A stretch of 64,000 nt of DNA, from positions 124,001-188,000 of the forward strand of contig NZ_JNXG01000018.1 of NCBI RefSeq assembly GCF_000717025.1, in the 5' to 3' direction. Below, piece after piece: positions 1-64,000 of the stretch (positions are counted from its first letter, which is position 1; each line of letters begins with the position of its first letter). The translations under genes and the position numbers were made by a program. This DNA comes from Streptomyces atroolivaceus (GTDB taxonomy: Bacteria; Actinomycetota; Actinomycetes; Streptomycetales; Streptomycetaceae). The notes under the pieces were generated by a model. That model saw only the letters and a program-made list of their open reading frames with translations, made no database searches and was not told the origin of the DNA.

Positions 1-1
1 C

Positions 2-1228
2 GGCTCACCGGCCGACCGCTCCACCGTCCTGTACCGGCCGGTCGCCCTGGCCATCGCACTGACGGAGGCCGTCACCGCGCGTCAGGTATCGGCCGTCGTG
101 ACCGAGGAGCTGCTGCCCGCCTTCGGAGGCAGGCAGCTGGCCATCTACCTCCAGAACGAGCGGCGCCTCTACCTGGCCTGGGAGACGGGCTTCCCCAAGG
201 GATTCCTCGACCGGTTCGACGGGGTGGGTCTCGACACCCACATCCCCGGTGTGGAGACCCTCACGACCGGCCGGCCGCTGTTCTTCGAGTCCATGGAGGC
301 GCTGGGTGACGCCTATCCCGGCATCCCCATGGACGCCAGTGTCGGCGCCCGTGCCTTCCTGCCGCTCATCGCCTCCGGCCGCCCCGTCGGTTCGTGCATC
401 CTCGGCTTCGACCAGCCCCGCGGGTTCAGCCCCGAGGAGCGCACCGTGCTCACCGCGCTGGCCGGGCTCATCGCCCAGGCACTCCAGCGCGCCCAGCGTT
501 ACGACACCGAGGCCGCTCTCGCCCGGGGGCTCCAGGACGCACTGCTGCCCCACCGGCTCCCCGTCGTCGACCACGTCGAGACCGTCGGGCGCTACCTCTC
601 GGGCACCCAGGACATCGAGATCGGGGGCGACTGGTACGACGTCATCGAGACGGGAAGCGGCCTGGCCCTGGTCATCGGGGACGTCCAGGGACACGGTGTC
701 GCCGCGGCTGCCACCATGGGCCAGCTGCGCAGCGCCGTGCGGGCCTTCGCCCTCATCGGGCACGAGCCGCAGGAGATCATGAGCGCCACGAACCGGCTGC
801 TCATCGGCCTCGACCCCGGTCAGTTCGCCAGCTGCTGCTACGTGCTGCTCGACCCGGAAACCGGTGCCACGCGGGCCGTGAGGGCCGGGCACCCCCAGCC
901 CGTCCTGAGGCATCCCGACGGCGAGGCCGAGGTCCTCGCTCTTCCCGGAGGAGTGGTGCTCGGAGTCGACCCGGACGCCTCGTATCCCGTCACGGAGCTG
1001 CGGCTCGGGCCGGGAGCCGTCCTCGCCCTCTTCACGGACGGGCTCGTGGAGAAGGCGGGTACCGACATCGACGAGGGCATCGAGCGCCTGCGCAGCACCC
1101 TTGCGGCGGTGGGCCACATGCCGCTCGCCGAGACCGCGGACCGCATCATCCGGCAGGCCAGGCAGGACGAGGACCGGCCCGACGACATCGCGCTGCTGGT
1201 GGCCGCCCGCCGCGCCCCGTCCCGCTGA
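2..1228 (+). CDS. GAF/SpoIIE (PP2C-type) serine phosphatase, 3' part
   Basis: The reading frame is open to the left edge of the window, so the N-terminus is missing. What remains has a GAF-like sensor region (about residues 20-150 of the visible part) and then a SpoIIE/PP2C_SIG phosphatase domain. Phosphatase motifs visible are IEIGGDWYD, VIGDVQGHGVAAA, LFTDGLVE and DRPDDIALLV, which carry the metal-binding aspartates. In Streptomyces such proteins usually dephosphorylate anti-anti-sigma factors in partner-switching control of SigB/SigF-type sigma factors; one such sigma factor lies at the far end of this window, but no link between them can be shown. Upstream PAS or GAF modules probably continue outside the window. 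Family assignment is firm; the partner is unknown. Confidence 0.93.
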   Translation, partial: GSPADRSTVLYRPVALAIALTEAVTARQVSAVVTEELLPAFGGRQLAIYLQNERRLYLAWETGFPKGFLDRFDGVGLDTHIPGVETLTTGRPLFFESMEALGDAYPGIPMDASVGARAFLPLIASGRPVGSCILGFDQPRGFSPEERTVLTALAGLIAQALQRAQRYDTEAALARGLQDALLPHRLPVVDHVETVGRYLSGTQDIEIGGDWYDVIETGSGLALVIGDVQGHGVAAAATMGQLRSAVRAFALIGHEPQEIMSATNRLLIGLDPGQFASCCYVLLDPETGATRAVRAGHPQPVLRHPDGEAEVLALPGGVVLGVDPDASYPVTELRLGPGAVLALFTDGLVEKAGTDIDEGIERLRSTLAAVGHMPLAETADRIIRQARQDEDRPDDIALLVAARRAPSR

Positions 1229-1395
1229 TTCCCGCCGGCCGGGCCGGGCGCGGTGTCCGTCATGCGGAACGCGCCGGGTGCCGGCTGCGCGCATGCGGCG
1301 CTGGTGAGGCATCCTCTGCTGGTCGGGCAGAACAGGCCCCTGGCGGTGAGTGGATCTTCCGCCGCAGCCTGTGACGGAGAAGGATTCGGAACCAG

Positions 1396-1818
1396 ATGGC
1401 AGACAACTCGGACCTGTTGGCCTTCGTGCGGGCGCGCCTCGCCGAGGAGGAGGACATCGCGCGGGAAGCGGGTGGCGACGGCTGGCGGACTCCGGCGGAG
1501 GCGCCCGGTGAGGTGCACGACCGCACGAGCGGTATCGCGTTCGTCGTACGGTCCCGTGGCTACGACCGGCACATCGCCTTCCAGGACCCGGCACGCGCCC
1601 TGCGCCGCATCGAGACCAACAGGGTCCTTCTGGACGAGTACGAGGAGATCGCGGTCCTGGACACCGACCGGCCGGCCCAGGACTTCACCTCGGGCCGCGC
1701 CGTCGGGCTGGGTTTCGTCGTCCGGCAGATGGCCGCCGAACACGCGGGGCACCCCGCTTACCGGGTGAAGTGGCTGCCGCGGTTCTCCCACTGGGGCCCG
1801 CCCTCCCCTCCGGAATAG
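1396..1818 (+). CDS. DUF6221 family protein
   Basis: A 140-residue soluble protein that begins MADNSDLLAFVRARLAEEE, the usual opening of DUF6221 proteins, which are common in Streptomyces and their phages. The family is of unknown function. The C-terminal part (residues about 85-135) ends with a WLPRFS-like segment typical of the family, after an invariant-looking VLLDEY and AVGLGFVVRQMA region. An AGAAGGA ribosome binding site lies about 12 bases before the ATG. It stands alone, 167 bp after the phosphatase gene. No catalytic motif is visible. Confidence 0.8.
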   Translation: MADNSDLLAFVRARLAEEEDIAREAGGDGWRTPAEAPGEVHDRTSGIAFVVRSRGYDRHIAFQDPARALRRIETNRVLLDEYEEIAVLDTDRPAQDFTSGRAVGLGFVVRQMAAEHAGHPAYRVKWLPRFSHWGPPSPPE

Positions 1819-2027
1819 AAGGCGCGTCGGAGCCCGTCGGGCCACTCCGTGACCCCTCACCCGGGGTCCACCCCGACCGGACGGGCGACGTCCCGTGGCG
1901 GAGCGACGCCGGTTCGTCTCGCGGGGCGACCGCGCACCGGCAATGCTGGGGTGTGAGCGGTGGAAGCACCGTCCGTTCGCGAGCCGGCGCCGGCGACGCA
2001 GTCGCGGCCGATCCCGAGGAGACGCGT

Positions 2028-2918
2028 ATGACGGGCACAGCTGGTCCTCTGGCAGGGCGCGTCGCCGTCGTGACCGGCGCGGCACGGGGTCTCGGCGCCG
2101 CCGTCGCACGGGACCTGGCCGACCGCGGAGTCACGGTCGCCCTGATCGGCCGGGAGGAACGGGGTCTGGCCGAGGTGCGGGACTCCCTGCCCGGCCGGGC
2201 GGAGTGCTGGGAGGTCGATGTCACGGACGAGGCCGGAATGGCGGAGGCGGCCCACGACGTCCGGGAGCGGCTCGGGCCGGTATCGGTCGTGGTCGCCAAC
2301 GCGGGGCTGGCCGAGGGCGGTCCCTTCGCCGAGTCCGATCCGGTGACCTGGCGGCGCGTGATCGAGGTGAACCTGATCGGCAGCGCGATCACCGCGCGTT
2401 CCTTCGTGCCCCAACTGCGCGCCACGCGGGGCTACTACCTCCAGATCGCCTCGCTGGCCTCCATCGGTGCGGCTCCCCTGATGAGTGCCTACTGCGCGTC
2501 CAAGGCCGGTGTGGAGTCGTTCGCGCACTCGTTGCGCGCCGAGCTCGCCCATGAACACGTCGGCGTCGGCATCGGCTACCTGAACTGGACCGATACCGAC
2601 ATGATCCGTGACGCCGACCAGAAGCCCGTGCTGCGCGAGCTTCGGGCTCACATGCCGAGGCCCGCGCGCAAGGTCTACCCGGCGGACCAAGTGGCGCGCC
2701 ACATGGTGCGGGCGATCGAACGGCGCCGTGCTGCCGCGTACGTCCCCGCGTGGCTCCGCGCGACGCAATTGGTGCGTGCCGGGATGCCCCCGGTCGTCAC
2801 CGCGTTCTCGAAGCGCGAGCTGCCCAGACTGATGCGGGAGACGTCGTTCGAGGCCACGGGGCTCCTGGGGGCCGGCGGCCGGGCCGACTCCCTGGGCCGT
2901 CGAGGGCCGGACGGCTGA
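2028..2918 (+). CDS. SDR family oxidoreductase
   Basis: A 296-residue short-chain dehydrogenase/reductase. The cofactor motif TGAARGLG lies near the N-terminus, followed by VANAG and the catalytic pattern of a Ser in SLASIG and YCASK. The N-terminal glycine motif and a polar residue pattern after it suit NAD(P)H. The C-terminal tail of about 50 residues, with MVRAIERRRAAAYVPAW, resembles Streptomyces SDRs that act on hydrophobic substrates. The start was set at ATG 2028 because CGAGGAG precedes it and the Rossmann fold begins nine residues later; the frame stays open upstream but without SDR sequence. The substrate is unknown. Confidence 0.88.
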   Translation: MTGTAGPLAGRVAVVTGAARGLGAAVARDLADRGVTVALIGREERGLAEVRDSLPGRAECWEVDVTDEAGMAEAAHDVRERLGPVSVVVANAGLAEGGPFAESDPVTWRRVIEVNLIGSAITARSFVPQLRATRGYYLQIASLASIGAAPLMSAYCASKAGVESFAHSLRAELAHEHVGVGIGYLNWTDTDMIRDADQKPVLRELRAHMPRPARKVYPADQVARHMVRAIERRRAAAYVPAWLRATQLVRAGMPPVVTAFSKRELPRLMRETSFEATGLLGAGGRADSLGRRGPDG

Positions 2919-3601
2919 ACGGCGTCCCGCGCGGAGCCGGCGCGCGCCGGACTGAGTACGGGGCCGTCGTGGGTCTGAGTACGTGACCCGATCCGGACCA
3001 TGGCCTCCGCTGGTCGAATGGGACCCATGCTCCCCGACGCGCCGACGCGCCCCCGCATCCAGAACCTGACCTGCGCCGGAACGGCGCTGGTCGTGACCCT
3101 TCTCCCGCTGGCCGTCGGCGTCCTTCTGGCCAGGACGACGGCGCTGGATCCGATGGCACCCGTGAACGCGCTGGTCACCAGCGGCGGCCAGCGCGCACGT
3201 CTCGCCCCCTCGCGATGGATGCTGAAGGCTCGAACGCGCGAACTCCTTTCCCGGCGGTGAGGGAACTCCTGTCCAGGTAAGCGCTGTCCCTTCTGTTACA
3301 CGGATACGCGCTGCCCGCGCAGGGCGCCGAGGGGAGCTGGGTGGGGGTGGGCGGGGCGCCATGACCAGGTGAACGGTGCCCCCGACGGGTCGGTGCAGCG
3401 ATCAACGATTGACAGGTCTACGACCGGCGACATCCGTGCCGAATGCAGTCGTGTGTGACAGAAATGTCCGTACTTCGTCACATGAATCAGGGCACCTTTC
3501 GGCCATCTCGAAAGCGGGACAAAGTTTGCGTTCCCGGCACGACGCCGGGGTCGGAAAAGCGCCCGGCACTCCATTCCGGGCCTGCATGATGAGGGGTTTC
3601 C
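2919..3601. other. long intergenic stretch, mostly non-coding
   Basis: This 683-bp gap separates the first SDR gene from the lamin-tail gene. It holds one doubtful small reading frame (3000-3260). It also contains an inverted repeat TGTGAC (3454-3459) with GTCACA (3477-3482), 17 bases apart, about 120 bp before the lamin-tail start. The half-sites look like CRP-family half-sites, but the spacing is wrong for one dimer, so no factor is assigned. The stretch around 3410-3540 is clearly poorer in G+C than its surroundings and probably contains the lamin-tail promoter. Confidence 0.5.
3000..3260 (+). CDS. possible small membrane protein
   Basis: An 86-codon frame with G/C-rich third positions. 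It has one credible membrane segment (about residues 28-45, ALVVTLLPLAVGVLLA) after a short polar N-terminus. ATG codons at 3000, 3018 and 3027 all fit, and none has a convincing ribosome binding site. No homologous family is recognised. It could be a chance frame in high-G+C DNA. Confidence 0.3.
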   Translation: MASAGRMGPMLPDAPTRPRIQNLTCAGTALVVTLLPLAVGVLLARTTALDPMAPVNALVTSGGQRARLAPSRWMLKARTRELLSRR

Positions 3602-4195
3602 ATGTCCCGTTCCGCACGACGGATCACCGCCACCGCTCTCGCCTCAGGCGCCCTGCTCGCCGCAGCGGCTCTGCCGGCAACGGCCGATGGCCGGGACCGC
3701 GGCCACAACCGGCCGGCGCAGCGCTCGGCTGTCGTCCTGGGCGAGATCCAGCACGACAGCCCCGGCCGCGACAACGGATCGAACCGCAGCCTGAACGCCG
3801 AGTGGGTGACCGTCACCAACACCAGCCGCCACTCCGTCAACCTCCGCGGCTGGACGCTGTCCGACGAGAGCCGCCGCACGTACAGGTTCGACCTGCGGCT
3901 GCCCGGGCGCTCCTCCGTCCGCGTCCACACCGGTGTCGGCCGTGACACCCGGCACGACGTGTACCAGGACCGCCGCAACTACGTGTGGGACAGCAGGGAC
4001 ACCGCCACGCTCCGTGACAACCGGGGCCACAAGGTCGACTCCGAGTCCTGGGGCCGGCACCGTGACGGCGGTCACCGCGACGGTGGCCAGCGCGACGGTG
4101 GCCAGCGCGACGGTGGCCAGCGCGACGGTGGCCAGCACGACGGTGGACACCGCGACGGCGGACACCGCGACGGCGGACACCGCGGCAACCGCTGA
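3602..4195 (+). CDS. secreted lamin-tail domain protein with His/Asp/Gly repeat tail
   Basis: A 197-residue exported protein. Residues 1-28 form a signal peptide ending at ALPATA. Residues about 40-145 are a lamin-tail (LTD) domain: it begins VLGEIQHDS, has LNAEWVTVTNTS and LRGWTLSDES, and ends with the VDSESW motif. LTD domains in bacteria are found on secreted proteins that bind nucleic acid or surfaces; the role here is unknown. The last 45 residues are a run of (H/Q)RDGG pentapeptides, rich in His and Asp and possibly metal-binding. GAGGGG sits six bases before the ATG. A strong hairpin follows the gene. Confidence 0.85.
   Translation: MSRSARRITATALASGALLAAAALPATADGRDRGHNRPAQRSAVVLGEIQHDSPGRDNGSNRSLNAEWVTVTNTSRHSVNLRGWTLSDESRRTYRFDLRLPGRSSVRVHTGVGRDTRHDVYQDRRNYVWDSRDTATLRDNRGHKVDSESWGRHRDGGHRDGGQRDGGQRDGGQRDGGQHDGGHRDGGHRDGGHRGNR
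4057..4183 (+). repeat. 15-bp tandem repeat inside the lamin-tail gene
   Basis: About eight and a half copies of a 15-bp unit, each coding for (H/Q)RDGG. The four central copies (GGCCAGCGCGACGGT) are almost identical and the outer ones diverge. The unit is a multiple of three, so gain or loss of copies would change tail length without shifting the frame. Confidence 0.85.
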
Positions 4196-4235
4196 TCAGT
4201 ACCGGTAGGGGGAGCCTGCGTTCTCCTTGACCGGA

Positions 4236-4270
4236 ACGGCGTACCACGGCTCACCCCTGTGGTACGCCGT
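4236..4270 (+). terminator. hairpin terminator after the lamin-tail gene
   Basis: A perfect 12-bp stem (4236-4247 with 4259-4270) around an 11-base loop, 40 bp after the lamin-tail stop. There is no U-run, which is normal for Streptomyces terminators. Confidence 0.7.
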
Positions 4271-4344
4271 ACTCGTGCGATCCGCGGCCGCGGTGGGGCG
4301 GGGCCTGTGCACGGGGAAGCTGCGGGTGATGTCAGGATGGACTC

Positions 4345-4842
4345 ATGACCATCAAGGCGTATTTCGACATCACCATCGACGACCAGCCCGCTGGGCGGAT
4401 CGTGTTCAACCTTTTCGACGACGTGACCCCCAAGACCGCGGAGAACTTCCGCGCGCTCGCCACCGGTGAGAAGGGCTTCGGTTACGCGGGCTCGCCGTTC
4501 CACCGGGTCATCCCGGACTTCATGCTCCAGGGCGGTGACTTCACCCGGGGCAACGGCACCGGCGGCAAGAGCATCTACGGCGAGAAGTTCGCCGACGAGA
4601 ACTTCACCCTGAAGCACAACAAGCCGGGCCTGCTCTCGATGGCCAACGCCGGCCCGAACACCAACGGTTCGCAGTTCTTCATCACGACCGTCGTCACCCC
4701 CTGGCTGGACGGCAAGCACGTGGTGTTCGGTGAGGTCGCCGACGAGGCGAGCATGGAGCTCGTCCGCAAGATCGAGTCGTACGGCTCCTCGACCGGCAAG
4801 ACCAAGTCGGCGATCGCCGTCTCCGAGTCCGGCGTCCTCTAG
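4345..4842 (+). CDS. ppiA: peptidyl-prolyl cis-trans isomerase (cyclophilin)
   Basis: A 165-residue cytoplasmic cyclophilin that catalyses cis-trans isomerisation of prolyl bonds. The whole protein is one cyclophilin domain. Signature elements are [15 protein letters not shown] (active-site Arg and the Gln that contacts substrate), [14 protein letters not shown], and the C-terminal [14 protein letters not shown] with the tryptophan linked to cyclosporin binding. It lacks a signal peptide. No ribosome binding site is evident; CAGGAT ends five bases before the ATG, so the message may be leaderless. A strong terminator follows. Orthologues are single housekeeping genes in Streptomyces. Confidence 0.96.
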
Positions 4843-4850
4843 GCACGCGA

Positions 4851-4888
4851 CGGGGCTCCCGGCCGGTTTCCACGGGCCGGGAGCCCCG
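4851..4888 (+). terminator. hairpin terminator after ppiA
   Basis: A 14-bp G+C-rich stem (4851-4864 with 4875-4888) around a 10-base loop, starting 9 bp after the ppiA stop codon. Confidence 0.8.
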
Positions 4889-5187
4889 AGCCGTGTCCGC
4901 CTGCCGCCGCCCGTCCGCGAGCGAGGCCGTGAGGCCCAGCCCGGCCGGTGGGGAAGCCCAGCCGCGCCACTCCGAGGCGAGCTGGGCGGTGAACGTGGCG
5001 GCGAGCGGTGAGGCGGGCAGCCCGGCTCCGGGGTCCGGCGAGCACGGTGCAGTCCTCGCCGGCGACCGGCCGGGCGAGTCGCGCAGCCCGCCGGTGCGGT
5101 ACGCCGGGTGCCGGAAGGCGTCCCGGGCCGGGGAGTGCCAGGGTGGAGACCCTGTACACCGTGGGCACGGGACGAAGGGACCGCGAG

Positions 5188-5982
5188 ATGCGGATCGATC
5201 TTGCCGGCAGGACCGCGGTCGTGACCGGCTCCTCCCAGGGCATCGGGCTCGCCATCGCCACGGGGCTGGCCGGTGCCGGGGCGCGCGTCGTGCTGACCGG
5301 ACGGGGCCAGGACCGGCTCGACGGGGCGGCGGACGTCCTGCGCGGCACGGAGCCGGACGCCGACGTCCTCACGGTCGCCTGCGACCTCGCCACCGAGGAG
5401 GGGGCCGCGGAGCTTCACGAGGCCGTGCCCGCCACGGACATCCTCGTCAACAACCTCGGCGTCTTCGGCTCCCGGCCGCCGCTGGACATTACGGACGAGG
5501 AGTGGCGCGCCTACTTCGACACCAACGTCCTCAGCGCGGTCCGTCTGATCCGCCTCTACCTGCCCGGAATGACCGCGCGGGGGTGGGGCCGCGTCCAGAA
5601 CATCGCGAGCGACTCCGCGATCGTCATCCCCGCCGAGATGATCCACTACGGCATGTCGAAGACCGCGTTGCTCGCGGTTTCCCGCGGATTCGCCAAGGAG
5701 GCCGCCGGCACCGGGGTGACGGTGAACTCGGTGATCGCCGGCCCCACGCACACCGGTGGGGTCGAGGACTTCGTCCGCGAGCTCGTGGGCGGGGACCTTC
5801 CATGGGACGAGGCCCAGCGCGCGTTCATGCGCCTGCACCGCCCGCAGTCCCTCATCCAGCGCCTGATCGAACCCGAGGAGATCGCGAACCTCGTCGTCTA
5901 TCTCAGCTCGCCGCAGGCGTCCGCCACCACGGGCGCGGCCGTGCGGGTGGACGGCGGGTACATCGACTCGATCGTGCCCTGA
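5188..5982 (+). CDS. SDR family oxidoreductase
   Basis: A 264-residue classical short-chain dehydrogenase. It has TGSSQGIG near residue 12, NNLG, the catalytic Ser in NIASDSA and Tyr/Lys in YGMSK, and a C-terminal DGGYIDSI tail like 3-oxoacyl-ACP reductase relatives. It contains an insertion (about residues 188-215) covering the substrate pocket. The start at ATG 5188 is set by the Rossmann fold beginning within six residues; GAAGGGA lies 8-12 bases upstream. The frame also stays open upstream but without family sequence. Substrate unknown. It is only distantly similar to the SDR at 2028. Confidence 0.88.
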   Translation: MRIDLAGRTAVVTGSSQGIGLAIATGLAGAGARVVLTGRGQDRLDGAADVLRGTEPDADVLTVACDLATEEGAAELHEAVPATDILVNNLGVFGSRPPLDITDEEWRAYFDTNVLSAVRLIRLYLPGMTARGWGRVQNIASDSAIVIPAEMIHYGMSKTALLAVSRGFAKEAAGTGVTVNSVIAGPTHTGGVEDFVRELVGGDLPWDEAQRAFMRLHRPQSLIQRLIEPEEIANLVVYLSSPQASATTGAAVRVDGGYIDSIVP

Positions 5983-6008
5983 CCTTCCGGACTGGCATGA
6001 TCGGGGGC

Positions 6009-6719
6009 ATGAACGAGCGCATCATCGCCGCGTGTGACGGGGCATCGAAGGGCAATCCGGGACCTGCGGCCTGGGCGTGGGTCGTGGCCGATGGCCTGGG
6101 CACCCCCCAGCGGTGGGAGGCGGGGCCGCTGGGAACCGCCACCAACAACGTCGCCGAGCTCACCGCCCTGCTGGAGCTGCTGAAGTCGACCGACCCGGTC
6201 GTACCCGTGGAAGTGCGCATGGACTCGCAGTACGCGATGAACGCGGTGACCAAGTGGCTGCCGGGATGGAAGCGCAACGGCTGGAAGACGTCGGCGGGCA
6301 AGCCGGTCGCCAACCGGGAGCTGGTGGTCGGCATCGACGAGCTGCTGAGCAGCCGCGAGGTTACCTTCCGCTACGTGCCGGCGCACCAGGTGGACGGCGA
6401 CCCGCTCAACGCTCTGGCCGACCAGGCCGCGAGCGAGGTGGCCGTCTCGCAGCAGGCCGCGGGAACGGCGTACGGCACCGCGGACATGCCGGTGCCCGCA
6501 CCTGCCCGTTCGACGAAGAGCCGGGCGGCGGGTGCGGGTGCGGGAGCGGCGAAGGGCGGGGCTGCCGGTGGCTCCGCGGGCCGGACGCGTTCCGGAGGCA
6601 CGATCCGGGCCAAGTTCGCGGGCCGGTGCCACTGCGGGAAGCCGTACGCGGCCAAGGACATGATCGCCAAGAATCCGAACGGCTGGGGTCACCCGGAGTG
6701 CCGGGCGGCGCTCGCCTGA
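6009..6719 (+). CDS. rnhA: ribonuclease HI with C-terminal Cys/His zinc-binding tail
   Basis: Ribonuclease HI cuts the RNA strand of RNA-DNA hybrids. The catalytic acids are visible: Asp in ACDGASKGNPG (about residue 8), Glu in NNVAELTAL, Asp in RMDSQYA and Asp in NALADQAA. After this core of about 145 residues comes a Gly/Ala/Ser-rich linker and a short C-terminal module with CHCGKPY and HPEC, which looks like a zinc-binding knuckle. ATG 6009 was chosen; ATG 5997 is in frame four codons upstream. CATGAT nine bases upstream may be a -10 element of a leaderless transcript. It starts 27 bp after the SDR gene. Confidence 0.9.
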   Translation: MNERIIAACDGASKGNPGPAAWAWVVADGLGTPQRWEAGPLGTATNNVAELTALLELLKSTDPVVPVEVRMDSQYAMNAVTKWLPGWKRNGWKTSAGKPVANRELVVGIDELLSSREVTFRYVPAHQVDGDPLNALADQAASEVAVSQQAAGTAYGTADMPVPAPARSTKSRAAGAGAGAAKGGAAGGSAGRTRSGGTIRAKFAGRCHCGKPYAAKDMIAKNPNGWGHPECRAALA

Positions 6720-6732
6720 CCGTCCCGTGGCG

Positions 6733-7254
6733 TCAGAGGTCGGCCCACACGAGGCGGCCGGACACGCTGGTGCGCGTGCCCCATCGTGTCGCCAGCACAT
6801 CCACGAGCATCAGGCCGCGGCCGTCCTCGGCCACCGACGCGAGGCTGAAGCCGTCGCCCGGCCCGCCGACGGCCACGGGGCCAGGGCCCTCCGTGTCGTG
6901 TCGCCCGTCCGCCGAAGCGCCGTACGGCTCCGGGCTCCGTGGACCTGGCAGCGCCGGTATGTGCCGCCGGCCGCGGTTCCACACGCAGATGCGCACCCGG
7001 CCGGGGGTCCGTAGCAGGCGGCACCGGATCCTCCGGCCCGCGGTGTGCTCCACCGCGTTCGTGACCAGCTCGGTCACGACCAGGGCCGCCGTCTCGATGC
7101 GCTCGTCGGGCTCTCCCCAGCCACGCATGGCTTCCGTCACGCGGTGCCTGGCCACGGGGACACCCCGGGGGAGGCGGGGGATCCACCAGCTGTGTGCGCT
7201 CCGCCCGCCCGAGCCTTCCGGGGTCAGACGTGCGCACGTGACTATTTCCGACAT
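6733..7254 (-). CDS. HATPase_c-type ATP-binding regulator (anti-sigma-like)
   Basis: A 173-residue protein of the histidine-kinase-like ATPase family (RsbW/SpoIIAB type) without a kinase or sensor domain. The N box VVTELVTNAVEH (about residues 60-71) and the G box GRGLMLVDVLATRWG near the C-terminus are present. In Streptomyces such small ATPases are typically paired with DUF5753 XRE regulators and DUF397 proteins. Here the partner regulator is divergent at 7377. The start is ATG 7254, with GGAGAG about ten bases upstream and a palindrome immediately beyond it. The stop lies 13 bp from the convergent RNase HI stop. Confidence 0.85.
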   Translation of the reverse strand: MSEIVTCARLTPEGSGGRSAHSWWIPRLPRGVPVARHRVTEAMRGWGEPDERIETAALVVTELVTNAVEHTAGRRIRCRLLRTPGRVRICVWNRGRRHIPALPGPRSPEPYGASADGRHDTEGPGPVAVGGPGDGFSLASVAEDGRGLMLVDVLATRWGTRTSVSGRLVWADL

Positions 7255-7268
7255 GTACGTACTCTCCG

Positions 7269-7288
7269 TGCAAAGTGCATACTTTGCA
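7269..7288. promoter_or_regulatory. inverted repeat between divergent regulator genes
   Basis: TGCAAAGT and ACTTTGCA form perfect 8-bp arms around four bases. The element is 14 bp upstream of the HATPase start and 88 bp upstream of the XRE start. It is A+T-rich against its surroundings and well placed to be an operator for the divergent XRE regulator, with control of the HATPase gene at or near its promoter. This is inference from position and symmetry. Confidence 0.6.
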
Positions 7289-7376
7289 AGAGGCAGAATG
7301 CCTGGATGGTTCCGGATCGGCGCCGAGCCGCTCCGGAGCCCGCACCGCCGCGGCGCTTGCGAGGAAGGGTACGTGG

Positions 7377-8231
7377 ATGAGGCCCCGGTCCGGTCCCACC
7401 GTCCAGCACCGTGTCCTGGCGTCCCGCCTGCGGACACTGCGGGAGCGTGCGGGTGTCAGCCTTCAGGCGGCAGCCGTGGCCCTGGGTGCCCATCCCGCCA
7501 CCGTCCGGCGGATCGAACGCGCCGAGACCGGGCTCGACGCGCGGCAGGTCCGTGTACTCCTGGACCGTTACGCGGTCTCCCCGGCCGAGGCCGAGCCGAT
7601 CATGGCGGGACTCGCGGCCGCCAGCCTGCCGGGCTGGTGGCACCAGTGGCGTGACGTGATGGAGCCCTGGCAGCAGGAGGTCATCGGTATCGAGTCCTCC
7701 GCCGCGGTCGTCCGCACCTGGCATCCCGCTCTGGTTCCCGAGCTGCTGCGCACCCCGGCCTACGAGGCCGCCCTGTGCCGGGCCCTGAGCGCCCACGCCG
7801 CGCCGCGGCGTGACCGGCACCTCGAGCTGCTGGCGGAGCGGCAGCGTCGGCTGGAGGAACGCGGGGCGGCCCTCTGGGCCCTCTTCCCGGCCGCCGCCCT
7901 CCGTACGAGCGTCGGCGGACCCGCGGTGATGGCCGAACAGCGGGCCGTGCTGGAAGAGGCCGCGCACCGGCAGCACCTCACGGTGCAGGTCGTGCCCCTC
8001 GACTTCCCGCCTCACCCCATGACCGGTGTCCCGCCGCTGCACCTGCTACGCGTCCCGGCCCCGGAGATCGGCGACCGCGCGGTTCTGGAAACCCCCGGGT
8101 CCCGGGTGGACATCATCGACGAACCGGCCGCCGTCATGGACTACCGCATCCGGCTGGACGCTGCGTGCGCGGCTGCCCCGCACCCGGGTTCACCCCTGCC
8201 GAAGGGGACCGGGAGCACCGGAAACCCCTGA
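7377..8231 (+). CDS. XRE-family helix-turn-helix regulator with DUF5753 domain
   Basis: A 284-residue transcriptional regulator. Residues about 10-65 are an XRE helix-turn-helix (LRTLRERAGVSLQAAAVAL, then HPATVRRIERAETG). Residues about 90-265 form the DUF5753 domain typical of Streptomyces regulators, with WHPALVPELLRTPAYE and QRRLEE. The start at ATG 7377 follows GAGGAAGGG with seven bases between. Members of this family often control development or secondary metabolism together with a small HATPase; the HATPase gene here is divergent and shares the intergenic palindrome. Autoregulation is likely but not shown. Confidence 0.88.
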   Translation: MRPRSGPTVQHRVLASRLRTLRERAGVSLQAAAVALGAHPATVRRIERAETGLDARQVRVLLDRYAVSPAEAEPIMAGLAAASLPGWWHQWRDVMEPWQQEVIGIESSAAVVRTWHPALVPELLRTPAYEAALCRALSAHAAPRRDRHLELLAERQRRLEERGAALWALFPAAALRTSVGGPAVMAEQRAVLEEAAHRQHLTVQVVPLDFPPHPMTGVPPLHLLRVPAPEIGDRAVLETPGSRVDIIDEPAAVMDYRIRLDAACAAAPHPGSPLPKGTGSTGNP

Positions 8232-8351
8232 AGGCCGCGCCTGTTGTGGTTTCGAACGCCGGATGACGGTCACGCGCACAGTGCGGAACCGAAACGAAGC
8301 GGAACCCAGCACGGCCCGACGGACCGTTTCCTGCGAGAAGGAGTGAGAGTC

Positions 8352-8609
8352 ATGGACAACTGGCGTATGCACGCGGAGTGCCGCGAAGAGGACCCCGACC
8401 TGTTCTTCCCCATCGGCAGCACCGGCCCCGCGCTCGTACAGGCAGAGGAGGCCAAGGCCGTCTGCGGCGCCTGCCCGGTGCGGGAACAGTGCCTGGACTG
8501 GGCCCTGGAGAACGGCCAGGACGCGGGCGTATGGGGAGGCATGGACGAGAACGAACGCCGCGCCCTCAAGCGGCGCCGCGCCAGGCAGCAGGCCAGGAGC
8601 CACGGGTGA
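8352..8609 (+). CDS. WhiB-family iron-sulfur transcription factor (WblE-like)
   Basis: An 85-residue WhiB-like protein. The four cluster-binding cysteines are C10, C38, C41 and C47, in the family spacing C-X27-C-X2-C-X5-C. The turn GVWGG lies near residue 60, followed by a basic C-terminus with RRALKRRRARQQ. These proteins bind a [4Fe-4S] cluster and usually partner with the main sigma factor. Sequence and length are closest to the WblE group, though it may be a paralogue, so no symbol is given. GAGAAGGAG precedes ATG 8352 at good spacing. Confidence 0.92.
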   Translation: MDNWRMHAECREEDPDLFFPIGSTGPALVQAEEAKAVCGACPVREQCLDWALENGQDAGVWGGMDENERRALKRRRARQQARSHG

Positions 8610-8650
8610 GACCTCCGTGCTCCGGCCGTGCCGGTGGGAGATGATGAGCC

Positions 8651-8989
8651 ATGGACACCTCGGTCTGGCTCCTCATCGGCGCGCTCGTGCTCCTGCTCAT
8701 GGCGGGTGCCGCCGCCGTCCTGCTGGTACGCGTCATCCGGGCCAGGAGGCTCCTCGTCGACGCGGGCATCCCTCTGCGCAACAAGGCGCTCGTGTGGGCG
8801 TCGGTGATCTACACCGTGTCGCCCGTCGACCTGCTGCCGGACCCGGTCTACCTCGACGACATCGGCTTCCTGCTGCTCGCCCTGCGCTCGCTGCACGCCG
8901 CGGCGCATGCGGCCGGTGCGGGGCGGGGCCGGCCGGCCGCGGCACAGACGGAAGCCGGCGGCAACCTTTCGGCGTCCGGGAGCAACTGA
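8651..8989 (+). CDS. DUF1232 (YkvA-type) small membrane protein
   Basis: A 112-residue protein with an N-terminal membrane segment (about residues 6-28) and the DUF1232 signature IYTVSPVDLLPDPVYLDDIGF in the middle. This family of short membrane proteins has no agreed function. The Ala/Gly-rich tail (from about residue 85) is likely disordered. It lies 41 bp after the WhiB-like gene and may share its transcript; no hairpin separates them. Confidence 0.85.
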   Translation: MDTSVWLLIGALVLLLMAGAAAVLLVRVIRARRLLVDAGIPLRNKALVWASVIYTVSPVDLLPDPVYLDDIGFLLLALRSLHAAAHAAGAGRGRPAAAQTEAGGNLSASGSN

Positions 8990-9026
8990 GGGGGCGTAAG
9001 CCATCCCCGGCCAGAAGGTGCCTCTC

Positions 9027-10928
9027 GTGGAACCTCTGCTTCCCCACTCCGATTCCCACCCCTGCCGCAGACGCCGGATCTCCCGTACCCGTGGGCTGGT
9101 CGGCGCTCTGGCGGCCGGACTGCTCGCGGCCGGCGGTCTCGTGGCACTCGGCCCGACCTCGCAGGCCGCCACCGCCCGGCAGGCCGAGGCGCTCGACCGC
9201 GGCGTCGTGAGCGTGCACACCGACAGCGGGAACCTCGTCAGCTGGCGCTGGCTGGGTACCGATCCCGACAACGTTTCCTTCAACGTCTACCGTGCCGGTA
9301 CCAAGGTCAACGCCTCGCCGGTCACCGCGTCCACGAACTACTTCCACTCCGGAGCGCCCGCCACCGCCGACTACACGGTGCGCGCGGTCGTCAACGGCGT
9401 GGAGCAGGGCGACTCGGTACACGCGATCCAGTTCCGCGCCGGATACAAGGACGTGCCGATCAGCCCGCCCGCCGGTGGGACGACCCCCGACGGTGTCGCC
9501 TACACCTACGAGGCCAACGACGCGTCCGTCGGCGATCTGGACGGCGACGGCGCCCTCGACTTCGTACTGAAGTGGCAGCCCACCAACGCCAAGGACAACT
9601 CCCAGTCCGGCTACACGGGAAACACGATCATCGACGGAGTCCGCCTCGACGGAACCAGGCTCTGGCGGATCGACCTCGGGCGCAACATCCGCTCCGGCGC
9701 GCACTACACCCAGTTCCAGGTGTACGACTACGACGGCGACGGCCAGGCCGAGGTGGCGATGAAGACCGCCGACGGCAGCGTCGATGGTGCCGGCAAGGTG
9801 ATCGGCAGCTCGTCGGCCGACCACCGCAACTCCTCCGGATACATCCTGTCCGGGCCCGAGTTCCTGACGATGTTCAACGGGCGGACCGGCGCGGCGATGG
9901 CGACCGTGGACTACGTGCCGGCCCGCGGCACGGTGTCGTCGTGGGGCGATTCCTACGGCAACCGGGTCGACCGCTTCCTCGCCGGTACGGCCTATCTGGA
10001 CGGCGCCAGGCCGTCCCTGATCATGGCCCGCGGGTACTACACGCGCAGCGTCATCGCCGCCTGGGACTGGCGGGGCGGAGCCTTCACCCGGCGCTGGACC
10101 TTCGACACGAACAGCTCGACCAACTCCGGCAAGGGATACGACGGCCAGGGCAACCACCAGCTGTCCGTCGCCGACGCCGACGGAGACGGCAAGGACGAGA
10201 TCATGTACGGCGCCATGGCCGTGGACGACAACGGCTACGGACTGTGGACGACGAAGAACGGCCACGGGGACGCCATGCACGTGGGGGACCTCGATCCCTC
10301 CCGGGCGGGCCTGGAGGAGTTCAAGGTCGACGAGGACAGTTCCAAGCCGTCCTCGTGGATGGCGGACGCCAGGAACGGCCAGATCCTCTGGTCCACGCCG
10401 GCGAGCGGGGACAACGGACGCGGGGTGTCCGGTGACATCTGGGCCGGCAGCGCCGGCGCCGAGTCCTGGTCCTCCGCCGTCTCCGGTGTGCGCGGCCCGA
10501 AGGGCAACGTGGTCACCAGCCGTAAGCCGTCCAGTTCCAACTTCCTGTCATGGTGGGACGGCGACACGACCCGCGAACTCCTCGACGGCACCCACATCGA
10601 CAAGTACGGCACCTCGGCCGACACCCGGCTGCTGACCGGGGCCTCGGTCCACTCGGGCAACGGAACCAAGGCCACGCCCGCGATCTCCGGCGACCTCTTC
10701 GGAGACTGGCGTGAGGAAGTCGTCTGGCCGACCACGAACAACACGGCCCTGCGCGTCTACTCCACGCCGCACGAGACCGGCACGAAGATCACCACACTGC
10801 TCCACGACACCATGTACCGGACGGCGCTCGCCTGGCAGAACACCGCGTACAACCAGCCCCCGCATCCCAGCTTCGCCATCGGCAGCGGGATGGCGACCGC
10901 GCCCCGGCCGAGCATCGTCACGCCGTAG
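9027..10928 (+). CDS. secreted rhamnogalacturonan lyase, family PL11
   Basis: A 633-residue exported polysaccharide lyase related to Bacillus YesW/YesX, which cleave rhamnogalacturonan I of pectin by beta-elimination. A signal peptide (about residues 1-48, ending SQAA) is followed by a beta-sandwich and an eight-bladed propeller with calcium-binding repeats visible as DLDGDGALDF, DYDGDGQAEV and DADGDGKDEI. Length and domain order match single-domain PL11 enzymes; there is no carbohydrate-binding module. GTG 9027 is preferred over GTG 9018 because AGAAGG then lies eight bases upstream. A terminator follows. A ruined GH78 rhamnosidase lies 22 kb away; no other pectin genes are visible. Confidence 0.92.
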   Translation: MEPLLPHSDSHPCRRRRISRTRGLVGALAAGLLAAGGLVALGPTSQAATARQAEALDRGVVSVHTDSGNLVSWRWLGTDPDNVSFNVYRAGTKVNASPVTASTNYFHSGAPATADYTVRAVVNGVEQGDSVHAIQFRAGYKDVPISPPAGGTTPDGVAYTYEANDASVGDLDGDGALDFVLKWQPTNAKDNSQSGYTGNTIIDGVRLDGTRLWRIDLGRNIRSGAHYTQFQVYDYDGDGQAEVAMKTADGSVDGAGKVIGSSSADHRNSSGYILSGPEFLTMFNGRTGAAMATVDYVPARGTVSSWGDSYGNRVDRFLAGTAYLDGARPSLIMARGYYTRSVIAAWDWRGGAFTRRWTFDTNSSTNSGKGYDGQGNHQLSVADADGDGKDEIMYGAMAVDDNGYGLWTTKNGHGDAMHVGDLDPSRAGLEEFKVDEDSSKPSSWMADARNGQILWSTPASGDNGRGVSGDIWAGSAGAESWSSAVSGVRGPKGNVVTSRKPSSSNFLSWWDGDTTRELLDGTHIDKYGTSADTRLLTGASVHSGNGTKATPAISGDLFGDWREEVVWPTTNNTALRVYSTPHETGTKITTLLHDTMYRTALAWQNTAYNQPPHPSFAIGSGMATAPRPSIVTP

Positions 10929-10937
10929 CCCGCAGGC

Positions 10938-10969
10938 GGGCCGTGGCCCCTTCACCCGGGGCACGGCCC
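10938..10969 (+). terminator. hairpin terminator after the PL11 gene
   Basis: An 8-bp outer stem (10938-10945 with 10962-10969) and a 4-bp inner G/C stem separated by one bulged base, 9 bp after the stop codon. Confidence 0.65.
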
Positions 10970-11193
10970 CGCTCGCCCGCGGCTCAGGATCTCGCGGCGC
11001 GTCCCGGCTCGGGGGCCCGGCGATCGGCCGGAACGGCTTCCGTCCCGGCGAGCACGACCCGCGCGCCGTTTCGTAGCTGCCCTGAGCCGCTCGGTCGGTG
11101 ATCACCACGGCGGCCGAGGAGTCCCACGCGGGTATCCTGCCGGGGGATTTCCAGGTGCAGCGTCCAGGGGACGCGGTTTCGGCCGGGGGCGAC

Positions 11194-11568
11194 GTGGTGC
11201 GCAGGTTCAGGACGGTGGTCCCGGTCCTCGCCCTGGTGGCGGTGGTTGCGGGGTGTGCCTCGTCCGAGGGGACGGACGGCCGGCGGCTGACCGAACAGCG
11301 GTAGAACTACTGCACACAGCTGGGGGCGTGGCAGAAGGCGAGGAACGCCGCGCGCACGGAACCCCCGGACCAGTCGGGGTACGACGAGGTCGGGGCCGTC
11401 GCTCAGGACGCATTCCTCGCGATGCGACCGCTCCGGGACGAGACAGTCGGCGGAGGCCGCACCCTGGGCGAGGCGACGGCGGCGGCGATGAACGACGGTG
11501 ACTCCGAGGCGGAGGGGCGGGTCGTGCAGTACTGCGGAGACGCCGGCTTCGAGACACTGACCCGCTAG
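11194..11568 (+). pseudogene. small lipoprotein gene interrupted by in-frame TAG
   Basis: From GTG 11194 the frame codes for a lipoprotein signal peptide with lipobox VVAGC, then reaches TAG at 11302-11304 (codon 37). The same frame continues, without any shift, for 87 further codons with coding-like third positions to TAG 11566. That downstream part begins NYCTQLGAWQKARNAAR and ends VVQYCGDAGFETLTR, and looks like the mature part of a small Streptomyces lipoprotein with paired cysteines. The simplest reading is a single nonsense mutation (or sequencing error) in a 124-residue lipoprotein. No family is recognised. Confidence 0.7.
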
Positions 11569-11650
11569 GAACCCTCCTGTCAGCGATCCCGGCGGAGCCG
11601 TCGGCGCCCGAACGGCCCGGGGCCCGGCCCTCAGGCATGGACCGCGACCG

Positions 11651-12382
11651 CTATTCGCCCGTCACGGGGTCGCGCCGCGTGAGGCAGTAGACGCCACCCG
11701 CAGGGTCCCGCATCACTGTCCACCCGTCCCCGTCGCGTACGAATTCGGCGCCGCGCCCTTCGTGCAGGGCGCGCCCGGCTACGAGGTCCGAGCAGGCCAG
11801 GTCCGGATGCGCCGAGGCCGGGCGGGGCTCGTCCAGGCGCTGGACGAGCAGGTGGACGGGCAGATCCTGGGACGGGCGGAGCACATGGAACTCGGGGTGG
11901 ACACCGGGACGGGCGTCCCAGCCCGTCAGCGCGGCCCAGAAGGAGACCTCGGACTCGAACGCCGCCGGTGACACGTCGAGACAGATCTGGTCCAGCCGGC
12001 TCGTGGTACCTCCGGGGTCGGTGAAGACCGGCGGCCGTGTCTTCTGGCCCCGCCACGGCACGACACAGAAGGGCTGTCCGCCGGGGGAGCGCAGGACGGT
12101 CAGTTCCGGGTGCCGGGCCTCGCCCTCGGCGCCCAGCCGGCGGGCCCGTGCGGTGAAGGCGGACACGTCCTCCACCGCCAGATCGGGATGCGCTCCGCCG
12201 GCCCCGCCCACCGCCTGGGTCGCCAGGCAGGCGTCGGCCCCCTCCGGAAGCAGTGTGGTGAATTCGCCGCGCTCACCCCACGGCGTGGAGATACGAGTCC
12301 CGGTGACCGTGCTCCAGAAGCCGGCTGCGCGGCCGGCGGCCGTTGCGGGGCGGTCGATGAAGGCGTAGGTCCAGCGGATCAC
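11651..12382 (-). CDS. VOC family protein with two glyoxalase-like domains
   Basis: A 243-residue protein of two tandem VOC (glyoxalase/bleomycin-resistance/dioxygenase) domains, about residues 3-115 and 125-240. Typical elements are IRWTYAFIDRPA with FWSTVTGT in the first half and LDQICLDVSPAAFESEVSFWAALTGW in the second. The fold binds a metal in enzymes, but metal ligands are not obvious here, and many such Streptomyces proteins are uncharacterised. GTG 12382 was chosen because GGAGGAG lies six bases upstream; the frame opens 15 codons further up without support. It is divergent from the GH92 gene. Confidence 0.85.
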   Translation of the reverse strand: MIRWTYAFIDRPATAAGRAAGFWSTVTGTRISTPWGERGEFTTLLPEGADACLATQAVGGAGGAHPDLAVEDVSAFTARARRLGAEGEARHPELTVLRSPGGQPFCVVPWRGQKTRPPVFTDPGGTTSRLDQICLDVSPAAFESEVSFWAALTGWDARPGVHPEFHVLRPSQDLPVHLLVQRLDEPRPASAHPDLACSDLVAGRALHEGRGAEFVRDGDGWTVMRDPAGGVYCLTRRDPVTGE

Positions 12383-12566
12383 AGTGCTCCTCCGTGGCGA
12401 TGCGGTGCGACTTCTCTCGGTCCTCATGGTGTCAGGAGCCCTTCCACGGCGGCCCGTTCACCACTCGTTCACCGGCCGGATCCGTCCGTGGCATTCCCTC
12501 GCACGCTGCGGGGACCTACGCTCGGCCGAATCGATCAACGCCGTCCGCGCCGTGGCCCGGTGGGGT

Positions 12567-12580
12567 TGACAACGTTGTCC
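12567..12580. promoter_or_regulatory. LacI-type operator before the GH92 gene
   Basis: TGACAACGTTGTCC, with a perfect 12-bp palindrome at 12568-12579, lies 26 bp before the GH92 start. It has the same AACGTT core and flanks as sites before both GH2 genes, the oxygenase gene and the ABC transporter. CG-centred palindromes of this kind are the usual targets of LacI-family repressors, two of which are encoded nearby. Confidence 0.7.
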
Positions 12581-12605
12581 CTCAATGCCGGAGGTATCCG
12601 AGAAC

Positions 12606-15041
12606 ATGCCCTCCAGACCGTCCGCGGCCCGGCGTCTCGTCGCGCGGGCCGCCGCGATCACGCTCACCGGCGCGCTGGCCGGCGCCGTCCTGCCGCCGGC
12701 CGCCCAGGCCGACGCGCTCGTCACGCGGCCCACCGCCTACGTGGATCCGATGATCGGCACGGCGAACGGCGGCAACACCTACCCCGGCGCGGTCCGGCCG
12801 TACGGCATGATCGCCTGGTCGCCCACCAGCACCACGGGTGACCAGACGAGCACCGGGGCGGCCAACGGTTACGAGTACGGGGTCACCCGGATGCGCGGAC
12901 TGAGCCTCACGCACGTGAACGGAGCCGGGTGCAACCCCGGAGCCGCCGGCGACGTCCCGATCATGCCGTTCGTCGGCGATGTCACGTCCTCACCGTCCGC
13001 CGACACCAAGGACGCGGTCTACGCGTCCGGCTTCTCGCACGACAACGAACGTGCCGTGCCCGGCCGTTACACCGTCGGCCTGGACTCCGGCGCCACCGCC
13101 GACCTGGCCGTGAGCGAGCGTGCCGGTGTGGCCGACTTCAGTTTCCCGGCGGACGAGCCGGCCAACCTGCTGTTCAGGGTGTCCAACTCCCTCAACGGCA
13201 GCGAGGACGCCGAGATCGAGATCGACACCGCGCACCGTAAGGTGACCGGTTCGGTGCTCACCGGAGCGTTCTGCGGCCGGCGCGCCAACGGCGGCACCAA
13301 CAACCGCAAGAGCTACTACCGGCTCTACTTCAGCGCCTCCTTCGACCGCGACTTCGCCACCACGGGTACCTGGCGCGACAGCACCCTCACTCCGGGGGCG
13401 ACCAGCGCGAGCGGTGGTGAGGGTTACGCCACCGGGGCGGACCGCGCCGGGCGGGGATCCGGCGGCTACGTCGGGTTCGACACCTCGGCCGACGACGACG
13501 TCCGTATGCGGATCGGGATCTCCTACGTGAGCCAGGCCGGTGCCGAGGCCAACCTCCGCAAGGAGATCACCCCACGGGCGAGCGTCGACGACGTGGCCCG
13601 GGCGGGGTCCGCCGCCTGGGACCGGGAGCTCGCCTCCGTGCGCGTCGGCGGCGGCGGCGAGGCGCAGCGCACCTCGTTCTACACCGCGCTGTACCACTCA
13701 CTGATGCAGCCGAATCTGATCAGTGACACCGACGGCCGCTACCCCGGCATGGACGGGAAGCCGCACCGCGTGACGCGCGGTCAGAAGGCTCAGTACAGCA
13801 ACTTCTCCGGCTGGGACCAGTACCGCGCTCAGATCCAGCTGCTCGCCCTCCTCAAACCGAGGATCGCGGGCGACTTCGCCCAGTCGCTGTTCAACTTCGC
13901 CCGGCAGAACGACGGCGTCTGGGACCGTTGGGTTCACGTCAACGGCGCCACGCACGTGATGACGGGCGATCCCACGGCCGCCACCCTCGCCACGTTCTAC
14001 GCGATGGGTGTACGCAACTTCGACTACGAAGGGGCCTTCGACTCCCTGGCCCGCCAGGCCACGGTGCCCCACCCGGACGGTCTGTCCGACGCCGGATGCC
14101 CCGGCCAGTGCACCGGTCAGCGGCCCAACCTCGCCCAGTACCTGGAATCCCACTACGCGGCCCACGACGTCTGCCACTGCTGGGGAGGTGCCGCCGAGAC
14201 GCTCGAGGACGCGGTCGCCGACGCGGCGCTCGGCCGGTGGGCCCGGCTGCTCGGGCGTGACGAGGAGGCCGCCGCCTTCGAGGAGCGCGGCCTCTGGTGG
14301 CGCAACGTGTTCAACCCCGAGGCCGGCGACGGAGCGGGGACCACCGGCTACATCCAGGCGAGGAACCTCGACGGCTCCTGGGTGACCCCCTTCAGTCCGG
14401 GCAGCGACCGGGGCTTCGCGCAGGGAACCAGCGCCACCTACACCTGGATGGTCCCGCAGGACGTGCAGGGCCTGGCCGAGTCGATGGGCGGCCGGGAGGT
14501 GGCGGCGAAGCGGCTGGACGGCTTCTTCCACAAGGCGGACGGTTCCTGGTCGGTCAAGGGCGGTGACGCGCTGCGTTACGACCCGACCAACGAGCCGGGC
14601 ATTCATGCCCCTTGGCTGTACAACGCGCTGGGGCAGCCCTGGAAGACCCAGGAGACCGTACGTGAGATCGTGAACACGGTCTACGGGACCGGCCCGCGCG
14701 GACTGCCCGGCAACGACGACCTCGGAACGATGTCGGCCTGGTACGTCTTCGCCGCCCTCGGTGTGTACCCGCAGACGCCGGGCAGCGCCACCATGCTGCT
14801 CGGGGCGCCGCTCTTCCCGACCGCGCTGCTGGACCGGCCGCAGGGCGGGGACATCCGCATCAGCGCGCCGCAGGCCGATGCCACACATCCGTACATCGAC
14901 GCGGTGAAGGTCGACGGGCGGGCGAGTGACAGGTCCTGGACGGACGCCCGACTGGTCACCCGGGGAGGATCGCTGAGCTACCGGCTCGCCGACCGCCCGA
15001 ACACGTCCTGGGCCACAGGACCTGCGGGTCTTCCGCGGTAG
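12606..15041 (+). CDS. secreted GH92 alpha-mannosidase
   Basis: An 811-residue exported glycoside hydrolase of family 92, calcium-dependent inverting exo-alpha-mannosidases. Residues 1-35 are a signal peptide ending QADA. The family opening YVDPMIGTANGGNTYPGAVRP follows. Catalytic residues are visible as Glu663 in PTNEPGIH (general acid) and Asp704/Asp705 in PGNDDLGTMSAWY (base region). Substrates in the family are alpha-1,2/1,3/1,6-mannans and N-glycans. ATG 12606 is used with GGAGG about 11 bases upstream; ATG 12585 is in frame but overlaps that site. A palindromic operator sits in the promoter, and two overlapping hairpins follow the gene. Confidence 0.95.
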   Translation: MPSRPSAARRLVARAAAITLTGALAGAVLPPAAQADALVTRPTAYVDPMIGTANGGNTYPGAVRPYGMIAWSPTSTTGDQTSTGAANGYEYGVTRMRGLSLTHVNGAGCNPGAAGDVPIMPFVGDVTSSPSADTKDAVYASGFSHDNERAVPGRYTVGLDSGATADLAVSERAGVADFSFPADEPANLLFRVSNSLNGSEDAEIEIDTAHRKVTGSVLTGAFCGRRANGGTNNRKSYYRLYFSASFDRDFATTGTWRDSTLTPGATSASGGEGYATGADRAGRGSGGYVGFDTSADDDVRMRIGISYVSQAGAEANLRKEITPRASVDDVARAGSAAWDRELASVRVGGGGEAQRTSFYTALYHSLMQPNLISDTDGRYPGMDGKPHRVTRGQKAQYSNFSGWDQYRAQIQLLALLKPRIAGDFAQSLFNFARQNDGVWDRWVHVNGATHVMTGDPTAATLATFYAMGVRNFDYEGAFDSLARQATVPHPDGLSDAGCPGQCTGQRPNLAQYLESHYAAHDVCHCWGGAAETLEDAVADAALGRWARLLGRDEEAAAFEERGLWWRNVFNPEAGDGAGTTGYIQARNLDGSWVTPFSPGSDRGFAQGTSATYTWMVPQDVQGLAESMGGREVAAKRLDGFFHKADGSWSVKGGDALRYDPTNEPGIHAPWLYNALGQPWKTQETVREIVNTVYGTGPRGLPGNDDLGTMSAWYVFAALGVYPQTPGSATMLLGAPLFPTALLDRPQGGDIRISAPQADATHPYIDAVKVDGRASDRSWTDARLVTRGGSLSYRLADRPNTSWATGPAGLPR

Positions 15042-15062
15042 GGCCACGACTGGATCCGGTCC

Positions 15063-15101
15063 GGGGCCCGGTGGGCGGTGTGATGCCGCCCGCCGGGCCC
15101 C
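15063..15101 (+). terminator. hairpin after the GH92 gene (first of two)
   Basis: A 16-bp stem with one G-T wobble (15063-15078 with 15086-15101) around a 7-base loop. Its 3' arm overlaps the next palindrome by four bases. Confidence 0.75.
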
Positions 15102-15129
15102 TCCCGCCCTCCGCGGAGGGCGGGAGGGG
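15098..15129. terminator. perfect 32-bp palindrome after the GH92 gene (second hairpin)
   Basis: A perfect 32-bp palindrome made only of G+C-rich blocks, centred on 15113/15114. It overlaps the previous hairpin, so the two full stems cannot form together. It ends 5 bp before the operator of the downstream GH2 gene and probably insulates that promoter from GH92 transcription. Confidence 0.7.
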
Positions 15130-15133
15130 CACT

Positions 15134-15154
15134 AATTTTCTATCGTTGAAAATT
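15134..15154. promoter_or_regulatory. operator-like palindrome before the PA14/GH2 gene
   Basis: AATTTTC and GAAAATT form 7-bp arms around TATCGTT. The central 14 bases (15138-15151, TTCTATCGTTGAAA) line up with the AACGTT-centred operators of the neighbouring genes. It is the most A+T-rich spot in this gap and lies 108 bp before the chosen GH2 start. Confidence 0.6.
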
Positions 15155-15261
15155 CTGCGTGCACGACCGTTGTCAGGTGTTTGAGGCTGTGGCTCAATGT
15201 TCGACTATGTGCAGTGCTCCGCGGTCAGGGGCACTCCGGCTTCTTCGACGAGGACGACGCC

Positions 15262-18200
15262 TTGATACGACAACTAGCCCGCCCCCGCACACTTCTGAGA
15301 ACACTCGCCTGCACGGCGGCGCTGCTGCTCCCCGTGGGGGCCACCCTGGTCCCGGCCGCCGCCGCGGCTCCCGCCGAAGGCGCTGCCGCCTCCTCGGCGG
15401 CCGCGGCGAAGGATCCCTCCACGGAGGTGCACGGCCTCAAGGGCGAGTACTTCGCCATGTCCGCACCCGGCGCCCGCGACTTCGCGAAGCTCGGCGCGGT
15501 GGCGCTCGACCCCGACATCAACTTCCCGGGGCTGACGGGGGCGTTCGAGTCGGCCACCGGAAAGACCGAACACACCACCGCCCGCTGGACGGGGCAGATC
15601 GAGGCCCCGGAGGACGGCGAGTACACCTTCGCCGCCATCGGCGACAACGGCTTCCGGCTCTTCGTCGACGACAAGCCGGTCATCGACCACTGGGAGCCGG
15701 ACTGGGACAAGGAGCAGACCAGCGCGCCGGTGTCCCTGAAAGCCGGTGAACCGCACACGTTCCGGCTGGAGATGTTCCAGGACACCGGCGGGGCGAACAT
15801 GTTCCTGCGCTGGTCGAGCGCGAAGCTCGCCAAGCAGATCGTGCCGGAGTCCGCCTTCACCCCGCCGGCCGACTTCGAGGTCTACCCGGTCGGGCTGAGC
15901 GTCGCCGGGAACGGGCTGAAGCTGCAGGCGGCGTTCGACCACGAGGTCAGCGGCATCGAGGACGTGAAGGACCACCTCACCATCGAGGCGGACACCACGC
16001 CGATGCCCGTCAAGTCGGTCGCCGGCGTGCCCGGCAACCGCAAGGCGCTCGTCGTCACCCTGGGCGCGGCTGTCCAGAAGGGCCAGCAGGTCAAGTTCGT
16101 GTACGACGGTGAAGCCGGCCTGAAGAACGGCGACGAGACCGTCCCGGAGATCAGCCGCAGGGCGAAGAACCTCTCCACGCACCGGCTGCTCACCCCGTGG
16201 GGCGAAAAGGTCGACCACAAGAACCCGATGCCCGAGTACCCCCGTCCGCAGCAGGTGCGCGACGACTGGAAGAACCTCAACGGACCGTGGGAGTTCGCCG
16301 GGGCCGAGGCCGGCGAGAAGCCCGTCTTCGGCAAGAAGCTCGACGAGCGCATCACCGTGCCGTACCCCGTCGAGTCCCAGCTCTCCGGGCTCGAGCGCCA
16401 CGAAGACCACATGTTCTACCGCAAGCTCGTCACGGTGCCGAAGAGCTGGTCGGTCGGCAAGCGGAGCAGCGACGACCGCCTGAAGCTCAACTTCGGCGCC
16501 GTCGACTACCAGGCGAGGGTCTGGGTCAACGGCAAGCAGGTCGCCGAGCACACCGGGGGCTACACCGCCTTCAGTGCCGACATCACCGATGCTCTCAAGG
16601 GCCACGGGCCCCAGGAGATCGTGGTCGCCGTCACCGACACCACGGGACCCGACCAGCCCACGGGCAAGCAGTCCGCCAACCCCAGCGGCATCTTCTACAC
16701 CGCGTCCTCCGGTATCTGGCAGACCGTCTGGATGGAGCCCGTCGCTCCGGCCGCCGTCGACTCCCTGAAGACCACCCCGGACATCGACAAGGGCCGGCTC
16801 GCCCTGACGGTCAACTCCGAGGACGCCTCCAGGTCCGCCCGGGTCACCGCGGTCGCCCGCGACAGGAAGGGCAAGGTCGTCGGCACCGTCACCGGCCCGG
16901 CCAACAGCGAGCTGAGCCTCCCGGTCGCCAGGCAGCACCTGTGGACGCCGGACGACCCGTACCTGTACGACCTGGAGGTCACCCTCAGGGACGGCCGCTC
17001 GAAGGACACCGTCGACAGCTACTTCGGCATGCGCTCCTTCGGTGTCGCCAAGGTCGGCGGATACCAGAAGCTGGTGCTCAACGGGAAGCCGTTCTTCTCC
17101 CTCGCCCAGCTCGACCAGGGCTTCTACCCCGACGGCCTGAACACGGCGCCCAGCGACGACGCCCTGCTCTTCGACCTGAAGACCCAGAAGGACCTCGGCT
17201 TCAACTCCGTCCGCAAGCACATCAAGGTCGAGCCCGCACGCTGGTACCACCACGCGGACCAGCTGGGTCTCCTGGTGTGGCAGGACTTCGTCTCCGGCAA
17301 CATCACGGGCGAGAAGGGCCAGAAGGCCTTCCTCGACCAGGGCGCCGAGATGATGGAGCAGCTGCACAACTACCCCTCCATCGGCGCCTGGATCGTCTTC
17401 AACGAGGGCTGGGGTGAGTGGGACCGCATCGAGACCGGCAAGATCACCGAGAAGGTGCAGGCCGCCGACCCCTCGCGCGTCGTCAGCGCCCACAGCGGTG
17501 TCAACTGCTGCAACTCCAAGGGGGACTCCGGCAAGGGCGACATCATCGACCACCACGACTACAACAACACCGACCCGGCCTTCCCCGACGAGACGCGTGC
17601 CGCGATCGACGGTGAGCACGGCGGCTTCACCCTGCGGATCCCCGGCCGGATGTGGCCCGGTGCGCCCACCGCGATCTACAGCGGTGTCGCGGACAAGGAC
17701 GCCCTGACCGCCAAGTACGTCGACAACACACGCACGTACTACCTGGAGGCCGCCGGCGCCGAACTCTCCGGCTCCGTCTACACCCAGGTGACCGACCTGG
17801 AGAACGAGCTCAACGGTCTCTGGACGTACGACCGCCGCGAGATCAAGGTCGACCCCGCCAAGGTGCGGAAGATCAACCAGGAGGTCATCGCCGCCGGCGC
17901 CGCCGCGGGCGAGCGGGACACGGTCAAGGGTGGCGGCGCCTGGTCACTCGACGAGAACAAGGGCACCGAGGCTGCCGACAGCGGCCCGAACCGCAAGGAC
18001 CTCACCCTCTCCGAGGGCACGTCCTGGACGGCCGGAGTGCGGGGCTCGGCGCTGAAGTTCAACGGTGACGGTCAGTACGCCGAGACCGACGGACCGGTCG
18101 TCGACACCACCGGCGACTACACCGTGTCGGCCTGGGCGTCGCTCGACGCGCTTCCCGGCAACTACGCCACCGTCGTCAGCCAGGACGGCCGGCGCCAGGA

Positions 18201-18540
18201 GAACCCGTTCTACCTCCAGTACGGACAGGGCGGTTTCGCCTTCTCCACCCCGGGCGCCCACCGCGCCCGGGCCGAGATGAAGCCTGAGCTCGGCCGGTGG
18301 TACCACCTGGTCGGCGTCCGCAGCGGTGACGAGATCAAGCTGTACGTCGACGGCGAGCTCGCCTCCACCGCGGCGGCCGGTGCCGCCGATGTCAGCACCG
18401 GCGGGCTGTCCGTGGGCCGCGCCAAGTGGTCGGGCGCCGACACCGATTTCTGGAACGGCTCCGTCGACCAGGTGAAGGTGTACGACAAGGCACTCACCGG
18501 CCAGGAGGTGACCGCGCTCCACGACGGCGAACAGCCGTAG
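15262..18540 (+). CDS. secreted GH2 glycoside hydrolase with PA14 and LamG domains
   Basis: A multidomain exported enzyme of about 1092 residues. A signal peptide ends near residue 37. A PA14 domain (about 50-190, with RWTGQIEAPEDGEYTF) is a sugar-binding module. A GH2 core follows: sugar-binding sandwich (KNLNGPWEF onward), immunoglobulin-like domain and TIM barrel. The acid/base is Glu715 (FNEGWGEW) and the nucleophile probably Glu785 (DGEHGG). A LamG domain (about 910-1090) ends the protein. GH2 includes beta-galactosidases, -mannosidases, -glucuronidases and -galactofuranosidases; sequence alone does not fix which. TTG 15262 is chosen because the signal peptide starts there and GAGGAC precedes it. 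An operator lies upstream. Confidence 0.9.
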   Translation: MIRQLARPRTLLRTLACTAALLLPVGATLVPAAAAAPAEGAAASSAAAAKDPSTEVHGLKGEYFAMSAPGARDFAKLGAVALDPDINFPGLTGAFESATGKTEHTTARWTGQIEAPEDGEYTFAAIGDNGFRLFVDDKPVIDHWEPDWDKEQTSAPVSLKAGEPHTFRLEMFQDTGGANMFLRWSSAKLAKQIVPESAFTPPADFEVYPVGLSVAGNGLKLQAAFDHEVSGIEDVKDHLTIEADTTPMPVKSVAGVPGNRKALVVTLGAAVQKGQQVKFVYDGEAGLKNGDETVPEISRRAKNLSTHRLLTPWGEKVDHKNPMPEYPRPQQVRDDWKNLNGPWEFAGAEAGEKPVFGKKLDERITVPYPVESQLSGLERHEDHMFYRKLVTVPKSWSVGKRSSDDRLKLNFGAVDYQARVWVNGKQVAEHTGGYTAFSADITDALKGHGPQEIVVAVTDTTGPDQPTGKQSANPSGIFYTASSGIWQTVWMEPVAPAAVDSLKTTPDIDKGRLALTVNSEDASRSARVTAVARDRKGKVVGTVTGPANSELSLPVARQHLWTPDDPYLYDLEVTLRDGRSKDTVDSYFGMRSFGVAKVGGYQKLVLNGKPFFSLAQLDQGFYPDGLNTAPSDDALLFDLKTQKDLGFNSVRKHIKVEPARWYHHADQLGLLVWQDFVSGNITGEKGQKAFLDQGAEMMEQLHNYPSIGAWIVFNEGWGEWDRIETGKITEKVQAADPSRVVSAHSGVNCCNSKGDSGKGDIIDHHDYNNTDPAFPDETRAAIDGEHGGFTLRIPGRMWPGAPTAIYSGVADKDALTAKYVDNTRTYYLEAAGAELSGSVYTQVTDLENELNGLWTYDRREIKVDPAKVRKINQEVIAAGAAAGERDTVKGGGAWSLDENKGTEAADSGPNRKDLTLSEGTSWTAGVRGSALKFNGDGQYAETDGPVVDTTGDYTVSAWASLDALPGNYATVVSQDGRRQENPFYLQYGQGGFAFSTPGAHRARAEMKPELGRWYHLVGVRSGDEIKLYVDGELASTAAAGAADVSTGGLSVGRAKWSGADTDFWNGSVDQVKVYDKALTGQEVTALHDGEQP

Positions 18541-18550
18541 GGGGCACCCC

Positions 18551-18634
18551 GCGGGACCGCTCCCGGCAGTGCGCAGGCGCGCCCGCACGGGGAGGAACCA
18601 CGCAGGACCGCTCCCGGTAGTGTGCGCACGCGCC
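18551..18634 (+). repeat. short imperfect direct repeat after the PA14/GH2 gene
   Basis: Two copies of about 33 bp (18551-18583 and 18602-18634) share GACCGCTCCCGG followed by AGTG and a GCGCC end. The second copy forms the 5' arm of the terminator hairpin, so this looks like a partial duplication of terminator sequence. Confidence 0.55.
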
Positions 18635-18647
18635 ACACTGCCGGGAG
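18611..18647. terminator. hairpin between convergent GH2 and LacI genes
   Basis: A 14-bp stem with one wobble pair (18611-18624 with 18634-18647) around a 9-base loop. It lies between the GH2 stop (18540) and the convergent LacI stop (18768) and can serve both strands. Confidence 0.75.
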
Positions 18648-18767
18648 CTCCGCGATGCCCCGGGGTCCAGGCCACCCGGGCCGGGGCGAACGCAGACACC
18701 CGGCGAGGGACTGCCGTGGATCATGCCGAAGACGTCAGCTGCGGGCGTGAACGCCCCCCCCCGGCCG

Positions 18768-19787
18768 TCACACCGGGGTGACCGAGGCTCCGGTGCTCTC
18801 CCGGGCCAGCACACGGTGCGGGACCACGATGCGGCGGGCGGGGAGCGCGGCCACCGGGCCGAAGACGCGCTCGGTCAGACACTGCACCGCGCGTTCGGCG
18901 ATCTGCTCCCGGTCCGGGGCGACCGTGGTGAGGGAGGGGGCGGCGAACCTGCCGTCCTCGATGTCGTCGAATCCCATCAACGCGAGGTCCTCCGGCACCC
19001 GCACGCCCTGTTCGGCCGCCACGCGCAGTGCACCGAGGGCGAGTTCGTCGCTGAAGCAGAAGACGGCGTCGGGGGGCTCGGGCAGAGCCAGAAGTTCACG
19101 CAGGGCCCGCGCCCCTTCCGCCCGGTGCAGGTCGGCCACCTCCACCTCGGCCACCGGACTCAGCCCCGCCTCCCGCAGCCCTTGACGGAAGCCTTCGGCG
19201 CGCAGTTCGGCCGTGCCGTGGCCCAGTCCGGACTGCAGGCCGATCGCTGCGATGCGCCGACGGCCCCGGGAGACGAGATGCCGAGCGGCATCGCGCGCCG
19301 CCCCCACGTTGTCCAGAGCCACGTGGTCGATGGACCCGTCCGGCTCCAGCTCGCCCAGGACGACCAGGGGCAGGCCCCCGGCGAGCGAGGCCAGATCGGC
19401 GGGGGACGTCGACCACGGGCTGATGATCATCCCGTCGACCTGGTGTCCCTCGGACCCGTCGAGAAGACGCCGCTCCAGATCCGCCCGCCCCCCGGTCCGC
19501 TCCAGGAGTACCGTCCAACCGCGCCCCTGCGCGGCGTCGATGAGGAGGCCGGCCAGTGCGCCGAAGTAGGGGGAATGGATCTCGGGCACGACCACCCCGA
19601 TGAGTCCGGTGCGTCCCTGCCGGAGGTTACGGGCGGCGAGGTTGGGGCGGTACCCCAGCTCTTCCACCGCCGCCATGACGCGGGCGCGCGTCGCCGGGGC
19701 CACTGCCGCGGCGTTGCTCACGACATTGGAGACGGTCCGGACGGACACTCCGGCGAGCGCCGCGACGTCCTTGAGTCTCGCTGTCAC
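18768..19787 (-). CDS. LacI-family transcriptional regulator
   Basis: A 339-residue LacI/GalR regulator. The helix-turn-helix is at the N-terminus (LKDVAALAGVSVRTVSNVV), with the hinge segment PNLAARNLRQGRTGLIGVV, and a periplasmic-binding-protein-like effector domain to the end (VDGMIISPW, LALMGFDDIEDGRFAAPSLTT). The recognition helix (TVSNVV) matches that of the second LacI protein at 28609, and both genes lie among AACGTT-centred operators. GTG 19787 is used: AGGAG is nine bases upstream and the HTH starts at once. It is divergent from the oxygenase gene with triple operator-like sites between. Likely a repressor released by a sugar; the ligand is unknown. Confidence 0.93.
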   Translation of the reverse strand: MTARLKDVAALAGVSVRTVSNVVSNAAAVAPATRARVMAAVEELGYRPNLAARNLRQGRTGLIGVVVPEIHSPYFGALAGLLIDAAQGRGWTVLLERTGGRADLERRLLDGSEGHQVDGMIISPWSTSPADLASLAGGLPLVVLGELEPDGSIDHVALDNVGAARDAARHLVSRGRRRIAAIGLQSGLGHGTAELRAEGFRQGLREAGLSPVAEVEVADLHRAEGARALRELLALPEPPDAVFCFSDELALGALRVAAEQGVRVPEDLALMGFDDIEDGRFAAPSLTTVAPDREQIAERAVQCLTERVFGPVAALPARRIVVPHRVLARESTGASVTPV

Positions 19788-19889
19788 AGTCGGTGGGCTC
19801 CTGTCCCTCTGGGGGCGGGCGGTCGGTGGCCCGTGCCCTCTGCGCTGTGCACCGTAACAGCCCTGTCGGATCACGGTGTGCACTTCCTC

Positions 19890-19923
19890 TTGCCACGTTG
19901 ATTGCAACGTTGCAACATTGACG
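19890..19923. promoter_or_regulatory. cluster of three overlapping LacI-type operators
   Basis: The central site is a perfect 14-bp palindrome TTGCAACGTTGCAA (19902-19915). Two degenerate copies flank and overlap it: TTGCCACGTTGATT at 19890-19903 and TTGCAACATTGACG at 19910-19923. They lie between the divergent LacI gene (start 19787) and the oxygenase gene (start 20004). This is the best match to the shared motif in the window and suggests tight, cooperative control. Confidence 0.75.
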
Positions 19924-20003
19924 CGTCGGCAGCCGGCAGAGGGGAACATCCCACCGGTGCCTGCTTGTTGTGCCCGTCTCCCGTCCGTGAAGGGACCACC
20001 GCC

Positions 20004-20831
20004 ATGCCCGAAGCCGCCCTCACCCCGCAGCTCGACGCGGCCGTTCAGGACCTGTACACCGCCGGCGTCACCGCATGCCGGGGCGCCTTCACCCCGCAGT
20101 GGGCCGACGCGATGCGCGAGGACATCGAAGGAGCCTTCACCGAGGCGCGCGGCCGGGAGGGCGGGGCGGTCGGCCGGGGACCCCACCGCTTCTACGTCGA
20201 GATCCACCCCGAGCAGCTGCGGGGCTTCGTGGACCTGGTCGACCATCCGTGGGTTCGCTCGGTGTCCGAGGCCGTCCTGGGGCCCGACTACCGCATAGTC
20301 GAGCTGGGCTTCGACGTCCCGCTGGCCGGAGCGGTGAACCAGCCCTGGCACCGGGACTTCCCCATGCCGGACGCCACCCGGCACCGGCGCCGGCTGACGT
20401 CCCTCGCCTTCAACCTCACCGCAGTGGACACGCGTGACGACATGGGTCCCTTCGAGATCGCGCCGGGCACCCAGTGGGACGACGACGCCCGGTTCGGCCA
20501 CGCGATGTTCCCGCCCCGCGACACCTACTCTCGCTACGCCGCACTCGCCGAGCGCAAGTATCCGCGGCGTGGGGACATCTCGGCTCGGTCCGCCCTGACG
20601 ATCCACCGGGGCACGGCCAACCACTCGTCCGAATCCCGGCCGGTCCTGGTGCTCGGCATCGACGCACCGGGGGCCGGTAACGACGCGCAGCACGACATGG
20701 CGGTGACCAGGGAGTACTGGGCCTCTCTGCCGGGGCGGGTCCGGGCCCATCTGCACTGTCCGGTCGTGGACGAGCTCAGCCCCATCGTCCAGAGGCACAC
20801 CATCGAGGGCCTGGTGATGGGCGAGGCCTGA
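20004..20831 (+). CDS. phytanoyl-CoA dioxygenase (PhyH)-like Fe(II)/2-oxoglutarate oxygenase
   Basis: A 275-residue cytoplasmic protein of the PhyH-like double-stranded beta-helix family. The iron ligands are plausibly His and Asp in QPWHRDFPMP and the distal His in TIHRGTANHS, with the Arg shortly after (SRPVLVL) for 2-oxoglutarate. Such enzymes hydroxylate or desaturate small molecules. Its substrate is unknown, but the gene stands between glycosidase genes behind the strongest copy of their shared operator, so a carbohydrate or carbohydrate-derived substrate is conceivable. ATG 20004 follows AAGGGA. A long bidirectional terminator lies after the gene. Confidence 0.85.
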   Translation: MPEAALTPQLDAAVQDLYTAGVTACRGAFTPQWADAMREDIEGAFTEARGREGGAVGRGPHRFYVEIHPEQLRGFVDLVDHPWVRSVSEAVLGPDYRIVELGFDVPLAGAVNQPWHRDFPMPDATRHRRRLTSLAFNLTAVDTRDDMGPFEIAPGTQWDDDARFGHAMFPPRDTYSRYAALAERKYPRRGDISARSALTIHRGTANHSSESRPVLVLGIDAPGAGNDAQHDMAVTREYWASLPGRVRAHLHCPVVDELSPIVQRHTIEGLVMGEA

Positions 20832-20838
20832 CACACCG

Positions 20839-20880
20839 GAGCCCGGCGGCGGCCGGACCGGGCCGGCCGCCGCCGGGCTC
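20839..20880. terminator. bidirectional terminator between oxygenase and GH2 genes
   Basis: A perfect 18-bp stem (20839-20856 with 20863-20880) with a 6-base loop in the 60-bp gap between two convergent genes. Confidence 0.85.
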
Positions 20881-20891
20881 GACGGCTCACC

Positions 20892-23243
20892 TCACGGCGC
20901 CCAGGGCGCGTCCACCGCCCACGTCGTGTCCTCGGTGAAGGTGGCCGCGTTGTCCCACGCGTGGCCGCCGCCGGGCGTGGCCAGCCACACCTCGGAACCG
21001 ATGTGGCGCAGATAGCTGCCGGGCAGATTGGCGCTCGACAGCCGGACCCCGCCCTGACCCGCGACCGCGCACCAGGTGGCGTCGGCCTTGAAGAGGGCCG
21101 AGCCGTCGTTCGCGTCGCGGCGGATCCGGAAGTCCCGGTGGCGCAGGTACTCACCGGGATAGTTGCGGGACTCCAGCGAGTAGCAGTTGCTGTTCGCCAG
21201 GCCGGTGACGATCTTCCAGGTGGCGTCGTTCTTCAGCAGCGCGGTGCTGCCGCTGTCGACGACCGCCGTGTAGGCGAGTTCCTGGGAGTGGCGCAGGTAC
21301 TTGGTCGTATGACCGGGCGTGGTGACCCGCAGCGACGTGTACTGCCCGGTGGGCAGGGTGACCGGCGGCGGGGGTGTCTTCGACGCCTGGATGAGGGCCT
21401 GGTTGGCGGCCTTCACCCGTGCGGTGTCGACCTTCACCACCTGGCGGTCGTAGGTGAGCAGCCCGTTCGCCTCGTTCTCGACGTCCGTGATCTCGGTGTA
21501 GACGGAAGCCGAGAGCCCGGCCGGCAGCTGGCCGACCCGGATGGCGTCGAGGAGCCCGACGAACCGGTTGTTCAGAGCGCCGGTGCCTGCCTGGTCCTCG
21601 TAGCTGAAGCCGCCGCCCGGATACCACTCGTGGCCGGGGACCTTGTACCCCAGTCCGCCGAACTCGCCGAGTACGGCGGCCCGGGTCGCGGTGGGCGCCG
21701 TGTTGCCGGGGCCGACGTACACGTGGTTGTCGATCACGTCCCCGTTGCCGCCGTCCACGGAGCCGCAGCAGTTGACCCCGCTCATGTTGTCGACCAGCCG
21801 GGACGGGTCGTAGGCCTTCACCTCGTCGGCGATCCTGGCCTGGTCGTACTGGCCCCACCCCTCGTTCTGGTTGACCCACATGACGACCGAGGGAGAGCTC
21901 CGGTGCTGGTCGATGACCGCGTGGTACTCGGCCTCCCACTGGGTCCGTGCCGCGGCGTCCGGGGTCTTCCCGGTGTCCATCGAGGGCATGTCCTGCCAGA
22001 CGAGGAGGCCCAGTCTGTCCGCCCAGTAGAACCAGCGCTGTGGTTCCACCTTGATGTGCTTGCGCACCATGTTGAACCCGAGGTCCTTGTGCGCCTGCAG
22101 GTCGTACCGGAGCGCGGCGTCGGTGGGAGCCGTGTAGATGCCGTCGGGCCAGTAACCCTGGTCGAGGGTGCCGGTCTGGAAGACGAACTTCCCGTTGAGG
22201 ACGGGACGCAGTACGTTGTCGACCTTCGCGACGGCGATGGACCGCATGCCCGCGTAGCTGCCCACCGTGTCCACCACGTCCGTCCCGTCGAGCAGCTCGG
22301 CGCGTACGTCGTACAGGAACGGGTCGTCCGGGCTCCACAGCCGGGGATTCGGCACCGGTACGGAGATGTCGGCGCCGGGTGCGCCGGTCGCCGTACCCAC
22401 GACGGTGCCTCCGCTGGAGACGGTGACTCTCGCGCTGCGGCCACCGGCCGCGGCCGCCCGCACCTTCACGCGCAGGGTGCTGTTGCCGAGGTTCGGTGTC
22501 ATGTCCAGGCGGGTGACGTGCGAGGCCGCCACGGGCTCCAGCCAGACCGTCTGCCAGATCCCCGAGGCCGCGGTGTAGAAGATGCCGCCGCCCGGATGCG
22601 GGTTCACGTCGTTGATCCGCTGCTTGCCGACGGCCTGGCCGCCGGTCTGTGTCGGGTCGTACACGGAGACGACGACGGTGTTCGTGCCGCCGTTGAGGCG
22701 TGGCGTGATGTCGTACGAGAACGAGTCGAAGCCGCCCTTGTGGGCGCCGACCTGCGTGCCGTTGACCCAGACGGTGCTCTGCCAGTCGGAGGCGCCGAAG
22801 TTGAGCACGACACGGCGGCCGTTCCAGTTCGACGGGACGGTGAACGTCCGCTTGTACCAGAGCTTGTCGTTCTCGGTGATCTTGCGCTTGATGCCGGAGA
22901 GCGCGGACTCCGCGACGAACGGCACCCGGATCTGCTCGGAGAAGGCCGCCGGCTGCCCGGCGTCACGGCCGGTCACCGCGAAGTCCCAGATGCCGTTGAG
23001 GTTCGCCCAGTCGGGCCGCGTCAGCTGAGGGCGCGGGTATTCGGGGAGCGGCTTGTCGACGGGCACCTGGTTCGTCCAGGGCGTGGTCATGGGCGCCGGC
23101 TTCGGTGTCCAGGCCGTGGGTGCGGCGGCGGCCGGGGCGGTGCCTGCCCCGACGAGTGCGGTGGCGAGCAGCGCCAGCAGGCCGGTGCCGGCGGTTAACC
23201 GTCTCCACCAGGCGCGGGGGCGTGGTACGGGTGCGGATCGCAT
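20892..23243 (-). CDS. secreted GH2 glycoside hydrolase with AbfB/CBM42-like domain
   Basis: A 783-residue exported enzyme. A signal peptide ends near residue 38 (AAAAPTA). The GH2 fold (sandwich from LTRPDWANLNGIWDF, Ig-like, TIM barrel) has Glu461 as acid/base (NQNEGWGQYD) and Glu527 as probable nucleophile (VLGEFGG). The last 145 residues contain three copies of a YLRH-type motif, the mark of AbfB/CBM42 domains that bind arabinofuranose side chains. Some Streptomyces GH2 enzymes are beta-galactofuranosidases, and the neighbouring transporter resembles the galactofuranose importer, so furanosidase activity is the favoured but unproven reading. ATG 23243 follows AAGGAG. An operator lies about 107 bp upstream. 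Confidence 0.9.
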   Translation of the reverse strand: MRSAPVPRPRAWWRRLTAGTGLLALLATALVGAGTAPAAAAPTAWTPKPAPMTTPWTNQVPVDKPLPEYPRPQLTRPDWANLNGIWDFAVTGRDAGQPAAFSEQIRVPFVAESALSGIKRKITENDKLWYKRTFTVPSNWNGRRVVLNFGASDWQSTVWVNGTQVGAHKGGFDSFSYDITPRLNGGTNTVVVSVYDPTQTGGQAVGKQRINDVNPHPGGGIFYTAASGIWQTVWLEPVAASHVTRLDMTPNLGNSTLRVKVRAAAAGGRSARVTVSSGGTVVGTATGAPGADISVPVPNPRLWSPDDPFLYDVRAELLDGTDVVDTVGSYAGMRSIAVAKVDNVLRPVLNGKFVFQTGTLDQGYWPDGIYTAPTDAALRYDLQAHKDLGFNMVRKHIKVEPQRWFYWADRLGLLVWQDMPSMDTGKTPDAAARTQWEAEYHAVIDQHRSSPSVVMWVNQNEGWGQYDQARIADEVKAYDPSRLVDNMSGVNCCGSVDGGNGDVIDNHVYVGPGNTAPTATRAAVLGEFGGLGYKVPGHEWYPGGGFSYEDQAGTGALNNRFVGLLDAIRVGQLPAGLSASVYTEITDVENEANGLLTYDRQVVKVDTARVKAANQALIQASKTPPPPVTLPTGQYTSLRVTTPGHTTKYLRHSQELAYTAVVDSGSTALLKNDATWKIVTGLANSNCYSLESRNYPGEYLRHRDFRIRRDANDGSALFKADATWCAVAGQGGVRLSSANLPGSYLRHIGSEVWLATPGGGHAWDNAATFTEDTTWAVDAPWAP

Positions 23244-23349
23244 AGTGGGACTCCTTCGGGAGAAGCCCCCGCACCGGCCGGCGCGGGGGCGTGACATCAG
23301 GTCAGAGCAGCTGCCAGAGATGGTCGGCGGTGACGGCGCGACAACTTAC

Positions 23350-23363
23350 TTGCAACGTTGGAA
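23350..23363. promoter_or_regulatory. LacI-type operator before the GH2-AbfB gene
   Basis: TTGCAACGTTGGAA differs at one position from the perfect palindrome at 19902. It probably controls the minus-strand GH2 gene. Confidence 0.68.
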
Positions 23364-23527
23364 AATCGATGTCGGCGGTATGACAGCACGCGGTCAAGCC
23401 GGTGTCCAGGGTTGGCGCAGTACCTGGTGCGGTACCGCCCTGCGGCCGGTGTGCGGGAGGGGCAGGCGGGGGCGACACGTTTTGGAAACGCATCGACAAC
23501 TCTCTTGCCGCCTGTGGCGCCTCGCCT

Positions 23528-23541
23528 ATATAACGTTGTAA
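23528..23541. promoter_or_regulatory. LacI-type operator before the furanose ABC operon
   Basis: ATATAACGTTGTAA keeps the AACGTTG core of the shared motif and a partly symmetrical flank. It lies about 170 bp before the binding-protein start. Confidence 0.6.
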
Positions 23542-23713
23542 ACCGAGCCGCCGAGAGGCCGCACAAGCTCCTCACGACCACCGTTTCCGCAGCTCGCAGC
23601 GGGGTCGTGAGGGATACAGCGTCATCTGCCGCCGAGCGACAGATGCACCGTCCCGCCATGCCTGGCCGCACGCCGAACGGTGTGCCGTCACCTCGCCAAG
23701 GAGCGTCCCGCGC

Positions 23714-24799
23714 ATGATGACCCAGCGTCGATCCCGTACCCTCGCCGCGGCCTGCCTGCTCGCCGCCACCGCCACGCTGGCCGTTTCCGGCTGCTCGAAG
23801 TCGGAGACCTCGAACAGTGCGGGCGGTGACAGCAGCCAGGGAGCTCAGGCGGCAAAGTCCCCCGAGGCGGCCTCCGGCCCCGGCTGTTCGCTGCAGAGCT
23901 ACGGCGCACCCGAGATCGACCTCAAGGACGCGGTGGTCGGCTTCTCCCAGTCGGAGAAGGAGGCCAACCCGTTCCGTATCGCCGAGACACAGTCGATCAA
24001 GGACGAGGCCGCCAGGATCGGGGTCAAGAAGCTGCTCACCACCAACGCGCAGTCGCAGCTGTCCAAGCAGATCAGCGACATCCAGGACATGCTCTCCCAG
24101 GGTGCGCAGTTCCTCATCATCGCGCCGCTCAACTCCGACGGTCTGGAGCCGGCGCTGAAGGCCGCGGCGGCGAAGAAGGTGCCCGTCCTGACCATCGACC
24201 GCAAGGTCAACTCCACGGCCTGCAAGGACTACGTGGCCTTCCTCGGCTCCGACTTCGTCGAGCAGGGCAAGCGGGCCGCCGACGCGATGATCAAGGCGAC
24301 CGGCGGCAAGGGCAAGGTGGCCATCCTCCTCGGCGCCTCCGGCAACAACGTGACCACCGACCGGACCAAGGGCTTCGTCGACCAGATCAAGGCCGAGGCA
24401 CCCGGCATCGAGATCGTCGCGCAGCAGACCGGCGAGTTCGCCCGTGACAAGGGCCAGCAGGTCATGGAGCAGCTCATCCAGTCCAAGCCCGACATCACCG
24501 CCGTCTACGCGGAGAACGACGAGATGGGCCTCGGCGCCGTCACCGCGCTGAAGGCCGCCGGCAAGAAGCCGGGCAAGGACGTCAAGATCGTCTCGGTCGA
24601 CGGCACCCGCAACGCCGTGCAGGCCCTGGTCAACGGCGAGTACAACGCCGTCATCGAGTCCAACCCGCGCTTCGGACCGCTGGCCTTCGCGACCGCCCAG
24701 AAGTTCTACGGCGGCGAGGAGATCCCCGAGAACGTCATCATCACCGACCGCGCCTACGACGAGACCAACGCCAAGGAATCGCTCGGCGGGGCGTACTGA
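23714..24799 (+). CDS. sugar ABC transporter substrate-binding lipoprotein (YtfQ-like)
   Basis: A 361-residue lipoprotein: signal peptide with lipobox AVSGC (Cys about residue 27), a flexible Ser/Gly/Ala linker, and a two-lobed type 1 sugar-binding domain. The opening VVGFSQSEKEANPFRIAETQSIKDEA, with charged and Asn residues at the sugar pocket, is typical of the YtfQ group, whose E. coli member binds galactofuranose; relatives bind arabinofuranose or other furanoses. It heads the four-gene importer operon. ATG 23714 follows AAGGAG at ten bases. A large hairpin after this gene probably raises its expression relative to the membrane components. Confidence 0.92.
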   Translation: MMTQRRSRTLAAACLLAATATLAVSGCSKSETSNSAGGDSSQGAQAAKSPEAASGPGCSLQSYGAPEIDLKDAVVGFSQSEKEANPFRIAETQSIKDEAARIGVKKLLTTNAQSQLSKQISDIQDMLSQGAQFLIIAPLNSDGLEPALKAAAAKKVPVLTIDRKVNSTACKDYVAFLGSDFVEQGKRAADAMIKATGGKGKVAILLGASGNNVTTDRTKGFVDQIKAEAPGIEIVAQQTGEFARDKGQQVMEQLIQSKPDITAVYAENDEMGLGAVTALKAAGKKPGKDVKIVSVDGTRNAVQALVNGEYNAVIESNPRFGPLAFATAQKFYGGEEIPENVIITDRAYDETNAKESLGGAY

Positions 24800-24817
24800 T
24801 CCGCTCCTGAACCCAAC

Positions 24818-24867
24818 GGTCCCGGCCGCCGTGGCACCCGCATCGGGCCACGGCGGCCCCGGGACCT
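24818..24867 (+). terminator. intra-operon hairpin after the binding-protein gene
   Basis: Complementary arms of 18-20 bases (24818-24835 with 24848-24867, two bulged bases) lie between the binding-protein and ATPase genes. Hairpins here usually stop part of the transcripts or protect the upstream message, giving excess binding protein. Confidence 0.65.
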
Positions 24868-24901
24868 CACCCCCCTGGACAGCGGAAGGCCAGAAACACC
24901 C

Positions 24902-26509
24902 ATGGCACCACCCGAAGCAGTACCTCAGGCACCGGAGGCGGCCGTTTCCACGGCCTCCGCCGTGCTCGAAGCCCGCTCGGTGAGCAAGAGGTTCCCCGGA
25001 GTCGTCGCCCTCGACGACGTCGGTTTCTCCCTGCGCGCGGGGGAGACCCACGCGCTGGTCGGGGAGAACGGCGCGGGCAAGTCGACCCTCATCAAGGTGC
25101 TGACCGGTGTGTACCGGCCGGACGGGGGCGAACTGCGGATGAGCGGCGAACCGGTCCGCTTCGCCCGGCCGTTCGAGGCACAGCAGGTCGGTATCTCCAC
25201 GATCTACCAGGAGGTCAACCTCGTCCCCCTGATGAGCGTGGCGCGGAACATCTTCCTGGGCCGCGAACCCAGGAACCGTCTCGGCCTCATCGACTTCACC
25301 CGCATGCACCGCGAGACGGGCGAACTGCTCGACGGCTTCGGCGTACGCGTCGACCCCCGGCGCCCCCTGCACACCCTCGGCGTCGGCACCCAGCAGATGG
25401 TCGCGCTCGCACGGGCGGTGTCCGTCAACGCCCAGGTCGTCATCATGGACGAGCCCACCTCCTCGCTCGAACCACGCGAGGTGGAGACCCTCTTCCGCGT
25501 CATCGAACGTCTACGCGGCCAGGGCATCGCCGTCCTGTACGTCAGCCACCGCATGGACGAGCTCTACCGGATATGCGACCGGGTCACCGTCCTGCGCGAC
25601 GGACGCCACATCCACACCGGCGACCTCGCCGGCCTCGACCGGATGCAGCTCGTGTCGATGATGCTCGGCCGCGACCTCTCCGAGGTACGCCGCTCCGGCG
25701 TCACCAACTTCGCCGCGGAGGGACACGAGGCCGCCCGCACACCCGTACTCACCGCGACCGGCCTCTCCAGTCGCCTCCAGCTCCACGACATCTCCGTGTC
25801 GCTGTACGCCGGAGAGGTGCTCGGCCTCGGAGGCCTGCTCGGCTCCGGCCGCAGCGAGACGGCCAAGGCGCTGTCCGGCGCCCTGCCCCTGGACGCGGGC
25901 GAACTCACCGTCGACGGCACCACCCTGAAGCGGCTCACCCCCGCCGCCGCCATCCGGGCCGGCATCAGCCTGCTGCCCGAGGACCGCAAGGCCGAAGGCA
26001 TCGTGCCCGGTCTCTCGGTCCGCGAGAACATCGTGCTGGCGGCCATGCCCCGTCTCTCCAGGGCCGGCGTCGTCTCGCGCGCCAAGCAGGACCGCATCGT
26101 CGACATCTTCATGAAGCGCCTGCGGATCAAGGCGTCGAGCCCCGAGCAGAAGGTCGGGGAACTCAGCGGCGGCAACCAGCAGAAGGTCCTGCTGGCCCGC
26201 TGGCTGTGCCTGGAGCCCAAGGTCCTGCTGCTCGACGAACCCACCCGGGGCATCGACGTCGGAGCCAAGGCCGAGGTCCAGAGCCTCATCGACGACCTCG
26301 CCCGGGAGGGCCTCGCCGTCCTGCTCATCTCCTCCGACATCGAGGAGCTCATCGAGGGCGCCGACCGGATCGTCGTCCTGCGCGGCGGAGCGGTCGCCGG
26401 TGAGCTGTCGGGCGACGACGTGGCCGAGGACCGGCTGCTCGCAGTGCTCGCCGACCACGCACCGGAGCCGGTGGACAGGGCCCCGGCCGCCCAGGAGGAC
26501 CCCCGATGA
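24902..26509 (+). CDS. sugar ABC transporter ATP-binding protein (RbsA/YtfR-like)
   Basis: A 535-residue double ATPase of the ribose-type carbohydrate uptake family (CUT2). The first domain has Walker A GENGAGKST (about residue 56) and Walker B VVIMDEPTSSL. The second has the degenerate P-loop region GGLLGSGRSE usual for the family, signature LSGGNQQK and Walker B VLLLDEPTRGID. It powers the two permeases that follow, with a 4-bp overlap to the first. The N-terminal 25 residues before the ABC fold are Pro/Ala-rich and not conserved. Confidence 0.93.
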   Translation: MAPPEAVPQAPEAAVSTASAVLEARSVSKRFPGVVALDDVGFSLRAGETHALVGENGAGKSTLIKVLTGVYRPDGGELRMSGEPVRFARPFEAQQVGISTIYQEVNLVPLMSVARNIFLGREPRNRLGLIDFTRMHRETGELLDGFGVRVDPRRPLHTLGVGTQQMVALARAVSVNAQVVIMDEPTSSLEPREVETLFRVIERLRGQGIAVLYVSHRMDELYRICDRVTVLRDGRHIHTGDLAGLDRMQLVSMMLGRDLSEVRRSGVTNFAAEGHEAARTPVLTATGLSSRLQLHDISVSLYAGEVLGLGGLLGSGRSETAKALSGALPLDAGELTVDGTTLKRLTPAAAIRAGISLLPEDRKAEGIVPGLSVRENIVLAAMPRLSRAGVVSRAKQDRIVDIFMKRLRIKASSPEQKVGELSGGNQQKVLLARWLCLEPKVLLLDEPTRGIDVGAKAEVQSLIDDLAREGLAVLLISSDIEELIEGADRIVVLRGGAVAGELSGDDVAEDRLLAVLADHAPEPVDRAPAAQEDPR

Positions 26510-27504
26510 CTCAGACCGCAGTCGCCCCGCCCGCGAAGGGCGGCACACCCCGGAAGCCCGTGAGCCCACTGGCCCGGCTGCGCGACCCCGCCTGGTACCA
26601 GCGGTACGGCGTGTACGTGGCCGTGGCGGTGGTGCTGCTCTTCAACGCCCTGTTCACCGAACACTTCATGACCGCGGACAACTTCCGCACCCAGCTCGTC
26701 CAGGTCGCCCCCATCGTCATCGTCGCCCTGGGCATGGCCCTGGTCATCGGCACCGAGGGCGTCGACCTGTCCGTCGGCTCGACCATGGCGCTCGCCGCCG
26801 CCTTCCTCCCGCTTTACCTGGGATACGGGCTCATACCCGCGCTCCTCGTCGCCCTGCTGGCAGGCGCCGTCGTCGGAGCGGTCAACGGCGCACTCGTCTC
26901 CCTCGTGGGGCTGCAGCCCATCGTGGCCACGCTCGCGCTCTTCGTCGGAGGCCGCGGACTGGCCCTCGTCATGGCCGACGGCCAGCTCAAGCAGATCGTC
27001 AACCCCGACCTGCTGTCGCTGGGCACCGGCTCCTTCCTCGGCGTTCCCCTGGTCGTCTGGATCGCCGGAGTGCTGGCCGTCGCAGTCGCCTTCCTGGTGC
27101 AACGCACCACCTTCGGCCGGCAGGTCGTCGCCGTCGGCGGCAACCGTTCCGCAGCCGCGCTCGCCGGACTGCCCGTCAAGCGGATCCTCATCGGCGTGTA
27201 CGTGATCTGCGGGGTGCTCGCGGCTCTCGCCGGCATCCTGGCCACGGCCAGGCTCACCGCCAGCGACCCGTCCTCGCTCGGCACCCTCATGGAACTCTCC
27301 GCCATCACGGCGGTCGTGGTCGGCGGCACCCCCCTCAACGGCGGCTCCGTCCGGGTCCTCGGCACCGTGGCGGGCGCCCTGCTCATGCAGCTCCTGCGCG
27401 CCACCCTCGTCAAGCACGACCTGCCCGACTCCACCGCACAGATCGCCCAGGCGGCCATCATCATCGCCGCCGTCTACGTCGCCCGGGAGCGTCGGTCCCG
27501 ATGA
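26506..27504 (+). CDS. sugar ABC transporter permease (YtfT-like)
   Basis: A 332-residue integral membrane protein of the RbsC family with about ten hydrophobic segments. The conserved cytoplasmic-side motif GTEGVDLSVGSTMAL (about residues 83-97) and the late motif AVVVGGTPLNGGSVRVLGT are present. It overlaps the ATPase gene by four bases (ATGA) and the next permease by four, so translation is coupled. With its partner it forms the membrane channel of the furanose importer. Confidence 0.92.
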   Translation: MTQTAVAPPAKGGTPRKPVSPLARLRDPAWYQRYGVYVAVAVVLLFNALFTEHFMTADNFRTQLVQVAPIVIVALGMALVIGTEGVDLSVGSTMALAAAFLPLYLGYGLIPALLVALLAGAVVGAVNGALVSLVGLQPIVATLALFVGGRGLALVMADGQLKQIVNPDLLSLGTGSFLGVPLVVWIAGVLAVAVAFLVQRTTFGRQVVAVGGNRSAAALAGLPVKRILIGVYVICGVLAALAGILATARLTASDPSSLGTLMELSAITAVVVGGTPLNGGSVRVLGTVAGALLMQLLRATLVKHDLPDSTAQIAQAAIIIAAVYVARERRSR

Positions 27505-28541
27505 ACGAAACCAAGCCCCTCCCCACCGCCCCGGCCCCGGTGCCGCCGGCAGCGCCCGCGGCCCGCCCCGCCGGCGCCGAGCAGACCGGCCGGCAGCGCG
27601 CCGCCGAACTCCTCCAACGCCAGGGCGTCCTCGCGGTCCTGCTGGCCGTCGTGATCGCCGCCTCGTTCATCTACCCGACGTTCGCGTCCCTGGACAACGC
27701 CCGCGGGGTGACCATCCAGGCGTCCTTCCTCGCCGTGGTCGCACTCGGCATGACCATGGTCATCATCACCGGTGGCATCGACCTGTCCGTCGGATCGGTC
27801 TTCGCCCTCGGAGGGGTCCTCGCCGCCTGGGCCTCGCAGTACGGCTTCCTCGCCGCACTACTGCTCCCGCTCGTCGTGTGCGGCGGGATCGGCCTGCTCA
27901 ACGGGTTCCTGATCGCCCGGGGGAACATGGCGCCCTTCATCGTCACCCTCGCCACACTGCTGGGCGCCCGAGGCCTGCTGCTCGCCCTCACCGACGAGGG
28001 AGCCACCACCTATCTGGTGCCCAAGGACTCGGCCTTCGGCGAGCTCGGCCAGGGCAGCGTCTGGGGCTTCGGCTACCCGATCATCATCGCCCTGGTGCTC
28101 TTCGGAGCCGGCGGACTGGTCCTGCAGCGCACCTCGTTCGGCCAGACCCTCTTCGCCGTGGGCGGAAGCAGCGACGCCGCCACCCTGATGGGCCTCCCCG
28201 TCGCCCGTACGAAGATCCTCGTCTACACGCTCAGCGGCCTGCTCGCCGGACTGGCCGGCGCCCTCAACGCGGCGAGGCTGTCCTCCGGCGTCACCATCGT
28301 CGGTGTGGGCATGGAACTCGACGCGATCGCCGCCGTCGTCATCGGAGGCACGCTCCTCGTCGGCGGCGCCGGATCCATCAGCGGAACCCTCTGGGGCGTC
28401 CTGTTGCTGGCCGTCATCCAGAACCTGATCAACCAGATCGGTTCGCTCAACTCCTCCTACCAGTCGGTGGTCAGCGGCGGCTTCCTTATCGTTGTCGTGG
28501 TGGCGCAGCGCTATCTCGCGCGCAGTCGCAGAAGCACCTGA
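27501..28541 (+). CDS. sugar ABC transporter permease (YjfF-like)
   Basis: A 346-residue second permease of the same importer. A Pro/Ala-rich cytoplasmic N-terminus of about 40 residues precedes the membrane core. ITGGIDLSVGSVFALGG and AVVIGGTLLVGGAGSISGT match its partner. Two different permeases in one operon are typical of the YtfQRT-YjfF arrangement and unlike ribose systems, which use one. ATG 27501 overlaps the upstream stop. Confidence 0.92.
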   Translation: MNETKPLPTAPAPVPPAAPAARPAGAEQTGRQRAAELLQRQGVLAVLLAVVIAASFIYPTFASLDNARGVTIQASFLAVVALGMTMVIITGGIDLSVGSVFALGGVLAAWASQYGFLAALLLPLVVCGGIGLLNGFLIARGNMAPFIVTLATLLGARGLLLALTDEGATTYLVPKDSAFGELGQGSVWGFGYPIIIALVLFGAGGLVLQRTSFGQTLFAVGGSSDAATLMGLPVARTKILVYTLSGLLAGLAGALNAARLSSGVTIVGVGMELDAIAAVVIGGTLLVGGAGSISGTLWGVLLLAVIQNLINQIGSLNSSYQSVVSGGFLIVVVVAQRYLARSRRST

Positions 28542-28608
28542 CGACGAGCCGGCCGTTCAGGGCCGGACGAAGAGCCAAGCCGAGCCGAGCCGAACACCAA
28601 GGAGTGCC

Positions 28609-29646
28609 GTGGGCGTCAGCCTCAAGGACGTTGCACAACGGGCGGGCGTGTCCATCAAGACCGTGTCGAACGTGGTGAACAACTATCAGCACGTCACACC
28701 CGCCATGCGCACCAAGGTGCAACAGGCCATCGACGAGCTCGGCTACCGGCCGAACCTCACCGCTCGCCATCTGCGCAAGGGCCGCACCGGCATCATCGCC
28801 CTCGCCGTGCCCGAATTCGGCAACCCGTACTTCGCGGAACTGGCCGGAGCGGTCATCGACGCTGCGGCCCGGCACGACTACACCGTCCTGGTCGACCACA
28901 CCGCCGGGCTCAGGGAGAAAGAGCTCCTGGTCAGCCAGGGATTCCGGTCCCACGTGATCGACGGCCTGATCCTCAGCCCCATCCACCTGGAGACCGAGGA
29001 CCTCATGGCGCGAACCGAGACGGCGCCCCTGGTCCTGCTGGGTGAGCGCGAGTACGAGGCGCCGTACGACCACATCGCGATCGACAACGTGGCGGCGGCC
29101 CGCGCGGCCGTGTGCCACCTCGTCGGCCAGGGCAACCGGCGGATCGCCTTCCTCGGATCGCGTACCGGCCGGGAACGCCAGCCCGCGCACCTGCGGCTCC
29201 GGGGCTGGCGCGAGGAACTCGCGGCCGCCGGCATCACACCGGACGAATCCCTCGTCGTGGTCACCGACGGCTACGGCCGGGAGGACGGCGCCGCCGGCAT
29301 GGCGCAGCTCCTGGACCGGGCGGACAGGCCCGACGCCGTCTTCGCGTACAACGACCTCATCGCCATCGGCGCCATGCGGACCATCACCGAACGCGGCCTG
29401 CGCATCCCGGACGACATCGCCGTCGTCGGCTTCGACGACATCGAGGAGAGCCGCTACACCACCACCACGCTCACCACCATCGCCCCCGACAAGGAAGCCA
29501 TCGCCCGGCTCGCCGTCGACAGCCTCGTCGAACAGCTCGCGGGCACGCCCGTCGCCGAACCTCGCCGGCCACGCCCCGGCTACCGCCTCGTCGTCCGCGA
29601 ATCCACCACGCCCGGGCCCGACTCCGGCCACACCGAGGACCTCTGA
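28609..29646 (+). CDS. LacI-family transcriptional regulator
   Basis: A 345-residue LacI/GalR regulator with N-terminal HTH (LKDVAQRAGVSIKTVSNVV), hinge (PNLTARHLRKGRTGIIALAV) and effector domain (LILSPIHLE, AVVGFDDIEESRYTTTTLTT). It is a clear paralogue of the regulator at 18768, with the same TVSNVV recognition helix, so the two may recognise the same AACGTT-centred sites. GTG 28609 is used because AAGGAG lies just upstream and the HTH follows directly. It sits 67 bp behind the permeases and overlaps galM by one base, so it is probably part of the operon and reports on the imported sugar. Confidence 0.92.
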   Translation: MGVSLKDVAQRAGVSIKTVSNVVNNYQHVTPAMRTKVQQAIDELGYRPNLTARHLRKGRTGIIALAVPEFGNPYFAELAGAVIDAAARHDYTVLVDHTAGLREKELLVSQGFRSHVIDGLILSPIHLETEDLMARTETAPLVLLGEREYEAPYDHIAIDNVAAARAAVCHLVGQGNRRIAFLGSRTGRERQPAHLRLRGWREELAAAGITPDESLVVVTDGYGREDGAAGMAQLLDRADRPDAVFAYNDLIAIGAMRTITERGLRIPDDIAVVGFDDIEESRYTTTTLTTIAPDKEAIARLAVDSLVEQLAGTPVAEPRRPRPGYRLVVRESTTPGPDSGHTEDL

Positions 29647-30743
29647 TGCCGCGCCCCACCGTGCACCGCACCCCGTTCGGCTCCGCCCAGGGGGCCCCCA
29701 CCGACCTGTGGACCCTCGACAGCGGGACGGGGGTCAGCGCCGGGATACTGACCTACGGCGCGTCCCTGCACCGCCTCACCGTGCCGGACACCGCCGGCGC
29801 CACCACCTCCGTCGTCCGCTCGCTCTCGACGCTCGACGACTACACGGCCGAGCACCCCTACTTCGGCGCCGTCGTCGGCCGTTACGCCAACCGCATCGCC
29901 CACGGCCGCTTCGTCCTGGACGGCACCGAGCACCACATCCCCGCCAACGACCGGGGCCACGCCCTGCACGGAGGGCCGGACGGCTTCCACACCAAGGTGT
30001 GGGAAGGTGCCCCCGACCGCACCGACGACAGCGTGTCCGTACGTCTCACCCTGCACAGCCCCGACGGAGAGATGGGCTTCCCGGGTGCGCTGGACGCCAC
30101 CGTCACGTACACCCTCGACACGGCGGGCACGCTGGCCGTCGACTACGTCTCGGTGACCGACCGCCCCACGGTCGTCAACCTCACCAACCACGCCTACTTC
30201 GACCTGGCCGGCCACGACGACGTCCTGGGCCACCACCTGGAGGTCGACGCCGACGCCTATCTGCCGGTGGACGACGACGGCATCCCCCTGGGACCGCCGG
30301 CCGAGGTCCGCGGAACCCCCTTCGACCTCACCGCGCCTCGGGTGCTGGGGGAACGCCTCGCCACCGAGGACCCGCAACTGCGCGCCGCGGGCGGCTACGA
30401 CCACTGCTGGGTGCTGCGGGACGCGGGCGGCGGCCTGCGCCGCGCCGCACGCCTCACCGCTCCGGACGCGGCACGCGTGCTGGAGGTGTGGACGACCGAG
30501 CCCGGCATCCAGGTCTACACCGCCAACCAGCTCGACGGCTCCTTCACGGACGGCACCGGGCGCCGCCACGAGCGGCACGGCTCGGTCTGCCTCGAGACAC
30601 AGCACCTGCCCGACTCACCGAACCGGCCCGACCTGCCCAGCACCGTACTGCGCCCCGGCGAAACCGCGCGCAGCCGTACCGAACTGCGTTTCCCGCACCT
30701 CGGGGATCAACCGATTGCCCTCCGGCGCGGCGGCCTGCTGTAA
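29646..30743 (+). CDS. galM: aldose 1-epimerase (mutarotase)
   Basis: A 365-residue galactose mutarotase-like enzyme that interconverts alpha and beta anomers of free sugars. Family motifs are GRYANRIAHGRF, NDRGHALHGGPDGFHTKVW (substrate His) and NLTNHAYFDLAG (catalytic His). The Glu near the C-terminus lies in CLETQHLPDSPN. The start codon overlaps the stop of the LacI gene (TGATG), showing translational coupling with the import operon. It would feed galactose or a related sugar released from imported glycosides into the Leloir pathway. No kinase or mutase genes are in this cluster. Confidence 0.92.
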   Translation: MPRPTVHRTPFGSAQGAPTDLWTLDSGTGVSAGILTYGASLHRLTVPDTAGATTSVVRSLSTLDDYTAEHPYFGAVVGRYANRIAHGRFVLDGTEHHIPANDRGHALHGGPDGFHTKVWEGAPDRTDDSVSVRLTLHSPDGEMGFPGALDATVTYTLDTAGTLAVDYVSVTDRPTVVNLTNHAYFDLAGHDDVLGHHLEVDADAYLPVDDDGIPLGPPAEVRGTPFDLTAPRVLGERLATEDPQLRAAGGYDHCWVLRDAGGGLRRAARLTAPDAARVLEVWTTEPGIQVYTANQLDGSFTDGTGRRHERHGSVCLETQHLPDSPNRPDLPSTVLRPGETARSRTELRFPHLGDQPIALRRGGLL

Positions 30744-30850
30744 TTCCGGCACCAACCGATCAACCCGGGAGATATCCGTGCGCCGAGCTTCTGTGTTCCC
30801 CCCGACAGGAATGCACACCTGTCTCGAGGACCTGAAGCTCAGCGCACACA

Positions 30851-31846
30851 TTGAACCTGGGAATTCTGGCGCACGTCGACGCGGGTAAGACGAGCCTGAC
30901 CGAGCGGCTGCTCCACGACGCCGGAGTCATCGACACGGTCGGCAGCGTCGACGACGGCAGCACAGACCGACACCCTCGCCCTGGAGCGGCAGCGAGGCAT
31001 CACCATCAAGTCCGCCGTGGTGTCCTTCGCCGTCGACGGCGTCACGGTCAACCTGATCGACACCCCCGGCCACCCCGACTTCATCGCCGAGGTGGAACGG
31101 GTCCTCGGCGTGCTCGACGGCGCGTTATCTGCCTGGAGCGGCCGGCGGGAACCGGTGCGGCCGTGGAGTTCATCGACAAGGAGCCGAATCCCTTTCTCGC
31201 CACCGTCGGACTCCGCGTGGAGCCCGCAGCTTTCGGCAGCGGAGTGGAATTCCGGCGGGAAGTGGAGCTCGGCTCCATGCCGTACGCACTGATGCGCGCG
31301 GTGGAGGACACCGTGCTGGAGACGCTCGGCCAGGGAATTCACGGATGGCAGGTCACCGACTGCACGGTCACCACGACCCATTCCGGGTACTGGCCCCGGC
31401 AGAGTCATTCGCACGCGGTGTTCGACAAGAGCATGTCGAGTACGGCGGGCGACTTCCGTCATCTGACGCCGCTGGTGCTGATGGACGCCCTGAAGCAGGC
31501 AGGGACCACGGTGTACGAGCCCCTGCACCGCTTCCGCGCCGAGCTCCCGGCCGATGCGCTCGGCCCGCTCGTGCCGGTCCTCGCCCGGCTGCGGGCAGTC
31601 CCCGCGCCCCCGGTGACGCGCGGAGGGGTCTGCACGGTGGAGGGGGTGATCCCCACCGCGCGCGTCCATGAGCTGCAGCTGCTGCTGCCCGGGATGACGC
31701 GTGGCGAAGGGATGCTGGAGTCCGCGTTCGAGGACTACCGGCCGGTCACCGGACCTGTCCCGCACAGGTCCAGGACCGACCGCGATCCGCTGAACCGCAA
31801 GGACTACCTCCTGCGCACCCTGCGGCGGGTCGACGGCGGGCGGTGA
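30851..31846 (+). pseudogene. remnant of an OtrA/Tet-type ribosomal protection protein gene
   Basis: TTG 30851 begins the GTPase opening [20 protein letters not shown]. After SVDDGST a loss of two bases near 30960 shifts the frame; the sequence continues one frame over with [14 protein letters not shown] and [11 protein letters not shown]. Near 31124 the match jumps about 300 codons ahead, back in the first frame, to [21 protein letters not shown] and runs to the C-terminus ([34 protein letters not shown]). Intact proteins have about 640 residues; roughly half is missing, including G4/G5 and most of domain II. It cannot be functional as read. In Streptomyces the intact protein frees ribosomes from tetracyclines. 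Confidence 0.85.
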
Positions 31847-31942
31847 GGGACGGCAGGCGTGACGGACGCGCATCCCCGCGCGCCCGTCATGTCCCGCTTC
31901 ACTTCAGGTAGCCTCCCGCCGTCCCGTGCGCACGCGCCGCGA

Positions 31943-31967
31943 GTTCGTCCACCGCACGGGGACGAAC
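31943..31967. terminator. small hairpin between otrA remnant and YdeI-family gene
   Basis: An 8-bp stem (31943-31950 with 31960-31967) with a 9-base loop in the gap between two convergent reading frames, right next to the YdeI-family stop. Confidence 0.5.
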
Positions 31968-31969
31968 CG

Positions 31970-32554
31970 TCAGGGCATCTTCTCGCCCGACACCAGCTTC
32001 GTCACCAGGCGTTCCAGACGGGAGGCCCTGAGCTCCGGCGTCCTCGCCCTGAGGAGCTGCAGGATCACGAGGTACCGGTCCGTCCTGCCGAGCCGCTCGA
32101 AGCGTTCCGCCGCGCGCGGCTCGGCTGCCAGCGCGGCGGAGAGATCGGCGGGCACCGTGGCCTCCTTCTGTGAGGGGTAGGCCGTCTCCCAGCGCCCGTC
32201 CTCGCGTGCCGCCCGTACCGCGGCGAGTCCGGGCTCCCTCATCCGGCCGGCCGCAGTCAGCGCCTCCACCTTCCGTACGTTCACGAGGGACCACGCGCTT
32301 CCCGGCCGGCGGGGCGAGATCCGCTGGAGGTAGTACGTCTCGTCCGAGGACTTGCGCTGCCCGTCGATCCATCCGTAGCAGAGAGCGGTGTCGACCACCT
32401 CGGAGGCCGTGACGGATTCGATGCCCGAGCTCTTCTTCGCGATCCTCAGCCACAGACCGGAGGACGCCCCGTGGTGCTCCTCCAGCCATCGCGCCAGGCC
32501 CTCCGCCCGCTCGAAGAACAGCGGTTCCGCGCCGGGAGTGGTGTGGTCGGCCAC
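31970..32554 (-). CDS. YdeI/OmpD-associated family protein
   Basis: A 194-residue protein of the YdeI family. Family features are WLEEHHGASSGLWLRIAKKSSG, VVDTALCYGWIDGQRK and the positively charged RISPRRPGSAWSLVNVRKVEAL segment. The C-terminal third (LVILQLLRARTPELRASRLERLV) is the small helical domain usual in this family. Function is unclear; E. coli YdeI is linked to stress and antimicrobial-peptide resistance. GTG 32554 is chosen because GGAGG lies ten bases upstream and the homology starts there; the frame stays open for 52 more codons without similarity. Confidence 0.85.
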   Translation of the reverse strand: MADHTTPGAEPLFFERAEGLARWLEEHHGASSGLWLRIAKKSSGIESVTASEVVDTALCYGWIDGQRKSSDETYYLQRISPRRPGSAWSLVNVRKVEALTAAGRMREPGLAAVRAAREDGRWETAYPSQKEATVPADLSAALAAEPRAAERFERLGRTDRYLVILQLLRARTPELRASRLERLVTKLVSGEKMP

Positions 32555-32606
32555 AGTCGTGACGCCTCCTTCGGGAACGTCCCAGGTCTTGGGGAGCAGG
32601 CTAGGC

Positions 32607-32637
32607 GCCCTGTAGGACGGTTGCCGTCCTACAGGGC
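32607..32637. terminator. perfect 14-bp hairpin
   Basis: GCCCTGTAGGACGG (32607-32620) and its exact complement (32624-32637) enclose a 3-base loop. It lies 17 bp downstream of the GH78 remnant stop on the minus strand and 52 bp before the YdeI-family start. It is most easily read as the terminator of the lost rhamnosidase gene. Confidence 0.7.
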
Positions 32638-32654
32638 ACCCGGGGCGGCACAGG

Positions 32655-33056
32655 TCAGTCGGAGGCCGCGAAATGATGGGTGCCCGATCCCATGGTGGAG
32701 ACGGCACCACCCCCGACGTCCAGCCGCTGGAAGGCCGCAGGGCACCGGCCGGCGCTCCGCCTGTCGCCGCCCGGTACCCACACCTCGGCGGTCGTGTTCG
32801 CCGGCAGCACGGCCCGGAGGGCGAAGCCGTCCGCGTCCTTCCTCCACCGCGTGGCGACCCGCCCGTACGCTGAGCCGAACCTGCCTTCGGAACCGTAGGC
32901 GTAGCGGTTGAAGGAGTTCTGAGTTCTTCCCGCGTCCTGGAAGCTGCCGTCGGCGGCGCCCCTGTCGATCTGGTAGCCCCAGCTCGGGAAGGTCCTCTGC
33001 ATGAGCAACGGGTAGGCGGCGTCCGTGTGGCCGGTGTCCGTGAGGCAGGTCCGGGT
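32655..33056 (-). pseudogene. C-terminal remnant of a GH78 alpha-L-rhamnosidase gene
   Basis: The minus-strand frame starts right after a stop codon and has no start codon of its own. It reads CLTDTGHTDAAYPLLMQRTFPSWGYQIDRGA, then jumps to DGSFQDA, then SFNRYAYGS, then the C-terminal beta-sandwich with LRAVLPANTTAEVWVPGG. In intact GH78 enzymes the WERWDG catalytic-site strand separates RGA from DGSF, and about 45 residues follow YGS; both are absent here. So only the tail survives, with at least two internal, frame-keeping deletions. Intact enzymes remove alpha-L-rhamnose from pectin or glycosides. Confidence 0.75.
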
Positions 33057-33173
33057 TCACTCGCAGGAGGAGTCGTAACCCTTCATGCGACCGGCCGAAT
33101 GGTCCTTCCCCGGTACCGATCGTTGCGCTGTCCGGTTGACGCGGCTCAGGCCCGCCGGGGATGTGGACGAAAG

Positions 33174-33211
33174 GTCAGGTGTTCGCACTTCGCGGACCTG
33201 ACGGGTCCGCG
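33174..33211 (+). promoter_or_regulatory. competing hairpins in the S8 protease leader
   Basis: CGCGGACC (33191-33198) pairs perfectly with GGTCCGCG (33204-33211). Alternatively ACCTGAC (33196-33202) pairs with GTCAGGT (33174-33180). The two stems share bases and exclude each other. They end 29 bp before the protease start, next to its ribosome binding site. An effect on translation is possible; chance symmetry is not excluded. Confidence 0.35.
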
Positions 33212-33240
33212 ATCCGCTCCTCCATCTCAAGGGAGAACGC

Positions 33241-34422
33241 ATGCGCCTGCGCGCCCACTGGGCACCGGCCGCCCTACTGCTGATCGCCCCTCTGATCGGC
33301 ACCACCACGGCCACGGCCGACACCGGGGAGACCCTCGTGCCGGTGCAGAAGTCGGCCCGGGCCGTGCCCGGGCAGTACATCGTCACTCTCTCGCCCGAGC
33401 AGAAGCCTGCCGCCATGGCCCAGCAGCTCGGCGTCAGCACCCTCTTCACCTACAACAAGGTCCTGCACGGTTTCGCGGCCTCGCTCACGGCCGCCCAGCT
33501 CGAGCAGGTGCGCGGCGCGGCGGGCGTACAGAGGGTGGAGGAGAACAGTGAGGCCTCCGTCTCGCCACCCGCCGTCAAGCCGGCCGGGAAGCGGGCCGTG
33601 GCCGGAAGCTGGGGGCAGGACCGCATCGACCAGCGGAATCTGCCGCTGGACGGCACGTACGACGTGGACGGCACGGGTCAGGGCGTGACCGCGTACATCC
33701 TCGACACCGGCATCGAGTCCGGCCACAGCGAGTTCGGCGGCCGGGTGGACGCCGGGTACGACGCGATCGGTGACGGCCGCAACGGTGAGGACTGCAACGG
33801 CCACGGCACGCACGTGGCCGGGACCGTGGCCGGTGCGACGTACGGTGTCGCCCCCGCGGCCTCCCTGGTGCCGGTCCGGGTGCTCAACTGCCAGGGCTCG
33901 GGCACCTGGGCCGGGGTCATCGCGGGCCTCGACTGGATCGCCCAGAACGCCGAGCAGCCGGCCGTGGTCAACGCCTCGCTCGGCGGGCCCGCGTCGTCGG
34001 CCGTCGACGACGCGTTCGACGCGCTCGCGGCGGAGGGCACCCTGCCCGTGGTCGCGGCGGGCAACGAGGACCAGGACGCCTGCGACGTCTCCCCGGCACG
34101 CGCCGACGGCGTACTCGCCATCGGCGCGAGCGATGATCAGGACCGGCAGGCGACGTTCAGCAACTGGGGTACCTGTGTGTGGCTCTACGCCCCTGGTGTG
34201 GACATCGTGTCCGCGAACCTCGGTGGCGGTTCCACGACCCTGAGCGGAACGTCCATGGCCAGCCCGCACGTTGCCGGTGTCGCGGCGCTCTACAAGGAGC
34301 AGAACCCCGACGCGGCCCCGCAGGAGGTCGCCGACTGGCTCGCCGCCGAGGCGACCCCGGACGTGCTGACGGGCCTGGGGTCCGGCTCGCCCGACCGGCT
34401 CCTCCACACCGGCGGTCTCTGA
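33241..34422 (+). CDS. secreted subtilisin-like serine protease (S8, proteinase K type)
   Basis: A 393-residue exported protease. Residues 1-27 are a signal peptide. Residues about 40-105 are an inhibitor_I9 propeptide (VPGQYIVTLSPEQ, VLHGFAASLTAAQLE, VEENSEASV) that is cut off during maturation. The S8 catalytic triad is Asp155 (ILDTGIE), His188 (NGHGTHVAGT) and Ser338 (GTSMASPHVAG); the oxyanion Asn is in VVAAGNEDQDAC. There is no C-terminal binding domain. AAGGGAG precedes ATG 33241. It would supply amino acids from external protein, including fungal wall mannoproteins if the neighbourhood is a guide. Confidence 0.95.
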   Translation: MRLRAHWAPAALLLIAPLIGTTTATADTGETLVPVQKSARAVPGQYIVTLSPEQKPAAMAQQLGVSTLFTYNKVLHGFAASLTAAQLEQVRGAAGVQRVEENSEASVSPPAVKPAGKRAVAGSWGQDRIDQRNLPLDGTYDVDGTGQGVTAYILDTGIESGHSEFGGRVDAGYDAIGDGRNGEDCNGHGTHVAGTVAGATYGVAPAASLVPVRVLNCQGSGTWAGVIAGLDWIAQNAEQPAVVNASLGGPASSAVDDAFDALAAEGTLPVVAAGNEDQDACDVSPARADGVLAIGASDDQDRQATFSNWGTCVWLYAPGVDIVSANLGGGSTTLSGTSMASPHVAGVAALYKEQNPDAAPQEVADWLAAEATPDVLTGLGSGSPDRLLHTGGL

Positions 34423-34440
34423 CCTCCGGCCGGCTCCACG

Positions 34441-34473
34441 GGAGCGGGGTCCGCGTCCTGCGGGCCCCGCTCC
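34441..34473 (+). terminator. hairpin terminator after the protease gene
   Basis: A 14-bp stem with one wobble pair (34441-34454 with 34460-34473) and a 5-base loop, 19 bp after the stop codon. Confidence 0.75.
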
Positions 34474-34799
34474 TCGCTGTGTCGTGGAACAGGTACTTTC
34501 GGTTGGCTGACCAGGGTACGCAAAAAACTTACGTCGATTGCGTACGTCTTTCGGAGGAAGGGCCGGGCTGCGCAGCCCTCCTCGATGCTTCTCGAGGTAC
34601 GCCACTCAAGGCCCCTCTGCTGCGCTCTGACGTGTTCCGGTTTCTGTCGCAAGCGTGGACGCTCTCGCACTTCTCTGCAACTCTCTGACCGCAAAGCGCA
34701 AAACTCAGCTCGATGCGTGCGGGAACAGGTGCCGCAGGGCTGTGCCGACAGAGCCGCGCCCTCGGCGTGTACCGCGCCGAGGCCGAAGATCGGGGACCT
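34474..34799. other. upstream region of the GH87 gene
   Basis: No gene is seen in these 326 bases. The segment 34515-34560 is unusually A-rich and holds an inverted repeat (34516-34545). GGGCTGCGCAGCCC, a perfect 14-bp palindrome, lies at 34565-34578. The stretch 34640-34720 is again relatively A+T-rich, with CGCAAAGCGCAAAAC at 34690-34704. These suggest a regulated promoter, but no known operator was recognised and the AACGTT motif of the galactofuranose-type block is absent. Confidence 0.5.
34516..34545. promoter_or_regulatory. inverted repeat upstream of GH87
   Basis: GTACGCAA (34516-34523) and TTGCGTAC (34538-34545) are perfect 8-bp arms around 14 bases that include a run of A. It lies about 255 bp before the GH87 start and could be a regulator site with widely spaced half-sites or part of a leader. 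Regulator unknown. Confidence 0.45.
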
Positions 34800-35927
34800 A
34801 TGAGAGCCCAACGCTGGAGATGGCGGACCCTTTCCGCCGTGGTCACGACCAGTCTTCTGATGATCGGATGGCCGTCGCTCACCGCCGCGGCGGCCGACGG
34901 ACCGAACATCGCCGCAGGCCGGGCCACGGCGGCGAGCAGTGCCGGCGGCGAGTACGCCGCCCGGAACGTGACGGACGGCAATCAGGCCACGTACTGGGAA
35001 GGGACCGGCGGCACACTGCCGCAGTGGGTGCAGACCGACCTCGGCTCCACCGCCAGGGTCGAGGAGGTGCGGCTGAAGCTCCCCGCGAGCTGGGAGAGCA
35101 GACAGCAGACGCTCTCGCTCCAGGGGAGCGCCGACGGCACCAGCTTCTCCACCCTGAAGACCTCGGCCGCCTACACCTTCGGTCCCGGCACCTCCAACGA
35201 GGTGCGGATCTCCTTCCCTGCCACGCAGACACGTTTCGTGCGGGTGAACATCACGGCCAACACGGGCTGGCAGAACGCCCAGCTCTCCGAGCTGGAGGTC
35301 CGTGCGGCGGGGGAGTCGTCGGCGAACCTCGCTGCGGGCCGGACGCTCACGGCGAGCAGCTACACCGAGACGTACGTGGCCGCCCACGGCAACGACGCCA
35401 ACCGCGCCAGCTACTGGGAGAGCAGGAACAACGCGTTCCCGCAGTGGATCCAGGCGGATCTGGGCTCCTCGGTCCGGGTCGACCGCGTCGTGCTCCGGCT
35501 GCCCGACGGCTGGGAGCAGCGGACCCAGACGCTGAAGATCCAGGGAAGCTCCAACGGCTCGGACTTCAGTGATCTGACGGCGTCCAAGGCCTACAGCTTC
35601 AGCCCTGCCGGCGGTCAGTCCGCGACGGTCTCCTTCGACACGACCACCACCCGTTACGTGCGCGTGCTCGTCACCGCCAACTCCGTCCAGCCGGCCGCCC
35701 AGCTTTCCGAACTGGAGGTCTACGGCCCGGCCACCGGTGACACGCAGGCGCCCACCGCGCCGTCCGGTCTGGCCTTCACGGAGCCGTCGACCGGGCAGAT
35801 CAAGCTGACCTGGACGGCCTCCTCGGACAACAAGCGAGACCGTCTCCTACCACGTCCGGGCCAAGGACGCGGCGGGCAACCAGTCGGGCAACAGCAACAC
35901 CGTCACCCGCACCGGCGATTCCGGTGA
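34800..35927 (+). pseudogene. GH87 alpha-1,3-glucanase gene, 5' part (signal peptide, two discoidin domains)
   Basis: The 5' half of a large secreted enzyme. A signal peptide (about residues 1-33, ending TAAAAD) is followed by two F5/8-type-C discoidin domains, about residues 35-180 and 185-335, with repeated LPQWVQTDLGS / FPQWIQADLGS. Then comes the first strand block of an FN3 domain (APTAPSGLAFTEP, IKLTWTASSDN). At 35833 the FN3 sequence skips its middle and the frame changes; translation in the original frame ends at 35927. The missing part resumes in another frame as ETVSYHVRAKDAAGN. The catalytic part of the same gene is at 36027-38891. ATG 34800 is used; GGGGA lies just upstream. Confidence 0.85.
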
Positions 35928-36019
35928 CACGCAGGCGCCCACCGCGCCGTCCGGTCTGGCCTTCACGGAGCCGTCGACCGGGCAGATCAAGCTGACCTGG
36001 ACGGCCTCCTCGGACAACA
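35734..36019 (+). repeat. 99-bp perfect direct repeat marking two truncated FN3 domains
   Basis: Bases 35734-35832 and 35921-36019 are identical, 187 bp apart. Each copy codes for the same FN3 N-terminal block and each is followed directly by an FN3 C-terminal block in a different frame, first SETVSYHVRAKDAAGN and then YVVRAKDAAGN. Both FN3 domains therefore lack roughly 30-40 codons at the same point, right where the repeat ends. The offset is not a multiple of three, so each junction shifts the frame. Confidence 0.9.
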
Positions 36020-36026
36020 CTACGTC

Positions 36027-38891
36027 GTGCGGGCCAAGGACGCCGCGGGCAACGTCTCCGGCGCCAGCAACACCGTGACGCGCAACGGGTCGACGAGCGG
36101 CGCCTCCGACCTCGCCGTCTCCAAGCCGATCACCGCGTCCTCGGTGGTCCACACGTTCGTCGCGGCCAACGCCAACGACAACTCCCTCAGCACGTACTGG
36201 GAGGGCGCGGGCGGCAGCTACCCCAACACGCTGACGGTCGAGCTGGGTGCCAACGCCGACACGGAGAGCGTCGTCGTCAAGCTGAACCCCGACAGCAGCT
36301 GGGGAGCGCGCACCCAGAACATCCAGGTACTCGGACGGGAGCAGGACGCCACCTCGTTCACGAGCCTGGCCGCCGCCAAGGACTACGCGTTCAGCCCGGC
36401 GACGGGCAACACGGTGACGATCCCGGTCACCGCCCGGGTGGCCGACGTCCAGCTGAAGTTCACCTCCAACAGCGGATCCGGCGCAGGTCAGGTCGCCGAG
36501 TTCCAGGTGCTGGGCGCTCCGGCCCCCAACCCGGACCTGCAGGTCACGGCGGTCGCCGCCTCGCCCTCGGCCCCCGTGGAATCAGACCCCGTCACCCTGT
36601 CGGCCACCGTCCGCAACTCCGGTGCGGTCTCCTCTCCCGCCGGGAAGCTGGACTTCGAGCTCGGCGGATCCAAGGTCGCCACCGCTTCGGTGGGCGCTCT
36701 CGCCGCAGGCGCCTCCGCCCAGGTCGCCTCGTCCATCGGAGCCCGCGACGCGGGCAGTTACACGCTCGGGGCGGTCGTCGACCCGGCAGACGAGATCATC
36801 GAACAGAACGAGACGAACAACCGCTTCACCGGCGGCACCCCGCTGGTCGTGAAGCCGGTTTCCAGCTCCGACCTCGTGGCGAGCGCGGTCACGACCTCCC
36901 CGTCGGGCCCCTCGAACGGCGACACGGTCACCTTCTCCGTCGCCGTGAAGAACCAGGGCTCCGTGGCGTCCGCGAGCGGCAGCCACGGGATCACCCTCAG
37001 CCTGATCGACTCCAAGGGGGCCACGGTCAAGTCCCTCACCGGCGCGCACAACGGCGCCATCGCCGCGGGTTCCACGACGTCGCCGGTCTCCCTGGGGACC
37101 TGGACGGCTGCCAACGGCTCGTACACGGTGAAGGTGGTGCTCGCCGAGGACGCCAACGAACTGCCGGTGAAGCGCGCGAACAACACCAGCACCGAATCGC
37201 TCTTCGTCGGGCGCGGCGCCGACATGCCGTACGACATGTACGAGGCGGAGGACGGTGTCACCGGGGGCGGGGCGAAGGTCGTCGGCCCCAACAGGACCGT
37301 CGGTGACATCGCGGGCGAGGCGTCGGGCCGCAAGGCCGTGACGCTCGACAGCACCGGAAACTACGTCGAGTTCACGACGCGGGCGCCCACCAACACCCTG
37401 GTCACCCGGTTCTCCATCCCGGACTCCGCGGGCGGCGGTGGCATCGACTCGAAGCTGAACGTCTACGTGGACGGTACCTTCCTCAAGGCGATCGACCTCA
37501 CCTCGAAGTACGCCTGGCTGTACGGGAACGAGACCGGACCGGGCAACGCCCCCGGCTCGGGAGCGCCCAGGCACATCTACGACGAGGCGAACATCATGCT
37601 GGGGAAGACCGTCCCGGGCGGCAGCAGGATCCGGCTGCAGAAGGACGCGGCCAACACCAGCACGTACGCGATCGACTTCGTCAGCCTGGAGCAGGTCGCC
37701 CAGAAGGCGAACCCCGACCCCGCCCGGTACGCCGTGCCCGCGGGCTCCACCCACCAGGACGTGCAGAACGCCCTGGACAAGGTCCGGATGGACACCACCG
37801 GAAGCCTGGTGGGCGTCTACCTCCCGGCCGGTGACTACTCCACCTCGAGCAAGTTCCAGGTCTACGGCAAGGCCGTGAAGGTGGCGGGAGCCGGGCCCTG
37901 GTTCACGCGGTTCCACGCGCCGTCCACACAGGACAACACCGACATCGGATTCCGTGCGGAGGCCAGTGCGAAGGGTTCGTCGTTCTCCGACTTCGCGTAC
38001 TTCGGCAACTACACGTCCCGGATCGACGGGCCGGGCAAGGTGTTCGACTTCTCCAACGTCTCGGACATCGTGATCGACAACATCTGGAACGAGCACATGG
38101 TGTGCCTCTACTGGGGGGCCAACACCGACAACGTCACCATCAAGAACTCCCGGATCCGCAACATGTTCGCCGACGGCATCAACATGACCAACGGCTCCAC
38201 GGACAACCACGTCACGAACAACGAGGCGCGGGCCACCGGGGACGACAGCTTCGCGCTGTTCTCGGCGATCGACGCCGGCGGCGCGGACATGAAGAACAAC
38301 GTGTACGAGAACCTGACGTCGATCCTCACGTGGCGGGCGGCGGGAGTGGCCGTGTACGGCGGCTACGACAACACCTTCCGCAACATCCACATCGCCGACA
38401 CCCTGGTGTACTCCGGGATCACTGTGAGTTCGCTGGACTTCGGCTACCCGATGAACGGGTTCGGGACCGGCCCCACGGCGATCGAGAACGTCTCGGTCGT
38501 GCGGGCCGGCGGTCACTTCTGGGGGACGCAGACCTTCCCCGGGATCTGGCTGTTCTCGGCCTCCAAGGTCTTCCAGGGCATACGGATCTCGAACGTGGAC
38601 ATCGTCGACCCGACGTACAGCGGGATCATGTTCCAGACGAACTACGTGGGAGGGCAGCCGCAGTTCCCGATCAAGGACACGGTGCTCACCGACATCTCGG
38701 TCTCGGGCGCACGCAGGAGCGGCGACGCCTTCGACGCGAAGTCGGGCTTCGGGCTGTGGGCGAACGAGATGCCGGAGGCCGGCCAGGGGCCTGCTGTCGG
38801 TGAGGTCACCTTCAACGGACTGAAGTTCAGCGGCAATGCCCAGGACGTGAAGAACACCACCTCCACCTTCAAGATCAACATCAACCCGTAG
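36027..38891 (+). CDS. GH87 alpha-1,3-glucanase (mutanase/mycodextranase family), catalytic 3' part
   Basis: The 3' part of the gene that starts at 34800; it has no signal peptide or ribosome binding site of its own. Order: end of an FN3 domain, a third discoidin-like domain (about residues 30-170), two CARDB-type domains (about 175-395), a CBM6-like domain opening YEAEDGV (about 405-565), and a right-handed beta-helix to the end. The helix carries ADGIN (Asp at 38172-38174) and GDDSF (Asp pair at 38241-38246), spaced 23 and 24 residues apart exactly as the three catalytic aspartates of characterised GH87 enzymes. GH87 endo-enzymes cut alpha-1,3-glucan of fungal walls or dental biofilm. Downstream transporter and alpha-glucosidase genes fit this substrate. 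Confidence 0.85.
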   Translation: MRAKDAAGNVSGASNTVTRNGSTSGASDLAVSKPITASSVVHTFVAANANDNSLSTYWEGAGGSYPNTLTVELGANADTESVVVKLNPDSSWGARTQNIQVLGREQDATSFTSLAAAKDYAFSPATGNTVTIPVTARVADVQLKFTSNSGSGAGQVAEFQVLGAPAPNPDLQVTAVAASPSAPVESDPVTLSATVRNSGAVSSPAGKLDFELGGSKVATASVGALAAGASAQVASSIGARDAGSYTLGAVVDPADEIIEQNETNNRFTGGTPLVVKPVSSSDLVASAVTTSPSGPSNGDTVTFSVAVKNQGSVASASGSHGITLSLIDSKGATVKSLTGAHNGAIAAGSTTSPVSLGTWTAANGSYTVKVVLAEDANELPVKRANNTSTESLFVGRGADMPYDMYEAEDGVTGGGAKVVGPNRTVGDIAGEASGRKAVTLDSTGNYVEFTTRAPTNTLVTRFSIPDSAGGGGIDSKLNVYVDGTFLKAIDLTSKYAWLYGNETGPGNAPGSGAPRHIYDEANIMLGKTVPGGSRIRLQKDAANTSTYAIDFVSLEQVAQKANPDPARYAVPAGSTHQDVQNALDKVRMDTTGSLVGVYLPAGDYSTSSKFQVYGKAVKVAGAGPWFTRFHAPSTQDNTDIGFRAEASAKGSSFSDFAYFGNYTSRIDGPGKVFDFSNVSDIVIDNIWNEHMVCLYWGANTDNVTIKNSRIRNMFADGINMTNGSTDNHVTNNEARATGDDSFALFSAIDAGGADMKNNVYENLTSILTWRAAGVAVYGGYDNTFRNIHIADTLVYSGITVSSLDFGYPMNGFGTGPTAIENVSVVRAGGHFWGTQTFPGIWLFSASKVFQGIRISNVDIVDPTYSGIMFQTNYVGGQPQFPIKDTVLTDISVSGARRSGDAFDAKSGFGLWANEMPEAGQGPAVGEVTFNGLKFSGNAQDVKNTTSTFKININP

Positions 38892-39282
38892 CAGGCCGGG
38901 ACGGCGCGGAGGGGTGCTCCCCGGGGCTCCGGAAAGGGGTCCCGGGGCGCCCGGTGTCCGCGTAACCTCTTGCAATCAGAAGTCCGCCTCTTGCGGACCT
39001 CGGGCGCGGAGTCGGCGATGAGCCCCTCCCTGCCGACCGGGACGTGGGCGGTCGGGCGGGTCGTGCGGCGCGCCCGACTCGTCCGGGATGAGTCGGGAGG
39101 AGTGGCTCCATCGAGGCGCCGGGCTACTCCAGCCCGGCGCCTCACCGCATGCGGAGTGCTGTCAAACATTTACCAAATCTGCGCGAGATATTGCGCTTAC
39201 TTGTCGCCGGTGGTTGAGTGTGCCGCGCCCCGGCAGACAGCCGGCCGAGGCCTTCCGCGCTCATGCCCGAAGGGGACCACCG
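38892..39282. other. intergenic region before the MalE-type gene
   Basis: No gene is seen in these 391 bases. A terminator hairpin lies at 39114-39144. After it the DNA turns A+T-rich (39160-39210) and includes GCGCGAGATATTGCGC (39182-39197), a partly symmetrical 16-base element (6 of 8 pairs) that may be an operator of the transporter promoter. A smaller hairpin GTCCGC/GCGGAC is at 38983-38999. Confidence 0.5.
39114..39144 (+). terminator. hairpin terminator between GH87 and the ABC operon
   Basis: A perfect 13-bp stem (39114-39126 with 39132-39144) with a 5-base loop. It separates GH87 transcription from the transporter promoter. Confidence 0.75.
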
Positions 39283-40695
39283 ATGAGAAGTGCTGGGTTT
39301 CGCCGTACCCGCCGTGCCTCCGCGGCCGCCGTCGTCACCGCGCTCGCCCTGACCGCCCTTGCCTCCTGCGGCACGAGCAGCAGCGGCGGCGGGGACGACG
39401 ACTCCGGCAGTGGCTCGTCCGATCCGTCGGCGCCGCTCGACCCGAAGGCCGAGGTGACGCTGTCGATCGACTGCATGCCGCCGGCCGCGAAGGCCGCGGA
39501 GCTGCGCGAGTGGAACGAGGACGTCAAGACGTTCAACAAGAAGTACCCGAACGTCAGGATCAACGGGAAGTCGACGCCCGGACAGTGCCTGGAGCCGCCG
39601 CGCTTCACGGCCATGCTCAAGGGCAAGTCGCAACCGGACGTCTTCTACGCGTACTTCACCGACCTCCAGCAGGTGCTGGACAACGACGGTGCCGAGGACA
39701 TCTCCGCCTACGTCAACGACACATCCGTACCCGCTCTCAAGGACATCCAGCCCCAGGTGCTCGACGTCGCCCGCAAGGACGGCAAGCTCTACGCGCTGCC
39801 TACCAGCAACTACACCATGGGTCTCATGATCAACCGGAAACTGTTCACGCAGGCCGGGCTGGATCCTGACACCCCGCCGGCGACCTGGGAGGAGGTCCGC
39901 GCCGCGAGCAGGAAGATCGCGGCGCTCGGCAAGGGCATCGCCGGTTTCGGCGAGTACAGCGCCGGCAACAACGGCGGCTGGCACTTCACCGCCGCACAGT
40001 ACGGCCTGGGCGGGGACGTCGTGGACGCGAGCGGCAGGAAGGCCGCCTTCAACGACGACAAGGGCAAGCAGGTCCTCCAGCAACTGCACGACATGCGCTG
40101 GGAGGACGACAGCATGGGACGGACCCAGCTGCTGAAGTGGGGCGATCTGCAGAAGCAGATAGCCACCGACAAACTCGGGATGTTCCTCGCCGCGCCCGAC
40201 GACATCACGTACATGGTGCAGCAGCTCGGCGCGACGTACGAGAACTTCGGCATGGGGCCGATCCCCGGCGCCGAGGCCACTCTGTTCGGCGGAAACAACT
40301 ACATGGTCAAGAAGGGCAGTTCGCCCGACAAGATCAAGGCCGCCGTCGCCTGGCTGAACTTCCAGAACCTCACACCGAAGAAGGGGCAGTTCGACTGGGG
40401 CCGCAGGAAGGCCGACAACCTGCCCGTCGGGCTTCCCCAGCCCAACTTCTTCCTCGGTGAGAGCAAGAAGGCGGACGACGCCGAGCGTGTCACCCACGCC
40501 ACGATGCCCGTCGAGAACTTCAGGGCCTTCATGGACAACCCCGTCCAGGGGAAGGCCGAGCCGCCGAAGGCCCAGGAGATCTACAAGATCCTCGACAACG
40601 CGATGTCCGCCGTGCTGACCAACAAGGACGCCGACATCGACAAGCTGCTCGACACCGCCGAGCAGCAGGTCAACCAGGTCCTGGCGAACCAGTAG
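39283..40695 (+). CDS. sugar ABC transporter substrate-binding lipoprotein (MalE type)
   Basis: A 470-residue lipoprotein: signal peptide with lipobox ALASC (Cys about residue 29), an acidic Ser/Gly linker, and a family 1 extracellular solute-binding domain. Visible family features are LSIDCMPPAAKAAELREW at the start and the hinge region YALPTSNYTMGLMINRKLF. Its neighbours are two MalFG-type permeases and a GH13 alpha-glucosidase, and the gene upstream is an alpha-1,3-glucanase, so nigero- or malto-oligosaccharides are likely ligands. ATG 39283 follows AAGGGGA. No ATPase gene is nearby; Streptomyces MalEFG-type systems commonly share the MsiK ATPase encoded elsewhere. Confidence 0.93.
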   Translation: MRSAGFRRTRRASAAAVVTALALTALASCGTSSSGGGDDDSGSGSSDPSAPLDPKAEVTLSIDCMPPAAKAAELREWNEDVKTFNKKYPNVRINGKSTPGQCLEPPRFTAMLKGKSQPDVFYAYFTDLQQVLDNDGAEDISAYVNDTSVPALKDIQPQVLDVARKDGKLYALPTSNYTMGLMINRKLFTQAGLDPDTPPATWEEVRAASRKIAALGKGIAGFGEYSAGNNGGWHFTAAQYGLGGDVVDASGRKAAFNDDKGKQVLQQLHDMRWEDDSMGRTQLLKWGDLQKQIATDKLGMFLAAPDDITYMVQQLGATYENFGMGPIPGAEATLFGGNNYMVKKGSSPDKIKAAVAWLNFQNLTPKKGQFDWGRRKADNLPVGLPQPNFFLGESKKADDAERVTHATMPVENFRAFMDNPVQGKAEPPKAQEIYKILDNAMSAVLTNKDADIDKLLDTAEQQVNQVLANQ

Positions 40696-40783
40696 CGGAG
40701 GGGCGGACGCCGGGCCGGGCGGGCCCGGCCCCGCATCCCGACCCGCCGTCGGCGAGCGACCGTACCGGCACCGAGGAGACACC

Positions 40784-41746
40784 ATGTCGGCCCCCACCCT
40801 GTCCACCGGGAAGGCGAGCGCACCGCCACCCGGGCACCACCACCCCACCACCGGGCCGGACTCCGCCCGCGAGGAGTTCGTGCGCGCCCTGCGCCGCAAC
40901 ATCACGGCGCACGGCTTCCTGATCGGAGCCGTCCTCTGCTTCTCCTTCTTCTCCTGGTATCCGATGGTCAGGGAATTCCTCCTGGCCTTCCAGAAGACCG
41001 AGGACGGCAGGACGACCTGGGCCGGCTGGTCCAATCTGAGCTACGTCTTCAACGACCCCGCGTTCTGGCAGGCCTGGCGCAACACCCTGCTCTTCACCGT
41101 CCTGGCGCTCCTGCTGGGCTTCGCCGTCCCGTTCGTCGTGGCCGTCGTGCTCAACGAGTTCCGGCACGCGCAGGGATACCTGCGCCTGCTGGTCTACCTG
41201 CCCGTCATGCTGCCGCCGGTCGCCTCCGTACTGCTCTTCAAGTACTTCTACGACCCCGGCTACGGACTCTTCAACCGCATCCTGGAATTCCTCCACCTGC
41301 CCGCCCAGCAATGGCTCCAGGACCCCGGCACCTCCATGCTGTCCGTCGTCATCGCCTCCACCTGGATGAACATGGGAGGGGCCACACTGATCTACCTCGC
41401 CGCACTCCAGGGCATCCCCGGCGAGCTGTACGAGGCGGCCGAGCTCGACGGCGCCGGGCTGTTCCGCAAGATCTGGCACGTCACCATCCCGCAGACCCGT
41501 CTCATCCTGTCGCTCCTGCTGCTCATGCAGATCATCGCGACGATGCAGGTCTTCACCGAGCCGTTCCTGCTCACCAACGGCGCCGGCCCCGAAGGCTCCA
41601 CCACGACCGTCGTCTACCTCATCTACCAGTACGCCTTCAACTTCAACAACTACGGCGGAGCGGCGGCCCTCGGCCTCCTCCTGCTGGTCGTACTCGCGGG
41701 CTTCTCCGCGGTGTACGTACGCCTCAGCCGCAGCAGTGAAGACTAG
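40784..41746 (+). CDS. sugar ABC transporter permease (MalF type)
   Basis: A 320-residue membrane protein with six predicted transmembrane segments after a soluble N-terminus of about 45 residues. The binding-protein-dependent transport motif EAAELDGAGLFRKIWHVTIP (about residues 219-238) contacts the ATPase. It belongs to the CUT1 family of oligosaccharide importers and acts with the following permease. CGAGGAG precedes the ATG. Confidence 0.93.
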   Translation: MSAPTLSTGKASAPPPGHHHPTTGPDSAREEFVRALRRNITAHGFLIGAVLCFSFFSWYPMVREFLLAFQKTEDGRTTWAGWSNLSYVFNDPAFWQAWRNTLLFTVLALLLGFAVPFVVAVVLNEFRHAQGYLRLLVYLPVMLPPVASVLLFKYFYDPGYGLFNRILEFLHLPAQQWLQDPGTSMLSVVIASTWMNMGGATLIYLAALQGIPGELYEAAELDGAGLFRKIWHVTIPQTRLILSLLLLMQIIATMQVFTEPFLLTNGAGPEGSTTTVVYLIYQYAFNFNNYGGAAALGLLLLVVLAGFSAVYVRLSRSSED

Positions 41747-41761
41747 GACGGGAGCACGACG

Positions 41762-42709
41762 ATGGCATCGAGCACGCTTGTCTCCCGGCGCGGAACCCGC
41801 GGACGGAAGGCCCGCCGCCGGGACACGGGCCAGGGCCGCCAGCGGACCCTCATCTCACCGGCCCAGCTCGGCCGGCCACGGGGAAGGGCTGTCTACTGGA
41901 TCGTCTTCGCCCTGGTGGCGCTGGGCTTCACCCTCGTGTTCCTCGGCCCCCTCTACTGGATGGTGACCGGCGGCCTCAAGACCACCCAGGAAGTCGTACA
42001 GAGCCCGCCCACCGCCTTCCCCTCCTCGATCCACACGGAGAACTACTCCCAGGCGTGGAACGTGATGGACCTGGCCCAGCTGCTCCTCAACACCCTCTAC
42101 TACGCGTTCGGAGCGCTCGCCTTCCAGCTCGTCCTCGACGTGGCCGCCGCCTACTCGCTGTCCAGACTGCGGCCGGTCTTCGGCAGGGCCATCCTCGGCA
42201 TGATGCTCGCCACCCTCATGATCCCGGCGACCGTCCTCGTCGTGCCGCAGTACCTCACGGTCCTCGACGTGCCGATCTTCGAACGCAACCTGCTCAACTC
42301 GCCCTGGGCGATCTGGCTGCCGTCGGTCACCAACGCCTTCAACATCTTCCTGCTGAAGCGGTTCTTCGACTCCATACCGGGCGAACTCCTCGATGCCGCG
42401 GCCATGGACGGCGCCTCACCCCTGTGCACCCTGCGCTCCATCGTCCTGCCGATCTCCCGGCCGATCCTCGGGGTCGTCTCCATCTTCGCGGTCGTCGGGG
42501 TCTGGAAGGACTTCCTCTGGCCCATGCTGACCCTGCCCGACCCGGGCAAGCAGACCCTCAACGTCGGCATCTACTCGCTGTCCAACGGGGTCCCGCAGAA
42601 CGTCCTCATCGCCGCGCTCACCATCGCGTCCGTACCGACGCTGCTCGTCTTCCTGCTCTTCCAGCGCAACATCATGAGCGGTCTCACCGCGGGCGGCCTG
42701 AAGGGTTGA
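41762..42709 (+). CDS. sugar ABC transporter permease (MalG type)
   Basis: A 315-residue membrane protein, partner of the preceding permease, with a basic N-terminal 45 residues and six membrane segments. The ATPase-contact motif is DAAAMDGASPLCTLRSIVLP (about residues 212-231). The gap to the upstream permease is 15 bp, so they are one operon. Confidence 0.93.
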   Translation: MASSTLVSRRGTRGRKARRRDTGQGRQRTLISPAQLGRPRGRAVYWIVFALVALGFTLVFLGPLYWMVTGGLKTTQEVVQSPPTAFPSSIHTENYSQAWNVMDLAQLLLNTLYYAFGALAFQLVLDVAAAYSLSRLRPVFGRAILGMMLATLMIPATVLVVPQYLTVLDVPIFERNLLNSPWAIWLPSVTNAFNIFLLKRFFDSIPGELLDAAAMDGASPLCTLRSIVLPISRPILGVVSIFAVVGVWKDFLWPMLTLPDPGKQTLNVGIYSLSNGVPQNVLIAALTIASVPTLLVFLLFQRNIMSGLTAGGLKG

Positions 42710-42878
42710 CGCATGGTGCTCCCCGTTCGGATCAGGCGGGGCTCCCTGATCCGGTCCGACCGGACGGGAGACCCCTCCGAACCACCGCCTTCCACCAGCA
42801 CTCCGCCGCCGGCCCTCCCGCCGCACGCCCCGCGTCCGGGCCGGGGGCGGAGTACCTCCTGCCCGAAAGGAACGCCAC

Positions 42879-44513
42879 GTGGCAGCCAACCGTCCGACCG
42901 AGGCCACCGCACCGTGGTGGCGCGACGCCGCCATCTACCAGATCTACGTACGCAGCTTCGCCGACGGCGACGGAGACGGCACAGGTGATCTCGCGGGAGT
43001 ACGGGCCAGGTTGCCCTACCTGGTGGAACTGGGCGTCGACGCCCTGTGGTTCACCCCCTGGTACCTCTCCCCCCTGGCCGACGGCGGCTACGACGTGGCC
43101 GACTACCGGGCCATCGATCCCGCCTTCGGGAACCTCGCCGAGGCGGAGAAGCTCATCGCCGAAGCCCGTGATCTGGGCATCCGCACCCTCATCGACATCG
43201 TCCCCAACCATGTCTCCGACCGGCACAGCTGGTTCGAGGCGGCGCTGGCCGCCGCACCCGGCAGTCCCGAACGCGACCTCTTCCACTTCCGGGAGGGACG
43301 CGGCGACCACGGGGAGCTCCCGCCCAACAACTGGGTCTCCGAATTCGGCGGCACCCCGTGGACCAGGGTCGACGACGGCCAGTGGTACCTGCACCTGTTC
43401 GCCCCGGGCCAGCCCGACCTCAACTGGGCGCACCCCGCGGTCCGTCAGGAGCACGAGGACGTGCTGCGCTTCTGGTTCGAACGGGGCGTCGCCGGCGTGC
43501 GGATCGACTCGGCGGCCCTGCTGGCCAAGGACCCGGCCCTGCCCGACTTCGCCGAGGGCACCGACCCCCACCCGTACGTCGACCGCGACGAACTCCACGA
43601 CATCTACCGCTCGTGGCGCGCCATCGCCGACCGGTACGACGGCATCTTCGTCGGCGAGGTCTGGCTCCCCGACTCCGAACGCTTCGCCCGCTACCTGCGG
43701 CCGGACGAGCTGCACACCGCCTTCAACTTCAACTTCCTGGCCTGCCCCTGGGACGCCGGGCTGCTGCGCTCCGCGATCGACGACACGCTCGCCGAGCACG
43801 CCCCCGTGGGAGCACCCGCCACCTGGGTGCTGTGCAACCACGACGTGACCCGCACGGTGACCCGGTACGGACGTGAGGCGACCGGCTTCGACTTCGCGGC
43901 CAAGGTCTTCGGCACGCCGACCGACCTGGAGCTTGGCACCCGCAGGGCGCGGGCCGCCGCCCTGCTCTCGCTGGCGCTGCCGGGCGCCGTCTACCTCTAT
44001 CAGGGTGAGGAACTCGGACTGCCGGAGGCCGACATCCCCCGCGACCGGATCCAGGACCCCATGCACCTGCGCTCCGGGGGCACCGACCCCGGGCGGGACG
44101 GCTGCCGGGTGCCCCTGCCCTGGTCCGCCGACGAGCCCGGCGCGGGCTTCGGATCCTCGGCCGAACCATGGCTGCCCCAGCCGGCGGGCTGGTCCGCGTA
44201 CGCCGCCGACGGGCAGAGCACCGACCCCGGCTCCATGCTCACCCTCTACCGTGAGGCACTGCGACTGCGCCGCGGCGAACCGGGTTTCGCCGCCGCCCCG
44301 GGCGAGACCGCCGAGGGCCGGCTGGACTGGCTGCCCTCGGCACCGGGCGTCCTCGCCTTCCGGCGGACTCACGGACTGATCTGTGTCGTCAACCTTTCGG
44401 GGAGCCCGGCCCAGCTCCCCGGCCACGACGAGATCCTGCTGACCAGCGCCCCGCTGGAACCCTCCGGTCTGCTGCCCGACGATACGGCGGCCTGGCTGCG
44501 AGGGACGCGTTAG
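42879..44513 (+). CDS. GH13 alpha-glucosidase (intracellular)
   Basis: A 544-residue alpha-amylase-superfamily enzyme without a signal peptide. Catalytic residues are Asp210 (GVRIDSAA, nucleophile), Glu260 (FVGEVWLP, acid/base) and Asp322 (LCNHDVTR, stabiliser). The N-terminal WWRDAAIYQIYVRSF and the DIVPNHVSD region are typical of oligo-alpha-glucosidases of the GH13 subfamily 30 kind found in actinobacteria. Such enzymes release glucose from maltose, isomaltose, nigerose and similar sugars. Its place after an oligosaccharide importer suggests it hydrolyses the imported sugar. CCCGAAAGGAACG precedes ATG 42879, 169 bp after the permease, so it may be in the same transcript. Confidence 0.94.
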   Translation: MAANRPTEATAPWWRDAAIYQIYVRSFADGDGDGTGDLAGVRARLPYLVELGVDALWFTPWYLSPLADGGYDVADYRAIDPAFGNLAEAEKLIAEARDLGIRTLIDIVPNHVSDRHSWFEAALAAAPGSPERDLFHFREGRGDHGELPPNNWVSEFGGTPWTRVDDGQWYLHLFAPGQPDLNWAHPAVRQEHEDVLRFWFERGVAGVRIDSAALLAKDPALPDFAEGTDPHPYVDRDELHDIYRSWRAIADRYDGIFVGEVWLPDSERFARYLRPDELHTAFNFNFLACPWDAGLLRSAIDDTLAEHAPVGAPATWVLCNHDVTRTVTRYGREATGFDFAAKVFGTPTDLELGTRRARAAALLSLALPGAVYLYQGEELGLPEADIPRDRIQDPMHLRSGGTDPGRDGCRVPLPWSADEPGAGFGSSAEPWLPQPAGWSAYAADGQSTDPGSMLTLYREALRLRRGEPGFAAAPGETAEGRLDWLPSAPGVLAFRRTHGLICVVNLSGSPAQLPGHDEILLTSAPLEPSGLLPDDTAAWLRGTR

Positions 44514-44545
44514 CGGGGGAGCGGGGGCTGCGGCACAGTGGTCGT

Positions 44546-44863
44546 ATGGATGATCTCAACGCTCTCGCCGACGAGCACCTGGCCGCCGCCCGCGCCCACG
44601 CGCACGGACGCAGCGCGCATCTGCTGCTGCGCCAGGAGCCCTTGCGGCAGACGGTGATCGCGCTCACCGCGGGGTCCGCCCTCGACGAGCACAACGCGCC
44701 GCCCGCCGCGTCCCTCCAGGTGCTGCGCGGTGCGGTACGGATCACCGCGGAATCCGGAGACGTGGACCTCGCGGCGGGCGGGCTGCACCCCATCCCCCAG
44801 GAGCGGCACGGACTGCTGGCGCTGGAGGACGCGGTGGTGCTGCTCACCGCCGTGAACGACTGA
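44546..44863 (+). CDS. small cupin-domain protein
   Basis: A 105-residue single-domain cupin. Residues about 25-103 form the barrel, with LLLRQEPLRQTVIALTAGSAL, LQVLRGAVRITAE and GLHPIPQERHGLLALEDAVVLLTAV. Metal-ligand histidines of classical cupins are only partly present. The function of this group is unknown. It begins 32 bp after the alpha-glucosidase stop; no hairpin separates the two, so it could be the last gene of that operon. Confidence 0.8.
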   Translation: MDDLNALADEHLAAARAHAHGRSAHLLLRQEPLRQTVIALTAGSALDEHNAPPAASLQVLRGAVRITAESGDVDLAAGGLHPIPQERHGLLALEDAVVLLTAVND

Positions 44864-44983
44864 GCGCACCTGGAGTACACCCGCGGGACCGAGGCATGAG
44901 AGAAAGGGGGACAGCCGGGGCGCCGGGCACACCGGTGGCGGCGTCCTGTCCGTCCGCCTTCCTACGTCCCACGGAGTATCCGC

Positions 44984-45892
44984 GTGCCCAGCAGGACCCA
45001 CGACCCCGTCGCGGAAGGAACCCTGTCCCCGGCGGGGCGCACCCCGGGGAGGCACTGGCGTGCCGCTCTGCGCCGCACCCCCGTATCGCTGTGGAACGAC
45101 GACCTCTCCGACTGGGCGGCAGCCCTCACCTACTACGCCATCCTGGCGCTGCTCCCCGCCCTCCTCGTCACCGTCTCCGTCATCGGTCTGGCGAACCCGG
45201 GTGCCACCAACGCGCTGATCGCCGACATCACGGCCTTCGCCCCGGCCGAATCGGGAGCGGCGCTGCGGCGGCCGCTGGAGGCGGCCACCCAGGAGCGCAC
45301 GGCCGTCTGGCTGCTGGTCGCCACCGGCAGCGTGAGCGCCGTGTGGTCGGCCTCCAGCTATCTGGCGGTCTTCCGCAGGGCGATGCACGCCATGCACCAG
45401 GTGAAGGACACCCGGCCCGCCCTGCGCCAGGCGCACGTCATCGTGGCCTCGGCCGTCGGCTTGCTCGTCCTGCTGATGGCCAGTGCCTTCGCGCTCGTAC
45501 TCACCGGGCCTCTGGCGCGCTGGCTCGGACGGCGGGCCGGGCTGGCACACGCGGGTGAGACGGTGTGGGCGGGCCTCAAATGGCCCGTGATGCTCTGCCT
45601 CGTCGCCTGCCTCATCCTGGTCCTCTTCAGCACCGGTCCGCGCTCCGCGCGGAGTGTGCGGCAGGCGCTGCCCGGTGGGGTGCTCGCCGCCTTCCTGTGG
45701 CTGATCGCCTCGGCGGGATTCGCGCTGTACGCGACCCACATCGGCAGTTACAGCCGGCTGTACGGCTCGCTGGCCGGCCTGGTCGTCTTCCTGATCTGGA
45801 TCTGGTTCACCAATCTCGCGCTCCTGACCGGAGCCCAGTTCAACGTCGAACTGGCCCGCACGGAGGCCCACAAGGTGCGGGAGGAGACCTGA
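44984..45892 (+). CDS. YihY/virulence factor BrkB family membrane protein
   Basis: A 302-residue integral membrane protein with about six hydrophobic segments, starting near residue 45 (LTYYAILALLPALLVTVSVIG). The motif VWSASSYLAVFRRAMHAMHQV and the later GSYSRLYGSLAGLVVFLIWIWFTNLALLTGAQFN are diagnostic of the YihY/BrkB family. The family is widespread and its role is unsettled; it is not itself an RNase BN. The start is GTG 44984. The 40-residue N-terminus is polar and variable. Confidence 0.9.
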   Translation: MPSRTHDPVAEGTLSPAGRTPGRHWRAALRRTPVSLWNDDLSDWAAALTYYAILALLPALLVTVSVIGLANPGATNALIADITAFAPAESGAALRRPLEAATQERTAVWLLVATGSVSAVWSASSYLAVFRRAMHAMHQVKDTRPALRQAHVIVASAVGLLVLLMASAFALVLTGPLARWLGRRAGLAHAGETVWAGLKWPVMLCLVACLILVLFSTGPRSARSVRQALPGGVLAAFLWLIASAGFALYATHIGSYSRLYGSLAGLVVFLIWIWFTNLALLTGAQFNVELARTEAHKVREET

Positions 45893-45927
45893 GGCGCCAG
45901 CGGACCTGATGCGTCCGAGGGGGCTTG

Positions 45928-45941
45928 TGGGAGCGCTCCCA
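45928..45941. promoter_or_regulatory. perfect CebR box before a GNAT gene
   Basis: TGGGAGCGCTCCCA is a perfect 14-bp palindrome identical to the consensus operator of CebR, the LacI-family repressor of cellobiose/cellotriose uptake in Streptomyces. It sits 18 bp before the GNAT start codon, where a bound repressor would block transcription. No cellobiose gene is adjacent. Confidence 0.75.
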
Positions 45942-45959
45942 GGGCGGAAGTATGGGGCG

Positions 45960-46652
45960 ATGACCCGGACCGCGTACGTACGCCCCTACCGGCACGCCGA
46001 CCAGCAGGCCCTCGCGGACATCTGCGTCCGCACGGCTGACGACGGCGGTGACAGCACACATCTGTATCCCGATCCCGGGCTGATGCCCGCGCTGTTCGCC
46101 GAGCCCTACGCCCACCTCGAACCGGACCTGGTCTTCGTCCTGGACGACGGGTCCGGACGTGCGGTCGGGTACGTGCTGGGGACGGCGGACACACGGCGGT
46201 TCGTGGAGGCCTTCCGGGAGACCTGGCTCCCCCGGGTGGCGGACCGGTTCCCCGAGCCCGTGGGGGAACCGGAGTCGCTGACCGAGAGGATGACGGCCCT
46301 CCTTCACCGCCCCGAGCGCATGATCCTTCCTGAGCTGGACGAGTACCCCGCGCACCTGCACATCGACCTGTTGCCGCCGTGGCAGCGCAAGGGCCACGGC
46401 AGGGAGCTGATGAGCGCGTTCCTGGACGCGCTGCACCGCAAGGGGGTCCGAGCCGTCCACCTGTCCATGGTGACGGTGAACGCCCCGGCCAGGGCGTTCT
46501 ACGACCGGCTCGGGTTCCAGGTGGTCGACGTGCCCGACCCCGGCGCGCTCACCTATCTGGGGCGCCCGACGGAGGGTGTGGAGCCGACGGGCTGGGCAGG
46601 TAGTGGGTGGCGAGCCCGGGAGAGGGCCCGGGACGCCGGTTCGGAGAGGTGA
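45960..46652 (+). CDS. GNAT family N-acetyltransferase
   Basis: A 230-residue GCN5-related acetyltransferase. The acetyl-CoA loop is in PPWQRKGHGRELM (about residues 140-152) and the closing strand in NAPARAFYDRLGFQVVD. The N-terminal half (YRHADQQALADICVRTADDG, with a long insertion) resembles Streptomyces GNATs sometimes annotated as O-GlcNAcase-like acetyltransferases; the substrate is unknown. A perfect CebR box lies just upstream, suggesting control by cello-oligosaccharides. It is followed after 5 bp by the SBP-fold gene, so the two form an operon. ATG 45960 has GGGCGGAAG at 45942-45950 as a possible ribosome site. Confidence 0.9.
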   Translation: MTRTAYVRPYRHADQQALADICVRTADDGGDSTHLYPDPGLMPALFAEPYAHLEPDLVFVLDDGSGRAVGYVLGTADTRRFVEAFRETWLPRVADRFPEPVGEPESLTERMTALLHRPERMILPELDEYPAHLHIDLLPPWQRKGHGRELMSAFLDALHRKGVRAVHLSMVTVNAPARAFYDRLGFQVVDVPDPGALTYLGRPTEGVEPTGWAGSGWRARERARDAGSER

Positions 46653-46657
46653 GTGTG

Positions 46658-47539
46658 ATGCCGGAGCAGAGCGCGTGGAGCTTCGCGGACGACCGGGGCC
46701 GGCTGGTGGCGGCGGACAGCCGGCCGTCCCGGGTGCTCGCGTACGTCCAGGCGGGAGCGACGCTGTGGGACTACGGGATACGCACGGAGGGCGTCTTCGG
46801 GTCCGGGCACGACGGGGCGGAGCCCGACCGGGCCAAGACCGGATCGCTCCCGCTCGACGTCGTGGACTACCGGGGTGCGGGCGACGGCCTCGACGTGGAC
46901 ACGCTGTTACGCGGGGGTCCCGACCTGGTCGTCGCCGTCAGCTACGGCCACGGCCAGCTCTACGGACTGGACCCGGACACCGCCAAGCACCTGGAGGAGC
47001 ACGTCCCGGTCGTCGTGATCGACGTGGGCCAGGCCCGCACCCTCGACCGGGTGGCCGCGCGGTTCGCCGAGCTCGCACACTCGCTCGGCGGCGCGCCGGT
47101 CCCGGGCGCCGCGGGCGAGCTGCACGCCGCCCGTGAGCGGCTCCGGGCCGCGGCCCGTGCGACGTCACCCGGTCCCGGGGTGCTGGCCCTCTCGCCCGCG
47201 AGCCAGGAGCAGGCCTATGCCGCCCGCCCCCGGATGTGGCCCGAACTGCGTGTCCTGGCAGAGCTGGGCGTCGGCCTCGTGTCCCCTCCGGAGGGCGCCG
47301 GTGTCAACTGGGCGACCGTCGACTGGGCGGCCGCGGCAGCCATGCGGCCCGGCATCGTCCTTGCCGACACCCGGTCCAACGCGCTCCCGCTGCACGAGAT
47401 CACCGCCCCTGCCTGGAGGGCCGCCGGGGCGCGCGCGCGGATCGTGCCGTGGAACCCGGAACCCCTGTGCAGCCCGCAGGGTCATGCGCGCTTCCTCGCG
47501 CTCGTCGCGGACGCGGTGGAGGGGGCGGCCGCCGGCTGA
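46658..47539 (+). CDS. periplasmic-binding-fold protein without signal peptide (FecB/BtuF-like)
   Basis: A 293-residue protein with the class III substrate-binding fold of iron-siderophore and B12 binding proteins (PSRVLAYVQAGATLWDYGI, then DTLLRGGPDLVVAVSYGH, and the long connecting helix VAARFAELAHSLGGA). The N-terminus (MPEQSAWSFADDRGRLVAA) has no signal peptide or lipobox, so it is predicted to be cytoplasmic. No permease or ATPase gene is adjacent. It follows the GNAT gene closely and shares its CebR-box promoter. ATG 46658 is used with GGAGAGG eight bases upstream; GTG 46655 is also in frame. Confidence 0.82.
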   Translation: MPEQSAWSFADDRGRLVAADSRPSRVLAYVQAGATLWDYGIRTEGVFGSGHDGAEPDRAKTGSLPLDVVDYRGAGDGLDVDTLLRGGPDLVVAVSYGHGQLYGLDPDTAKHLEEHVPVVVIDVGQARTLDRVAARFAELAHSLGGAPVPGAAGELHAARERLRAAARATSPGPGVLALSPASQEQAYAARPRMWPELRVLAELGVGLVSPPEGAGVNWATVDWAAAAAMRPGIVLADTRSNALPLHEITAPAWRAAGARARIVPWNPEPLCSPQGHARFLALVADAVEGAAAG

Positions 47540-47572
47540 AAAGGATTCCCAAAAATATTCTGCAAAAACTAT

Positions 47573-47600
47573 TTGGCAAAGTGTCGATGCGCTCTAGGCT
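47573..47600 (+). promoter_or_regulatory. promoter of the ArsR-type gene, probably leaderless
   Basis: TTGGCA (47573-47578) and TAGGCT (47595-47600) are 16 bp apart and match -35 and -10 elements of the main sigma factor. The ATG at 47607 is six bases after the -10 box and lacks a ribosome binding site, as expected for a leaderless mRNA. The DNA just upstream (47538-47580) is A-rich and carries TGCAAA and TTTGGCA half-sites that could bind the encoded regulator. Confidence 0.6.
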
Positions 47601-47606
47601 GCCGCC

Positions 47607-48233
47607 ATGGACAGCGACACGACGCACCGTGTGATCGATCCCGAGCGGGACCCGGCGGCCCTGAAGGCGCTCACTCACCCCCTGCGCCTCAGGCTGCTCG
47701 GCCTCCTGCGGCTGCACGGTCCCGCCACCGCCAGCGAACTGGCGGCCAGGACCGCGGAGTCGTCCGCCTCGACCAGCTACCACCTGCGGGTGCTGGCCAA
47801 GTACGCCTTCGTCGCGGAGGCGGAGCACCGCGACGGACGTGAGCGCCGCTGGAAGGCCGTGCACTCCGTCACCTCGGCGGACAACGCGGCGATGCTGGCC
47901 ACGCCCGCGGGCCGGGCCATGCTGGTCCTGGGCAGACGCCGTCAGATCGAGCACCTGCAGCAGACCATCGAGCAGCACGAGGCGGACATCGACACGGGCC
48001 GGCTCGGCGAGGAGTGGCACGACCCGTCCGGGATCGACGACCTGATGCCGCGGCTGACGCCGGAGTCCCTCCGCGAACTCCGCGACGCGATCACGGCCAA
48101 GCTCACGGAGCTGACCGCACGGGACGAGCACGACCCCCGGGCCCGGAGTGTCGTGCTGCTCACCGCAGGACTCCCGCTGGCGGCGGGCGCCCCCGCCGCC
48201 GAAGCCGCCCGCGAGACGGGCATCACCCGGTGA
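47607..48233 (+). CDS. ArsR-type winged-helix transcriptional regulator
   Basis: A 208-residue regulator with an ArsR/HTH_20 winged helix at residues about 15-95 (LKALTHPLRLRLLGLLRLHGP, ATASELAARTAESSASTSYHLRVLAKYAFV). The C-terminal half is helical and may hold dimerisation and ligand sites; no metal-binding cysteines are seen, so this is not a metal sensor of the classic kind. It overlaps the MFS gene by four bases (GTGA). Such pairs usually form self-regulated exporter operons, with the regulator controlling its own promoter. Confidence 0.9.
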   Translation: MDSDTTHRVIDPERDPAALKALTHPLRLRLLGLLRLHGPATASELAARTAESSASTSYHLRVLAKYAFVAEAEHRDGRERRWKAVHSVTSADNAAMLATPAGRAMLVLGRRRQIEHLQQTIEQHEADIDTGRLGEEWHDPSGIDDLMPRLTPESLRELRDAITAKLTELTARDEHDPRARSVVLLTAGLPLAAGAPAAEAARETGITR

Positions 48234-49567
48234 CCCCCGCGAGCCGGGCGGCCGAGGCCGCACCGCCCGATGAACGCACCGCCCGCCGCCGGTTCGTCAC
48301 CGTGTCCTTCCTCTTCTGGCTGCCCGCAGGCCTCGCTCTGGCCTCGATGGTGCTGCTCCTCACCGAACGGGGCCTCTCCCTCGCCGTGGTCGCCGCGGTG
48401 TTCGCCGCCCACTCCCTGACCGCGGCCGCGCTGGAACTCCCCACCGGCGGCCTCTCCGACGTCATCGGCCGCCGCGCCGTCCTGGCCTGCGCAGGTGTGC
48501 TCAACGCCTGCGCCCTCACCCTCATAGGCCTCGGCACGACCCCGTGGGTGCTCGCCCTCGGCGCGGCTCTCATGGGTGCGGGCCGCGCCCTGTCCAGCGG
48601 GCCCGCCGAAGCCTGGTACGTCGATACCGTTCACGCCCACGCCGGCCCGGGGGCCGACCTCCGTACGGGACTGGCGCGCGGCGGCGCCGCCTCGTCCGGC
48701 GCGCTCGCGCTCGGGGTGCTGCTCGGTGGCGTGCTGCCCTGGCTGCTCGGCCTCGGCCCGGACCCGGGGGCCCGGGTCCGGGCGTTCACCTCGGATCTCG
48801 TCGTGCCGCTGTCCGTCCCCGTGCTGCTGGGCGTGGCCGTCGAGATCGCCTTCGTCCTCTACGTCCTGACCGCCCTGACCGAGCCTCCCCGCCCGGCGGC
48901 CACCCTGCGCGGTGTCCTGCGGGGCGTGCCCGGTGCCGTCGCCGCCGGGCTGCGGCTCGGCGCCAAGGACATGCTGATCCGCCGCATCCTGCTGACCGCT
49001 GGCGCCGCCGGCACCGCGCTCGCGGCCCTCGAACTGCTCACGCCGGGCCGCGCCGCGGCACTGACCGGGACGGCGGAGTCCGGTGCCGTGCTCTTCGCCG
49101 GTCTGGCCGCCGCCGGGTTCGTCTGCTCGGCGCTGGGCAGTCAGCTGGCGCCGCTCGTCGCCCGGCTCGCCGGAGGCGGCGAACGCGCGGTCCTGGCAGC
49201 GCTCGCCGCGAGCACGGCCGGCCTCCTGGCGCTCGGCGCCACCGTGTCCGCCACCGGCGTACCCGCACTGACCGTGGCCCTCGCCGGATACGGACTGGTC
49301 TACCTGGGCCTGGGAGCCGCAGGGCCCAGCGAGAACGACCTCCTGCACCGACGCGTCGACGCCTCCGGAAGGGCGACCGCCCTCTCCGTCCAGTCCCTCG
49401 CCATGCAACTGGTCGGGGCCGCGGGCGGCGTGGTCGTCGGCGTACTGCCCGCAGGACCGCTGCCCTGGCTGCTCGGTGCCGCCGTGCTGCTGGCCGGGAC
49501 ACTGCTGTGGGCCAGGCGCGACGCCGTCGTCGCACCACAGGCCGGGCCCGCCCCCGTCGCCGAGTAG
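48230..49567 (+). CDS. MFS transporter
   Basis: A 445-residue major facilitator with 12 hydrophobic segments. The A-motif-like loop GGLSDVIGRRAVL follows segment 2 (about residues 75-87). Loop DTVHAHAGPGADLRTGLARGGA after segment 4 is typical of actinobacterial drug-export-like MFS proteins. GTG 48230 overlaps the regulator's stop codon, so the two are translated together. The substrate is unknown; export of a toxic or signalling molecule sensed by the ArsR-type protein is the likely role. Confidence 0.9.
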   Translation: MTPASRAAEAAPPDERTARRRFVTVSFLFWLPAGLALASMVLLLTERGLSLAVVAAVFAAHSLTAAALELPTGGLSDVIGRRAVLACAGVLNACALTLIGLGTTPWVLALGAALMGAGRALSSGPAEAWYVDTVHAHAGPGADLRTGLARGGAASSGALALGVLLGGVLPWLLGLGPDPGARVRAFTSDLVVPLSVPVLLGVAVEIAFVLYVLTALTEPPRPAATLRGVLRGVPGAVAAGLRLGAKDMLIRRILLTAGAAGTALAALELLTPGRAAALTGTAESGAVLFAGLAAAGFVCSALGSQLAPLVARLAGGGERAVLAALAASTAGLLALGATVSATGVPALTVALAGYGLVYLGLGAAGPSENDLLHRRVDASGRATALSVQSLAMQLVGAAGGVVVGVLPAGPLPWLLGAAVLLAGTLLWARRDAVVAPQAGPAPVAE

Positions 49568-49678
49568 GGGCGGTGCCGACCAGCTGCCCCGTACGGACGC
49601 CCCGGATCGCGTCCGCCCCCGCCGTTCGGGAGGCTGGCCCGAAGCGGGACGCGAGATCCCCGACCTCCAGGAGCCGGC

Positions 49679-49942
49679 ATGCAGCAGGACAAGCACCCGT
49701 CGTACCGTCCCGTGGTCTTCCGTGACCGCTCGGCCGGGTACGCCTTCCTCACCCGGTCGACGGCGTCGAGCGAACAGACCATCGACTGGGACGACGGCAA
49801 CAGTTACCCGGTCGTCGATGTGGAGATCTCCGCCGAGAGCCACCCGTTCTTCACCGGCAGGGCAAGGGTGGTCGACACGGAGGGCCAGGTCGCGAAGTTC
49901 GAGCGGCGTTACGGGGACGAAGGCGGCAAGGACGCCCCCTGA
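49679..49942 (+). CDS. rpmE2: ribosomal protein bL31, type B (zinc-independent)
   Basis: An 87-residue type B L31 of the large ribosomal subunit. The opening [12 protein letters not shown], the central [10 protein letters not shown] and SHPFFTG and the end KFERRYG are diagnostic. It lacks the CxxC zinc-binding cysteines of type A L31 and can replace that protein when zinc is scarce. In other Streptomyces this paralogue is repressed by Zur, but no Zur-box-like sequence was found in the 110-bp gap upstream. CCAGGAGCC precedes the ATG. Confidence 0.95.
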
Positions 49943-50054
49943 ACCCCGGATTCCCGGTGCTCCTGCGCACCGGGCAGAATCGGCGGCAGTGTGCCCGTGG
50001 CAGCAGTGCTCCGCCGGTCACCCCTGCCCGTGTTCCCCAGGAGACCCGCTCCCC

Positions 50055-51059
50055 ATGCCCGACAGCCCCGCCCTGCTGGTCATCGGCGAATGTGTCGCCG
50101 ACATCGTCCGGCTGCCGGAAGCGCCGGACCGGATCCATCCGGGCGGCAGCCCGGCGAACGTCGCGTACGGGCTGGCCAGACTGGGCCTGGGAACCACCTT
50201 GATCACCCAGCTCGGACCGGACTCCAACGGGCGGCTGATCGGGGAGCACCTCGCCTCGGCAGGGGTCCGCGTCCTGACCGACGGCAGCGGTGCGCCCACG
50301 CCGGCTGCCACGGTCGACCTCGACGAGGCGGGCCGGGCGGCGTACACCTTCGAGATCACCTGGACGCTGGGCGCGGTGCAACTCCCGGGGGAACCGCCCC
50401 GGCACGTCCACACGGGATCCGTCGCCACCGCCCTGGAGCCCGGTGCGGCGAGCGTCCTGGACCTCGTCCGGTCCTTCCGGCCGGCGGCGACCGTCAGCTA
50501 CGACCCCAACGTGCGGCCCGGCCTGATGGGCGACCACGCCCGTGCAGTGCACCGGGCCGAGCGCTGCGTCGCGCTCAGCGACGTCGTCAAGGCCAGCGAC
50601 GAGGACCTGCGATGGCTGTATCCCGACGAGGCCCCGGAGAAGGCCGCCGTCCGATGGCTGCACTCCGGACCCGCGGTCGTCCTGGTCACCCGGGGTGCCG
50701 GAGGGGCAGTGGCGTTCCTGCCCGGCGGTGCGACGGTGAGCATCGGGGCGCCCCCTGTAAGGGTCGCGGACACGGTGGGGGCAGGGGATGCCTTCATGTC
50801 CGGCACGCTGCACGCCCTGGCCTCGTACGGACTGCTCGGAGCGCAGGGCCGTGCGCGGCTGCGCTCCATGGACCCCGCCGTTCTGCGTGACGTGCTGCGA
50901 CGCGCCGTGGCGTCGGCCGCCGTGACCGTCGCGCGGGCGGGCGGCCCTGCCTCCCGACGAGGCGGAGCTCGAACGGGCGCTGACCAGTGCGCCCGCCCCG
51001 GAGCGGTGAGCTCCTCCAGGGTGTCCTCGCCCGTACCCCGGTCGTTGATTTCGTTATGA
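50055..51059 (+). CDS. PfkB-family carbohydrate kinase, C-terminus frameshifted
   Basis: A ribokinase-family sugar kinase. Substrate-side motif GGSPANVAYGLARLGL lies near residue 32 and the ATP/anion-hole motif DTVGAGDAF near residue 238 with the catalytic Asp. The protein resembles fructokinases, but the sugar is unknown. The family-like sequence ends at VTVARAGG; from about 50942 the reading frame as given yields an unrelated Arg/Ser-rich tail to 51059. One frame over, LPPDEAELERALTSAP and a stop at 51007-51009 give the expected C-terminus, so one base is probably missing (or two gained) there. ATG 50055 is used. Confidence 0.85.
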   Translation: MPDSPALLVIGECVADIVRLPEAPDRIHPGGSPANVAYGLARLGLGTTLITQLGPDSNGRLIGEHLASAGVRVLTDGSGAPTPAATVDLDEAGRAAYTFEITWTLGAVQLPGEPPRHVHTGSVATALEPGAASVLDLVRSFRPAATVSYDPNVRPGLMGDHARAVHRAERCVALSDVVKASDEDLRWLYPDEAPEKAAVRWLHSGPAVVLVTRGAGGAVAFLPGGATVSIGAPPVRVADTVGAGDAFMSGTLHALASYGLLGAQGRARLRSMDPAVLRDVLRRAVASAAVTVARAGGPASRRGGARTGADQCARPGAVSSSRVSSPVPRSLISL

Positions 51060-52906
51060 CCGTGACCCTTACCGACACCCTCCCACCGTCCACCACCGAA
51101 CAGCTGACCGGCGTACTCCTCGGTCCGGACTTCCGTCGCGAGCACGGATTCTGGCAGCGGCTGATCAGCACAGAACCGTTCCGCCGCCCCGCCGGCGGAA
51201 CACCCGAGGAACGACTGGCTCTCGCCTACGACCGGTTGCGGATCCTCAACCGGTCCCTCGACAGCGGAGCGCGCCTCGCAGCCGACCCGCGCGCGCTGGC
51301 CGCCCTGCACGCCTGGCTCGGCCCGGTGGACCCCGCGCTCACCACCGTCGCGGGCATTCACTACAACCTCTTCCTCGGCAGCATCCTCGACCACGGCTGT
51401 GCCGGTCGCCGCGACCTGTCGGACTACCTGACGATGCGGCGCATCGGCACCTTTCTCTGCACCGAGGTGGCGCACGGCAACAACGCGGCGGCCATGGAGA
51501 CCACCGCGACCTACGACCGTGAACGCGACGGCTTCGTCCTGCACACTCCGAACGCAGGCGCGCAGAAGTTCATGCCCAACACCAGTCCGGCGGGCGGAGC
51601 CAAGTCCGGACTGGTCGCCGCACGCCTGGTGGCGGACGGTTCCGACCACGGGGTGTGCCTCTTCCTGGTGCCGCTCACCGACGACGTGCGGGCGCTGCCG
51701 GGTGTCCGGGTGCGACGGCTTCCCGCACGTATGGGCAGCCCGGTCGACCACTGCCTGACATCGTTCGACCGGCTCTTCGTGGGACGGGACGCCCTGCTGG
51801 GGTCCGGAGAAGAGGGCGACGGTCCGGGGGAGTTCAGGACAGGGCCCGGAGACAGGCGCCGGCGCTTCCTGACCTCGATCGGGCGGGTCACCCCCGGCCG
51901 GATCTCCATGAGCGCCTGCGCGGCGGGCTCGGCCCGCGCGACCCTGGCGGTCGCCGTGCGCTACGGCGGCCACCGGCTGATCTCCGGGAGCCGCGGCAAG
52001 CCGCCGGTCCCCGTCAACGCCCACCGGTCCCACCACGGACCGCTCGCCTCGGCCATGGCCACGGTGTTCGCCATGAGCCTGCTGTACCGCAGGGCGCAGG
52101 AGCGCTGGGAAGCATGCACGGACGAGGACGGCCGGACGGACGCGGGCAGACTCGTCGACGTCGCCAAGGCATGGATCACCTGGCGGGCCCGGGACGTCAT
52201 CGTCGAGAGCCGTGAACGCTGCGGCGCGCAGGCGCTGCTGGAGAACAACGGCATGACGGAACTCGTCACGGGCGTGGAGGGAGCCATCACGGCGGAGGGC
52301 GACAACATCGCCCTCTACGCCAAGGCGGCGGCCGACATGCTCTTCGCCGCGGACCCCGGCCGTGAGGACGTCCCGGACCGGACCCCGCACCCCGGCGACC
52401 TGACCGATCCGTGTTTCCTGGGCCGGCTCCTCGCCTCCGTCCAGGACATCTGGTTCGCCAGGGCCAGGGCCCGGGCGCTGCGGGCGCCCGACGCCGACGC
52501 CCTCGGGCGGTGGAACGCGGCCTCGGGCCCCGCCCTGCGCGGGGTCGAGGCCTATGCGTACAGGCAGGCCGCCGAGGCGTACGCCGAAGCCCGGGCGGCC
52601 TTGCCCGAGGGAGAGGCGAAGGAGCGGCTCGGCGAGCTGGAGCGGTTGTTCGCCGTCGAGTGGGTGGCCCGCAACAGCGGTGATCTGCTGGCTGCGGGGC
52701 TCCTGAGCGGCGATCAGGTCGACACCCTCCCGGAGACCGCCGAGGATCTGGTCGCGGCCGTCGCCGCGCACGCCCCGCAACTGGCCGAGTCCTTCGCCCT
52801 GCCCGAGGAACTGCTCGCCGACTGGCCGATCGCCGGACCCGGTTACGCGGATGCCTACGACGATCCCCGCGGGCCCTGGAACACCGGAACGGCGGACGCC
52901 CGATGA
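51056..52906 (+). CDS. acyl-CoA dehydrogenase/acyl-CoA oxidase family protein
   Basis: A 616-residue FAD enzyme of the acyl-CoA oxidase-like branch. Features include LGSILDHG, the flavin-side segment CTEVAHGNNAAAMETTATYD, a nearby NAGAQKFMPN and the C-terminal helical half with CGAQALLENNGMTELVTGVEGAITAEGDN, where the EGDN loop contributes the active-site base region. It would oxidise an acyl-CoA; chain type is unknown. ATG 51056 was chosen because the homology begins within 20 residues; the frame is open 23 codons further up. The start overlaps the shifted end of the kinase gene. A 56-codon frame overlaps its stop. Confidence 0.88.
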   Translation: MTVTLTDTLPPSTTEQLTGVLLGPDFRREHGFWQRLISTEPFRRPAGGTPEERLALAYDRLRILNRSLDSGARLAADPRALAALHAWLGPVDPALTTVAGIHYNLFLGSILDHGCAGRRDLSDYLTMRRIGTFLCTEVAHGNNAAAMETTATYDRERDGFVLHTPNAGAQKFMPNTSPAGGAKSGLVAARLVADGSDHGVCLFLVPLTDDVRALPGVRVRRLPARMGSPVDHCLTSFDRLFVGRDALLGSGEEGDGPGEFRTGPGDRRRRFLTSIGRVTPGRISMSACAAGSARATLAVAVRYGGHRLISGSRGKPPVPVNAHRSHHGPLASAMATVFAMSLLYRRAQERWEACTDEDGRTDAGRLVDVAKAWITWRARDVIVESRERCGAQALLENNGMTELVTGVEGAITAEGDNIALYAKAAADMLFAADPGREDVPDRTPHPGDLTDPCFLGRLLASVQDIWFARARARALRAPDADALGRWNAASGPALRGVEAYAYRQAAEAYAEARAALPEGEAKERLGELERLFAVEWVARNSGDLLAAGLLSGDQVDTLPETAEDLVAAVAAHAPQLAESFALPEELLADWPIAGPGYADAYDDPRGPWNTGTADAR

Positions 52907-53073
52907 GCGCAGGACGCAGGGGGCGGCCTGCGTGCGGCCGACTGGGCGAGCGCCTGGAGATCCTGGGCCTGCGCGTTGTCCTGCTGGCCTACTGGGGCAC
53001 GACCTCCGCGCTCGCCCGCCGGAGCGGCAAGCCGCACAGGGACGGAGGCGAATCGGTTCACCCCAAGCGCTGA
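52903..53073 (+). CDS. small hypothetical protein coupled to the acyl-CoA oxidase-like gene
   Basis: A 56-codon frame whose ATG overlaps the upstream TGA (ATGA), the usual sign of translational coupling. Third positions are strongly G/C in the middle. The product is basic, with LEILGLRVVLLAYWGTTSALARR as an amphipathic or membrane-near helix. No family is recognised. It ends 93 bp before the cobalamin riboswitch. Confidence 0.5.
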   Translation: MSAGRRGRPACGRLGERLEILGLRVVLLAYWGTTSALARRSGKPHRDGGESVHPKR

Positions 53074-53165
53074 CCCGCCCGACGGCCTGCCGGTACGGAG
53101 GGGGCGACCCCCTCGCCGTACCGGCCGACGGCACCCGCGGGCGCCGACACGCCGCGTGATAGCTT

Positions 53166-53335
53166 GCAGGCGCCAGTCACACTCCACGTGGAGTCAGGGA
53201 ATCCGGTGCGAATCCGGAGCTGACGCGCAGCGGTGAGGGGGACGGGCGGGGCCACGGCCACTGGAACACCCTCGGGTGCTCCGGGAAGGCGCTCCGTCCG
53301 GACGAACCCGAGTCCGAAGACCTGCTGGCACCCGC
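53166..53335 (+). promoter_or_regulatory. cobalamin riboswitch
   Basis: Conserved riboswitch elements are in order: GGGAATCCGGTGCGAATCC and the following GCGCAGCGGTGA core, the B12 box GCCACTG at 53257-53263, and GACCTGCTGGC near the 3' end. The outer P1 helix pairs 53166-53176 with 53325-53335 (9 of 11). ACTCCACGTGGAGT at 53181-53194 is a perfectly self-complementary internal stem. It lies 39 bp before the binding-protein gene and should shut off the BtuFCD-like operon when adenosylcobalamin is plentiful. Confidence 0.92.
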
Positions 53336-53374
53336 TTCCATACCGGGGGCGGAACACCGTAACGGGCTTCGCGC

Positions 53375-54448
53375 ATGAGCCCAGAGACGCCGAGGGACTC
53401 CGTGCCGCCCATAGCCAGCACCGTACGCCGAACAGCCCTGCTCATCGCGGGACTCGTCCTCCTGACCGCCTGCGGCGGAGGCGGGAGTGCCTCCGGTGGC
53501 GAGGCACGGGAAAGCGCCGCCGACGGCTTCCCCGTGACGCTGGAGAACTGCGGTCGTACGGTGACCGTCGACGCGGCACCGCGTCACGCCGTCTCCCTCA
53601 ACCAGGGGTCGACGGAGATCCTGCTCTCCCTGGGCCTCGCCGACCGGCTCGCCGGTACGGCGACCTGGACGGACCCGGTGATGAAGGGGCTGGAGAAGGA
53701 GGAAGCCGGCGTGCCCCGGATCGCCGAGAACCAGCCCTCCTCCGAGAAGGTCCTCGCCGAGGAACCCGACTTCGTCAGCGCCTCGTTCGAGTCCACCCTC
53801 GGCAAGGGCGGTGTGGCGTCCCGCGACCAGTTCCAGGAGCTGGGCGTACCGACGTACCTCGCACCGTCCGACTGCACGGGCAAGGACAACACGGGCAGCA
53901 GCGACGGCTCCCGCACCGTGCCTCTGACCATGGACCCCGTCTACACCGAAGTGCGCGACCTGGCCAGGGTGTTCGGGGTCCCCGAGCGGGGCGAGAAGCT
54001 TGTCACGGCTCTCCGCGGACGCGTCGACAAGGCGACCGCGGACATCGACGCGTCCGACGCCACCCTGCTCTACTGGTTCGCCAACGCGGAGGCCCCCTAC
54101 CTCGCGGGCTGCTGCGGAGCCCCCGGCATCATCACGGAGGAACTCGGCGCGAAGAACGTCTTCGACGACACGCACGAGGAATGGCCGCAGATCAACTGGG
54201 AGACGGTCGCCGACCGGAACCCCGACGTGCTGGTCATCGGCGATCTGACCCGTAGGTCCCAGACGGCCGAAAGCGCCGAGAAGAAGATCGAGTTCCTGGA
54301 GTCCAACCCCGCCACGAAGAACCTCGACGCTGTCCGTCACAAGCGGTACGTCCTGCTCAGCGGCCAGGCCATGAATCCGACCATCCGGACCGTGGAGGGC
54401 CTCGAGCGCGTCGCGGCGGGGCTGCGTTCGTTCGGACTCGCGGGGTGA
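53375..54448 (+). CDS. corrinoid ABC transporter substrate-binding lipoprotein (BtuF-like)
   Basis: A 357-residue class III binding protein. A signal peptide leads to lipobox LLTAC (Cys about residue 33). The mature part has NCGRTVTVDAAPRHAVSLNQGSTEILLSLGL, then the connecting helix LARVFGVPERGEKLVTALRGRVDKA and the C-lobe with NPDVLVIGDL. Such proteins bind siderophores or B12; the cobalamin riboswitch in front and CbiZ nearby point to a corrinoid. ATG 53375 has no ribosome site; GTG 53402 with GAGGGA four bases upstream is an alternative start that still keeps the signal peptide. Confidence 0.9.
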   Translation: MSPETPRDSVPPIASTVRRTALLIAGLVLLTACGGGGSASGGEARESAADGFPVTLENCGRTVTVDAAPRHAVSLNQGSTEILLSLGLADRLAGTATWTDPVMKGLEKEEAGVPRIAENQPSSEKVLAEEPDFVSASFESTLGKGGVASRDQFQELGVPTYLAPSDCTGKDNTGSSDGSRTVPLTMDPVYTEVRDLARVFGVPERGEKLVTALRGRVDKATADIDASDATLLYWFANAEAPYLAGCCGAPGIITEELGAKNVFDDTHEEWPQINWETVADRNPDVLVIGDLTRRSQTAESAEKKIEFLESNPATKNLDAVRHKRYVLLSGQAMNPTIRTVEGLERVAAGLRSFGLAG

Positions 54449-55530
54449 CGAAGACCGGACAGGTCCCGGGCGTGCGCGTGGTGCGGCCGCCCGCGGACCG
54501 GACGGCCGCCGGAGCGCGGCTCCTGCGCGACGGTCTCCTGTGGAGCGCCGGAGTCGCCCTGCTGCTCCTGTCCGTCGCGGTCGCCGTCACGATCGGGCCC
54601 GCCCGCATCTCCGTCCCGGACGTCTGGTCCGCGGTGGCCTCGCACCTCGGCCTCGGCGACGGACGGCTGACCCCGATCCGGGACGGCATCATCTGGAACC
54701 TGCGCATGCCCCGCACCCTGCTCGCTGCCGTCTGCGGGGCAGGGCTCGCGGTGTGCGGCACCGTGATGCAGTCGCTGTTGCGCAACCCGCTCGCCGACCC
54801 GTTCGTGCTCGGCGTCTCCTCGGGGGCGTCCACCGGTGCGGTCGTGGTCGTGGTCCTGGGCGTCGGCGGGGGAGCGGTGTCGGTCTCGGGCGGTGCCTTC
54901 GTCGGGGCCCTGTGCTCCTTCGCCCTCGTCCTGATGCTCAGTCACACACTCGGCGGATCCACCGACCGGGTCGTCCTCTCCGGGGTCGCGGCCATGCAGC
55001 TCTTCTCCGCGCTCACCTCCTTCGTCGTGATGACCGCCGCCGACGCCGAGCAGACCCGGGGCGTCCTCTTCTGGCTGCTCGGGTCGCTGAGCGGGGTCGG
55101 CTGGGGCGATGTCTGGATGTGCTCCGCCGTCCTGGCCGTGACTCTGCTGATCTGTCTCGGTCACGCACGTACGCTCGACGCCTTCGCCTTCGGCCAGGAC
55201 GCCGCTGCGGCCCTCGGGGTACACGTGGCCCGCACCCGGATCGTGCTGCTCTGCACGACCGCACTGCTGACCGCGGCCCTCGTCAGCTCGGCGGGTGCCA
55301 TCGGTTTCGTCGGACTCGTCCTGCCGCACGCCGCCCGGGCACTGACGGGATCGGGGCACCGGAGACTCCTGCCGGTGACCGCGCTCGCCGGAGCCGTGTT
55401 CCTGGTCTGGGCGGACACCCTCGCCAGAACCGTCCTCGACCCGCAGGAGGTGCCGGTCGGTGTGGTCACGTCCCTCATCGGGGTGCCCGCCTTCGTCCTG
55501 GTCCTCTATCGCACGAGGAGGAACGCGTGA
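54445..55530 (+). CDS. corrinoid ABC transporter permease (FecCD/BtuC family)
   Basis: A 361-residue membrane protein of the FecCD family with nine or ten membrane segments. The family motifs LRMPRTLLAAVCGAGLAVCGTVMQSLLRNPLADP (start of the core) and GFVGLVLPHAARALTG (ATPase contact) are clear. GTG 54445 overlaps the binding-protein stop by four bases, and the stop overlaps the ATPase start, so the three genes are one coupled operon under the riboswitch. Confidence 0.93.
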   Translation: MTKTGQVPGVRVVRPPADRTAAGARLLRDGLLWSAGVALLLLSVAVAVTIGPARISVPDVWSAVASHLGLGDGRLTPIRDGIIWNLRMPRTLLAAVCGAGLAVCGTVMQSLLRNPLADPFVLGVSSGASTGAVVVVVLGVGGGAVSVSGGAFVGALCSFALVLMLSHTLGGSTDRVVLSGVAAMQLFSALTSFVVMTAADAEQTRGVLFWLLGSLSGVGWGDVWMCSAVLAVTLLICLGHARTLDAFAFGQDAAAALGVHVARTRIVLLCTTALLTAALVSSAGAIGFVGLVLPHAARALTGSGHRRLLPVTALAGAVFLVWADTLARTVLDPQEVPVGVVTSLIGVPAFVLVLYRTRRNA

Positions 55531-56336
55531 CCCGGGTGGGCGCCCCCGGCGACGGTTTGCGGGCCGCACGGGTCAGCAGGGAGGCCGGCGGACGGATCGT
55601 CCTCGACGACGTGAGCATCGCGCCACCGCCCGGGACCACCGTCGGACTCCTGGGACCGAACGGCTCCGGCAAGACCACGCTCCTGCGGGTGATGGCCGGC
55701 GTACTCGGCCCTGGAGCGGGTGTCGTCACCCTCGACGGCCGCACGCTCGCGGAGACCGGCCGGCGAGGGGTGGCCCGCCGCGTGGCCGTCGTCGACCAGC
55801 ACGCGGTCACCCAGGTCGACCTGAGCGTGCTGGACGTCGTACGCCTCGGCCGCATCCCGCACCGGCGCGCCTGGTCGGCGCCCGGCTCCGAGGACGAAGC
55901 AGCCGTACGGGAGGCTCTGGCCCGCACCGGGCTCGCCGACCGCGCCGGGCAGTCCTGGCACACCCTTTCCGGCGGTGAGCGCCAGCGCGTCCAGATCGCA
56001 CGTGCTCTGGCTCAGCAGCCGCGCGAACTCCTGCTGGACGAACCCACGAACCACCTGGACATCCAGCACCAGCTGGAACTCCTGTCCCTGGTCGCCGCGC
56101 TGCCCGTCACCGCCGTGGTCGCGCTGCACGACCTCAACCTGGCCGCGATGTTCTGCGACCGGGTCACGGTCATGAAGGAGGGCCGTGTGGTGGCCGGCGG
56201 AACGCCCTCGGAGGTGATCACCGAGGAACTCATCGCCGATGTCTACCGTGTACGCGCGGTGGTGACGCCTGAAGGGCCTGAGGGACGTCCCTCGGTGCGG
56301 TTCCTGCCGGGAGCAGCCGCCCACGGGCGGCCGTAG
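55527..56336 (+). CDS. corrinoid ABC transporter ATP-binding protein (BtuD/FecE type)
   Basis: A 269-residue single ABC ATPase. Walker A is GPNGSGKTT (about residue 43), the signature LSGGERQRVQIARAL (about residue 148) and Walker B LLLDEPTNHLD. The H-loop His is in VVALHDLNLAAMF. The start GTG 55527 overlaps the permease stop (GTGA). A hairpin follows the gene. It drives import by the preceding permease and binding protein. Confidence 0.94.
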   Translation: MTRVGAPGDGLRAARVSREAGGRIVLDDVSIAPPPGTTVGLLGPNGSGKTTLLRVMAGVLGPGAGVVTLDGRTLAETGRRGVARRVAVVDQHAVTQVDLSVLDVVRLGRIPHRRAWSAPGSEDEAAVREALARTGLADRAGQSWHTLSGGERQRVQIARALAQQPRELLLDEPTNHLDIQHQLELLSLVAALPVTAVVALHDLNLAAMFCDRVTVMKEGRVVAGGTPSEVITEELIADVYRVRAVVTPEGPEGRPSVRFLPGAAAHGRP

Positions 56337-56346
56337 TACGACGAGT

Positions 56347-56377
56347 GGGCGGGCCCGTGAACTGCCCGGGTCCGCCC
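56347..56377. terminator. terminator between the Btu-like operon and the convergent PRC gene
   Basis: An 11-bp stem with one wobble pair (56347-56357 with 56367-56377) and a 9-base loop, 10 bp after the ATPase stop and 40 bp from the convergent stop. Confidence 0.72.
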
Positions 56378-56417
56378 CTCGCTGCTGTCGTGCGGCCTTT
56401 CGCCGCTGTGTGAGGGG

Positions 56418-57392
56418 TCAGCGACGACGTCCCTGGCCGAACTCGCCGCCCATGTCCTTGCCGCTGCCCGTGTCCTTGCCGTCCGCGTAGTCGATCTTCT
56501 CCTTGCGGAGCTCGGCGGAGACTTCCTTCTGTTCGGTGACCCTGCTGGTTTCGAGGTGGACCCGCTCCACGGGGACCGCCTCCTTGCGGACGGTTGCTCG
56601 TTCGGCGTGCAGGGTGACCTCGACGTCCTGCTCGCCGAGCTCGCTCCGCCCCGTCATGCCCGCTCCCTTCTCGCCCGGCTGCACGGGTTCGCGCACCACG
56701 CGCACCTCCTCGTGCGACACCGGCACCGTCCGGGTGACGTTCTCGGTCACGACGTACTTGTGCAGGCGTGCCTTTCCGCTCTCGTACTCCTCCGTGCCGA
56801 CCTGGAGCTGCTCCTCGGACCGGATCATCTCCTCCCGGCCGCCGGTGCCCGCGGCGGACCGCTCGGCTCCGGCCCCGGCGAGCGGGCGCGACGTGGAGGA
56901 GGTGTCCATGTCGCGGTGCCTGCCCGCACCGGCTCCGGTCCCGGTGGTCTTCGCCTGGCCGGCCGAGGCCGTGCGGGCGGTGCCTGCCGCACCGGCCGCA
57001 CCCATGGCTCCCGTTCCGGTGCCGGACGTCGTGCGCGCGTTGCCGCCCGATCCGGCGGGACCGGTGCCCTTCCTGGTCATCCCGTAGTGCCGGTAGAGCT
57101 CCTCCTCCTCCGACACGGACAGGTGTGCGTCCGCGTCCACCCGGGGGGCGTCCTTGACGCGGTCCTTCGGGTGTGAGACGTGCAGGTCGGAGCCCACACG
57201 GCGGGCTCCGGCAAGCGGTACGAAGCTCTCCTTCATGCCGAACATGCCGGTCTTGACCGTGATCCAGTCAGGCTTGCCGGTGTCGTCGTCGACGTACACC
57301 CGCCCCACTGTGCCGACCTTCTCTCCGTCGCTGTCGTAGACGGTCAGACCGTCGAGTTCTCCGGAATCCGTGAAACCCTCAGCGGCTCCCAT
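56418..57392 (-). CDS. PRC-barrel and DUF2382 (YsnF-like) stress protein
   Basis: A 324-residue soluble protein. Residues about 15-85 are a PRC barrel (GLTVYDSDGEKVGTVGRVYVDDDTGKPDWITV). A long Gly/Ala/Thr-rich linker spans about residues 115-200. Residues about 205-305 form the DUF2382 domain (EEQLQVGTEEYESGKARLHKYVVTENV, VEVTLHAERATVRKEAVPVERVHL). Proteins of this layout are common in actinobacteria and Deinococcus and are linked to general stress; the molecular role is unknown. ATG 57392 follows GAGGAGGAA. Confidence 0.9.
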   Translation of the reverse strand: MGAAEGFTDSGELDGLTVYDSDGEKVGTVGRVYVDDDTGKPDWITVKTGMFGMKESFVPLAGARRVGSDLHVSHPKDRVKDAPRVDADAHLSVSEEEELYRHYGMTRKGTGPAGSGGNARTTSGTGTGAMGAAGAAGTARTASAGQAKTTGTGAGAGRHRDMDTSSTSRPLAGAGAERSAAGTGGREEMIRSEEQLQVGTEEYESGKARLHKYVVTENVTRTVPVSHEEVRVVREPVQPGEKGAGMTGRSELGEQDVEVTLHAERATVRKEAVPVERVHLETSRVTEQKEVSAELRKEKIDYADGKDTGSGKDMGGEFGQGRRR

Positions 57393-57602
57393 GGCCGATT
57401 CCTCCTCGCCCGGGCGCGTCCTGCGGATGGGTCCAGCAGGGGAGGCGCGTCCGGATTCCATCGCGCCTCACCCGCTTGGACGCTGCAACCTCCCGGTCCG
57501 GGAGGCGAGCGGCCCAGGCGACCGGGGAGGGGCGGTGGCCCCGTTCCGGGCGGATATCGGCCCGCCACACGCATTACGCCATTCGGGTGAGCACTCTCCC
57601 GG

Positions 57603-58358
57603 GTGCGCCTGGAGTACGGGCCCCGCCCCGCCCGTATGATCGACGCGCCGCTGCCGACCGCCGGCAGGCCTGTCACGGGGGTGTGCACCATCGGATCCGT
57701 AGGCATCAGCCTGCCCCGGCAGCGCGGCGAGCTGCTGGCCCGGCAGGAAAGCGGCCTAGCGCTGCACCATCTGGTCTGGCGGCTGGGACCCGGCTGGCGG
57801 GTGTGCAGCAGTGCCGTGCTCGGCGGCGGGATCGGCCCGCGTTCCTGGATCCTGAACGCCCAGGTGCCCGGCGGCTATCCCCGGCTGGACCCCGACTGGC
57901 ACCTCGCGGAGATCGCGGCGGCCGAGGCGCTGGACGGCCCGGGAGCCGGGCTGATGACCGCCGCCGATGTCACCACGTACACCGTCGCGGACGACGGAGG
58001 CGTGATCGCGACCGTCACCAGCGGCCTCGGCGTACGGGGATGGGCCGCAGCCCCGGAAGAGGGCGCCGACGGCGCGCTGCCACCGGGCACCGTCAACATC
58101 GTCGTCACCCTCCCCGTGGCCCTCTCCGACGCCGCCCTGGTCAACGCGGTGGCCACCGCCACCGAGGCGAAGGTCCAGGCGCTCGTGGAGGCCGGGCTCG
58201 ACTGTTCCGGGACGCCGACGGACGCGGTGTGCGTCGCCGCACCCGATCCGGGACGGCGGCCCGGGGAACCCTTCGCAGGACCACGTTCGCGCTGGGGCGC
58301 GCGACTCGCCAGAGCCGTGCACCGCGCCGTTCTGGAGAGCGCGCTGCGGCAGTCTTGA
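57603..58358 (+). CDS. cbiZ: adenosylcobinamide amidohydrolase (CbiZ-like)
   Basis: A 251-residue CbiZ-family protein. CbiZ hydrolyses the amide bond between the corrin ring and the aminopropanol arm, giving adenosylcobyric acid so that imported cobinamide or pseudocobalamin can be rebuilt into cobalamin. Family features are CSSAVLGGGIGPRSWILNAQVPGGY, GLMTAADVTTYTV, TVNIVVTLPVALSDAALVNAVATATEAK and the end TPTDAVCVAAP, with usual length. It lies 1.3 kb behind the riboswitch-controlled BtuFCD-like operon, separated by a minus-strand gene, and has no riboswitch of its own. GTG 57603 is the longest start; ATG 57636 is possible. Confidence 0.85.
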   Translation: MRLEYGPRPARMIDAPLPTAGRPVTGVCTIGSVGISLPRQRGELLARQESGLALHHLVWRLGPGWRVCSSAVLGGGIGPRSWILNAQVPGGYPRLDPDWHLAEIAAAEALDGPGAGLMTAADVTTYTVADDGGVIATVTSGLGVRGWAAAPEEGADGALPPGTVNIVVTLPVALSDAALVNAVATATEAKVQALVEAGLDCSGTPTDAVCVAAPDPGRRPGEPFAGPRSRWGARLARAVHRAVLESALRQS

Positions 58359-58404
58359 GAGCCACGGGTCTCGAGACCGTCCGCACCGACGAAGGGAACG
58401 CCCC

Positions 58405-59292
58405 ATGACCACCGCACCCCCCGCCCCCGGCACGCCGACGGTAGCGGTCCTCGGTACCGGCATCATGGGATCCGGGATGGCCCGCAGCCTCCTCAGGGAC
58501 CGGCTTCCCGTCCGGGTCTGGAACCGCACGAGGTCCAGGGCCGAGCCGCTGTCCGCCCACGGCGCCACCGTGACGGACACGGCCGAGGAAGCGGTGCGCG
58601 GAGCCGACGTCGTCCTCACCGCGCTGAACGACGGCCGGTCGGTGGCGGAGACCCTCACCGCCGCGGCGCCCGGTCTGCGCCCGGGGCAGGTCTGGCTGCA
58701 GAGTTCCACCGTCGGTCTCGACGCCACGACCGACCTCGTCCACCGGGCCGCCGGACTGGGACTGGTCTACCTCGACGCCCCGGTCTCCGGAACGAAGCAG
58801 CCGGCGGAGCAGGGCACACTCACCGTCTTCGTCTCCGGCCCGTCCGGTGCCCGTGCGACGGCGCTGCCGGTCCTGGAGGCGATCGGGCAGCGCACGGTAT
58901 GGGTCGGTGAGGAACCGGGGGCCGCGACCCGGCTCAAGCTCGTCACCAACACCTGGGTGATCAACATGGTCAACAGCGTGGCGGAATGCCTCAACCTCGC
59001 CGAGGGCCTCGGGCTCGACCCGCAGCTCTTCCTGGACGCGATGAAGGGCGGCCCGCTGGACACGCCGTACCTCCACGGCAAGTCCGCGGCGGTGCTCTCC
59101 GGCGATCTCACCCCGAGTTTCACGCTCTCCACCGCGCTCAAGGACTCCCGCCTCATCCTCGACGCGGCCGAGGCGTCCGGAGTGAAGCTCGACCTCGTCG
59201 CCGCCTCCGCCGAGCGGTTCACCCGCGCGGAGACGGCCGGACACGGCGGCCAGGACATGATCGCCACGTACTACGCGGGCCGTCCCGAATAG
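58405..59292 (+). CDS. NAD(P)-dependent beta-hydroxyacid dehydrogenase family oxidoreductase
   Basis: A 295-residue member of the 3-hydroxyisobutyrate/6-phosphogluconate dehydrogenase superfamily. The cofactor motif VAVLGTGIMGSGMARSLL starts at about residue 13, the substrate loop APVSGTKQPAEQGTLTVFVSG is near residue 128, and the catalytic Lys is in LKLVTNTWVINMV. The C-terminal helical domain begins LDAMKGGPLDTPYLHGK. Substrates include hydroxy acids such as glyoxylate/succinate semialdehyde products; imine reductases are also close. ATG 58405 follows AAGGGA. It ends 4 bp from the convergent molybdoenzyme gene. Confidence 0.9.
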   Translation: MTTAPPAPGTPTVAVLGTGIMGSGMARSLLRDRLPVRVWNRTRSRAEPLSAHGATVTDTAEEAVRGADVVLTALNDGRSVAETLTAAAPGLRPGQVWLQSSTVGLDATTDLVHRAAGLGLVYLDAPVSGTKQPAEQGTLTVFVSGPSGARATALPVLEAIGQRTVWVGEEPGAATRLKLVTNTWVINMVNSVAECLNLAEGLGLDPQLFLDAMKGGPLDTPYLHGKSAAVLSGDLTPSFTLSTALKDSRLILDAAEASGVKLDLVAASAERFTRAETAGHGGQDMIATYYAGRPE

Positions 59293-59296
59293 CAGG

Positions 59297-60556
59297 TCAG
59301 ACGACGGTCACCGGATGCCGCACCACCGCGTCGAACAGATAGCCCTGCGTGTTGTGGGCGGTCGTCGTCGGCTGGGTACGGCCCGAGCGGTCCGTCGCCC
59401 GCGCGAGCAGGACGCCCGGGCCCGTCTCCTCGGGAACCCAGTCGGCGGTCCAGCGGACCCAGCTCCCGGCCCTGGGCTCGTCCCGCAGCCGCGCGGGGCG
59501 CCACCGGGCGCCGCCGTCCGTGCTGACCTCGACCGAGCGCACCGGGGCGCCGCCCGACCAGGACCGGCCGGTGAGCAGATGCCTGCGGCGGGCGGCGAAC
59601 GAGGCGCCGGGCGCCAGCTCGAACGCGCTCTTGAGCGTCTGACGGGTCAGCGGCGCGCTGCCCTCGGGCGGGTACCCGGGGCCGAAGAGCCGGTACAGGC
59701 CCGTGTTCCACGGGCTCAGCAGAGGCTCCGCGCTCACCTCGATGTCACCCACCCACTTGATGTTCGCGATGCCCACCCAGGACGGCACGACCAGCCGGAC
59801 GGGAGCGCCGTGGTCGGGGGGCAGCGGCTCGCCGTTCATCTCGTACGCGAGAAGCACGTCGTCCAGGGCCTTCGCCACCGGAAGGGGTCTGCGCACCCGT
59901 CCGAGATTCGTTCCGTCGCTGATGACCTCCGCGTCCAGACCGCGCGGCAGGACATCGACCGCGTTCCGGCCGATTCCGGCCCGGCGCAGCACCTCTGCGA
60001 GCCGTACCCCGCGCCAGCGAGCCGTCCCGATAGCGCCGAGGGTCCAGGCGGTACCGCTGACCTGCTGGCCCTGCTGCGAGGCGAAGAAGCTCCGGCCGTT
60101 GCCCGCGCACTCGATGAACGCGGTACGGCTGACGGACGGCAGGGCGCGCAGTGCCTCGTACGAGAAGTCCACGGGTCCGCCGGTGAGTCCGCTGCCCCAG
60201 ACCGTCAGCTTCCAGTCCGCCGTGTCGATGACCGGGGTCGAGGTGTGGTTGCGGACGAAGAAGCGGTCGGCGGGGGTGAGCAGCCCGGTGTCCCTCAGTG
60301 CCGCGAAATTCGTCTCGGCGTTGGTGCCGCGCACCGTGAACAGTTCCGGCGGCAAGGGCTTCACCACCCCGGCGAGCGACTGCGCCGCGTGGGCGGGGGA
60401 CGCGGCGGCCGGGATCAGCGGGGCCGCGACCGAGGCCGCGGCGATCAGTCTCAGCAGATCACGACGGTCGATCCCTGCCATTCTCGCACGGCCGCGGGTC
60501 CACTGGCGAAGCCGCCTCCGGTCGTACGCGGCTTCGGACGGGAGTACGGAATTCAT
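59297..60556 (-). CDS. sulfite oxidase-like molybdopterin enzyme, Tat-exported
   Basis: A 419-residue enzyme of the sulfite oxidase family. Around residue 31 the sequence DRRDLLRLIAAASVAAPLIPAA forms a twin-arginine signal peptide, so the folded cofactor-bound protein is exported. The molybdenum-binding cysteine is Cys150 in FIECAGNGRSFF. The N-terminal fold binds Mo-pterin and the C-terminal Mo-co dimerisation domain (about residues 300-415) has SVEVSTDGGARWRPA. No heme domain is present. Substrate may be sulfite or oxidised protein/S-oxide. ATG 60556 follows TGGAG; ATG codon 26 (MAGIDRR) is an alternative. It lies beside sulfur-assimilation genes. Confidence 0.9.
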   Translation of the reverse strand: MNSVLPSEAAYDRRRLRQWTRGRARMAGIDRRDLLRLIAAASVAAPLIPAAASPAHAAQSLAGVVKPLPPELFTVRGTNAETNFAALRDTGLLTPADRFFVRNHTSTPVIDTADWKLTVWGSGLTGGPVDFSYEALRALPSVSRTAFIECAGNGRSFFASQQGQQVSGTAWTLGAIGTARWRGVRLAEVLRRAGIGRNAVDVLPRGLDAEVISDGTNLGRVRRPLPVAKALDDVLLAYEMNGEPLPPDHGAPVRLVVPSWVGIANIKWVGDIEVSAEPLLSPWNTGLYRLFGPGYPPEGSAPLTRQTLKSAFELAPGASFAARRRHLLTGRSWSGGAPVRSVEVSTDGGARWRPARLRDEPRAGSWVRWTADWVPEETGPGVLLARATDRSGRTQPTTTAHNTQGYLFDAVVRHPVTVV

Positions 60557-60599
60557 GGGCGCTCCAGAGGGAGAGGTCTGCGTTTCGGGTGGGTCCGGG

Positions 60600-61760
60600 T
60601 CAGCGTGCAGGGGGCAGCAACTCCCTCACAAGAGCGCCCACCTGGCCGGTCTCGATGAGGAACCCGTCGTGTCCGTACGGGGATTCGATGATGCGGAGGC
60701 GGTCGGCGCCGGGCAGCAGCGCCGCCGGCTCGGCCTGCTGCGCGGGCGGGTACAGCCGGTCCGAATCGATGCCGGCGATCAGAGCCGGCATGTCCGCCCG
60801 GCGCAGGGCCCGCGCGACACCACCGCGGCCCCGGCCCACGTCGTGCGCGTTCATCGCCTCGGTGAGCACCACATAACTGCCCGCGTCGAAACGACGCACC
60901 AGCTTGGCAGCGTGATGGTCGAGATACGACTCCACCTGGTAGCGCCCGCCCTGCGAGGGCAGCTCACCGGGCTGCGCCCGACGGCCGAACCGCGCCCCCA
61001 GCTCGGCCTCGCTGCGATACGTGACATGGGCGATCCGCCGGGCCAGACCGAGCCCCTGGTGCGGGCCCGAACCGGGCGGTGCGTCGTGGTAGCAGCCCCC
61101 TCGCCAGCCCGGGTCGCTCCGGATCGCCGCGATCTGCGTGCTTCCCCATGCGATCTGTCCGGCCGAGGACGCGGCGGGAGCGGCGAGCACCAGCAGCGCC
61201 CCCGTACGGCCGGGAAGGCCAACCGCCCATTCGAGCGCCCGCATCCCGCCCATCGAACCGCCGATCACCGCCGCCCAACGGCTGATCCCCAGGGCATCCG
61301 CGAGCAGTGCCTCCGCCGCCACCTGGTCACGCACCGTCAGGAACGGGAACGCCGAGCCCCAGGGGGTGCCGTCGGGCCGCCGGGAGGACGGGCCGGTACT
61401 GCCCTGGCAGCCGCCCAGAACGTTCGGCGCGACGACGAACCAGCGGTCGGTGTCCAGTGCCCGGCCCGGTCCGATCAGCGCGTCCCACCAGCCGGCCGAC
61501 GGATGCCCGGGGCCGACGGGCCCCGCCGCGTGGCTGTCACCGGTCAGCGCGTGCAGGACCAGCACCGCGTTGGCGCCGTCCGGCGCGAGCCGGCCCCACG
61601 TCTCGTACGCCAGACGCACATCCGGCAGCGTGGCACCGGATTCGAGCCCCAGCGGACCGTCGAGCGCCACCCACGAACGGCGGCCGGGCGGATCCCCCTC
61701 CCGCCAGCCTCCGGCTGCCGGCGGAAGAGGGAGCGCGCGGGGCGGGGCGGCCCCGTTCAG
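60600..61760 (-). CDS. metX: homoserine O-acetyltransferase
   Basis: MetX transfers an acetyl group to homoserine, making O-acetylhomoserine for MetY. It has the alpha/beta-hydrolase fold, with oxyanion/nucleophile motif GGSMGGMRALEWA, the catalytic Asp in IAGIDSDRLYP and His in YGHDGFLIE; NVLGGCQGSTGP is a family hallmark. No ATG, GTG or TTG gives the full N-terminus: the conserved WREGDPPGRR lies upstream of the first such codon (GTG 61670). In frame above it, CTG at 61760-61758 overlaps the metY stop (CTGA) just like an ATGA junction, so CTG is proposed as the start, giving 386 residues. Confidence 0.9.
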   Translation of the reverse strand: MNGAAPPRALPLPPAAGGWREGDPPGRRSWVALDGPLGLESGATLPDVRLAYETWGRLAPDGANAVLVLHALTGDSHAAGPVGPGHPSAGWWDALIGPGRALDTDRWFVVAPNVLGGCQGSTGPSSRRPDGTPWGSAFPFLTVRDQVAAEALLADALGISRWAAVIGGSMGGMRALEWAVGLPGRTGALLVLAAPAASSAGQIAWGSTQIAAIRSDPGWRGGCYHDAPPGSGPHQGLGLARRIAHVTYRSEAELGARFGRRAQPGELPSQGGRYQVESYLDHHAAKLVRRFDAGSYVVLTEAMNAHDVGRGRGGVARALRRADMPALIAGIDSDRLYPPAQQAEPAALLPGADRLRIIESPYGHDGFLIETGQVGALVRELLPPAR

Positions 61761-63118
61761 GACGCCGCCTTCGCGGCGCGGAACCCTGCCTCCAGATCCG
61801 CCTTGAGGTCGTCCACGTTCTCCAGGCCGACGGAGAGCCGCACCAGCCCCGTGGTGGCGCCCGTGGCGGCGAGCTGTTCCTCGGTCAGCTGGCTGTGTGT
61901 CGTGGACGCCGGGTGGATGATCAGGCTCCGCACGTCACCGATGTTGGCGAGGTGGCTGAACAGTTCGACCGCGTCCACGAACCGTTTGCCGGCCTCCACC
62001 CCGTCCCTGAGCTCGAAGGCGAGCACGGCACCCGCGCCGCGCGGAAGGTAGCGCTGTCCGGCCTCGTACCAAGGACTCGACTCGAGCCCGGCGTAGTGCA
62101 CCGCCGACACCTCGTCCCGGCCCTCCAGCCAGCGGGCGAGCGCGAGGGCGTTGGAGGTGTGCCGCTCCAGGCGCAGGCTCAGTGTTTCCACGCCCTGGAG
62201 GAGCAGGAAGGCGGAGTGCGGGGCGAGCGCGGGTCCGAGGTCGCGCAGCAGCTGGACCCGCAGTTTCACGGCGAAGGCGCCGTGCCCGAGGTCCGGCCAG
62301 TACCGCAGGCCGTGGTAGCTGGGGTCGGGGGTGTGGAAGTCCGGGAAGCGTTCGGTGTGTGCCCCGAAGTCGAAGGTGCCGCCGTCCACGACGACACCGC
62401 CGATCGTGGTGCCGTGCCCCCCGAGGAACTTCGTCGCGGAGTGGATCACGATGTCCGCGCCGTGCTCCAGCGGCCGCAGCAGGTAGGGCGTGGGCACGGT
62501 GTTGTCGACGATCAGCGGAACCCCCGAGGCGTGCGCCACGTCCGCCACGCCCCGGATGTCGAGCACGTCACCGCGTGGATTGCCCAGGGTCTCCGCGAAC
62601 AGGGCCTTGGTTCCGGGCCGGATCGCCGCCCGCCACGCCTCGGTGTCATCGGGGTTCTCCACGAACGACACCTCGATGCCGAACCGGGGGAGTGTGTGCC
62701 GGAACAGGTTGTACGTACCGCCGTAGAGCGAGGCGGAGGCGACGATGTGGTCCCCGGCGCCCGCCAGCGTCAGCAACGCGAGCGTCTCGGCCGCCTGGCC
62801 GGAGGCGACCGCGACCGCTGCGACTCCTCCCTCGAGCGCGGCGATCCGCTGTTCCAGGACCTCCTGGGTGGGGTTGTGGATCCGGGTGTAGATGTTGCCG
62901 GGCTCCGCCAGTGAGAAGAGGTCGGCCGCGTGCTTGGTGTCCTTGAACACGAAGGACGTCGACTGGTAGATCGGCACCGCCCGGGCCCCGGTCGCGGGGT
63001 CGGGGACCGCGCCGGAGTGGATCTGCTTCGTCTCGAAGGACCAGGCGGTCACGGCGTCCTGCCGGTCGTGGTCCTCGGGGGTGTGTCCTGCGGTGACGGA
63101 GTCGACGGGCTGGCTCAT
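61757..63118 (-). CDS. metY: O-acetylhomoserine sulfhydrylase
   Basis: A 453-residue PLP enzyme of the Cys/Met metabolism family that converts O-acetylhomoserine and sulfide to homocysteine. The start ETKQIHSGAVPDPATGARAVPIYQSTSF, the phosphate-binding GQAAETLAL and the PLP lysine in SATKFLGGHGT are clear; the C-terminal HPASTTHSQL is typical of the bifunctional MetY group. It overlaps metX by four bases, so the two are translated together for direct-sulfhydrylation methionine synthesis. ATG 63118 is the first start with homology. No SAM riboswitch was recognised in the 200-bp leader. Confidence 0.95.
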   Translation of the reverse strand: MSQPVDSVTAGHTPEDHDRQDAVTAWSFETKQIHSGAVPDPATGARAVPIYQSTSFVFKDTKHAADLFSLAEPGNIYTRIHNPTQEVLEQRIAALEGGVAAVAVASGQAAETLALLTLAGAGDHIVASASLYGGTYNLFRHTLPRFGIEVSFVENPDDTEAWRAAIRPGTKALFAETLGNPRGDVLDIRGVADVAHASGVPLIVDNTVPTPYLLRPLEHGADIVIHSATKFLGGHGTTIGGVVVDGGTFDFGAHTERFPDFHTPDPSYHGLRYWPDLGHGAFAVKLRVQLLRDLGPALAPHSAFLLLQGVETLSLRLERHTSNALALARWLEGRDEVSAVHYAGLESSPWYEAGQRYLPRGAGAVLAFELRDGVEAGKRFVDAVELFSHLANIGDVRSLIIHPASTTHSQLTEEQLAATGATTGLVRLSVGLENVDDLKADLEAGFRAAKAAS

Positions 63119-63320
63119 GTCATACCTCGCACGGTCGTTCGGGGGATGACCGCGCGAGCACGGTGGCGGCGCGGCGGCGTACTGGTTACGGACCGTAGAG
63201 GCCGTCCGCGCCGGGACGGAAGCGGGTGGCGCACGTGGCCACGAAGCTGCAATGCCGCCGCAACAGACGCGAAAGGACCGGCCCCGCATCCCACGGAGCC
63301 GGCCCGGCGTCGGTCGCGCG

Positions 63321-64000
63321 TCAGTCCTGGGTCAGCATCCCGCTGCGCAGCTTGCGGAGAATGCGGCTGAGCAGCCGGGAGACGTGCATCTGCGAGATGC
63401 CGAGCTCCTCACCGATCTGAGCCTGCGTCATCTCCTGGCCGAAGCGCATGTCGATGATGCGGCGCTCACGTGCGTCGAGCTCGCCCAGCAGCGGGGCGAG
63501 CGTATGGAGATTCTCCACCGCCTCCATCGCGGGGTCGGGCTCGCCCAGCACGTCGGCGTAGGAGCGCACGCCCTTCGCGCGGCCCGCCGGTGCGGTCGCG
63601 TCGGCCGGCATGTCGAGCGAACCCGCCGTGTAGCCGTTGGCCGCGAGGATGCCCTCGGTGATCTCCTCCTCCTCGAGACCGAGGTGCTCGGCGAGCTCCC
63701 GCACCGTCGGATCCCGGTCGAGACCCGCCGCCAGGGTCTCCTTCGCCTTCGCCAGGTCCACCCGCAACTCCTGCAGCCTGCGCGGCACATGCACGGACCA
63801 CGTGGTGTCCCGGAAGAAGCGCTTGATCTCACCGACGATGTACGGCACGGCGAACGAGGTGAACTCCACCTCACGGGAGAGGTCGAAGCGGTCGATGGCC
63901 TTGATCAGACCGATGGTGCCGACCTGGACGATGTCCTCCATGTCGCCGCTGCCCCGGTTACGGAAGCGTCCTGCGGAGAACCGCACGAGCGACAGATTCA
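63321..64000 (-). CDS. SigB/SigF/SigG-type RNA polymerase sigma factor, 3' part
   Basis: The frame runs off the right edge of the window, so the N-terminus is missing. About 226 residues remain. Region 2 is seen as NLSLVRFSAGRFRNRG, DMEDIVQVGTIGLIKAIDRFD (core-binding) and FTSFAVPYIVGEIKRFFRDTTWSVHVPRR (-10 recognition). Region 3 follows, then region 4 MTQAQIGEELGISQMHVSRLLSRI, the -35 helix-turn-helix. This is the SigF/SigB family that Streptomyces uses for sporulation and stress, controlled by anti-sigma and anti-anti-sigma partners. Which paralogue it is cannot be told from this part. Confidence 0.92.
   Translation of the reverse strand, partial: NLSLVRFSAGRFRNRGSGDMEDIVQVGTIGLIKAIDRFDLSREVEFTSFAVPYIVGEIKRFFRDTTWSVHVPRRLQELRVDLAKAKETLAAGLDRDPTVRELAEHLGLEEEEITEGILAANGYTAGSLDMPADATAPAGRAKGVRSYADVLGEPDPAMEAVENLHTLAPLLGELDARERRIIDMRFGQEMTQAQIGEELGISQMHVSRLLSRILRKLRSGMLTQD

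Follow-up and report, generated by a model that had tools for sequence, protein, structure and literature searches.

Sequence analysis of a 64,000-nucleotide stretch of the Streptomyces atroolivaceus genome (the window) indicated that its segment from 12.5 to 30.8 kb is probably a galactofuranose-utilisation locus for mannans bearing galactofuranose (Galf), with the galactomannan and galactomannoproteins of filamentous fungi as the most likely targets. Galf is a rare sugar that does not occur in mammals but forms part of the galactomannan antigen of Aspergillus; Streptomyces is already known as a source of Galf-removing enzymes. The assignment is directly supported by the gene families, the high identity to assayed galactofuranosidases, the recurrent linkage of the genes, the conservation of operator-like sites and the independent distribution of the neighbouring GH87 block. 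We infer secretion (judged by eye from the N-termini alone), the substrate in vivo, furanose import, the pairing of regulators with sites, and induction.

The original prediction had read the genes up to 44.5 kb as one dedicated locus for galactomannan and alpha-1,3-glucan. Each gene family that it named was confirmed by Pfam and NCBIfam, and the genes lie where it had placed them. Its list did not include two LacI-family regulators, a PhyH-family gene (20004..20831, plus strand; Pfam, start inferred) and an RGL11 rhamnogalacturonan lyase gene (9018-10928) just upstream of the cluster.

Two genes encode predicted beta-galactofuranosidases. By Pfam, GH2a (15262..18540, plus strand; start placed by eye in a frame open from 15181) has a PA14-GH2-LamG architecture and GH2b (20892..23297, minus strand) a GH2-AbfB architecture. 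GH2b was identical at 474 of 592 residues (80%) to 9j6n, the crystallised galactofuranosidase of Streptomyces JHA19, which GH2a matched at 490 bits; the two window enzymes are 46% identical to each other. In 9j6n the WQD-motif Asp and the NEG-motif Glu are 41 residues apart, the same spacing as that of D423 and E464 in JHA19 ORF1110, which are its two most mutation-sensitive residues according to the accessible text of PMC4560423. GH2b D436 and E479 are the counterparts of D423/E464, as counted by hand from the 41-residue spacing, and GH2a retains both motifs when it is aligned to GH2b.

The accessible part of the same paper describes ORF1110 as Galf-specific and as freeing galactose from A. 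fumigatus galactomannan, and reports galactofuranosidase without arabinofuranosidase activity for the JHA19 enzyme (PMC4560423). The PA14-type galactofuranosidase is JHA26 ORF0643 (PMC5391426), and the available portions of both papers have the assayed JHA19 and JHA26 enzymes attacking Aspergillus fumigatus galactomannan (PMC5391426, PMC4560423). GH2 group III also takes in arabinofuranosidases (PMC12243196, accessible part). Judged by close sequence match and by the mutation-sensitive residues, both window enzymes match proven beta-galactofuranosidases and are predicted to be of the GH2_18 type; as secreted exo-beta-D-galactofuranosidases, GH2a (PA14-type) and GH2b (AbfB-type) would free Galf from side chains.

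The plus strand next carries genes for a YtfQ/GafA-family sugar-binding protein (23714..24799) and a two-domain YtfR-family ATPase (24902..26509), both from Pfam/NCBIfam, for YtfT-like (26506..27504) and YjfF-like (27501..28541) permeases, from Pfam, and for a GalM aldose-1-epimerase, or mutarotase (29646..30743; NCBIfam). The best NCBIfam families were YtfQ and YtfR, with scores of 204 and 570 bits where the equivalog cut-offs are 510 and 850; our claim is therefore that the system works like a Gaf importer, not that it belongs to the E. coli equivalog. The nearest solved relatives of the binding protein were 6hyh/6hbd/6hb0 (205 bits) and E. coli YtfQ 2vk2 (166 bits); 6HBM and 6HBD are MSMEG_1712 with arabinofuranose or galactofuranose (PMC10191376, accessible part). 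L-arabinofuranose is a ligand of GafA proteins alongside Galf, and in the window's binding protein Phe replaces a Trp of the aligned MSMEG_1712, so that Galf is its putative ligand. In the proposed mechanism GafABCD (YtfQRT-YjfF) would import Galf as the furanose, before ring-opening to the pyranose, and cytoplasmic GalM would pass the sugar to the galactose-metabolism pool, that metabolism being encoded elsewhere.

Linkage was assessed in the best 80 of 593 close-relative matches to the GH2b locus; the fractions describe that set, in which related species are counted separately and 14 of the 80 stretches are shorter than 20 kb. Importer genes (YtfR at no less than 55% identity, YtfQ and two separate permease places, all within the GH2b flanks) accompanied GH2b in 43 of these best 80 loci, in several gene orders and under 11 genus labels, and were absent from the stretch examined in 37; YtfR/YtfQ occurred in none of 16 control loci. 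A LacI2-type regulator was often linked to the importer in the best 80 of 593. A GH76-family (alpha-mannanase) gene adjoined GH2b in 9 of the best 80 of 593 loci, directly downstream in 6, as assigned by clustering, with Pfam on four of the ten genes; these neighbours point to galactomannan. Together with the identity and architecture of the enzymes, this linkage gives good support to the galactofuranose/galactomannan half of the original prediction. Within the flanks examined, GH92 was found in only 6 of the best 80 of 593 loci, and RGL11 in one (L089), a count that says little because the window's own RGL11 sits just outside the 10-kb flank. GH127-like or GH43 genes were present in some relatives' clusters.

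LacI-type sites with an AACGTT core precede GH92, PhyH/LacI, GH2b and the importer (coordinates without strand): the operator-like palindrome GACAACGTTGTC before GH92 (12568..12579; AACGTT in the upstream regions of 5 of 6 orthologues), the palindrome TTGCAACGTTGCAA between LacI1 and PhyH (19902..19915), and the sites TTGCAACGTTGGAA (23350..23363) and ATATAACGTTGTAA (23528..23541) on the GH2b and YtfQ sides, respectively, of the divergent intergenic region. A degenerate site, TTCTATCGTTGAAA, lies before GH2a (15138..15151) and is conserved in relatives: of 12 close relatives checked, 11 carry a site of this type equally far from GH2a, and 13 of 25 relatives, namely the more distant ones, have a perfect AACGTT upstream of the gene. 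When loci with less than 200 bp of upstream sequence were dropped, a flank-palindromic AACGTT occurred in the 400 bp upstream of YtfQ in 17 of 43 cases, of GH2b in 14 of 79, of GH92 in 4 of 4, of PhyH in 4 of 5, of GH2a in 4 of 25 and of GalM in 0 of 13, and in 74 of 4000 random 400-bp windows. Exact TTNCAACGTTGNAA has two sites in the 8.2-Mb genome, both in this cluster; when two mismatches at most were allowed, the operator pattern occurred at 19 genome sites and its reversed control at 14, which is a weak excess.

The core of GACAACGTTGTC was found at three other genome sites, just before a Glu-type GH92 gene, a GH5 gene and a GDSL gene. Since the flanks of GACAACGTTGTC match these sites rather than those of GH2b and the importer, GH92 may belong to another regulon. 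The two regulators are LacI1 (18768..19799, minus strand; NCBIfam) and LacI2 (28609..29646, plus strand; Pfam), both with inferred starts. The most likely repressor of the importer and GH2b, acting via AACGTT-core operators, is LacI2, encoded in the importer operon; LacI1 and PhyH would form a second pair, probably autoregulated. A plus-strand ORF at 18723-19901 was rejected as a gene, being antisense to LacI1.

The GH92 gene (12585..15041, plus strand; Pfam, 474 bits) encodes a protein with a signal-like N-terminus by eye, both GH92 domains (N-terminal and catalytic) and the GNDD base motif (Pfam, alignment). It had been predicted to be an alpha-mannosidase; the family held, the active site of an ordinary exo-alpha-mannosidase did not, as the alignments place Gln613 where the catalytic general-acid Glu belongs (Glu533 of BT3990, Glu531 of BT3965). 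The acid-base spacing in the solved GH92 chains, 111 and 102 residues by hand count, agreed with the published numbering. Gln at this position is conserved across the clade of the window GH92, the comparison leaving out L136, L150, L151 and L152 (not alignable) and L140 and L149 (no frame read); the GH92 proteins of L181 and L182 have Glu.

At the level of sequence, Gln for Glu suggests action on mannosyl-phosphate or some other unusual linkage and not the activity of an ordinary alpha-mannosidase. CcMan5, a GH92 mannosyl-phosphate hydrolase of Cellulosimicrobium cellulans, reportedly has Gln, not Glu, as its general acid. A CcMan5-like paralogue was sought in four genomes of another family and none was found, one GH92 gene there being cut by two contig ends. 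In other families, the four stretches examined around Gln-type GH92 genes yielded no galactofuranosidase, and the Gln-type clade is therefore not tied to Galf. In the proposed pathway GH92 would act on the mannan part, but it is probably no ordinary exo-alpha-mannosidase.

The S8-GH87-MalEFG-GH13 block (33.2-44.5 kb) looks like a separate module for alpha-1,3-glucan, which lies beside the Galf locus in only some genomes. All on the plus strand and assigned by Pfam, its genes encode an S8 subtilase (33241..34422) beside the separate GH87 module, the N-terminal part of the GH87 gene with two F5/8C stretches (34713..35927), the GH87 alpha-1,3-glucanase catalytic part in a separate open frame (36027..38891), a MalE-like binding protein (39088..40695), MalF-like (40784..41746) and MalG-like (41762..42709) permeases, and a GH13 alpha-glucosidase-like enzyme (42879..44513; also NCBIfam). 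The predicted alpha-1,3-glucanase was borne out in its catalytic domains, with the correction that the gene is split into two open frames in this assembly. Close GH87 orthologues in 13 relatives are in one open frame in 11 (1,379-1,525 aa) and in two pieces in 2 (G001, G003). Compared with four orthologous GH87 regions, the window is short of approximately 92 and 106 bp, at one and the same position of two tandem repeats; this may be an assembly loss.

We consider it improbable that the galactomannan genes and the GH87-MalEFG-GH13 genes make up one functional and regulatory unit, a single fungal-wall (mycophagy) island. The target polymers of both halves do occur together in mould walls, and in 5 of 15 relatives no more than 25 kb separates the GH87 orthologue from the Galf cluster, above random placement in genomes of 6.6-9.5 Mb, these genomes being related and not independent. 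In the same 15, however, the halves are clearly apart in 4 (in one, GH87 is 141 kb away on the same contig), a close GH87 orthologue is missing in 2 and the arrangement is undecidable in 4, so that unlinked, independently distributed halves describe part of the sample; one genome lacking a close orthologue is that of L014, whose GH2b is 94% identical. The block keeps together by itself in 9 of the 13 genomes with a close GH87 orthologue. No AACGTT site was found between 23.6 and 61.4 kb, and none in the GH87-MalEFG-GH13 half, and in several relatives a different inverted repeat, of the CGCAAA-n-TTGCG type, was seen by eye in both the GH87 and the MalE promoter. One dedicated locus for both polymers was accordingly not borne out, and with the lack of AACGTT in the GH87 half, the separate GH87 module and the split GH87 frame, the one-island prediction is only partly supported. 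GH87 was rejected as evidence for the galactomannan reading on its independent distribution and the lack of AACGTT sites.

A plant arabinan or pectin locus, in which the GH2 enzymes and GafABCD would act on L-arabinofuranose, would agree with the RGL11 gene upstream, the GH43 and GH127-like genes of some relatives, the arabinofuranosidases within GH2 group III, and Shewanella GafABCD, described in the accessible part of PMC10191376 as an arabinofuranose importer in an arabinan locus. We hold this to be very unlikely: the closest assayed match of GH2b is, in the available text, a galactofuranosidase without action on arabinofuranosides (PMC4560423), araBAD, GH51 and GH62 are not among the genes identified in the block, and the galactofuranosidase neighbours in the best 80 of 593 loci are GH76-family genes, not arabinanases. 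The sequences point to the sugar more firmly than to the polymer, and Galf could come from mycobacterial or corynebacterial galactan, O-antigens or lichen galactomannans; bacterial surface polymers contain Galf (PMC4560423, accessible part) and M. smegmatis has a homologue of the importer (PMC10191376, accessible part). Such a non-fungal source is unlikely, as GH92 and GH76-family genes in 6 and 9 of the best 80 of 593 loci argue for an alpha-mannan carrier and the assayed enzymes act, by the accessible reports, on A. fumigatus galactomannan (PMC5391426, PMC4560423).

Galf release from fungal galactomannan is the preferred reading. A described locus joining a galactofuranosidase to an importer was not found in literature searches, with most subscription journals outside their reach. 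A bolder proposal, to which we give a low probability, is that this is the first recognised galactofuranose catabolic system, spread over many actinomycete genera, and that its GH92 founds a Gln-acid clade cleaving mannosyl-phosphate or another acid-independent linkage, the system stripping mould phospho-galactomannan rather than ordinary alpha-mannan; if so, the gains would be phosphate and Galf. A conserved module of galactofuranosidase and furanose importer would offer a testable genetic system for soil bacteria feeding on mould walls, a source of further galactofuranosidases for diagnostics and a route to a Galf regulator, and the Gln-type clade is an obvious place to look for a new GH92 activity. 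The region is also a caution against taking neighbouring CAZyme genes for a single locus.

Comparison with known systems places the parts of the locus as follows. Window and CcMan5 enzymes share family GH92 at low similarity (153 bits, ninth row behind eight other GH92 rows). The GH87 protein shares catalytic domains D1 and D2 with GH87 alpha-1,3-glucanases such as Flavobacterium Agl-EK14, but its frame is split in this assembly and it is part of a separate module. GH2b and GH2a have the AbfB-type and PA14-type architectures of Streptomyces JHA19 ORF1110 and JHA26 ORF0643, GH2b being 80% identical over the solved part, whereas GH2a, which has a LamG domain and an open frame of 1,119 aa, differs from ORF0643, for which the accessible text of PMC7278926 gives 869 aa. 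The JHA19 and JHA26 papers report enzymes; here both types stand together with GH92, an importer and two LacI genes. The importer has the same best NCBIfam family for binding protein and ATPase, and the same row of binding protein, ATPase and two permeases, as GafABCD/YtfQRT-YjfF of E. coli, Shewanella and M. smegmatis (MSMEG_1712), but falls below the NCBIfam equivalog cut-offs and is linked to galactofuranosidases, with a putative furanose ligand. The arabinan locus of Shewanella sp. ANA-3 (PMC10191376, accessible part) has the same design of secreted furanosidases and a furanose importer, serving arabinan and L-arabinofuranose, whereas the window has galactofuranosidases and, among the genes identified, none for arabinose catabolism.

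All gene families named in the original prediction were found in the window by profile matches, and the observation itself stands. Beyond that list, the window, which belongs to a genome of 8.2 Mb in 105 contigs and whose named close protein matches come from Streptomyces, carries genes for two LacI regulators and a PhyH protein and, upstream, one for an RGL11 rhamnogalacturonan lyase. The lyase (9018-10928), a pectin gene lying beside the locus, has an AACGTT hexamer inside the gene. Between the two modules, at 30851-31846, broken-looking frames resemble by eye the start of a GTPase of the EF-G/ribosome-protection type.

The GH2-AbfB gene, GH2b (20892..23297, minus strand), encodes a protein that matches the crystallised JHA19 galactofuranosidase at 80% identity across 592 residues, and the PA14-GH2-LamG gene product, GH2a (15262..18540, plus strand), is 46% identical to GH2b over 586 aligned positions. 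Actinobacterial beta-galactofuranosidases are described as two types, AbfB-bearing and PA14-bearing, both reported to be active on A. fumigatus galactomannan (PMC5391426, PMC4599098, PMC4560423, PMC7278926, PMC12243196); the window holds one of each. There are good grounds for the substrate proposed for this first half, fungal galactomannan, since enzymes of both GH2 types from other Streptomyces have been assayed. No description of a locus joining a galactofuranosidase to an importer was found in the literature searched, most subscription journals being outside that search.

The neighbourhood of GH2b was analyzed in the best 80 of at least 593 loci, with flanks of up to 10 kb per side. YtfR was present at 55% identity or more in 43 of these 80 loci, and all four importer genes were likewise matched in 43, the permeases occupying at least two separate places. 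The genus label of these 43 was Streptomyces for 25; the remainder stood under ten others. YtfR and YtfQ were found in none of 16 control stretches, a convenience set of regions retrieved for unrelated purposes, those around GH87 among them. Gene order and orientation vary among groups of loci; therefore, the linkage of galactofuranosidase and importer has been kept or remade. Among the same best 80 loci, the PA14-type GH2a occurred in 25, GalM in 14 (frequently at the edge of the fetched stretch), GH92 in six and PhyH in five.

Two further families occur beside or near GH2b among these 80 loci. GH76 is the endo-alpha-1,6-mannanase family, and ten GH76-family genes, all four of those run against Pfam being confirmed, were found in nine loci directly beside GH2b (L033, L034, L040, L041, L043, L047, L066, L068 and L087; for example L040 5884-7734), in six of them directly downstream; L087 shows a GH127-GH76-GH2 run. 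A GH127-like protein with a ricin lectin domain (Pfam on one member) lies near GH2b in ten loci (L091 7280-9910 and nine others); in close relatives its gene sits in the gap separating YtfQ from GH2b, but it is missing from the window. It could act as a furanosidase on the opposite anomer.

The proposal of a single dedicated fungal-wall island was not supported. In 15 galactofuranosidase-holding genomes, linkage was defined as the same contig and no more than 25 kb from the nearest cluster gene. A GH87 orthologue was linked in five (G001, G006, G009, G010 and G013, in the last on the other side of the cluster) and clearly apart in four: 141 kb away in G003 and on other contigs, too far from their ends, in G005, G011 and G015. 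No close orthologue was found in two (G002, G008), and contig ends left four undecidable (G004, G007, G012, G014). CBM32-GH87-MalE-MalF-MalG-GH13 occurred together in nine of the 13 genomes with a close GH87 orthologue. The most fitting view of the GH87 half (33.2-44.5 kb) is that of a second fungal-wall module, sometimes near yet independent. Its GH87 gene is split at 35830-36027 of the window into two frames; in the 13 relatives it is one long frame in 11 and two pieces in two. Compared with the orthologous regions L109, L113, L117 and L118, the window gene is short by about 92 and 106 bp, both gaps falling at an identical position within two tandem repeats, and short-read assembly could possibly have lost these bases.

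The window contains six copies of the hexamer AACGTT, core of operator-like palindromes: one inside RGL11, one ahead of GH92, one in the LacI1/PhyH gap, two in the GH2b/YtfQ gap and one at 61.4 kb; none lies in the GH87 half. Both GH2b/YtfQ sites are kept in 12 of 12 relatives (YtfQ identity at least 83%; L022, cut by the locus end, left out). In windows of 450 bp that extended no more than 60 bp into the match, AACGTT was found upstream of GH92 in 5/6, PhyH in 5/5 and GH2a in 13/25 relatives, and 11 of 12 close relatives share the window's degenerate GH2a site, placed equally far from that gene. A stricter 400-bp rule gave 17/43 for YtfQ, 14/79 for GH2b, 4/4 for GH92, 4/5 for PhyH, 4/25 for GH2a and 0/13 for GalM, with 74/4000 for random windows. 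The divergent LacI1 and PhyH genes (18768-20831), arranged around TTGCAACGTTGCAA, are kept together in five of the best 80 loci. A genome-wide scan for TTNCAACGTTGNAA that allowed at most two mismatches yielded 19 sites versus 14 for the reversed control; the only two exact TTNCAACGTTGNAA sites, and three of the six distinct sites of the TNNAACGTTGNNA pattern, fall in this cluster.

Three TGACAACGTTG-core sites elsewhere in the genome (L207 9368, L208 8425, L209 8212) immediately precede a Glu-type GH92 gene, a GH5 gene and a GDSL gene, perhaps forming a mannan regulon. Since the flank of the window GH92 site, GACAACGTTGTC, is nearly identical to theirs, GH92 may be controlled by a general mannan regulator rather than by LacI2. 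In L033, L034 and L040, where the galactofuranosidase stands beside GH76, the galactofuranosidase itself has the GACAACGTTGTC flank; thus Galf removal is joined there to mannan use.

Gln613 of the window GH92 (12585..15041, plus strand) aligns with the general-acid Glu of the BT3990 and BT3965 structures, and the spacing from acid to base Asp fits the numbering given in PMC5930347 and PMC10167667. Gln at this place is reported to leave AnGH92A inactive and BT3990 strongly impaired (PMC12858847, PMC10167667). Of 121 sequences (the query and the 120 homologues listed), 120 retain this Gln, the acid position of the other, P0111, not being readable by the patterns used; the GH92 orthologues at all six loci retain it too. 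Four proteins of two other families, 64-70% identical, also have Gln; the other 25 homologues in their alignment have Glu, as do all 24 readable homologues of a separate set (six unreadable, the window's own copy excepted). No galactofuranosidase stood beside the Gln-type GH92 of other families in the four stretches read, so the Gln-type clade is not galactomannan-specific. CcMan5, which probably carries Gln at the general-acid position, is a GH92 enzyme acting on another linkage, Man-PO4-Man, the sole such case in the literature consulted. Judged by eye, the window GH92 seems to be without the His-Glu motif that alpha-1,2 enzymes are reported to have.

For the importer (23714..28541, plus strand), the YtfQ and YtfR models were the best-scoring, yet under their own equivalog cut-offs. 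The nearest solved structures to its binding protein are 6hyh/6hbd/6hb0, followed by E. coli YtfQ. 6HBM and 6HBD are MSMEG_1712 with arabinofuranose and galactofuranose, and the same source renames the family GafABCD (PMC10191376). A Trp of MSMEG_1712, presumably the one in the binding site, aligns with a Phe in the window protein, a difference that may matter.
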